From Sycon ciliatum (taxonomy: Eukaryota > Porifera > Calcarea > Leucosolenida > Sycettidae), in NCBI RefSeq assembly GCF_964019385.1, contig NC_088649.1, positions 21,854,435 through 21,918,434 of the forward strand: a stretch of 64,000 bases of DNA, written 5' to 3'. The position numbers were made by a program, and so were the translations under genes. Below, in pieces: positions 1-64,000 of the stretch. The notes under the pieces are model-generated. The model was not told where the DNA came from, did no database searches, and saw nothing but the letters and a program-made list of their open reading frames with translations. Numbering within the stretch: the stretch's first letter is position 1; each line of letters opens with the position of its first letter.

Positions 1-1
1 T

Positions 2-1212
2 CAAAAATATGGTGCATTCCTTCCCAGCCATGCCATTTGTCGCGAACACCAGCGGAGTGAAACTCCCTCTATCAACTGTATTGATCCTCTCGCCATACTG
101 CCGCCTCTTCTCTCCTTCGTTACGCTCCAATTGACTCGTGACTTTGGAACACGACAGCGGGCTAGCCCTAGGGTGCGTCACCCGGATATCGAAGAAGGCC
201 TCCTGCTGCCGCGTCCAAAAACCACGAGCCCGTATATCAACACGAGCCTCAACGGAGCGATTCGCCGTCACCCCCTGGAGCTGCTCCTCCTGATATGGAA
301 GGAGCTTCGGCTCGACCTCCACGTCTTGAACAACTCCACGCATTACATCTGCACGGAGATCCCGGACCTCATTGTGTCTGGCGGATGGATACCCTCCGCA
401 AGGGCAGGTCATCGCATGGTACACTGTCATTGCCTTGCCGCACACACAATTCGGGGATAGGCCATCCAGCTGCAAGCCGTAACGAATGGCGATAGCATCT
501 CTGAAATCCGAGCGATTCAATACCGTCCCATTGACAACTCCTGGTGATGACGTGAGCCAGGATGAGACTCCTTTGCTGGCACCACTGCAAATGTTTACCA
601 GAAACCGTTGGCTTACAGACAAACTGTCCTTGATGTCGTTGAGAGTCTGTTGTCCTTGACGAACTCTGTTCTTGCGGGTACTCTGCAGGCGCCTGCGACA
701 CTCCGTGACTGCATTGCTGATGAGGCTGCGAGCTCTGTGAGATGGCGCTGTCACAGGAGGTCGTGGCGGCGGCCAATTATCACCATCCTCCTCACCTGCA
801 TCCTCTCCAACATCGTATGATTGCGTGTCGAGAGAAGCCGCCGACGATTCGGCAGGAGGCGATGCAACATGAAGGCTTTGAGACCCATCTAGGCTTTGAG
901 ACCTAGATGATGCTGCAGGCTGTTCCTGTAATTGAGGCACACACAATTCGACGATGGGATGCACCGTGTGCTCGCACTCTATGTGCGCGACCCCGCAAGA
1001 ATCTGAGATCTTGGGGATACCTAACCCACCCATTCGACAAGGCAGTGAAATTAAACATCGCAGCGGGTCATCATCTTGCAAAATCATGTCGGAGACTGCG
1101 GGCAACAATTTCCCGAATGGCCTGATCTAGTTTCGCAAACCGTGTAGCCTCACAGCTGACCGCCCTTAGACAGTATCGCCAACGAGAAATTATGCTGTGG
1201 ACGAGTAGAGTG
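2..1212 (-). pseudogene. C-terminal part of a reverse-transcriptase retroelement (partial, one frameshift)
   Basis: Reading the minus strand from an ATG at 1087 gives 362 codons without a stop, running off the left edge. Upstream (1212 to about 1070) the same protein continues in another frame, so there is one frameshift near 1075. In order I see an RT-thumb-like block (LDQAIREIV, then LPCRMGGLGIP), a low-complexity linker, FRDAIAIRYG, a Cys/His knuckle (CVCGKAMTVYHAMTCPCGG, then ARHNEVRDL), and ARVDIRARGFW followed by AFFDIRVTHP. The last two resemble the acidic core of a PD-(D/E)xK nuclease; that assignment is inference. The next block, GSFTPLVF, ends at the window edge. The upstream RT palm is absent because the coding stretch runs into the (TAC)n array at 1213. 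The same domain order occurs at 41590-42600. The family is common in sponge and cnidarian genomes as I know them; its formal class is uncertain. Confidence 0.72.
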
Positions 1213-22441
<21,229 letters not shown>

Positions 22442-22443
22442 TA

Positions 22444-23454
22444 CTTCCTCCGCGTCATCGAAATTGTCGCAGTTTGACTAGTGACTTGCCACTTGTTACT
22501 GACAACTCCATAAGCTAAACCATTCAAAACTTTTTACACAGTATGATAGTCTGAAGACTAGAGTAACGTTCCAGGACAGTTGGGCTGAGAGTTTTCATGC
22601 AGAGATGAAGTCCTCGTCGTCGCTGATGTCAATGGACGCAAAAATATCGTTCCGAAATATTTCAAGGAAGGTTGAAAGTTGGTCGCGCCTCATCTGAGAC
22701 GCTTTGACTTTCTCCACAGGACAAGAGCTGCTATGCTTGTCGTCTGCTAGCTCTGGATGATTTCTACTTCACCCCCAACGAAGCCTAGTAAGAATAAACG
22801 ATCGTTGCGAGGTCGGTTTATTACCGTCGGCGGAACCACCTCGATCTTGAAATGAACTTTTTTTAGCCGTGGCATGCCCATTTATTTTACCTGTGTGGTC
22901 ACAGCTCATGCACGTAAGTGTACTATCATCCAGCGCGCCCTCTTTTTCAGCATCACTGGTACGGCACCTGCGCATGCATCACTAGCACTTCGTGTAGAGT
23001 CTACACCGTAGAACACGGCTCTTGCAGGTAAAATCATGTACTGAGTGTCTCAGCCAGAGCAACAAATTTTATCGCCGTTGCATGCATTTAGTTTGCTGAC
23101 CCCTCGATGTTTCTCCGAGCCCTGCTACTTGTTCCACGAAGTCATTCTCACCCCAGCTAAGGTAAAACAGTGATGAGGCTCGAGTGAATGGCCATAAGCA
23201 CGAGAAATGTGCAGCCTGCAACGCCTGACTGATCTCAGGGAGTTGAAATTACCATCGCAGCGACAGCAGCGAAGAAATTGCGTCTAGTTCAAAAATTTCA
23301 GATTCCAAGAACAGAAAATAGAACTTTGCCGTCACCCTATGCTGATGACTATCGCCTATGTCCGATTCCTTCCCTCTGATACGAGTGCTGGTGAGTAAAT
23401 ACCCCGTTTTATGTCAAAAGTCAAACTGCGACAATTTCGATGACGCGGAGGAAG
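22444..23454. mobile_element. TIR element D, about 1.0 kb, related ends to A and C
   Basis: Perfect 35-bp inverted repeats begin CTTCCTCCGCGTCATC at 22444 and end at 23454, flanked by TA on both sides (22442-22443, 23455-23456). The TIR lines up with A and C (CTTnnTCCG, CATCGnAATTGTCGC), so these are one superfamily. On minus, two broken frames remain: 22769-22975 with CMSCDHTG, and a tail reading FLEIFRNDIFASID then ISDDEDFISA and a stop (about 22615-22740). The short acidic C terminus recalls the tail in element C. The coding content is decayed and its function is unrecognised. Confidence 0.8.
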
Positions 23455-23483
23455 TAACATTGTGCGAATAGTACAAATACGCG

Positions 23484-23750
23484 ATGAGTTTGCGTTTTTG
23501 CAAGAAACTCATGTCGATCCTCGCGTGGTTCCACGATTTGGGACTCGAAGCCAAGAGAAAAGTTTTGAAAGCGCTCGAGCGAGATACTCGACTTTTCGGC
23601 AATTTGAGAGAGAAAGAGGGTGGCCTGCTGTCTTTCCACTTCAAACTTGCTCGAAGTACTCCTGGCAGTCTGGAGATTGATCTCGCCAGTGATTGTCAGC
23701 CTCTGCTTGGCGTGCTCGCGTGTACAACATTCAAGTTAGACATTTCGTAA
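23484..23750 (+). CDS. Unrecognised 88-aa open frame
   Basis: It starts just downstream of element D. The predicted protein has a helical, charged look (LGLEAKRKVLKALERD, then REKEGGLLSFHFKLA) with no motif I recognise. No intron borders or promoter can be assigned, so it may be an exon fragment or chance. It is listed because its composition is more protein-like than its surroundings. Confidence 0.2.
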   Translation: MSLRFCKKLMSILAWFHDLGLEAKRKVLKALERDTRLFGNLREKEGGLLSFHFKLARSTPGSLEIDLASDCQPLLGVLACTTFKLDIS

Positions 23751-23794
23751 TCGTTCAACGCACAATAGGGTAGATATCACAATTTCAAGCTCAC

Positions 23795-24229
23795 TTGGTC
23801 GGCTGCTGTCTTCTTCTACAATATCCCACATGCCGACTAAGCAATTTACAGCAGGAACCAGCCTTCTACACTCAACAGCAACTAAAGGGCCACACCATTT
23901 TGTCTTCCAAATCAAGAGAAAACAGGCTCCTGACTCGTCGCGCGTATTTAGAAGTTCACGCGCGTATTCTAATGACACTTGGGGAAGACAACGAGAGGAT
24001 AGTCCTCTACCTAGGAAAAAATCGATCTAAGCTGGGAAAAAACCGGGAAGGGCTTCTTGGAGTCGAGTTTGTCAGCGACGACACAAGGAGTATTCCAAAA
24101 CGAAGCCAAAGTCACACGACACAGAACAAATGTTTCTTGAAGGAAAGGCAGTCATGTGAGGTACGAGCGGAAAGCTTGAAACGAGACTCAGATGATCAGC
24201 GTGTTCCCCAGGCTGTCCGGGCTGACTAG
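23795..24229 (+). CDS. Unrecognised 144-aa open frame
   Basis: An open frame with a basic, hydrophilic product (EDNERIVLYLGKNRSK) and no recognised domain. Neighbouring sequence gives no support from splice sites or repeats. It is probably chance or an old element remnant. Confidence 0.15.
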   Translation: MVGCCLLLQYPTCRLSNLQQEPAFYTQQQLKGHTILSSKSRENRLLTRRAYLEVHARILMTLGEDNERIVLYLGKNRSKLGKNREGLLGVEFVSDDTRSIPKRSQSHTTQNKCFLKERQSCEVRAESLKRDSDDQRVPQAVRAD

Positions 24230-26260
24230 TCTCCAAAATCCAGGGGAAACCATGGGCTACTCGTGTTCTGACGATTTAAAAATTCAAATTTTCTTGCCAT
24301 TGAAGCCCAATCGAGACTTTCGGCGGCCATATTGTTAAGTGGCGTGAAATCGCACAAAAGAACAGCCGCGAGACGTACAGTAGGCATCAGTTATAGCGTG
24401 GGTGTTTGAAAAACGACATATGATTCTTATTGCCGATATTTCTTACACACGATAAATCACTTGTGACATATCATATGCACGTGTGACATATCATATGCGC
24501 GCAAGTTTGGCATGTGGACAAGTACACATGATACACACGGAGCAATCAGACTCGCAATCATGCTAGGCGACTCACGGTGGAGCAGCGGATACGAGAGAAG
24601 ACGGAAGAAAGAGTCAGCCTGGACAGAAAAAGTGATTCTCCAATGCTCCCTTGGACATAACTCTCTTTTTGTGTTGAATATTATTGTATTGAGTATGCAC
24701 AGAGCACAGATGTTATTACTACAGGCGATACACTTTGCACTAATCTGGCATATTTTGCTACACAAAATCCATTCTTAGGGCCGATATATTCCACTATGCG
24801 ATAATACTGCTTGTAAGAATAAATATACACATAAAATATGTGTTATGATTGTGAAAAAATGAGTGTTCATTCTTGTAAGCAATATATTCTTGTATACGCC
24901 CACACTATAACCGATACGCACTGTTCCTTTATCACTCTCTACTCCTTTTTCAAGGCACAAAAGTCGACTCTCCACTTTCAAACCAAGAACCAGACATACC
25001 AGTGATCCATTTCAGCTGCTCCACGAGCGCAGGAAATGTGCACCAAGCGGCACAGAGCAGCATCCATTCCAGAAAAAGAGCTAAAATACGAGTGAGACTG
25101 CATGCCTGACTGCATGCCTGAGTACATGAGTACATGCAGAAAATAGTCAATTTCAGCGTTTCTGCTCCAAGCAGCAACTTCCTTCGACTAGCTACAAAGA
25201 TTACACCAACGGATCAAACAACAACCATTTTCTTCATTTTTGGGCAGATGGCTTTCTTGTGCTTGGCGTACCACGCCAAAAATCACAACTCGGAGGAGTA
25301 CAAAAATTACAACTCTCAGATGTCCTCGATTGCTGGCCATGAAAGTTATTGTGAGGTTTTGTGTGAAATTTTAATTTTCGGCTATCGCATTCTGCTCATT
25401 TCTCACTTTTTAGACAGGGTCCATGGCGGTTTGGAAAGCAATTTTATAAATTTTTTGGAGGGGAAGGACCCAGGACTAGACCAAAATAACTTTTTTTAGA
25501 AAGCGGCCATAAATCAGTTTTTATTGCTACATGTAATTAGGGTTGAAACGATCTCACCGGGTAATCGTTAGCTCGCTGGCCAGAAACTTGGCTCGGTAGT
25601 GCAGCAAGCTTGTTTGCGCTAAAGAACATCGTACACCGTACTCCGTACACATGGCAGTACATGTCGAACGGGGATTCGTAGAAAATTTCACAACTCCCTG
25701 GTCGATCGAGAGTCCAGTCCCACGCAAAGTGAAAACCACTTGGTAACAGTGACTGTATACCTGCACCACAATGAGTTGTTTCAGTTGTCGTTGCAGCTAT
25801 GGTGGACTCCACTGATGTCTTGTTTCGCATCTGCTGACCTGTCGCAGGACATGCTTCTGTCAACTCTCCATTTGATTGAAAGTTACGCTCAGTCGTTTGG
25901 AAGTTTTCTCCTGCGATGCAGCGAAGAACACTGCTACTTGCAATCTTTGAAAACGGTCTATTCTTCCCAAGGCTGCTCAACAACGGCGCGGAAAAGACAT
26001 CTCGACACCAAACAGCAGTCCGAAGTGAAGCAGCAGCAACCCCAAATAATAATTTGATAATTTGAACCAGCTGAAAAATATCGAACTTAGAAAAAAATTA
26101 AAAATGTAATGATATTTGCCACATCAATGAAACTCGTTGGCTCGCTCGATAGCTTGCTCGTTAGAGGAACAGATCGCTCGTTTGTTATAGATACGCTCGT
26201 TTCAACACTATTAGTGCAGGGTCCCATTTCGAAAAAGAGTCATATTTTAGAAGTTTCGTG
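24230..26260. other. About 2 kb without a recognised gene
   Basis: AT-rich sequence. A direct repeat GTGACATATCATATGC occurs twice in tandem at about 24462-24497. A minus-strand open frame at 25537-25983 (148 aa) and a plus one at 25134-25499 show no known motif. Nothing else is supported. Confidence 0.45.
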
Positions 26261-26265
26261 TCAAG

Positions 26266-26457
26266 TAGGAGCTCACAAATTTTTTAGAGCTGTTTCTGAC
26301 TAAGTTGTGGCTGCTGAAGACGATAAAAGTATTGGCAAGTCTATACAGTTGTCCGTTTGTTAGATATGGCGATCGTCGGCTGCATAAGGAAATTGTACAT
26401 GGACTCAAACGCAGTCATTCTAGGGTATAGTGGGTTTCTGCATACAGAGTCCGTCAA
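26266..26457. repeat. Left arm of a 3.4-kb-spaced inverted repeat
   Basis: About 190 bp that reappear in inverse orientation at 29483-29685, nearly 90 percent alike by eye. Shared landmarks are GAGCTCAC, TTTTTTAGAGCTGTTTCTGA, GAAGACGATAAAAGTAT and TACAGAGTCCGT. Both arms keep an open frame reading (R/K)PLY.RMT.FE, so the repeat may derive from coding sequence. Confidence 0.7.
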
Positions 26458-26539
26458 GAAGCATTTTGACGTTTGAAGAAAAGCTTGCTCCAGAGTGTTT
26501 TGGAGCCGAATCAGGCGGGCAGACCCTATGTGGAACAGG

Positions 26540-27895
26540 CACGATCTGAGCAAGTGTATGGTGTGCCAGGGTTATAGACCTGACCCGCAGAACAGGCGCT
26601 TGGCAGAGAAATTTACTCAGTGCGCCACATACGAGGCGAAGCGTCAGGCGAAATTACTGCTCAGTCGGCGACACGCATTCTTCACAAAAAATTGCGTTTT
26701 TCCAGTTGTTGGGAGAGTATGCGTGTACTCGAGTCTCATCCTGAGCACGTTTTTTTCTTTCTTTTTTTCAGCTCCAGTAGAGCTGTATTTTTCATTGCAA
26801 AGCCCTCCTCGATTGATGTGTTCGTTGTTCAAACGAAGTGGACATTCAATCATGAAGGCAGAGGACATAGGAGCCTGATTGGAGTTTCTCGTGGCATAGG
26901 ACGGCCACACAGAGACACTTTGGGATTTTCTGAATATAAAATACTGTACGCACGATGCTGAGATCAATTTGTGCGATATCAAATTGTTTGTGATCTACCA
27001 CATCGAGCAGAATGGGATCCAAACACAAGCTTACCGACGGTTAGGCTGCCGACCTGACTGGACAAATGATCCCTGGGTTCACCAGACGCCAGAAGTCGGA
27101 CACCATGTCCTTTGCTGCGACGTCCATCTCCAAAAAGGACTCCATCTTCGTCGTGAAAAGGCTTGAAATACTCATTATTCAACCGAGATTCGCGGTCTCA
27201 CTCTTTCCCAGATCGAATCATTTTTTGTTGTAGCAGTTGCAGGGCAGATCCGTGCCCCTACTTCAACAGAAGATGCCTCCAAAGCATGCCTGGAACAAGC
27301 CATATTGAGGTTTCAAGCCACCCCTCTCAGCACTTTTTTTTTAATAAATTCGAAATTTCAGTGGTGGAAGATATACTATGAAGAGAATTTCTAAAAGTAT
27401 GTTTCGCGGAGCGATCGCTCAACCTACGTCATTCAAACTTTGCAGGATGGTTCAGACGTACATGCTAGGCATGGAACCACAGAAGATGATTATCATAGCT
27501 GACACACAGAGTCACACACACACAGCAGATTCGTGTGCACAGATACTAAATTAGTGGACGTCGTCATCTTCTTCCCGCTGATCTCAAATGTACTATGACG
27601 TGCTATTTCGCCTGACGGTTTAGTCTGCTCGATGCTGCTCGTACACGCAGCCACACTAGAATATTGAACAAACTAACTTGAATCAGGATGGTATAGCGAA
27701 GGAGATCAAGTATCACCGTAGCTGCTTTTCACTGTACGTAAACAAGAAGTCGCTGAAACGTCTTGCTAATGATGCAGTGGATTCTGATCTGGCCCAGAAT
27801 GGCAATGTGGAGGCGCAGGCAATCATGAAGTTGTGTGAATGGATTGAAATTATTGTCCTGACTCAGAGTAACTCCGCAACAGATATGACTGAAGT
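26540..27895 (+). pseudogene. Broken Cys/His coding remnant, cut by a LINE
   Basis: Two pieces read like parts of one protein: LSKCMVCQGYRPDPQNRRL (about 26546-26602) and IAKEIKYHRSCFSLYVNKKS (from about 27696). A CxxC followed far downstream by YHxxCxxxY is an arrangement I know from uncharacterised repeat-associated proteins of cnidarians and sponges. The second piece stops at 27895, exactly where LINE sequence begins. Past the LINE, 29018-29133 reads RTRIDWSFAVKQCLMEHFG to a stop and may be the continuation. The original function is unknown. Confidence 0.35.
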
Positions 27896-29010
27896 GTGGC
27901 CCTAATCAGAAACCCAGATACCATTGCTGCTGCTTGCAATAGCCTCCAAGCATCCATTGACTGCCTGCAGACTTGGGGTGCCCAATGGAAGAAAAATTTC
28001 GAACCATCAAAATCTCAGGCAATACTCCTTGACCGCCACAGACCATCCCTGGATGTCCCACAGCTCACATTTTATGGCATGCAGGTACCTGAGAGCCCTC
28101 AGCTCAAGCTGCTAGGAGTGTTATTTGACAGTAATCTCTCCTTCCGGGCCCACATCCGTTCCCTTGCCGTTAGAGCCAACCAGCGACTCGGCCTGCTCCG
28201 AAAGGCATCTCGGATCCTGGACAGTGCAGGCGCCTAATTGTGAACAAAGGATTTGTGCGGCCTATAATGGAGTACGCCCCTCACGTCTGGGCAAGTGCGG
28301 CACATTGTCACCTCCATCATCTGGACCTGGTGCAGCGTCAAGCCATGAAGGTTATTGGCCCCTCATTGCTCCCCAGCCTGGCCATCCGAAGGCATGTTTC
28401 GGGCTGTGCTACCTGTATAAGCTGCAATGCATACCAGGCCCAGCTCTGCTTACCAACATGGTACCTCCCCCAGCAAGAGTTAACGCTGCACCCGGACGCG
28501 CCGGCAACGCCAGTCCCTCGGTGGCCACTCTTTCCCACTCGCAACTCCTCTGCCAGCCTCCAGTCCAGAGTTCATCCGCCGCTCCTTCCCATACTTTATC
28601 CTGGAGAGCTGGAACACACTGCCTGCCCCAATCCTCGCCGATCGCCCGACTCTCAAAAAATTGTCGCCATTCAAGACCCAGGCCTACCATCACCTCCGCC
28701 AGACCAATTGGCTATGGGCCACTGACGTCCACCAGCACTGAGAATAACCGGTTGTCTCTGTTTTTATCATTTTTTCTCTCTCGCTCTCACTCTTCCTCTC
28801 CTGGGAAGCTCCTCATGCTCATTCTCCCTGATGCGTAGACCAACTGATAAACCCGAGACCACTAGGTCGGGAAGGTTGACCCACCTCATCGGCACGCATG
28901 CCAGGCTCCTCTGTGTTGTCAATGTTTGCTTGTCCAATTTTGTCTACCTCCCCTCTTGTGTTGCTGGCCAGTGCTTTTTAGTAAAAATAAATAACAAAAA
29001 AATAAAAAGG
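27896..29010 (+). pseudogene. 5'-truncated LINE reverse-transcriptase tail with 3' UTR
   Basis: The first frame (27896-28235) shows the post-catalytic RT region: LQTWGAQWKKNFEPSKSQ, then LKLLGVLFDSNLSFRAHI. The next frame (from 28240) has RPIMEYAPHVWAS and LDLVQRQAMKVIG. A third frame gives SFPYFILESWNTLP and ends WLWATDVHQH before a stop near 28740. At least two frameshifts make it dead. The motifs fit CR1/Jockey-like LINEs. A pyrimidine-rich 3' region and an A-rich end with AATAAATAAC (about 28987-29010) follow. The catalytic palm is missing because of 5' truncation. Confidence 0.78.
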
Positions 29011-29017
29011 AAATCGT

Positions 29018-29133
29018 TACAGTCGATTCCTGGACGAACTAGGATTGACTGGTCCTTCGCGGTGAAGCAATGCCTCATGGAACACTTCGGGGACCGGTTG
29101 CAGTTCCATCAGCCGCATGAGACAGACATGTAA
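29018..29133 (+). pseudogene. Possible continuation of the Cys/His coding remnant
   Basis: An open stretch directly after the LINE A-rich tail, ending in a stop at 29133. It has protein-like composition (IDWSFAVKQCLMEHFGDRLQ). The link to 27678-27895 across the LINE is inference. Confidence 0.25.
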
Positions 29134-29482
29134 ATAGTTTGGTTGTCTTTTCACTTGTATTTAATTATGTCGGCTCCGAGTCATTGCTACTGTATTCTAA
29201 TTGCTCCTGCGCTTGAGTACATGACACAGCCAATGTACTTTTCATTTTGTAGCACCTACACGAAATTTGTATCAGGGACTGAGCGCCACATTACACAACT
29301 CGACGTTTTTGACAGCCATGCCACAGACTCGCGTGAAAATCAATTTGATTGTATTTGTACAGCTGCTCGCACTGACCTTGCCAGTCCACCTAAATTTTAC
29401 ATTTTCCTTTTTTCAATGTATTCAGCTGAATGATGTTTTATTGCCACCATGGGAGTCGTACCCTCCCTGACTGCCACGAACT

Positions 29483-29685
29483 GGAGTCTAAAACGGACTC
29501 TGTATACAGAAAACCACTATACTCTAGAATGACTGGGTTCGAGTACATTTACAATTTCCGTATGCAGCGGAAGATCGCTATATCTAACAAATGGAGAACT
29601 GTACAGACTTGCCGATACTTTTATCGTCTTCAGTTGCCACAACTTAATCAGAAACAGCTCTAAAAAATTGGTGAGCTCCTTAAGG
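29483..29685. repeat. Right arm of a 3.4-kb-spaced inverted repeat
   Basis: The inverse partner of 26266-26457. The two arms enclose the Cys/His remnant and the LINE, so they could be ends of one old element, or simply two dispersed copies. Confidence 0.7.
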
Positions 29686-29729
29686 TTACGAGTTTCTAGA
29701 AAATACCACCTTGGACCTTAGACTATAAT

Positions 29730-30083
29730 CAAGAGTGCATAAACAAGAGTATGCAACTGTGATTATGGCCTAGTGCGTGGCGCGCTGCCTTCATTACGTA
29801 ACTTGCCTTCATCACGCTCCGAAAGCATGCATTCAAACTCACAATTTCTCGTACGAGCCCATCCATTTTTGCTCGATTCGTTCCAGTACCTACGCGATCT
29901 CTGAATTATGGCGCGTGAACTCCAGTTCCGTACGAAAGTTCATTTCAAACCAGAGGGAAAGTGCGGTGGTTGATTTTCCGCAGTGCGCGGACTGCAGCTG
30001 AATGATGTAATGAAGGCAGTGCGCCGCGCATCTGGCCCATAGAAAATAGATCACAGTTGCATACTCTTGTTAATGGACTCTTG
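29730..30083 (-). mobile_element. CAAGAGT-family MITE, 354 bp
   Basis: Begins CAAGAGTGCATAAACAAGAG and ends with an inverse copy (ACTCTTGTTAATGGACTCTTG type). Flanks are CTATAAT and GTATAAT, six of seven bases matching. It is an inverted, diverged copy of the MITE at 38160-38515 with the same interior. No coding capacity. Confidence 0.85.
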
Positions 30084-30095
30084 GTATAATCCATA

Positions 30096-32553
30096 TGGGC
30101 CAGTGCATGCGAAAACGTGTCTTCGGTGGAAACCGATTTCTTTCAGAATTTTGAGAAAATCGATCGGAAAGAAGAGCAAACATTTTTTTAGCTTGATCGC
30201 TGATCTTGTCGACATTCCAGCTCGATCTCAAGAGAAGCGAAAAGCGATCGACTTTCATCAATCATCATGGACGTGGCGGCACAGCAGGAGTTGGAAGAAG
30301 CACTTGAGGAAGGGCCTGTGAGTAGTCACACTCGAGGTAGAAGCCGAGCAGCACGTCGGTCCGGCTGTACCGCCCGCGTGATTATCGGCGCCTCCGAAGA
30401 GATCGGCAAAGTTCTCGAGGCGGAAGACGACAGTTTCTTTGGCGAGTCGGAGGAGTCGGCAACTAGCAGCTGCACTCGCTCACTGTCTGGTAGTGAGTCT
30501 GATGAGCCTCCTGCTAAGCGCCCGCGCGTGGAAGACTCCTGGGTTGAGCTTGAAGGTGAGTCGAGTGCCGAGGAATCAGGTGGAGACACTGATTCAGCAA
30601 GCGACGATGAAGACGATGAACAAGACGCGCTTCAGAGCGTTGCCGCTGTGGACTCTCTGATTCTTCAAGGCTGTGGCTGCGTGCAGAGCAACCACTATAG
30701 CAGCTTCACTTCGAACTCAATCCTTCACTACCAAGACCAAATCTCGGCAATGAAATCCAAAGAGCTCGACATTTTTTTGATTGGTGTGCTGGCTGCGCGC
30801 TGCACACGCGACGACCCTGTCGTACATAATCAGTCGACAGCTTCTGCAGCTTCCGCAGCGGATCCGAAGCGTACGCGCATCACATTTGGTTATACTGTGA
30901 TGGGCCACATTGTGTGTCGCACCGCGTTCATGAAGCTGCATATGGTTGGCAGAACGCGTTTGCGTCGTCTGCAACTGGATGTGGAGAATGGTAGCTGTCA
31001 CCCAGGTGCTCACGGAAACGTTGGCAATGTGCCTTGGAACAAATTTCCAGCAGAAGTGGGAGACAGAGCACAGCAGTTCATCTTGAACTATAGCTTAGTG
31101 TTCGGTCTCCCAGTGCCTGCAGCCCCACGAGGAAGAGGTGAGGAAGCTCCCATCTACTTACCTGCATCTGCCACTTACAAGTCCGTACACTCCGAATACG
31201 TAAAGCAGTCCGGTGAAGCGCAAACCCTGGGTTACCGTGCATTTTTGTACCTGTGGACGAAAAAGTGCAAGTCCATCAAGTTTATGACGCGGCGGATGGA
31301 TGTGTGCAACAAGTGTGAGCTGCTCAGGGACGATATTCGTTCTGCTCGTGCAGAGGATGAAAAGATTTCTGCGACGGAAGCGCTCCGTGACCATGTGGTC
31401 CTTGCACAAAAAGAGCGCGAGTTCTACACGACAGTGATTGAACAGGCATCCGAATCTCTGGTGGCCAATCCAGCCAACCCTGAATTTACTCATTTGACTT
31501 TCGACTTTGCCGAGCAATTCGTCCTGCCTCAGCACGCGAGACAACCAGGGCCGGTCTACTACAAAGTTATGTTCCGTGTGAATGACTTCGGCATCGTCAA
31601 TGAAGCATCCAAAGAGCAAATTCATCATCTCTACCATGAGGGTCAAACAATGGGAGAAGACAACAAGCTGAATCATAACCCTAACTGTGTGATATCAATG
31701 CTACATGCTTACCTTGAGAGCTCCGTTCATGGCCGCAAGCTCCACCTCCACTGTGACAACTGTTGCGGCCAAAACAAAAACAAAACAATGATGGCGTATC
31801 TTTGCTGGCGTTTGCTATGCGGACTGGAGGATCAGATTGATATCTCCTTTATGGTGGTCGGCCACACTCGGTGTTCAGTTGATGGAGGATTCGGTCTTGC
31901 GAAGCAAAAGTACCGACTAGGTGATATTGACACGATGGAGCAGCTCGTGAGTGTCGTTACGGAATCTGCTTGCTCGAACGTCGCCAGTACGAAAAACTGG
32001 GAGTGGAGGGACTGGGATTCCTTTCTTCAGGGTTACTTCAAGCGCCTTGCTGGCATAACACAGTACCAGCATTTCAACATGACCAAAGAACAACCAGGCA
32101 AAATCAAGATGAAAAAAACGTCGGCTGCTGAAGAAGGTGACACCATCCAGCTGCTGCGTAATCCCAGTGACACCACAGGCTTCTCAAGCAGCTCTCTTCC
32201 TGATGTGCTTCCAGAAGCAGGCTTGTCAGCTCTACGCCGAAAGTACTTGCTGGACAATGTTGCTGGGTTTTGTCATGCGGAGAACAAGGCAGCCTTCACT
32301 GATTGTCTTGGGCAAGACTAAAGTCTGCCTCGCAAACCTGTAGCTGTTTTCAGCAACACTGTAGATAATGCATTATAAGGCATATTCCGTGTTGGACAAT
32401 GCCATAGAAATCATGGTCTCTGTATACTTTCAAATATGATATCCAACTTTATCTTCCACAGAGGTGTTCTTTAGACCCCTGTGATTGATTTTCAAGGGAA
32501 AATTTTTTTTCCTAAATTTTGCCCTTAGACACGGTATTGCATGCACTGGCCCA
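30096..32553 (+). mobile_element. Complete-looking DNA transposon around the 684-aa gene
   Basis: TGGGCCAGTGCATGC at 30096 recurs inverted at 32539-32553; with degenerate similarity inward (GTGTCT on both sides) the TIR is about 15-28 bp. TA flanks both ends. The only long frame, 30267-32321, fills most of the 2458 bp, so gene and termini fit one autonomous unit. The left end lies 12 bp beyond the neighbouring MITE. Confidence 0.75.
30267..32321 (+). CDS. Intact DDE-type transposase-like protein (DUF7869-like), 684 aa
   Basis: A single-exon gene with no internal stop. The N terminus (to about 125) is acidic with a likely nuclear signal (PPAKRPRV near 90). A CxxC pair sits at residues 347 and 350 (DVCNKCELL). 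The C-terminal half carries LTFDFAEQ (D413), LHCDNCCGQNKNK (D497) and VVGHTRCSVDGGFGL (D539), which could form the three acidic positions of an RNase-H-fold transposase. Downstream blocks (QHFNMTKEQPGKIKMKK, then LSALRRKYLL) match the usual end of the family as I know it, so the protein looks full length. Enclosure by TIRs and TA supports a transposase acting in the nucleus on these ends. The superfamily name is not certain. The start ATG follows ATCATC and leaves a plausible 170-bp leader. Confidence 0.8.
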   Translation: MDVAAQQELEEALEEGPVSSHTRGRSRAARRSGCTARVIIGASEEIGKVLEAEDDSFFGESEESATSSCTRSLSGSESDEPPAKRPRVEDSWVELEGESSAEESGGDTDSASDDEDDEQDALQSVAAVDSLILQGCGCVQSNHYSSFTSNSILHYQDQISAMKSKELDIFLIGVLAARCTRDDPVVHNQSTASAASAADPKRTRITFGYTVMGHIVCRTAFMKLHMVGRTRLRRLQLDVENGSCHPGAHGNVGNVPWNKFPAEVGDRAQQFILNYSLVFGLPVPAAPRGRGEEAPIYLPASATYKSVHSEYVKQSGEAQTLGYRAFLYLWTKKCKSIKFMTRRMDVCNKCELLRDDIRSARAEDEKISATEALRDHVVLAQKEREFYTTVIEQASESLVANPANPEFTHLTFDFAEQFVLPQHARQPGPVYYKVMFRVNDFGIVNEASKEQIHHLYHEGQTMGEDNKLNHNPNCVISMLHAYLESSVHGRKLHLHCDNCCGQNKNKTMMAYLCWRLLCGLEDQIDISFMVVGHTRCSVDGGFGLAKQKYRLGDIDTMEQLVSVVTESACSNVASTKNWEWRDWDSFLQGYFKRLAGITQYQHFNMTKEQPGKIKMKKTSAAEEGDTIQLLRNPSDTTGFSSSSLPDVLPEAGLSALRRKYLLDNVAGFCHAENKAAFTDCLGQD

Positions 32554-32729
32554 TATAGTGAACGCATACATACCTTGAGGAACACTATGTATACATTTTA
32601 ACCTCATTTTTTCCAGAAATCTTCATCACAATGAGAACTGGATTTACAAAAGAAATACAGGTAGACTCTCTTTAATTCGAACCTCAAATTGCCAGGCCCT
32701 AACTTCGAATTATCGTCGTTTGTCATCGC

Positions 32730-33171
32730 TCACCACACCAGCTTCGCCCCTGAATGGCAGGCTGAGTCTGACTCTGTTGACGCTGCCCCAGCCAAGCAGT
32801 CTTCCGCTGTTGCAGCCCACTACGATGACTCTGCTCATCCCCTTCCTCCGCTACGCATCGGCTGTCGTGTTGATCTCCAGGATCCACGGTCCAAGCTGTG
32901 GCATACCAGCGGTGTCATCGTTGCCGTCGGTCGCAATCGTGACTACCTCGTCAAGGTACCCAGTGGCCGCACCTACTGGCGCATCCGTTGCTTCCTTCGA
33001 CCCGTAACCGCTGCTGTTATCCCTCCAGCCCCAACTTGCACGCCGCCTGCTAGCAATCCTGCTGCTAACGTTGCCTCTCCTGATCCGCAACCGCTCCGCC
33101 AGAGCCAACGCCCTTGCACTGCCCCTAACCGCCTGGACATTGCCTCGTATTCCACTAAGTCATATGATTAG
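32730..33171 (+). pseudogene. C-terminal fragment of a Ty3/gypsy Pol (integrase tail)
   Basis: The frame open from 32689 shows PLRIGCRVDLQDPRSKLWHT, then GVIVAVGRNRDYLVKVPSGR and WRIRCFLRP, followed by a Pro-rich stretch and PLRQSQR to a stop at 33171. This is the SH3-like end of a gypsy integrase and the usual Pol C-terminal tail. Protease, RT, RNase H and the integrase core are absent, so only the 3' end of the element remains. Confidence 0.75.
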
Positions 33172-33301
33172 CTGTGTTAGTGCTCTGTTCTCTGCTGCGT
33201 GTGCAGTTCCTACTCGTTCTCGTACACTGTATTTGATATTTTTCATTTAGTTGTTGAGATAAACCTGGCTAGACCACTGTTTTATCTCAGAAGGGGCGTG
33301 A

Positions 33302-33533
33302 TGTGATATGATGCTCATGTCTTATCACGTGACTATTACGTCATATGTTTTGCCTGTGTATTACGTCACAACCAGCATGCGCCATCCTGGACTAGTCGCC
33401 TGAAATGCATGCTTGGCTTGACCTGGTTGTCTGTTCTTACCTGTCTACTTCACACTGGTATCTAATTGTATTCTTCAAAACCTCAACCTGTGTCCTTGAG
33501 TGTCTGTGCATGACTGTGAAGGCAGACATCACA
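33302..33533 (+). repeat. Candidate 3' LTR of the gypsy fragment
   Basis: About 130 bp after the Pol stop, a purine tract AGAAGGGGCG precedes TGTGATATGATGCTC. A matching end GGCAGACATCACA lies at 33533, giving TGTGAT...ATCACA and about 232 bp. No second LTR is in the window, so the boundaries are inferred. Confidence 0.45.
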
Positions 33534-33969
33534 TCCGCGAAGAGAGTCAGCCACCTGGAAGAAGTCGTCTTCAATCAAACCTTTGCAATTTGCCTCGCAC
33601 GGGTTTGAATCAAATTTCGAGAGAAGGTGGGTTTCTTGAACGCTATAGTCGATCCTGCAGCGGACCATCGATCGATTTTTGAGCTACTCTTGGCTAGAGA
33701 AGGAGAAAAGAATGAACTTCGAATTACAAGGATAGCAACTCAATCTCACTTCGAAATGAGCGTTCAAATGACATAGCCAATGTACTGTAAACAGCTCTTC
33801 TGTACGAAGACTGGGTTCGAATTATCCAACCGGCGCACTTTTCATCCTTCGGATTATGCATTCGATTTTGACTTGAAGTGACTAGCAGAAGATCGGTACG
33901 ACGAAAAAGTTCGAATTACACGGAATGTTTGAATTATACCGCATTCAAATTAGAGGGAGTTCACCTGAA

Positions 33970-36020
33970 CTTTGGTACCATTTATGTAAATAAAATTGGG
34001 TCTAAAGCTAATACGAGAAACACTAATATATTAATGAGAAAACAGTGCAGAAGGCGTGATTACAAGTCAAGCAATAGTATGAGCAAGTGCGGTGTGAAGA
34101 TGTGCAAGTGAGAAAGCTGCATGTGTGTGTGTGTGTGTGTGTGTGCTAACTTTAACCTACTCTTACTGGTACGGTTATGGTAGTGGTACATTGCAAACTT
34201 CGTGGATGAACAGCTCTAGTCTAGTGTAGTGGCTAGTCGGCAACACTGTCTTACAGGTGAGATTTTTAATTTTGACAAAAAAATTGTTTTTGAGAACTGA
34301 GATTGACAGTCATTTGACTCAGTAGGCAGTAGTAAGTATTGTACTATCTCTCCTCCTAAAATTCGATATCATGTCCCTGTCACTTCGGCTGAGGGCAACA
34401 AGCCTCAGCATCACTTTGCTCCCATATGCAATATGTATTCACTGCTTGTGAGCTATGGTTGCCGCAAAAGAAAAAGGAAGTGCTGAGTTGAGATTGATCT
34501 AAGTAAAAGTTGAAGATTTCAAACTGCAGACAAAGTAGAACACTCACATGGTTGTCATGTTTCCGCACGACAGTAGAAAGCCGTCCACGCATGTACATGG
34601 ACCACAGACGGTTCTGGCATTGCAAGGTGCACTCCATGCCAGCAACATAGAAAGCACGACCAGCGATAAGATCTGCGAACATCCAAAGCAAATGGCGAGA
34701 TGCAATAGCAGATGCACAAGCAGAGCACAACAGAAAGCTTCTGCTAGAAACTGCACAGTTTACGAATTATCGCAATACCCGTATTTTTGTATTGTATTGT
34801 ATATTGAATAAATTTTACTTTGGTGGCTCAACAGTACAATGTACTATGTGTACAGTGCCACAAAGAAGCCCGAAAAACCGATCATAAAGAGATAAAGAGG
34901 AAAAAGAAGTAGCAAACCAAAGACTAGATTTACATATCATCGTATTCAAGCCCCCCCCCCCCCCCCCTCTGTTCTCAACTCATTAGGGGCCGTCCGTAAA
35001 TACCGAACGTTTTTCGCCAAACGAATTATGTTAGATTAGACCCAGCCCCTCCCTCCCTCCCCCTCAGAACGTAAAAAACGTTGACATGCAGTACACGCAT
35101 ATACAACAAAAGTTGCATGTGTGTCACTGTTCCAACGGCCATGTGTATGTATCAATGTTATCTGAAGCGAAATTGGTCGACCCCCTCCCACCCCATAACG
35201 ACATTATTTTTGTGAAGAACATTCGATAATTATGGACGACCCCTCTACAAATTACGGCACGGTACATCCACAACACACATAAAATACACTGCTGCATGGT
35301 ATTTATAATTGAGATGCTGACAGTCATGACATCTTATTATTTCCCATACTGTTCATATTTGATCATAATTATTGATCTATCATACTATTTTTTTCTCATC
35401 TTAGCTACTATTTCTTTCCCGATGTCCATGTTATTGTGAAACATCAATTGTGACAATATTCCTGAGTTTAGCGCTGAGAAAATCAGTCTTGATTTGGTTC
35501 ACTTGTGCCTATAATTATATACTGGAGTCGATTTGATAGTGGAGCAAACAAATACGAGCACAGTCTCCAATATCAACATAATCTCTCTAGCTGCGCGGTC
35601 AGAGCTATCACTGACACCTCTGGTTACCATTCTGGAGCATGTACTCTGCTGCTTGTTATAACCGGCGGCGAAAGCACAATGTGAGAATCAGACCACGCAT
35701 GCAGATTTAGAGATTAGACACTCTTGGGCACTTATAATTATGTTCTTGACAACACAGTACATGTACAAGTGACAACAAAGAAAACTAACAGCTACTAGTA
35801 TAGAATTATTGAGTACTTACACACAATTGTGAAGCGTTCATGATGTCTTCGTTGCACACAGCTTCCGAGATCCACGTAAAGTATAATTATGCAACATACA
35901 AATTTGAGTTCCCTTTTTCGGTAGACCTCTTTCTGTTGTGAAATGCCGATTGCTCGCACAGAGAAATAACGGTGACTACTTCTGGGAAAGCGGGGCCAAA
36001 AGTGCTTCTACTCTTGGCAA
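33970..36020. other. About 2 kb without genes: microsatellites and one MITE-like block
   Basis: AT-rich sequence with a short (TG)n at about 34122-34146, a poly-C run near 34951-34967 and the inverted-repeat block at 34986-35243. Open frames around 34380-34811 overlap on both strands and carry no motif. Confidence 0.5.
34986..35243. mobile_element. MITE-like element with GGGGCCGTCC ends, about 258 bp
   Basis: The left end GGGGCCGTCCGTAAATACCG and the inverted right end GGGGTCGTCCATAATTATCG align over about 30 bp with mismatches. This type of terminus is widespread among animal MITEs. TA precedes the left end; the right flank is not a clean duplicate. Confidence 0.55.
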
Positions 36021-36052
36021 TGGTTTGACTGTGAAAGAAGAACTGTGTTTAC

Positions 36053-36174
36053 CAAGAGTACATGAAAACGGTTTTCATGTACTCTGTACTCTTGGCTGTA
36101 CTCTTGTTCGTACCAAGAGTACATAATTATGTACTCTTGTTTGTACCAAGAGTACATACCGGTATGCACTCTTG
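36053..36174. mobile_element. Cluster of three CAAGAGT palindromes (42, 26 and 28 bp)
   Basis: Units at 36053-36094, 36114-36139 and 36147-36174 each start CAAGAGTACAT and end ACTCTTG. The 26-bp unit is a perfect palindrome flanked by TTCGTAC and TTTGTAC (six of seven match). The 28-bp one has an ACCGGT centre. The outer two lack clear flanking repeats, consistent with nested or overlapping insertion. Confidence 0.7.
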
Positions 36175-36526
36175 GTTTCTTGGTTGCCAAATCACCTCGT
36201 ACAAACAGTGTGTTTCAAAAATATAGACGTGTGATTTCAAAAAAACGTTTGGCCATCATCTACGTATACCAGGTCCCACATAAAATCTGTGATCACTTTG
36301 TGCATAACAATTTCGAAATTGAGTGTTTGCTATCCGATTGCTTAAAAATCAATATGAGAGTAATTGGGGAAAGGACCTGAGCAATATTCCGAAAGAAATT
36401 CTCGAAAAGCTCCTGCCAAATTTGAAATATTTCAAAAATAACATGCCTCCATATTTTTGAAATGGACATGAGCCAAATTTGGAGTGTGTACGGCTGCGCA
36501 TGCACGTTGAGAGCAGGGAGGAGTAC

Positions 36527-36725
36527 AGTCTTTGCGTCTCTGTGTTTTTCACTGTTTTGACATTATTTTTCTTTACGGAGTTGTTGTTGCTGTTCATTTT
36601 GCTACTCTTTCTTTTTCCCTCCCCTAATTTTCATTTATCGCCGTGGTTGGCAATCACCCACTCTCTTAACATTGGCCGGTGTTTCCACCGAGTCTTGAGA
36701 TGTTGTAATAAATATAAATAATATA
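36527..36725 (+). pseudogene. LINE 3' UTR fragment
   Basis: A pyrimidine-rich stretch ending GCCGTGGTTGGCAATCACCC, GATGTTGTAATAAATATAAA. It resembles the 3' end after the reverse-transcriptase gene at 58461-59329 and the fragment at 59793-59897 (GTGGTTGG, CATGCCACGAG/CCATGAG, AATAAATA repeats). It is a solo tail without coding sequence. Confidence 0.55.
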
Positions 36726-36782
36726 CTACTCCTTGGTTCAGAGTACTGTGTGCCGTGTGTGGACAATCATGATCAGTACAAC

Positions 36783-36831
36783 CAAGACTCAAGAGTACAT
36801 GAAAACCGTTTGTTATGTACGAGTACTCTTG
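36783..36831. mobile_element. 49-bp CAAGA-ended micro-element with a perfect 7-bp duplication
   Basis: Starts CAAGACTCAAGAGTACATG and ends GAGTACTCTTG. GTACAAC stands directly on both sides (36776-36782 and 36832-36838). Confidence 0.85.
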
Positions 36832-37344
36832 GTACAACATGAGTTCGCATGTACTCCTGCACAGTTCTTCTTTCACAGTTGGGCTGTGTTTTTTTTGTTT
36901 TTTTTTGTTTGGCACCTATGAATTCAGGGGATGGCCCACGCCTGGTAAAAAGAAAAAGAAAGGCTGTGTTTACATGAGAAATTTCAACCCGGGTCGAGTT
37001 CAGCCCGGGTTGAAAGTGTGTACGATAGACAAAAGAGGTGAGCGTTAAGGGCCTGGTCAGACTGCGGCAAAATCGAAATAATCCTGGGATTATAATCCGA
37101 ATCTCCATAGTAACTTGCCGCCAGAGCGGCAAAAGCGAGAGTTGACGCTCCAAAAAAAAAAGCAAGAACGGGCCACGCTTTTCCGCTCCAAACAGGATTT
37201 GACGCTGATACGCCATTGACGCTGATAATCACTGATTTTTTCATCTCGATATCGAGGAGCTAATTGGCCACGGACAACAACAAAACTCATAAGGATGGTT
37301 GCAAGGATTGCACTGAAGGTGTTGGCGATCCCAAGGTGAAGGAA

Positions 37345-37680
37345 TTTGACGTCGTTCGTGGGACTACCAACGCATATGGCCGATTGGTTTGCAGGCCTGC
37401 CTGCGAATCATGAGGTCCCGAGTTCAAGACCCGCGCTGGTAGCAGGGAGCGTGTAAAAAGACTTTTTACGCGTGTTGAACTGCGCCGACACCCACGGTCA
37501 ACTGGGTACTCACAGCTCGGAGTGAGAATAACAAGGATGCAGTTTACAGGGTTATGGGCCGTTACACGCCCGATTGGTTGAGAGACTAACCTCCTCTCCC
37601 CTGACTCACTTGTGAGGTCTGCATTCGCCACTAAGGTTAACAGGCATAGTGGTGGCCTGCGGATGCGAAGGCTAGTTTAG
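37345..37680 (+). mobile_element. tRNA-related SINE (probable)
   Basis: An A-box-like TGGCCGATTGG at 37377 and a B-box-like GAGTTCAAGACCC at 37420-37432, 43 bases apart, fit an internal RNA polymerase III promoter. A non-tRNA body follows to about 37680. The ends are not sharply defined. Confidence 0.45.
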
Positions 37681-37737
37681 GTGTTTCTGAACATTCAAGC
37701 GATGCCGACGCGGATCCCGCGAATATTATTATTATCA

Positions 37738-38148
37738 GAGAGGTTCCGGGGTACGATTTTCCGTGCCAAAATCCGTGTGGGCGCTACGGATTTTTTCCAG
37801 GAGTGCTCCATACGATTTTTCGGCACGGAGAATCCGTGTGGACTGGCTTTCACACGAACCATGTTTCGTATGGAGATTTTGCGTCATCGGGTGCAGAAAG
37901 ATTTTTCGCGTACAAATTTGGTACGAGAAACATGGATTTTCCGCGGTAAGTTTTGATTTCGGTACAAATTTTCAAAATATAAAGGCATAGCGCGGGAATG
38001 TGACGTGTTTGCGATCGTAACCTAGGCAATGACGGCAAACACACAAGTTCCGTACTCCGGAACATTTCACTGCTCGAAAACGACGTATAAAAAATCCGTA
38101 GCGCCTCTACGGATTTTGGCACGAAAAATCGTACTCCGGAACCTCCCT
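37738..38148. mobile_element. TIR element E with GGTTCCGGAGTACG ends, copy 1
   Basis: The two ends match inversely for about 55 bp (GGTTCCGG, GTACGATTTT, GTGCCAAAATCCGT, GCGCTACGGATTTTT) with a few mismatches. It lies between ATT-rich flanks, so the target duplication cannot be read. A second copy starts at 63767. No coding capacity. Confidence 0.75.
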
Positions 38149-38159
38149 ATTATTATTAT

Positions 38160-38515
38160 CAAGAGTCCATAACCCAAGAGTATGCAACTGTGATCTCTTT
38201 TCTATGGGCCAACCGCGCGGCGCGCTGCCTTCATTACATCATTCAGCTGCAGGCCGCGCACTGCGGAAAATCAAACACCGCACTTTCCCTCTAGTTTGAA
38301 ATGAACTTTCGTACGGAACTGGAGTTCACGCGCCAGAATTCAGAGATTGTGTAGGTACTGGAACGAATCGAGCAAAAACGGATGGGCTCGTGCGAGAAAT
38401 TGAGAGTTTGAATGCATGCTTCCAGAGCGTGATGAAGGCAAGTTACGTAATGAAGGCAGCGCGCCACGCATGCACCCATAATCACAGTTGCATACTCTTG
38501 GGTTATGGACTCTTG
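38160..38515 (+). mobile_element. CAAGAGT-family MITE, 356 bp
   Basis: Perfect 35-bp TIRs begin CAAGAGTCCATAACCC. TTATTAT flanks both sides (38153-38159, 38516-38522), though in an ATT-rich setting. The interior also has near-symmetrical GCGCGCTGCCTTCATTAC blocks near each end. It is an inverted homologue of 29730-30083. Confidence 0.88.
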
Positions 38516-39068
38516 TTATTATTCGTGGAGATTACCACTTGACGCTCAAAATGAAGTTTGAATTTTCATTCTCCCCACATGTGTAGTGTGATCGCGATTC
38601 AAATTCTGGACGCTGTTCTTTTTTCGTCAGGCAACCAAAAGTTGCCGCAGTCTGACCAGGCCCTTACATGAAGACATTTGGCCCGGGTCAAATACTGATA
38701 TGCCGCCCAAAGTCCACTTCTACAGTCCTGTATACCGGTATGGTCAAACGAATCCGTTCGCGCGAAAATTGCATCTGTATTTTTTTTTCAGGACTGTAGA
38801 AGTTTTTTTTTTTACCGAAAGCTATATATTTTGAATATAACCAAAAAGAAACAAAGAAAAATGATGGCACCTATGTACAGGGGATGGCCCACGCCTGGTA
38901 TAAAGTAAACGTAAAAGAGAAAAAAGAAAAAGAAGAAGGAAAAGAAAAGATAACAAAGAAAGAGAGGTAAGCAACTCCATGTACATCCACCGTACTTGTG
39001 TCATACGCTTACAATGAACACTCAGCAGCCGCCAGAACAGCCGAGTGAACAGGAAGTAGATATCCTTA

Positions 39069-40005
39069 GGGCGCGCTCACACTGCGACCATGAGCACGCG
39101 CCCATGCGTCAGCAAAACGCAGAAACGTGGGAGTCGTGCTCACACTAGGCCTCGTACACGCGTAGACGTGAAGTTGTCACACAAACTTTACGAATTGCAG
39201 TTCGTATCCAAAAGAGTTCGTGCGTTTCCTAATAAAGTTGTGGCCCGTTTTGGATGTAATTTTTCGCATGTTGCATGTTGGAGGAATTGCCTCGTGGCTC
39301 GTATTCTTGAAGTAGACGAAAATAATTCATACAATCAGGTAGGTTTGGACTCTTGAGGGACTGCCGCTGACATCCAAGCGCTTTCGCTTTCCTGACCTCG
39401 TGGTCAGGGCAAGTGCCAGTGCAGTGGAAATTCCGGTAGTGGTTTCTTTCGTCTGTTGCCGAGATGAGAACTGTAGTTTCCGATGATATGTAACTGAAAT
39501 GTCTTGAGGTATGGCATTCCATCACCGCAGAAAAGTAGAGAAAGATGACTTACCAAACCGAAAAGCCAGACCAAGCTGCCATCGTATTGAACGAGTACAC
39601 TGTAGAAATTGGTCACTGACCCGATCACAACGAAGCAACTACAAAAACAAAAACAAAATCGACATCGTCCAAAAAGGGCAAAGAATGCATATATGGCGGT
39701 GCGTGCGTGCAGGACCACAACTACAAAATAAAATGTGCAAATGTCGAGGTGACATCGACAACCGCCGATTTTCATGAATCAACACACCGGAATTTGAGAA
39801 ATTGAACATACTTCAGGCCAGGTTGTACACAAATACTCTTCACGTCTACGATCATGTTGCCGCCAAGTCGTGGCACCCCCCTCCGGAGGTCGCGGTCACG
39901 ATTTGAAACGTGGCCGCGACGTTTTGGTCAAGTTCATGCCGTTGCCATGCAACTTGGCCGCATGGCCGCATGGACGCTGGTTTTGGTCGCAGTGTGAGCG
40001 CGCCC
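39069..40005. mobile_element. PIF/Harbinger-like TIR element, 937 bp
   Basis: Perfect 22-bp inverted repeats begin GGGCGCGCTCACACTGCG. TTA stands on both outer sides (39066-39068, 40006-40008). A 3-bp TTA duplication with GGG-starting ends is typical of PIF/Harbinger elements. Open frames inside (39090-39353, 39404-39775) carry no recognised transposase, so it is probably non-autonomous. Confidence 0.75.
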
Positions 40006-40008
40006 TTA

Positions 40009-41054
40009 GCTAAAAAAACGCTAACGTAAACGCAAACCTTTCCGTACTTCGGATCGTTCAAGCTGACTTTTCCCTTAGCACAAAGTACGTTATAGTTGAG
40101 ACGAAGTAGTCGTGACAACCATGGCGATATGAATTTTCGTGGAAACAGATGCGGGAAATTCAAAATTTTGAACCAGGGATTAGTTTGCTGTCGTTCCGAA
40201 AGAATACCTTGGCGAGGTCTCTGGAATAGCAAAAGCACAGCGAAAACGAGTTTTCGCTGTTCCCAGGTCCTTGGAAACCCTTTCCTAAACGCAGCACCGA
40301 AGACTGTAAGGGTTCTCCAGCTCCAGCACGTCTGGGAGAGGCCGATGAATTTCTTCCTCAGGAGTGCCGTGGAACTGGTCCTTCGTTTCCCAGATGGGAT
40401 AGAGGGAGAAAGGCACGAAGCAGAGGACGCAGACATTGTCAACTGAAAGGCAAAACTCGCCAAAAAAGCTAAATGTCACAAGAGGAAGCAATCTCGACTC
40501 TCGATCTCATCTCGATCTGCACGACGTGCTTTTTATCTCCCGCCAGTTACAAAACAATGCGAGTTTTGCATTTTTTGCAGAATTTCCATAACGAACGTCG
40601 GCCCGTTATTTTGAGCTCTGTAACGTTTTTCCGTTATCCGATAACGTCTTTTGTCACGGCTGGGAGTGAGTACCGTAAAAGTTAGCGTTATCGTACTTTT
40701 GCTAAGGATGTCTAGTGGCACTGAAGAGCGCCGGTAGCCGCGCAGACTAGCAACCATGGCTCTCACTAGGCTGAAGGACAGTTTGGTCCGGAAAATTGCC
40801 TGCTGAAAATCGCCCTTCTCCGTGCAGGCGTGGCTTGCCTGCGTGGTGCACGACGGCTGTATTCGCACCCGGAGGTGGCTGAGTCATCCGCTCGACTCGC
40901 TGTCTCGGAAGCTGCCATACAGCACTAGACACTTGTTTATGCCTCGTCATCACTGCTTTTACTCGTATGGTCCATGTATGTAACTACTGGTACTTGTTTT
41001 TATTGTATCACTGTGTTACTTAATTCTGCCCGTACAAGAGGCCGGTTTACCAAG
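40009..41054. other. About 1 kb without a recognised gene
   Basis: Overlapping open frames on both strands (40096-40443 plus, 39852-40463 minus) show no known motif. TTAGC...AACG sequences near 40006-40050 and inverted near 40680-40710 hint at another degenerate inverted-repeat element. Confidence 0.35.
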
Positions 41055-41096
<42 letters not shown>

Positions 41097-41435
41097 GCAT
41101 CTGCAGTGCTGTTCAAACTTGGCGCGAAATACGCACAGAAGTACGTTTGTACGATTGTCTTGACCCATGGCCCATGGGAGGGTTGAAATCACCCCGGCGC
41201 GAAATTTCAACCCGGGTCAAGCTCAATGCGTCATGTAAAACGGACAAGATCATCTATTTTTGAGGATTTTCTTTCATAAAAAAAATTACCGTCACAGGCC
41301 AGGCTTCTCTTCGTAGGTGTCCGCGTCCCAGCGGTCCGGGCAAGCGACCGCAACTCAGTGGGACACTTCGCCGTGGCCTGTGTACTGGAATCTGTGGGAG
41401 AGCCTTGCCAGGCCAGGGTCTACACACCTGGTATT
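41055..41435. repeat. Poly-A run (40 A) and dispersed repeat L, intact copy
   Basis: Forty A residues at 41055-41094 are followed by a block matching 49990-50210 plus 50987-51098. Landmarks are GCAGTGCTGTTCAAACTTGG, AATTTCAACCCGGGTCAAGC and CAGCGGTCCGGGCAAGCG. This copy is uninterrupted and serves as the empty-site reference for elements J and K. Confidence 0.8.
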
Positions 41436-41589
41436 TTTTTTACGGGGTAACGGTCTCTTTTACGGGCAAAATAAAGTCATGTAGACGTGAAAAATTGAGA
41501 TACCATGAAAGTTAAAATAGAATTTTATTCAAGTACAATACATTGCGAAACTCCAAGAAATTCCACGTAAAACAGACGGAATTCAGTTT

Positions 41590-42600
41590 TCAATGGCCGA
41601 TGCCTACCCCAGCACCATCCTGCGTCGACAGGCCTGTCAGGCGCCCTCTAGACCCGCGTAGCCGGAGGTCGACTGCATGGATCACTGCAAATTGGCTGCG
41701 AACTCGCACCCAAGCCATGATGACTGAAAATGGCTTGTCCCACTTGAGGGCGAGGCGACCAGCAAGTCGCCTCTGATAGCTGGCGTATTCGCGATGTAGC
41801 ACCCTATCCGTGGAACAAACCAGTGGTGTGAACGACCCACGGAGGTCCTCGGAGGCCTGACGATACTTCTTTTTCTTCGCGTTAGCAGCGCGGCTGGAAG
41901 TAGCTTCCCAGGATGAATGGGAGTAACTGGGTGCGTTGGCATCAATGATGCGATTATCAAAAAACGCCACCCTGTTTTCCTCCCACACACCCCGGGCAAG
42001 CCAATCTGCCCGAAGAGCAGGCTGCCCCGTCTGATCACCCTCCGGCACCATGATCGGCTCGACGACAACACCACCGAATGCCATATCAGCTAGCTTTGCA
42101 TCGCTATCACGCAGATCATTGTGGCCTCGCTTGATAAGTCCACCGTTCGGGCAGTCAAGGCCGTGCTGGAGAGAGAAAGGCTTCCCGCAACCATCACATT
42201 GCGCTGGCAGGGCAAGCGGCTGCCGACCATAGCGGATGGCAAGTTGATCGCGGAATTCTGTACTCGACAGATCATACCCCTCGCGCTTCAGGGGCAACAC
42301 TGTAAGCCACCCGGAGGCATTTCCCCGTACGATGCGGGAGAGGGTGCGCTCCTCAAGCTGTGGCAGGTCACTGAGAATTGATTGGCTGATTTCAGCGGAA
42401 ATCACATCTCGTTCCCTGCTGATTTGGCTTGTGATGCGGCAACAGTGAACGCTGTGATCATTTACGTTTATTGGGTTACCAGATTGGATTGAGTTGCGCA
42501 GGATGTCAGTAGCGTTTCTCGAATTCTGGTGGACAGGATCGGCCAAAGCCAAGCCACCATACTTGACTGGCAGGGTGAGGAGCTGGTGTTCCCTAGGAAG
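41590..42600 (-). pseudogene. Second RT-retroelement C-terminal domain, 5'-truncated
   Basis: An open minus frame from 42600 to a stop at 41590. Blocks in order: LPVKYGGLALADP, GNASGWLTVLPL, FRDQLAIRYG, the knuckle CDGCGKPFSLQHGLDCPNGG then RGHNDLRD, ALRADWLARGVW, AFFDNRIIDANAPSYSHSSW, GSFTPLVCSTD, and the end WVRVRSQFAVIHAVDLRLRG. This is the same layout as the element at 2-1212. Here RHN has become RGHN and FDIRV has become FDNRI, so decay of the presumed nuclease is likely despite the open frame. An inverted AATAAA lies just downstream (about 41521-41527). The 5' side is cut exactly where the TCTG-rich duplicated segment begins. Confidence 0.72.
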
Positions 42601-43429
42601 TATCTCTCGTCTGTCAATATCTCGTCTGTCTGTCTTTCTCCTTCTGCCTGTCTTTGTCAGTCTGCCTGTCTGTGTGCCTAGATGTTTCTCTCTCTGTGTG
42701 TCTATGTGTTTCTCTGAGTCTTCGTCTTAGCAGTTCTGTCTGACTGTCTGTGTTTGTCTGTGTAACTCTCCAACTGTCTCCCTGTCTAGGTCTGTCTGTT
42801 TGGCTGTCTCTGCTTGTCTCTCTATGTTTGTCTGTCTTCTTGTGTCTGTCGGCCTGTCCCTGTATTTATGTCTCTATTTCCCTCTCTGCTTCTATTCTTC
42901 TGTATCTTGATGTCCATCTTTAAGTCTCTTTTTCTCTGTCTCTGTCTTCTTCTTGATCTGCCGCTCTCATTCTCATTGTTTTCTCTGTCGCTCCCTAAGG
43001 ACCCTCTGTCTCTGGCTCTCTGAGTCTTTGTGTCTGTCTCTCCTTTTGTCATTCATTCTGTGTGTCCCTCTGTTTCTGTCTCTGTCTTTGTCTTTCTGTG
43101 TCTGATCGTCGGTCTCTGTCTGTTTTCTCCTGAGTCTGTGTGTGTGTCTGTCTCTCCTGTTTTTTCTTAAAATGTTTCTCCCTCTCTTCTGTCTCTGTTT
43201 TTCTGGGTCTGATCGTCTGTCTGTTCGTCTTTGTCTGTCTGTCTTTGTCTCTTTCTCTCTTAGTCCATGTCTCTGTCTGTCACTCTTTATGCGCATCCCT
43301 CTGTTTCTGTCTTTCTGGGTCTGTATGTCTCTAGCTCTGTACCGGCCGCTGTTCTGCACATAATGAAATCGTGTGGCACCACACACGTGGCTGTATATTT
43401 ACCTATGCGTGGGACATTCACACCCAAAC

Positions 43430-43464
<35 letters not shown>

Positions 43465-43543
43465 CAAATATACACACACACACACAAATATAGACACACA
43501 TACACACACAAATATATATACACACACACAAATACACACACAC

Positions 43544-43598
<55 letters not shown>

Positions 43599-45964
43599 TA
43601 CTGTACTGTACTGTACTTGTTGCTCACTGCCAAAACTGGTCACGTGAGTCCCCCCGGGAGAGGGGAGAGAGACTCAAAAGGAATCTTGGAAAGATGACTC
43701 AACTGGTTATTGAACCGCCCAACGGCCGACACCCACTGAAATCCCCAAAACTCTGGGTGGACTTGAAAATGATCCCACTTATGGGATCACCACACCTCAG
43801 TAAGTGGGCGAGGACAAGGTGAAGAAAAAGGATTGACGGCATCAGGGTATCCGTCCTGGGATCCAACTGCAGTTACCCCGGCCCCCAGTGAAGGTAATAT
43901 TTGCTACTAGTGTGAGTGGCTAAATCAGAGTGGATCTGATAAAAGCTTCACTAGCACCATTGATTACACAAGAGTTAATCTAGCCAGAAGCAGTCCATGG
44001 TTAACCGGTATGTATACTTCAAATAGAAAGTATATGAACCCTGGAACGAACAAAGGTGGCAGGTACAACATTACACCTTCAAGCAGCCGAGCCTGTTGGC
44101 AACAGACCCAACACAATCAGGCATACGTGTACCTACCAACCGAACTAGCTGGCACACACACACACACACATACACATACATGTACATACACACACACACA
44201 AATATACACACACACACACATACACACATACACACTAGTACGCTCAATCATACTAAGTACCGGGTACATGTAGTACTGCAGAAGTCACAACATAAAACCC
44301 CTTCCTCTCTTCTCTCTCTCTCTCTCTTTCTCTCTCAATCTCTCTCGCTATGCCTGCCGCTGTGCTATCATACAGCTACAGATAGCGAAATTGTGTGGCA
44401 CAGAACACGTACATAACTGTATATTTACCCACACGTGGGACATTCACGCATGCACACCCACACCCACACACACACATGACCTGCAGCAAATAACATTTCA
44501 TAGCTACAAGACCTTGAAAGAAAGTCATGGTGTCAAGAAGATATACAATGTCATGTAGAAGGATAATAGTCAAACAGCTTGCTGTCTAGAGCATTGGTAA
44601 TGTACTGGTAGTAGAGATAATCCCAGAGAGTCAAACTATCAGATAAAATGGCAAGCGAGAGTCTCTACTTTTTAGAGTACAGTGTGTGGGTAAGCAGACA
44701 AGCTTAGTTCATAACAAATTGATAATAAAGTGTAACCAATGCCGTCATTGGATCATGTGTGAGCGACCAAAGAGGCGTACATCACATGTCCTGTACCACT
44801 ATAACCACACACAAACGTCCAGGAGAATTTCACGTACCGATGGATCTATCATGCTGCCGGGGATCCCTCATATATCTCATACTGTGGTATGTAACCCTCG
44901 GGGAATTGCAAGGACCTAAATACGGCAAGCAAATCAGGGACATTAGGTGCAAGACCCGTTGTTCTAGTTGTCTAGACTGCACTGTGTTCTTGAACATACG
45001 GAGCCTCCGCGTTGTATCTGTTAAGACATGCGGCATCTGTTGATCTCGTTTGAGTAGCAGTAGTAGGCATGCACTGCATTACGTTTCGATAAAAGGTTTG
45101 ATAGCTGATGAATGGGTTTATCAGTTGGCTTCCTGTGTGGGTATTGTTTCTGTGGATTGGTTCGGAGCAATGTTCAGATGGGCCAGGCACCTGGCCAACT
45201 AATAATGGCAGTCCAAGCTAGTTGAATATCCGGATCACTTTTTCTCACCTGGTCTACACTCCATCCGCTTGCATTCATAAGCATTCAAGCACGTTGTCTC
45301 TTGTACATGTACACTGTGACAGGCACGTGACTTCTGCATGCAATTATGGCAGAGCGTACAGTGGCAGGACGAATATTCCCCTGAAGTTGCAACATGATCT
45401 GAGTATAACCGTACGACATCAAGTCTTGACACTCCTTGTGACATGATCAATTCTGCTATGCTCTAATGCAGACTAGCAATAAGAGGCATTTGTCAGAAAC
45501 CAGTAATCATAAGGCGCTGAGACGATCCGCTATAAATGCCCAAATAATCTGTCATCTGCCTGCTCCAACTTGGCTGTCCTCCTGACAAGTGAAAACTGCT
45601 AGCGTCTTCATGGCCATAAACACCATCATTGGCATTAATCCAACGCCTCTCTTGCTCCTCATCTCTGCAGCTTGTAACAATAGGTCTGACACATCAAAAA
45701 ACTAAAATACTTGGAGCTCTTAGTTCAAGCTACATTCTCAGAGTCAGGAAGTTTCAAATACCAAAAAACCTAGCTTCTCTTCACCATCAGCATCACGAGC
45801 AATGACCATTATCAGCCAGCAATGTTACTAGAGCAAAGGCGCTGGCGTGAACAGAAAGCTTTTCATGCAGCAACGTTTCTTTCTCAGCAAGAACAAAATT
45901 TAATACTACAGTAGTAAAATTCCAGCAACGTTTCTTTCTCAGCAAAAACAAAAAAAGGAAAGCA
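42601..45964. repeat. Segmental duplication X, copy 1
   Basis: Matches 54045-56800 in direct orientation. It begins with a long degenerate TCTG/TCTC tract (to about 43345), then CA repeats (43424-43596), an extra stretch 43597-44152 missing from copy 2, further CA repeats, and about 1.7 kb of unique sequence with no recognised gene. The copies part at 45964 in an A-rich GAAAG stretch. Serine/leucine-rich open frames in it reflect the repeats. Confidence 0.85.
43424..43596. repeat. (CA)n-rich microsatellite
   Basis: CA dinucleotides broken by ATATA and AAATA interruptions, ending in a CTGTA repeat. The counterpart in the second duplicated copy is 54865-55075. Confidence 0.9.
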
Positions 45965-46237
45965 AGGGCGTCGGAACCGCACCGGCCGGGGCCGGGGGGG
46001 CCATGGCCGCCCCACTTTTTCGGCCGTTTTTTTATTTTTATATTTTTTATTTTTTTTTAGCACACTGCAACAAAGCGCGATGATCTCAGCGCAAACGTGG
46101 CAAATCCTTGTCCCCGATCGTGGTTTGTTGCAGAATCAAAAGTCCATGTAGATCTAATGGCACCAAATGCCTGGGAATGCTTGCAATTGGCTTCAATTGT
46201 TGAATTTTTTTCCCTGGGGAGGGTAATGTTTGTCCCC

Positions 46238-46437
46238 NNNNNNNNNNNNNNNNNNNNNNNNNNNNNNNNNNNNNNNNNNNNNNNNNNNNNNNNNNNNNNN
46301 NNNNNNNNNNNNNNNNNNNNNNNNNNNNNNNNNNNNNNNNNNNNNNNNNNNNNNNNNNNNNNNNNNNNNNNNNNNNNNNNNNNNNNNNNNNNNNNNNNNN
46401 NNNNNNNNNNNNNNNNNNNNNNNNNNNNNNNNNNNNN
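46238..46437. other. Assembly gap (200 N)
   Basis: Exactly 200 undetermined bases. Upstream is a GC-rich GGCCGGGG block and poly-T. Frames across it are meaningless. Confidence 0.99.
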
Positions 46438-46477
46438 AGCCACTACTAAGAGCCTCCTGGTCGTTGCAATCTGATTG

Positions 46478-46606
46478 GAAAGGCTTTCTGTCTAAAGCCT
46501 TTCCATACTGGTGCTCGATGTTTTCAGTTTGGGGACACCAAAATTAGTGTACCGCTAAAGACACGTGGTCGACACGTTGTTGACACGTTGTTGACACTTT
46601 GTTGAC
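46478..46606. repeat. Small hairpin and 11-bp tandem repeats
   Basis: GGAAAGGCTTT (46478-46488) pairs with AAAGCCTTTCC after a 6-base loop. About 60 bp on, GTTGACACGTT-type 11-bp units repeat four times (about 46568-46610). Confidence 0.7.
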
Positions 46607-46879
46607 ACGTGACCCAATAACCGGCCTACCAAGGGCCTTTGGGGACCGCTAACAGCAACTGTGGAACAGTGCAGTGCCCTTTTTTGGAGCAACGTACGAG
46701 CAGTGCCCGTGGATTATGACCCCGCGACCCCAATCTACGTGGCGATCCGCAATTCGCTACTTCATACTGACTGGCGTCCGGCATCGTCCCGAATTTGGCC
46801 GCAATCTGCTCTCGGGACCCTGTAGGGCTCCCTGACCTGCTCCATCTCCGCCATCGTCAATGTACTGCGCATCCACCCA

Positions 46880-47176
46880 GGCCAGGACTGCACTTACTTA
46901 CGGGAAGGAGTATTTGCAAGATGGAACCTGGGAACTGGAAGACGACGAAGAAGAAGCGTGGGAATCCGGCAGCAATGGCTGGGATGTAAGTCCAACATTG
47001 CTGGTGCTAGAGTTGCCACTGCTTGCTTATAAGGGAATCATGTGTGTTGCCCTTTTTTGCCTTTTCCGACGTCCTCCTCCGACTGTACTCCCAGGACTGA
47101 ACTTACGGGAAGGAGTGCTTCCAAGATGGGAGACGAAGAAGAAGAAGCCGCTGAATCCGGCGGCAATGGCTGGGAT
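46880..47176 (+). repeat. Tandemly duplicated exon-like unit with splice donors
   Basis: Two units about 190 bp apart share ACTTACGGGAAGGAGT, AAGATGG, GAAGACGAAGAAGAAG-like acidic codons and AATGGCTGGGATGTAAGT, each ending at a consensus donor (GAT^GTAAGT at about 46986 and 47176). The downstream introns are also alike (GTGTGTTGCCCTTTTTTGCC). One frame reads EDDEEEAWESGSNGWD in the first unit and GDEEEEAAESGGNGWD in the second. A third, donor-less remnant of the intron part starts near 47205. These look like duplicated 5' exons of the gene that follows; which frame is used is unresolved. Confidence 0.5.
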
Positions 47177-47546
47177 GTAAGTCCAACAATAAACATTGCT
47201 GGTGCTAGAATTGCCACTGCTTGTTTATAAGGGATTCATGTGTGTTGCCCTTTTTTGCCTTCTCCCATGTTCTCTTCCGACTGTACTGGTGAACGCTGTC
47301 ACATATGTTGCCCTTTCCAGGCAGTAGAAGGGAGGGGTGGAGGGCAGCACATCTATCCTGGCATCCAGGAATGCTGGGTGGAACTGGGCAATCTGACCTT
47401 TCCTCTTACAAGTACTCCAATGATGGTATGGATGGGGAGTTCTTGAACGTCCTCAGTCTTGTTAGATTGAACTGTGCAAATCGGCAATCGATGATAGCAG
47501 AGGACCAATGCTGATGGCGATGCTCCTTCCTTTTTCTCTGTCACAG

Positions 47547-48536
47547 GCTGCGTTCTCGAGAAGAAGCGTTATTTCTGCATTCCAAGAAGGACGACACAAT
47601 GGTGAGTGGAACTTCGTGGGTGTGCAGCCTTGCTAGTTGAGTTGTAAATCAATCATTCTTCCTGTCTCTGACTTCTTCAATGTCCTCCTCAGTGTCGGAC
47701 TGTCCGCGTCGCATTGAATTGGTCCGATGAGGCTGCTATTGCACACACAGTGAGGGAACTCCCATACGGGAACTCGGAAGTACTGCTACAGTACAGGTAA
47801 GGTGGCCGTTGCTTATGTGCGTGCGCCGTTGTTGTCAACTTTTAAGCCAGATGTTTCACAATGCATTGCACCAAGAGTACATAACCCCGGAGGTCATGTA
47901 CTCTTGATTGCACTCAGCACCGCTTCTCGGAATATCTTGTCAGGATAGCTGTGGAACGCATCCTCCCCAGTGGAGGAACGGCAAATGTGCTGTTCATTTT
48001 AGGCTTGCTTTTATGGTACGTACAAATCCCCATTGAAAAGACATAGTGGAGACGAGAAACTGCAAATAGATGTTGGGAACCGGGAAGACCACCCTTCCTT
48101 GCCAAGTTCCCTGAGGGTGTGGAGGGGGGGGGGGGGGGGAGAGTGGAGGAGGGACATTTAAAGCAGGATTCACATGAGCATTTTCAGAAATTGCTTGTAC
48201 ATTTGTACCAGTTGTAGCCGACAAACGCATGCTCATTGAGCTTTGACTTGAGGCACATCAGCAAGGCGCTGTTGCATCGCTTACGTCTTGTCGTGATTCT
48301 GTGAATGGTATTTTGTGCGAGTTTGCATCGCACGCAGAATCGCAGGTCATGCCGCATTGCGCAGCACACTGCCAAATTGCTTCTGTGACTCCCACGTGAA
48401 TGGGAATTCCAATAGGAATGTAATCCATTGCCAACAGGTGTATTCCCGAGCTGCGCATCATACTGCAAAATTGCTCCTGTGCATGCAAGTGGATTTCATT
48501 GCTCTTTTCAGTTTAGGAAATTCTCGATTATGATAA

Positions 48537-48589
<53 letters not shown>

Positions 48590-48713
48590 TGTGTGTGTAC
48601 ACCAGCCCTGAACATACATGTAGGTGACCCATTTGTGGTGTCTCATAGCCTACCTCACGACCTTATGCTTTCTTTCTGCATCACTTGTATCTTGCAGGTA
48701 TATCATCCCGTGA
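47547..48713 (+). CDS. 3' exons of a spliced host gene, tail-anchor-like end
   Basis: Four exon candidates have proper borders and compatible phases: 47547-47601 (CACAG^ ... ATG^GTGAGT), 47693-47796 (CTCAG^ ... CAG^GTAAGG), 47944-48015 (GTCAG^ ... ATG^GTACGT) and 48698-48713 (TGCAG^ to TGA). Joined they read REEALFLHSKKDDTM, then CRTVRVALNWSDEAAIAHTV, RELPYGNSEVLLQYRIAVER and ILPSGGTANVLFILGLLLWY to a stop shortly after. The last 20 residues are hydrophobic and could anchor the protein in a membrane. The start and upstream exons (candidate at about 47321-47425, duplicated exons before it) are not resolved. Family not recognised. Confidence 0.42.
47872..47906. mobile_element. 35-bp CAAGAGT micro-element with a perfect 7-bp duplication, in an intron
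   Basis: Starts CAAGAGTACATAACCCC and ends ATGTACTCTTG. ATTGCAC precedes (47865-47871) and follows (47907-47913) exactly. It lies between the exons ending at 47796 and starting at 47944. Confidence 0.9.
48541..48598. repeat. (TG)n microsatellite
   Basis: About 58 bp of TG, inside the last proposed intron (48016-48697). Confidence 0.95.
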
Positions 48714-49481
48714 CGACCACATTGAAGTCTGAATTTGAAGTGTGAAGATGCTTCAGGAACCCCTTCATTTTTTCCATTGCTTTTATTGTGCTGCTACTGT
48801 GCATGTGATGGCAACGTATGCCGGTGACACGGTCAGATTTTGTCCATGCGTGTAACGTACACCTGCATGCTATCGTTGAAAAGGATCTGCCACTTACGAT
48901 CTTCGGACGAGTATCAGGTCAGCTTGGTTTTGTGTGGGCTGTACCAGATGCTGTTCACTTCTCTATCTGTTGGATATGTGACTTTCTGCAAGTTTCTGGT
49001 GTATGGTGGCCACTTCTTTGCTTGTCTTTGTATGACATTACAATCATTCTGCACTCACTGCTTCCATGGTGTGGTCTGCAAACTGCAATCCTTACGCAAA
49101 TATCATCACGGTTTGCAATGTTGTGCTTTGGCTGCCAGCTTACCTTTATTTTGTTTCACAACTGACTTCCTGAAGTATGGTGGCCACTGCTTTGCATGGC
49201 ATTATACAATGTTCATCAAGAATTTTCCTGTTTGGGCCGTGTGTGCGTGTGTGTGTCACTGTGTGTGTATGTGTCACTGTGTGTGTATGTGTGTGTGTGC
49301 CATGTGCATGTGCTTGTTTGTCACAATGTGTCTGTGTGCGGGGTAGCGAGGTGGGAAGGGCTGGAATGTATCCGTGTGCTACTGCAATCGCATGGCTACA
49401 TACAGTGCATCGCGCGCATGCTCACCATGTTTATCTTCGGAGCTGGGCCGGGGTGGGGGAGGGAACAGAAAAAGAACTGAA
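48714..49481. other. About 770 bp without a recognised gene
   Basis: T-rich downstream sequence with a TG-rich patch (about 49243-49300). Open frames here are long runs of Cys/Val codons from TG repeats and are not supported. Confidence 0.5.
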
Positions 49482-49944
49482 ATTACCCATATAAAAACCG
49501 CTCTGTGAGCGGTTCTGAAAAACCTCTACTGGTGCAGCCCCGTCGTAAAAGTAAGAAATTAGGACTGGTGCATTGTCCTCCCAAATGTGAACTGATCCAC
49601 CTAAATCGCGATTGACGGGACCCGAACGCACCAGTAGCACGAGGTCGGGACTCGGGAGGGCACAGGATTACAGGAATGGACCGGCGCCGATCAAGTTACC
49701 ATACAACACTTACAGTACCCCGAAGCCCACCTTTGGCTTTGGCTATGGACCAGCGTCCCCAGCTGCATCCACAGGTAGGAACCTCGTGCTACTGGTGCGT
49801 TCGGGTCCCGTCAATCGCGATTTAGGTGGATCAGTTCACATTTGGGAGGACAATGCACCAGTCCTAATTTCTTACTTTTACGACGGGGCTGCACCAGTAG
49901 AGGTTTTTCAGAACCGCTCACAGAGCGGTTTTTATATGGGTAAT
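49482..49944. repeat. Perfect 164-bp inverted duplication with a 135-bp spacer
   Basis: 49482-49645 and 49781-49944 are exact reverse complements by eye. The right arm read on plus (and so the left arm on minus) is fully open: VRSGPVNRDLGGSVHIWEDN, then LISYFYDGAAPVEVF. The pattern GGSVHI...F.YDGxAP resembles a DM13 domain core (known in secreted or membrane-linked animal proteins); this is a tentative match. The spacer continues the plus frame (TFGFGYGPASPAAST). Likely a very recent inverted copy of an exon-like piece, or a foldback element. Confidence 0.75.
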
Positions 49945-50210
49945 ACATAATATACCTCGTTAGCTTGCCACCGGCTGCACCCGGGCCTAATTGCATTTGC
50001 AGTGCTGTTCAAACTTGGCGCGAAATACGCACAGAAGTACGTTTGTACGATTTTCTTGACCCATGGCCCATGGGAGGGTTGAAATCAACCCGGGGCGAAA
50101 TTTCAACCCGGGTCAAGCTCAATGCGTCATGTAAAAGGGACAAGATTATTTATTTTTGAGGATTTTCTTTCATAAAAAAATTACCGTCACAGGCCAGGCT
50201 TCTCTTTGTA

Positions 50211-50603
50211 GGGGTGCGTTTGGTTGGTACGATCTAGAACAGGATCGAACAGCTGGTGCACATGGAGCAGCCTCATGCCAACCAAACGGTACTCCAGAAA
50301 CCGAGCACATTTTTGTGGAAAAATGTGCCAAACTTGGTGCATTCTTCAAAATGTGTATGGGTCACCATGGTCACTTTGTACGGTACGACGAATCCAACCC
50401 AAAAGCGTATGCACGTGATCATCTGGGACCAAAATCGATGTTCCCGCAAGGTTTCACTGTGAAAAGTGAAACTGCTCGGTCTGCTCCGGCCTCGAGGTTG
50501 GAGCAAGCAGAACATGTTCTGGCCGACCCAGAACAGGTGCAGTCCCAACCAAACGCGCTGTTCTGGTGAATCCTGTTCTAGTTCGTACCAACCAAACGCG
50601 CCC
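50211..50603. mobile_element. MITE J, 393 bp
   Basis: Ends begin GGGGTGCGTTTGGTTGG (left) and GGGCGCGTTTGGTTGG (right, inverted), continuing into CTAGAACAGGAT on both sides: about 34 bp with few mismatches. TA at 50209-50210 and 50604-50605. Non-coding. Confidence 0.85.
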
Positions 50604-50605
50604 TA

Positions 50606-50984
50606 AGGCTGCATTCGATTGTAGAAACTGGATCCCGATCCCCGCCGACCAGATCACTTCGATCTGACGGTACGGATACAATCGAATGTGCACAACCGAT
50701 AATCCGTTTCAAGGCCTTGGCAACCGCGTTGCTACAGCTCATCCCGTAGTATCTGTACGCGTTGTGGTAAACTCTTGACCCAGTGTACGCATATTGCGAG
50801 TTTTGAGTAGATACGAGTCGTACTATCGAAATGAATCCGTCGAATCCGTCGAATCCGTCTCTGGGAGGTGGGTTGACTGGATCCGAATCCGTGCTCTCGG
50901 GATCCGGATTCGTACAATCGAACATGCACAAATTTGGCGAATCCGGGTCCGGGGCTGATGGATTCGTACAATCGAACATGCCCT
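50606..50984. mobile_element. MITE K, 379 bp
   Basis: Ends AGGCTGCATTCGATTGTA (left) and AGGGCATGTTCGATTGTA (right, inverted). TA at 50604-50605, shared with J, and at 50985-50986. The interior has GGATCCG-rich repeats and GAATCCGTC repeated three times (about 50832-50858). Non-coding. Confidence 0.8.
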
Positions 50985-51039
50985 TAGTGTCCGCCTCCCA
51001 GCGGTCCGGGCAAGCGACCGCAACTCAGTGGGACACTTC

Positions 51040-52170
51040 GCCGTGGCCTTTGTACTGGAATCTGTGGGAGAGCCTTGCCTGGGGCTACACACCTGGTATG
51101 GGTACCGGCAAGAGTACATAACCCCCCAGAGTGTGCAACGCCGATCCAGCTCTAGAGCTCTGTGTAGGGTCTTGGTCGAGCGGAATCGGATCTTCTGATG
51201 TCATGCGTACACTTCACACCAGCGCAAGGCCGGTCTCGAGGCAGGGCACCATTGTTTTTGATCCAAGAGTACCCGCGACTCCCCGGGTTCCCCTCAGATG
51301 TGTACGGTATTATGACGCAAAGATCCGATTCCGCTCGACCAAGACCCTATGCAGAGCTGGATCAGACGTTGCACACTCTGGGGGGTTGTGTACTCTTGGT
51401 ACCGGGTACGGGTACGGACAAATCCCTGGTGTTGCTCCTTTTTTTGTTCCTTTCCTTTTTACTTGTTTTTGCTGAGAAAGAAACGTTGCTGGATGGAAAG
51501 CTTTCTGTTCCCGCCAGCGCCTTTGCTCTAGTAAAACATTGCATAAGGTGAAGGGAAGCTGGGTTTCTTGCCATTTCCAACTTCCTGACTCTGAAAATGT
51601 AGCTTGAACTAAGAGCTCCCTGTATTTTAGTTTTTCGATGTGCCAGACCTATTGTTACGAGCTTCAGAGATGAGGAGCAAGGGAGGCGTTGGATTAATGC
51701 CAAAAATGGTGTTCAGGGCCCGGACGACGCCAGCGGTTTTCACTTGTCAAGAGGACAGCCAAGCTGGAGCAGGAAGATGATAGATTTATTACTGTGACTT
51801 TGAGCATTTATAGCAGAGTGGATGGCTTGCCAAAGTCTCAGTACCTCATGGTTACTAGTATCTGACAAATGCCTCGTATTGCTAGTCTGCATTAGAGCAT
51901 AGCAGAATTGATCATTTCACAAGTAGAGTGAAGACTTGATGTCCTACGATTATACTCGGATCATGTTGCTACTTCACGGGAATATTCGTCCTGCAACTGT
52001 ACGCTCTCCCAGAATTGCATGCAGAAGTCACGTGCCTGTCCCAGTGTGCAAGGGGCAACGCGTTTGCATTGCTTACGGATTCAAGCGAATGGAGTGCAGA
52101 CCAGATGAGAAGACATAATTCGGCTATTCAAATAGCTTGGGCTGCTATTAATTGGCTAGACCCCTGGAAA
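51040..52170 (-). repeat. Segmental duplication X, inverted partial copy 3
   Basis: Apart from the 280-bp MITE, this stretch is the reverse complement of about 56040-56905 and partly of 45190-45964. Landmarks are GAGAAAGAAACGTTGCTG, CTAAGAGCTCC, CTTGTCAAGAGGACAGCCAA and TGCATTAGAGCATAGCAGAA. No gene recognised. Confidence 0.82.
51119..51398. mobile_element. CAAGAGT-family foldback MITE, 280 bp
   Basis: Arms of about 80-86 bp start CAAGAGTACATAACCCCCC (left) and CAAGAGTACACAACCCCCC (right, inverted) and stay alike to GGAATCGGATCTT, with one small indel. GTACCGG stands exactly on both sides (51112-51118, 51399-51405). The inverted duplicate of this region near 56820-56850 lacks the insertion. 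Confidence 0.92.
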
Positions 52171-54044
<1,874 letters not shown>

Positions 54045-54980
54045 ATCTCTCGTCTGTCAATATCTCGGCTGTCTGTCTTTCTCCTTCTGCCTGTTTTTGT
54101 CAGTCTGCCTGTCTGTGTGCCTAGATGTTTCTCGCTCTGTGTGTCTAAGTGTTTCTCTGAGTCTTCGTCTTAGCAGTTCTGTCTGACTGTCTGTGTTTGT
54201 CTGTGTAACTCTCCAACTGTCTCCCTGTCTAGGTCTGTCTGTTTGGCTGTCTCTGCTTGTCTCTCTATGTTCTTCTGTCTTCTTTTTTCTGTCGGCCTGT
54301 CCCTGTATTTATGTATCTATTTCTCTCTCTGCTTCTATTCTTCTGTAGTCCATCTCTAAGTCTCTTTTTCTCTGTCTCTGTCTTCTTCTTGATCTGCCAC
54401 TCTCATTCTCATTGTTTTCTCTGTCGCTCCCTAAGGACCCTCTGTCTCTGGCCCTCTGTGTCTTTGTGTCTGTCTCTCCTTTTGTCATTCATTCTGTGTG
54501 TCCCTCTGTTTCTGTCTCTGTCTTTGTCTTTCTGTGTCTGATCGTCGGTCTCTATCTGTTTTCTCCTGAGTCTGTGTGTGTGTCTGTCTCTCCTGCTTTT
54601 TCTTAAAATGTTTCTCCCTCTCTTCTGTCTCTGTTTTTCTGGGTCTGATCGTCTGTCTGTTCGTCTTTGTCTGTCTGTCTTTGTCTCTTTCTCTCTTAGT
54701 CCATGTCTCCGTCTCTCACTCTTTATGCGCATCCCTCTGTTTCTGTCTTTCTGGGTCTGTATGTCTCTAGCTCTGTACCGGCCGCTGTTCTGCACATAAT
54801 GAAATCGTGAGGCACCGCACACGTGGCTGTATATTTACCTATGCGTGGGACATTCACACCCAAACACACACACACACACACCCAAACACACACATACACA
54901 CAAATATACACACACACACACAAATATAGACACACATACACACACAAATATATATACACACACAAATACACACACACTAT

Positions 54981-55012
<32 letters not shown>

Positions 55013-56905
55013 ATACATACACACACACAAATATACACACACACACACACACACACGCACATACACACATACACACTAGTACGCTCGATCATACAAGTAC
55101 CGGGTACATGTAGTACTGCAAAAGTCACTACATAAAACGCCTTCCTCTCTTCTCTCTTCTCTCTCTGTTTCTCTCTCAATCTCTCTCGCTATGCCTGCCG
55201 CTGTGCTATCATAGAGCTACAGATAGTGAAATTGTGTGGCACAGAACACGTACATAACTGTATATTTACCCACACGTGGGACATTCACGCATGCACACCC
55301 ACACCCACACACACACACATGACCTGCAGCAAATAACATTTCATAGCTACAAGACCTTGAAAGAAAGTCATGGTGTCAAGAAGATATACAATGTCATGTA
55401 GAAGGATAATAGTCAAACAGCTTGCTGTCTAGAGCATTGGTAATGTACTGGTAGTAGGGATAATCCCAGAGAGTCAAACTATCAGATAAAATGGCAAGCG
55501 AGAGTCTCTACTTTTTAGAGTACAGTGTGTGGGTAAGCAGACAAGCTTAGTTCATAACAAATTGATAATAAAGTGTAACCAATGCCGTCATTGGATCATG
55601 TGTGAGCGACCAAAGAGGCGTACATCACATGTCCTGTACCACTATAACCACACACAAACGTCCAGGAGAATTTCACGTACCGATGGATCTATCATGCTGC
55701 CGGGGATCCCTCATATATCTCATACTGTGGTATGTAACCCTCGGGGAATTGCAAGGACCTAAATACGGCAAGCAAATCAGGGACATTAGGTGCAAGACCC
55801 GTTGTTCTAGTTGTCTAGACTGCACTGTGTTCTTGAACATACTGAGCCTCCGCGTTGTATCTGTTAAGACATGTGGCATCTGTTGATCTCGTTTGAGTAG
55901 CAGTAGTAGGCATGCACTGCATTACGTTTCGATAAAAGGTTTGATAGCTGATGAATGGGTTTATCAGTTGGCTTCCTGTGTGGGTATTGTTTCTGTGGAT
56001 TGGTTCGGAGCAATGTTCAGATGGGCCAGGCACCTGGCCAACTAATAATGGCAGTCCAAGCTAGTTGAATATCCGGATCACTTTTTCTCACCTGGTCTAC
56101 ACTCCATCCGCTTGCATTCATAAGCAATTCAAGCACGCTGTCTCTAGTACATGTACACTGTGACAGGCACGTGACTTCCGCATGCAATTCTGGCAGAGCG
56201 TACAGTGGCAGGACGAATATTCCCCTGAAGTTGCAACATGATCTGAGTATCACCTTACGACATCAAGTCTTGACACTCCTTGTGACATGATCAATTCTGC
56301 TATGCTCTAATGCAGACTAGCAATAAGAGGCATTTGTCAGAAACCAGTAATCATGAGGTGCTGAGACGATCTGCTATAAATGCTCAAATAATCTGTCATC
56401 TGCCTGCTCCAACTTGGCTGTCCTCCTGACAAGTGAAAACTGCTAGCGTCTTCATGGCCATAAACACCATCATTGGCATTAATCCAACGCCTCCCTTGCT
56501 CCTCATCTCTGCAGCTTGTAACAATAGGTCTGACACATCAAAAAACTAAAATACTTGGAGCTCTTAGTTCAAGCTACATTCTCAGAGTCAGGAAGTTTCA
56601 AATGCCAAGAAACCCAGCTTCTCTTCACCATCAGCATCACGAGCAATTACCATTATCAGCCAGCAATGTTACTAGAGCAAAGGCGCTGGTGTGAACAGAA
56701 AGCTTTTCATGCAGCAACGTTTCTTTCTCAGCAAGAACAAATACTACAGTAGTAAAATTCCAGCAACGTTTCTTTCTCAGCAAAAACAAAAAAAGGAAAG
56801 GAACAAAAAAGGAGCAACACCAGGGATTTTTCCATACCCGGAACCCAGGTGTGTAGCCCCTGGCCTGGCAAGGCTCTCCCACAGACTCCAGTACAACGGT
56901 CACGT
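54045..56905. repeat. Segmental duplication X, copy 2
   Basis: Direct copy of 42601-45964, very similar, but lacking the counterpart of 43597-44152: the CA repeats on either side of that segment are fused here. Copy 2 extends past the point where copy 1 diverges, into the GGAGCAACACCAGGGATT and GTGTGTAGCCCCTGG sequence shared with copy 3. Confidence 0.85.
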
Positions 56906-56956
56906 ACAAGTTTCCCACAAACCTCGTTTATTCAACATAATCATATCCTATCCGAT

Positions 56957-57730
56957 AAGTATCTAATATTGACTGAGTACGAGGTCAATATAGGAAATAA
57001 AATCCGAGTAAAAGACCGAGGCGAAGCCGAGGTCTTTTACGAGGTTTTTATTTCCTATACTGACCAAGTACGAAGTCAATATTAGATTTATCACGACAAA
57101 CAGTCCGTATTTCAAATTCCAAAACGATAACCTCGTGAATCCCGGTTTTATGATTGCACAACCGTTGCACCACCACCTACTCATGCAGTGACAATGCTGC
57201 ACTAGGCACCGTTCAATTGCGCGACCCCTAAGTCCAATATAAGCAGTCAATATAGCCCTAAGGAGTGAAATATGCAGGAATATTTGACTGCTTAGGTATG
57301 GCAAAAATCTATGTGAGTCAATACTAAGGGAGTGATAAAAACATTTATCACTCCCTTAGTATTGACTCGCATAGATTTTTACCATACCTAAGCAGTCAAA
57401 TATGCCTGCATATTTCACTCCTTAGGGCTATATTGACTGCTAATATTTGACTGCTTAGGGGTTGCGCAGTTGAACGGTGCCTAGTGCAGCATTTTCATTG
57501 CATGAGTAGGTGGTGGTGCAACGATTGTGCAATCATAAAACCGGGATTCATGAGGTTATCGTTCTGGAATTTGAAATACGGACTGTTTGTCGTGATAAAT
57601 CTAATATTGACTTCGTACTTGGTCAGTATAGGAAATAAAAGACCTCGTAAAAGACCTCGGCTTCGCCTCGGTCTTTTACTCGGCTTTTATTTCCTATATT
57701 GACCTCGTACTCAGTCAATATTAGATACTT
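56957..57730. repeat. 774-bp palindrome (foldback) with nested hairpins
   Basis: The arms (about 387 bp) run from AAGTATCTAATATTGACTG inward to a centre near 57343 with almost no loop (GGGAGTGATAAA...TTTATCACTCCC). Similarity between arms is high with scattered mismatches. Each arm contains its own imperfect palindrome of about 120 bp around GACCGAGGCGAAGCCGAGGTC-type sequence. Non-coding. Confidence 0.88.
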
Positions 57731-58460
57731 CATAAAAACAGTTCATAAAAACAGCTCTTTAGGATCGGACCCAGTCCGCATAACCAAGAGAGCTGGCTCC
57801 CTTGGCTGCCGTTGGAATATGCAAGAAAAGGCCTTCCAGAGAAGGTCTAACAAGAAGAAGTGGCTATGGTTATGAAATGAACACCGGTGACCACGGAGAC
57901 AGACCACACTCTCATTATAGATACTGGTTATAAATAGACCGAATAAGGAAAATGATCTGATAGCCTATGAAGAGTAAAATAAATTGAACCAATGACAACA
58001 AATACTCGTCCAGCACAGGAGTTGTCATTAATAATATTATTATTATTGCAAATAACGCTGAGTAATTAAACGAATGCACAAAATCCGGCATTTGCTTTCG
58101 GGAAGGATTCACAAACATAAGACAAAAACACCATAGCTCAATGTAACTGCACATACGAAAAGCAGCTTCTATTGTCAAGTTCGAGTGGCATTTTCAGAAA
58201 GACGGTAGACTGAAATGTGATCGTGCACGATGTTCACCCTGGAGGGGATAAGTCAAGGACGCGGCTCGGCAGTAGGCCTTGACGGATTATGCTAGCATGA
58301 TTTTTCGCATAATTCTTACCAAAATCGAATAATCGCATAATTCGAGGCAAATTGCATACGAATCGCATAAATTGGAATAATCCGCCTGTTCGCATCAAAT
58401 TCCATACAGTTGTACAATGTTCTACAAGTACAAGTACCGGTACAAGTAGATGCAAGAGGA
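57731..58460. other. About 730 bp without a recognised gene
   Basis: AT-rich sequence between the palindrome and the reverse-transcriptase segment. TTATTATTATT microsatellite near 58030. GCATAATTCG-type motifs repeat around 58315-58375. Confidence 0.4.
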
Positions 58461-59329
58461 AGTCAATACTTGGGCCACTGCTATTTCTCCTGTATATTAA
58501 TGACCTCCCCGATACTGCCCCTGGTGTCAGCCTTTTCGCTGATGACACAGCTCTGCTTTGCTCCAATGCTTGCCCTATACGCCTGCACAAAGCCATGCAA
58601 GATAGCATTGGGAAAGTTATAACCTGGATGCATGATTGGAAGTTGCAGCCAAACGTTGATAAAACGGCAGCTATGTACATTTCCCCCTCTCCCCCTTCCC
58701 TGCCACTTTGTTTTCCTTCTTCAAGTGTTGCTATTCGCATTGTTGAAGAGCATAAGCATCTTGGCGTTATTATTGACTCTAAATTGTCGTGGTCACCCCA
58801 TGTGCAGTATGTCTGCAAGCGCACAAGCTCCATCCTTGGGGCTCTTCAAGCCCACTGTAGACATCTTCCTCTTTCTTGCAAACGCTTGTTTTATCGTTGC
58901 TATATATTGCCCTTACTTGACTACTGTGATACTGCTTGGTGTGGCATAACTACTACTGTATTGAACAAGCTAGAAACCCATAACCGCATGCTCCTTAAAA
59001 TCTTATTTAGCAAAGATCTTCGCTTTCCCTCCGCTAGTCTTTACGAAATTGCCAAGATCAGTCCCCTTTCCACTCGACATAAGTACCACCTCTGTGTTAT
59101 CATACATAAAATATTACTAAATAAAATACCCTTGCATATGCAGGCTTATAATTGGTTCTCCGAAACACGGAACACCCGGAACTCACTCAGTCTCCCACGC
59201 GCTGCCTCCACCCTATTCACTAGATCCCCGATCTTTGCTGGCTATGTGTTTTGGGCAACATTACCAACGCAGGCCAAGACCAGCACGTCGATGGATAATT
59301 TTGTTGCTAAAATCTCTGCTCAATTATAG
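58461..59329 (+). pseudogene. CR1-like LINE reverse transcriptase, 5'-truncated but open
   Basis: From SILGPLLFLLYINDLP the frame runs uninterrupted to a stop at 59329. It holds the catalytic box LFADDTALLC, then WKLQPNVDKTAAMYIS, HKHLGVIIDSKLSWSPHV, RCYILPLLDYCDTAWCG and LNKLETHNRMLLKILF. Fingers, N-terminal RT blocks and the endonuclease are missing, so it cannot be autonomous. The intact palm and thumb show it is young compared with the LINE at 27896. The open frame extends upstream to 58352 without recognisable RT sequence. Confidence 0.85.
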
Positions 59330-59500
59330 GTTTCATGTATATCCTGCTGGTTTGTCTCCTCCTTTGCCTTCTTTGCCTCTTATTTGTATTCTTTTATCTG
59401 TTTTACTGCTGTGGTTGGCTTTCACCCTTGTCTCAGTTTTATTGGCCGTCATCATGATGTGCCATGAGATAATGATATAAATACAATACAAATACAAAGT
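59330..59500 (+). other. 3' UTR of the CR1-like LINE
   Basis: A pyrimidine-rich stretch, TGGTTGGCTTTCACCC and GTGCCATGAGATAATG, ending in short repeats ATAAATACAATACAAATAC. Short tandem 3' ends instead of long poly-A are typical of CR1/L2-type LINEs. Confidence 0.6.
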
Positions 59501-59554
59501 CGTAGGTTTACGACTCCCTTGATAACATGTCCAGTCCACTACAATCAGTGACGG

Positions 59555-59592
59555 CAAGAGTACATGTACATGTACTCTCTTATGTACTCTTG
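59555..59592. mobile_element. 38-bp CAAGAGT micro-element
   Basis: Starts CAAGAGTACATGTACATG and ends TATGTACTCTTG. Flanks GTGACGG (59548-59554) and GGGACGG (59593-59599) match in six of seven bases. Confidence 0.78.
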
Positions 59593-59792
59593 GGGACGGT
59601 CGTAGCTAGGTCGGACGGTGTGTTGACCCCGTTGAACTGTTGCTACTACAGTACCCTCGTCAGACAGCACTTCAGTATCTCCCAGTAAACAAAGTCACAG
59701 TCACCACTTCCGCTGCATAGCTCGCTGAGCATCCCATTGCTTTGTAAGTTGCTAATCCCTTCCCACTTTGTGTACGTGCTCTTAATTTTCTT

Positions 59793-59897
59793 TTTTTTCT
59801 CTTCTTCCGTGGTTGGTCTCACCCTCTCCTCAATTCAATTGGCTGTCTTGACATGCCACGAGGTGCAGAAATAAATAAATAAATAAATAAAATAAAA
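59793..59897 (+). pseudogene. Solo LINE 3' tail
   Basis: CCGTGGTTGGTCTCACCC ... GACATGCCACGAGGTG and an AATAAATAAATAAAT end. It matches the 3' UTR of the LINE at 58461-59500 in order and spacing. Confidence 0.6.
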
Positions 59898-60043
59898 CGC
59901 CCTGTACAAAAAAACAGCTCTTGCGCTAGTCTTCATGCATGTAGGTAGGGGGGGGGGGGAAAGGCCTGTGGCGTCTCCACTCAGTCACAGGACCCCTGCA
60001 ATCAAATTTATTGTTTTCCACTGCTTTTCTCATTTATATATTA

Positions 60044-60775
60044 TATTATGGACATGGGGGAAGATATCCGATTATGGACATGGGGGAAGATATCCGATTA
60101 TGGACATGGGGGAAAATATCCGATTATGGACATTGGGGAAGATATCCTATTATGGACATGGGGGAAGATATCCGATTATGGAAATGGGAAGATAATCAAT
60201 TATGGACATGCGAATATATCCAATTATGGACATGGGGAAGATATCCGATTATGGACATGGGGAAAGATATCCGATTATGGACATGGGGAAGATATCCGAT
60301 TATGGACATGGGGGAAGATATCCCATTATGGACATGGGGAAAGATATCCGATTATGGACATGGGGGAAGATATCCGATTATGGACATGGGGAAGATATCC
60401 GATTATGGACATGGGGAAGATATCCGGATATGGACATGGGGAAGATATCCGATTATGGACACGGGGAAGATATCCGATTATGGACACGGGGAAGATATCC
60501 GGTTATGGACATGGGGAAGATATCCGATTATGGACATGGGAAAGATATCCGATTATGGACATGGGAAAGATATCCGATTATGGACATGGGGAAGATATCC
60601 GATTATGGACATGGGGAAGATATCCGGATATGGACATGGGGAAGATATCCGATTATGGACACGGGGAAGATATCCGATTATGGACATGGGGAAGATATCC
60701 GATTATGGACATTGGGAAGATATCCGATTATGGACATGGGAAAGATATCCGATTATGGACATGGGGAAGATATCC
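60044..60775 (+). repeat. 25/26-bp minisatellite, about 29 units
   Basis: The unit is GATATCCGATTATGGACATG plus four or five G and AA. Units near the left are mostly 26 bp, later ones mostly 25 bp. Each holds an EcoRV-type GATATC. Because 25 is one more than a multiple of three and no frame contains a stop, all three plus frames stay open and encode the same 25-residue repeat (GRYPIMDMG, KISDYGHG, EDIRLWTW). Whether any of this is translated is unknown. Confidence 0.92.
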
Positions 60776-61213
60776 TGGTTCTTCTTTGAGCCGACTGTGT
60801 GAGTATTTTGAGCCGACACGAAGTTGAAAGGGGAACCGATGGTGTATTCTACTCGGGCTGTGCATTGTCTGAGAGCACAGCTTATACAATTACCCAAGAG
60901 CCCAGTAGCACGGAAGAACGTCCTTCCTATCCTGCAATCAAGTCAAATTCTAAATGCCGCTGTTCACCATTCCCGCAACACTATAGAAACGTGCAACCTG
61001 AACCAAGGGTCTTCAAAGCTCTACTGCGGAAACGATAGTGGTCCCATTTCCTGCAGGTTGTTAGCTACGTCTACGATTCGCTTTTTCTTGGTCACACATA
61101 GTGTGAAACCAAGCCAAACATCGTTCGAATTTGGACACACTGGATTGGGATGATGGGAACCAGAGCTGGAAGGAGCACGTCAACTCCTAGCCAAGCGGAA
61201 GAAATGTTATAAT
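60776..61213. other. About 440 bp without a recognised gene
   Basis: Unique sequence between the minisatellite and the LTR element. Open frames to 61153 continue past the repeats but show no motif. Confidence 0.4.
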
Positions 61214-61664
61214 TGTAATGGGTAGCCGAGTGGTAGGCGCGGTGAAATCAACAAGAATTACTTTTATTCTACTTCTTTCAGGTACACACCTGAGATATAA
61301 TTATTAGTGAAAGAAGAAGCGGCAAAATAACTGACTTTCTCTCCGGTGCACACCTGGAGGTTGAATAGCTCGTTATTATCAAAATCTCATCTTCATCAAA
61401 ACAGAAATGGTACGCTTTCCAACGGCCAAAGAGAGTTGGAAAGCTTGTGTCTTTGTGGGTAACTTGAACATTTGGGGCTCATGTAAAATCGCACTGATTT
61501 TTTCTGTGTGTTTTATTGTCGTGAAAGTGGACCACAAAGACGTGCAGCCGCTTTTATGCAGCAGACGCCGTACGCTTACATACGGAGATACACTAAATAT
61601 ACATCAGGCAAAGCTCCGTATTAGTTCCGTACTGCTTCCGTATTGGTCGGGCAGGGATACTACA
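61214..61664 (-). repeat. 3' LTR (451 bp)
   Basis: The longer of the two LTRs. AATAAA on minus at 61268-61263. LTRs are identical at insertion, so the 133-bp difference arose later, most simply as a deletion in the 5' copy. Confidence 0.85.
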
Positions 61665-61675
61665 CCCTCCCTTCC
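61665..61675 (-). other. Polypurine tract
   Basis: GGAAGGGAGGG on minus, directly before the 3' LTR; the usual plus-strand DNA primer site of LTR elements. Confidence 0.75.
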
Positions 61676-62146
61676 TACAGATAATCACGCCCTCGTGATT
61701 TTCAAAAAATTAGTGAAGAGTTATGAACACAGCGTCAACTGGAAGATGGCAAATTATATCGGAAATGATAACGTTTAGAGTAGACAGAAGAAATGAACTG
61801 ATAACAAATCATAAAGTAGAAGCACACCAGGTTCACACGATCTCACTGGGTCAAAAGGGGAAAGAACTGTCCTCCAAATAGGACCTGAAAAACCACAGCA
61901 CTCTTGCTGCACAACGCTGGCACAACCCGCCAGGAACATCGCAGTTCAAAAACCGAACTGAATACACTATAACTATAAGGGGCGTTGTCACACACATTGT
62001 CCCACGTTAGCTGGGTAAACCGTGGCTCACCATGATCAGACGCCTACCAAACTAAACTGGATTCACACACTCGCATAAAGGAAGACTGAAGAGAACAGGG
62101 AGACTGAAGGAAGACAGGAAAGAAAATGCCATACCTGGAATCCGCG

Positions 62147-62507
62147 TTAGTAACCACGGCGGCGGCTGGAGCTATGGTGGAGGGCGAGCCAGGTTTTATC
62201 TTCATCTTGGTTGAGCCGGTCACTCAGAGCGGCTAGCTCAGCGTCAGACAAATGACCTCCCTTCTCGTCTTGAATCGTGGTCTTCACATTGTCGATAGCA
62301 TCATTTTGCGTGACGTAAAGAGTAATGGTCTAGCCAGGAAGAGTGTTGACGAAAATCTGCATCCCAACACGGAGACGAAGTACCAAGTGAATAGTGGACT
62401 CCTAGATTCTGCTGAACGTTGTAGTCACTCAGGGTTCGGCCGTCTGCCAACTGCGTGCCGGCGAAAATCAAACGCTGCTGGTCTTGGGGAATACCCTCCT
62501 TGTCTTG
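62147..62507 (-). pseudogene. Decayed polyubiquitin inside the LTR element
   Basis: Minus strand from 62507 reads [20 protein letters not shown], then [12 protein letters not shown]; after a frameshift, [13 protein letters not shown], then a second unit [10 protein letters not shown], a stop (62332-62330), [25 protein letters not shown], and unrelated residues to a stop near 62147. This is ubiquitin residues from about 40 to the end, joined head to tail to a second unit broken after about residue 36. Ubiquitin is the 76-aa protein modifier, normally encoded as tandem in-frame units. Here it has two frameshifts or junctions, an internal stop and a valine in the C-terminal Gly-Gly, so it is not functional. 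Confidence 0.88.
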
Positions 62508-62710
62508 GCAGCAGCCTGCATGTCGTCGTCCTCATCAGCTTCGCCATCACCACCGGTAGTGTACGTGTAGGTAGCGGGTGGCTTGGAATCGCCATTGGAG
62601 TCTCCAGTGTGCGCGGAGCGTAGAGAAGGGTGATCCACGCTAGCACCCTGACTGTGCTTCAGGCTAATAAGCATGGCCAGGCCCAGGAAAGCAAGAAACA
62701 TGATTCTCAT
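62468..62710 (-). CDS. Small secreted-type leader protein in the LTR element, 80 aa
   Basis: The start at 62710 is preferred over the upstream in-frame ATG at 62806 because it gives a textbook signal peptide ([17 protein letters not shown], cleavage likely after a small residue near SQGA). Next comes a short Ser/Asp/Thr stretch ([20 protein letters not shown]) and an acidic run (EADEDDD). Directly after it stands MQ, the first two residues of ubiquitin, followed by a frame-shifted junction, so the leader may once have been fused in frame to ubiquitin. After the junction the frame ends at a stop. No function is known. Expression would be from the LTR. Confidence 0.5.
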
Positions 62711-62791
62711 CTTGATTCGTCGCACGGAGCTGCAGCGGGTTGAGCCATGGGGGTCTGGGGTCGAATCACGTTGTTTTATTTTACAAAAACA

Positions 62792-62805
62792 CACCGCTGC
62801 CACCA
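62792..62805 (-). other. tRNA primer-binding site
   Basis: TGGTGGCAGCGGTG, starting 1 nt after the 5' LTR. The complementary plus strand ends CCGCTGCCACCA, that is, with CCA. The tRNA is not identified. Confidence 0.75.
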
Positions 62806-62806
62806 A

Positions 62807-63124
62807 TGTAATGGGTAGCCGAGTGGTAGGCGCGGTGAAATCAACAAGAATTACTTTTATTCTACTTCTTTCAGGTACACACCTGAGATATAATTATTAG
62901 TGAAAGAAGAAGCGGCAAAATAACTGACTTTCTCTCCGGTGCACACCTGGAGGTTGAATAGCTCGTTATTATCAAAATCTCATCTTCATCAAAACAGAAA
63001 TGCGCAGCCGCTTTTATGCAGCAGACGCCGTACGCTTACATACGGAGATACACTAAATATACATCAGGCAAAGCTCCGTATTAGTTCCGTACTGCTTCCG
63101 TATTGGTCGGGCAGGGATACTACA
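62807..63124 (-). repeat. 5' LTR (318 bp)
   Basis: Matches 61214-61664 at both ends but lacks about 133 bp found there at 61409-61541. An AATAAA on minus (62861-62856) lies near its 3' end, as expected for an LTR polyadenylation signal. Confidence 0.85.
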
Positions 63125-63766
63125 ATATCACTGACAGATGTTGATTCGCTGAAGGTCATTGGCTCAAAGCTGTACCTACAACTCCTTAACACACTTGCCC
63201 AAAAAGCTCGAAAGATGGTGATAAAGTCGCTGGATAATGTCAAAAGTTGTAACAGCTTTCTTCTTTCCTTTCTACTGGCTCAATTGCTCTGGAAAGTTAT
63301 TTTTACTCAACGTCGACAATTTCAAGTCCGTCGTTCGTCACGGAAACGAACTGTCGAGCTCAAGCCAAGTTTCATCATCATGCTGTGGGATTCGCCGGCA
63401 AAGATCAAAGGTACGCGATCCAGTTCTGAGGCTGTTATCACTGCCGTTGGTATTGGGTATCAACTTGCGCAACATGACCTTCCTTCTTGTGCGCGTCGTC
63501 CTTGCTGCAGCAATCACCTCACTGTTACCGTTAGGTTTTCTGAGCTCCCATCAGCCAATTGTCATGCATGTCAATTTCTCAGATCTGAATCCAACGTGTG
63601 ATTGCGAATATAACTAAACGTTCATGCACGTGAATCCGATTTCGCTTGCGGAACTTGGTGTAATTCAGTGGAATTATTTCTATAATGCTTGTTCAAGTTG
63701 CTTTTCTTTTGAGTGTATTGGCCTGGTTTGGCCATTGCCGTTCTCGACGCATTATTCTGCTAATAG
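63125..63766 (+). other. Unrecognised region with an open frame (63237-63617)
   Basis: Frames read LTDVDSLKVIGSKLYLQLLN (from about 63129) and, overlapping, a 126-aa hydrophobic product (LRNMTFLLVRVVLAAAITSL). Both look somewhat protein-like, but no family is recognised and no splice structure is clear. Confidence 0.2.
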
Positions 63767-64000
63767 GGAGATTCCGGAGTACGATTTTTCGTGCCAAAAT
63801 CCGTAGAGGCGCTAAGGATTTTTTTATACGTCGTTTTCGATCAGTGAAATGTTCTGGAGTACGGAAGTTATGTGTTTGCCGTCATTTACCAGGTTACCAT
63901 CGCAAACACGTCACATTCCCGCGCTATGCCTTTTGTTTTTGAAAATTTGTACCGAAATCAAAACTTCCCGCGGAAAATCGATGTTTCTCGTACCAAATTT
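63767..64000. mobile_element. TIR element E, copy 2, cut by the window end
   Basis: From GGGAGATTCCGGAGTACG onward it matches the reverse complement of 37738-38148 (GTGCCAAAATCCGTAGAGG, TTTACCAGGTTACCATCG-type middle, GTACCGAAATCAAAACTT). Diverged by substitutions and small indels. The right end lies outside the window. Confidence 0.78.

Follow-up and report, generated by a model that had tools for sequence, protein, structure and literature searches.

The window, a stretch of 64,000 nucleotides of DNA from the sponge Sycon ciliatum, holds all seven insertions (7/7) with CAAGA(G/C)T...ACTCTTG ends that the first-pass annotation had reported. They are listed here with the cluster in which one of them lies; "scar" and "P-type" give our preferred reading, argued below.

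29730-30083: 354-bp probable P-type MITE, flanked by CTATAAT and GTATAAT (6/7 alike), with the inner terminal block at both ends
36053-36174: cluster of neighbouring putative scars or remnants, with members at 36053-36094, 36114-36139 and 36147-36174
36114-36139: 26-bp perfect palindrome, read as an excision scar, flanked by TTCGTAC and TTTGTAC (6/7)
36783-36831: 49-bp putative scar containing filler, bounded on each side by GTACAAC, an exact match if counted from 36783
38160-38515: 356-bp probable P-type MITE, TTATTAT on both sides, exact
47872-47906: 35-bp putative scar, ATTGCAC on both sides, exact, with a known paralogous empty site
51109-51398: 290-bp probable P-type MITE, GTACCGG on both sides, exact
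59555-59592: 38-bp putative scar, flanked by GTGACGG and GGGACGG (6/7)

The perfect 7-bp flanks described earlier at 36783, 38160 and 47872 were exact, and the 6/7 matches at 29730-30083, 36114-36139 and 59555-59592 were the same on re-measurement. The flanks of the GTACCGG element were also exact once its start, given as 51119, was moved to 51109, which makes it 290 bp long. The element at 36783-36831 begins with CAAGACT, and the canonical CAAGAGTACAT end is found at 36790. Because the TTATTAT duplication at 38160-38515 lies inside a TTA run, it is weak on its own. In the cluster, 7-mers ending in GTAC stand before the last two members, and no matching 7-mers were found on both sides of 36053-36094 or 36147-36174.

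Flanks were compared in 36 sequences (307.6 kb), namely the window and 35 loci that were all picked for holding a tiny palindrome. Exact 7-bp flanks were present in 33/175 end pairs, and the same 175 pairs gave no exact flanks at the control lengths k = 5, 6, 8, 9 and 10 and three at k = 4. Among 53 small pairs (at most 60 bp, with 11-nt arms differing by no more than one base, from 38 sequences) the flanks were exact in 21, one base off in 12 and two to seven bases off in 20; a near-exact duplication (0 or 1 base off) was thus seen in 33/53 and not in the other 20/53. When right flanks were swapped between elements as a shuffled control, 16/2756 combinations were exact, and the flanking 7-mers therefore agree far above chance. 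The 37 locus-defining palindromes had exact flanks in 18 cases, flanks one base off in seven and no duplication in 12. A scan for duplications that made no use of the end motif gave 24, 6, 21, 3, 3 and 1 hits at k = 5, 6, 7, 8, 9 and 10, and all 21 hits at k = 7 belonged to the CAAGAGT...ACTCTTG family, while one shuffle of the sequences gave none at k = 6, 7 and 8. The target consensus is palindromic, approximately GTANTAC, with T2/A6 in 52/56 strand-symmetrised positions (28 sites). The CAAGAGT...ACTCTTG insertions and their 7-bp target duplications are real, and small and large members have their ends in common, as had been claimed.

Paralogous empty sites (82–99% alike) with the 7-mer present once were found for seven small insertions; the empty paralogue of 47872-47906 (L030:2639-2759) has ATTGCAC once. 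The paralogous sites of the 51109-51398 MITE were all indel-rich, and there are eight extra bases in one L033 copy of the site in L029; together these are the 3/15 paralogue comparisons that are against or neutral. The paralogue search also returned short junction-spanning rows for L035 and for the window at 36114, and it identified L033/L034 as a copied locus. No site both filled and scarred was seen among the sequences examined.

An autonomous relative with the same ends, which the first-pass annotation had proposed to look for, was found: a 5,923-bp element with CAAGAGT-type ends and TTATCGG on both sides that encloses a transposase gene. The predicted fold of this transposase matches that of the Drosophila P transposase over residues 316-794 at 14–15% identity, in a structure model with a mean pLDDT of only 54.7, and a P-type RNase H core is predicted. 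No Pfam match to the GTP-binding domain PF21788 was obtained in P0040, although residues 316-794 are covered by the fold alignment, and none of the six proteins scanned (P0048 is a short one) matched a THAP domain in Pfam at E ≤ 0.1. At the THAP position a different set of conserved cysteines, with small changes, was seen in 7/9 aligned rows, the region being absent in the other two. When PDB sequences were searched with a profile, three rows (E 0.24–0.92) came up, and none was a P match. Members of the P superfamily duplicate 7 or 8 bp at a palindromic site, and the family duplicates 7 bp. Judged from its ends, its duplication and the predicted fold of its transposase, the CAAGAGT...ACTCTTG family belongs to the P superfamily. 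We agree that a 7-bp duplication does not fit Tc1/mariner, Harbinger or ordinary hAT elements, but the P superfamily, in which such duplications occur (Galileo, 1360), had been overlooked.

Two other candidates were dropped. Nothing ties the DUF7869 open frame of the window (30267-32321) to these ends, and the L036 P copy (983-aa frame) adjoins CAGGGAG...CTCCCTG ends, which are those of a second family with 8-bp duplications. A left end with a matching duplication was searched for in the L036 P copy and not found, so the link of the CAGGGAG family to P is one of adjacency only.

The large copies measure 226–356 bp in the sequences read, a length from which they are judged to be non-coding, and they have ends and duplication length in common with the autonomous element, sharing 30–52 positions with its end. 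Six MITEs were compared, and long inverted repeats are present in most of them. The ends of P-type MITEs and of the autonomous element would read approximately CAAGAGT(A/C)CATAACCCCC and then AGAGTGTGCAAC, with insertion at about GTANTAC and a 7-bp duplication. The small palindromes have another anatomy: among elements from a single part of contig C1 that had been chosen for their 11-nt arms, 98/100 arms stopped by nucleotide 19 of the terminal repeat and 57/100 were 11–16 nt long, the next block of the repeat was present in 0/50 palindromes, and 46/50 were distinct in sequence. Since this is the anatomy of P footprints, the tiny palindromes are best read as excision scars; as in Table 1 of PMC2895639, the duplications are kept, the arms do not exceed the cut offset and the junction is variable. 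It is therefore very probable that the 226–356-bp copies are non-autonomous P-superfamily MITEs and the 20–50-bp palindromes are excision scars.

From the arm lengths of the scars we infer a staggered cut of about 17 nt inside the terminal repeat. In Sycon ciliatum the transposase would cut one strand at the end of the element and the other approximately 17–19 nt inside the terminal repeat, and the donor site would keep both duplications and a 3' tail with about 18 nt of terminal repeat per side. The broken ends would then be joined into a near-palindrome with a degree of trimming, fill-in, microhomology or filler, and each small palindrome would once have been a full copy. As 57/100 arms are shorter than the presumed cut, trimming must be assumed. 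A simple pair of 76 bp in L010 and the 20/53 small pairs with no near-exact duplication also speak against the scar reading.

Alternatively, palindromes of 20–50 bp could be true minimal transposons moved by a transposase that needs approximately 11–18 bp of end, which we regard as quite unlikely. The duplications and empty sites fit this explanation, as do an asymmetric 32-mer that recurs at 17 places and its copies in L008 and L027, which have different duplications. However, arms of 20–100 nt would be expected to work at least equally, yet none of the 50 small palindromes enters the inner block, and a pattern reading through AGAGT gave 0 matches in the sequences examined (both strands) vs. 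30 for a like pattern without AGAGT. The high proportion of distinct elements means that there was little clonal amplification, and in the parts of PMC1562414 used here the end sequences required by D. melanogaster P are 138 and 216 bp long, while the ends of Anopheles P-MITEs are <100 bp. The earlier suggestion that a transposase with a need for about 12 bp had inserted the 26–49-bp pieces in that form is not supported, as the arms stop near the presumed P-type cut, most elements are distinct and the family falls in the P superfamily, whose excision leaves scars of this kind in Drosophila. That some tiny palindromes, such as the 32-mer, are themselves mobile is very doubtful, although the different duplications of its two examined copies mean that this form could have moved. 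A P-type transposase would in that case use ends of <20 nt, and the resulting mobile units, at about 30 bp, would be below the size of any transposon known to us. Recurrent junctions are also found among Drosophila P excision footprints (PMC2895639 Table 1).

It is highly improbable that inserted MITEs were shortened where they stood, without transposase, through deletions driven by their palindromes (by cruciform cutting or replication slippage). Long inverted repeats, as in most of the MITEs compared, are unstable in other organisms, but deletions of this kind would be expected to yield arms of many lengths rather than a stop by nucleotide 19, and 15 pairs other than the locus-defining palindromes have a size gap from 41 to 226 bp. 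A hAT or other superfamily with 7–8-bp duplications has a practically negligible chance, since the duplication, close to the hAT value of 8, is 7 bp and a P-type transposase lies inside the ends.

Genome-wide, CAAGAGT-type palindromes of 22–52 bp occur at 1502 places and those of 53–83 bp at 155, vs. 0 places for the palindrome pattern read backwards. P excision footprints were known before from Drosophila assays (parts of PMC2895639); read as excision scars, the small palindromes mean that a sponge genome appears to contain about 1,500 P-type footprints next to 1,136 intact ends of one P-type subfamily. It becomes possible to test whether the long staggered cut that the papers used here describe for the Drosophila P element is made throughout the superfamily, and in which way (blunt, microhomology, filler) broken ends are joined in a non-bilaterian germ line. 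For repeat annotation the caution is that a short palindrome between target duplications need not be an insertion but may be a scar.

In the open-access literature a search for the Sycon end sequences returned only unrelated titles. Anopheles gambiae P-MITEs, like those of Sycon, have ends in common with P elements, their terminal repeats being 27–31 bp, but their duplications are 8 bp (parts of PMC1562414); the word "footprint" is absent from the main text of that paper. Galileo and 1360 were likened to Sycon by their published descriptions. As described in parts of PMC3276498, 1360 has a 7-bp duplication and a palindromic target (GTTNAAC), in D. melanogaster rather than a sponge. Galileo, another Drosophila member of the P superfamily, has 7-bp duplications with the consensus GTANTAC and non-autonomous copies rich in inverted repeats (parts of PMC4168063 and PMC2775673), although its terminal repeats, about 0.9–1.3 kb in the copies mentioned in part of PMC3573991, are much longer than the stretch that Sycon MITEs share with the autonomous end. 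The Drosophila P element makes an 8-bp duplication (part of PMC3276498) and has a THAP domain, for which Pfam gave no match in the Sycon transposase, whereas the fold of its transposase is like that predicted in Sycon. According to the parts of PMC2895639 used here, the cut made by this transposase lies 17 nt into the terminal repeat, and end joining therefore leaves the duplication, ≤17 nt of each end and the duplication again. The footprints in its Table 1 have the duplication, ≤17 nt per end and microhomology or filler, as do the Sycon scars, but they arose in an assay whereas the putative scars of Sycon sit in a reference genome.

The window lies at C8:21854435-21918434 of the 538-Mb assembly, and all seven insertions with CAAGAGT...ACTCTTG ends named in the first-pass annotation are present in it, although the 290-bp insertion starts at 51109 and not, as given there, at 51119. 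Together with 35 loci, each picked for containing a small palindrome (15 loci near 3 kb in length and 20 near 10 kb), the window makes up a set of 36 sequences, in which we found 175 left-right end pairs 20-1200 bp apart. Identical 7-mers stood outside both ends in 33 of the 175 pairs; at other lengths, the flanks matched in three pairs at k = 4 and in no pair at k = 5, 6, 8, 9 or 10. The observation of palindromic insertions with 7-bp duplications is borne out, at a frequency well above chance. Simple pairs, enclosing no other, accounted for 29 of the 33, and 28 had distinct sites. Strand-symmetrising the 7-mers of these 28 sites gave the target consensus G T A N T A C; T2 and A6 were present at 52 of 56 positions, and the preference extends to positions flanking the 7-mer. 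Among 37 seed palindromes, for which loci had been chosen, 18 had exact flanks, 7 were one base off and 12 were without duplication. A motif-free scan yielded 21 matches at k = 7, every one from this family; k = 5, 6 and 8 gave some matches of different kinds, and a single shuffled control gave none at k = 6-8.

The P-element-type RNase H domain PF21787 occurs at 44 places in the sponge genome and was not found in 14 control genomes. In L037, the locus with the transposase, an open frame extends into one of these 44 places, and 233 bp upstream of its start stands the terminus CAAGAGTCCATAACCCCCCAGAGTGTGCAACTCGTGATCC, flanked by TTATCGG. With up to two mismatches allowed, the expected right end together with TTATCGG was matched at 74 places, one of them exactly (C1:67765168-67765190):

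C1:67759261-67765183, autonomous P-type element of 5,923 bp with TTATCGG flanks and the PF21787 domain inside

A second such right end, with two mismatches, is found on C7 about 1.5 kb upstream of another PF21787 place, whose frame is interrupted by a stop. The first 30-52 positions at each end are common to the 5,923-bp element and six MITEs (short non-autonomous copies), the MITE ends scoring 24-61 as compared to 14-22 for five shuffles of one MITE. For one subfamily, 563 and 573 intact ends were counted genome-wide at up to three mismatches (control, 0), and several of those listed pair up 249-318 bp apart. The large CAAGAGT...ACTCTTG copies are best read as MITEs belonging to a P-superfamily element of the sponge. 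In the transposase of the autonomous element, P0040, a Cys set (like FCPGI, C..W, C..C) is conserved at residues 119-182, as also in its relatives P0041-P0045 and P0047; it precedes the P-type catalytic core, at the expected THAP position.

P transposase cuts one strand at the element 3' end and the other 17 bp inside, as described in PMC7776569. According to PMC2895639 and its Table 1, a repaired P excision retains both copies of the duplication, and between these no more than 17 nt from each end, with microhomology or filler at the junction. The small palindromes are best read as such excision scars of the P-superfamily element in this sponge. Arms were measured in 50 listed palindromes as the stretch that follows any of six terminal-repeat variants base for base, and 98 of 100 were 11 to 19 nt long, the lower bound of 11 nt being imposed by the search pattern; 41 of these were 17-19 nt, and the remaining two were 20 and 21 nt. 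None of the 50 contains the inner AGAGTG block, their junctions are blunt, overlap by 1-2 nt or are filled, and 46 of the sequences are distinct; a repeated pair with a common duplication (L033/L034) is probably a copied locus. On both strands of the window and loci, a pattern through AGAGT had no matches, compared to 30 for a like pattern without it. Genome-wide there are 1502 palindrome places at 22-52 bp vs. 155 at 53-83 bp, and at least one in the latter class (C1:9139288-9139358) consists of two adjoining scars. Outside the seeds, 15 pairs with a duplication of at most one mismatch were seen, 9 of 20-41 bp and 6 of 226-356 bp, in a scan that misses the 49-bp palindrome at 36783; a 76-bp pair in L010 overlaps a seed.

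Paralogous empty sites were sought by joining the flanks of 46 insertions (duplication with at most one mismatch) with one 7-mer and running these queries against the window and loci. Base-by-base inspection of 15 comparisons revealed 12 with a single 7-mer and the insertion missing; these represent seven small insertions, at identities of 82-99%:

L004 insertion, empty site in L021
L017:4607 insertion, empty sites at L017:9595-9800 and in L020
L027:3397 insertion, empty sites in L033, L023 and at window 20990 (the last with a 9-bp gap close by)
L027:4576 insertion, empty sites in L023 and L033
L029 insertion, empty sites in L027 and at L033:2102-2264
L031 insertion, empty site at L031:8461
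window 47872 insertion, empty site in L030

The other comparisons were uninformative, two since the relatives of the 290-bp MITE at 51109 are all indel-rich and one since another L033 copy of the L029 site carries 8 extra bases. No locus both filled and scarred was seen in the loci and window examined.

The window also holds a long minisatellite in 9-bp steps from about 1074 (1104 overlapping 300-nt copies) and a long inverted repeat at 56957-57730, 95% self-complementary and much longer than the CAAGAGT...ACTCTTG palindromes. Close to the 354-bp MITE is an open frame:

window 30267-32321, + strand, DUF7869 open frame of 684 aa, 183 bp from the MITE

It has 38 relatives in public proteins, one of them 99% identical, and its product is perhaps a mobile-element protein.

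A second family has CAGGGAG...CTCCCTG ends. Among its 12 listed end pairs, exact 8-bp duplications flank three small palindromes, two of 38 bp and one of 40 bp, as well as a 953-bp copy:

L036:234-273, palindrome
L005:2007-2044, palindrome
L021:5402-5439, palindrome
L027:6587-7539, large copy

The anatomy of these palindromes is scar-like, as in the CAAGAGT...ACTCTTG family. The exact duplications suggest that the excision-scar process may operate in this family also.

Three palindrome pairs among the 50 listed lie exactly 7 bp apart. Ends and duplication combined read CTTG-GTANTAC-CAAG, near the preferred target, and by this resemblance we infer that an occupied site would again be a good target. 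We found no genome-wide set of P-type excision scars in the open-access papers searched, mostly through listings. An asymmetric 32-bp scar sequence is present at 17 dispersed places of the sponge genome. Several junctions recur in the Drosophila excision table of PMC2895639, and the 32-mer could be either a rare mobile form or a recurrent junction, as in that table.
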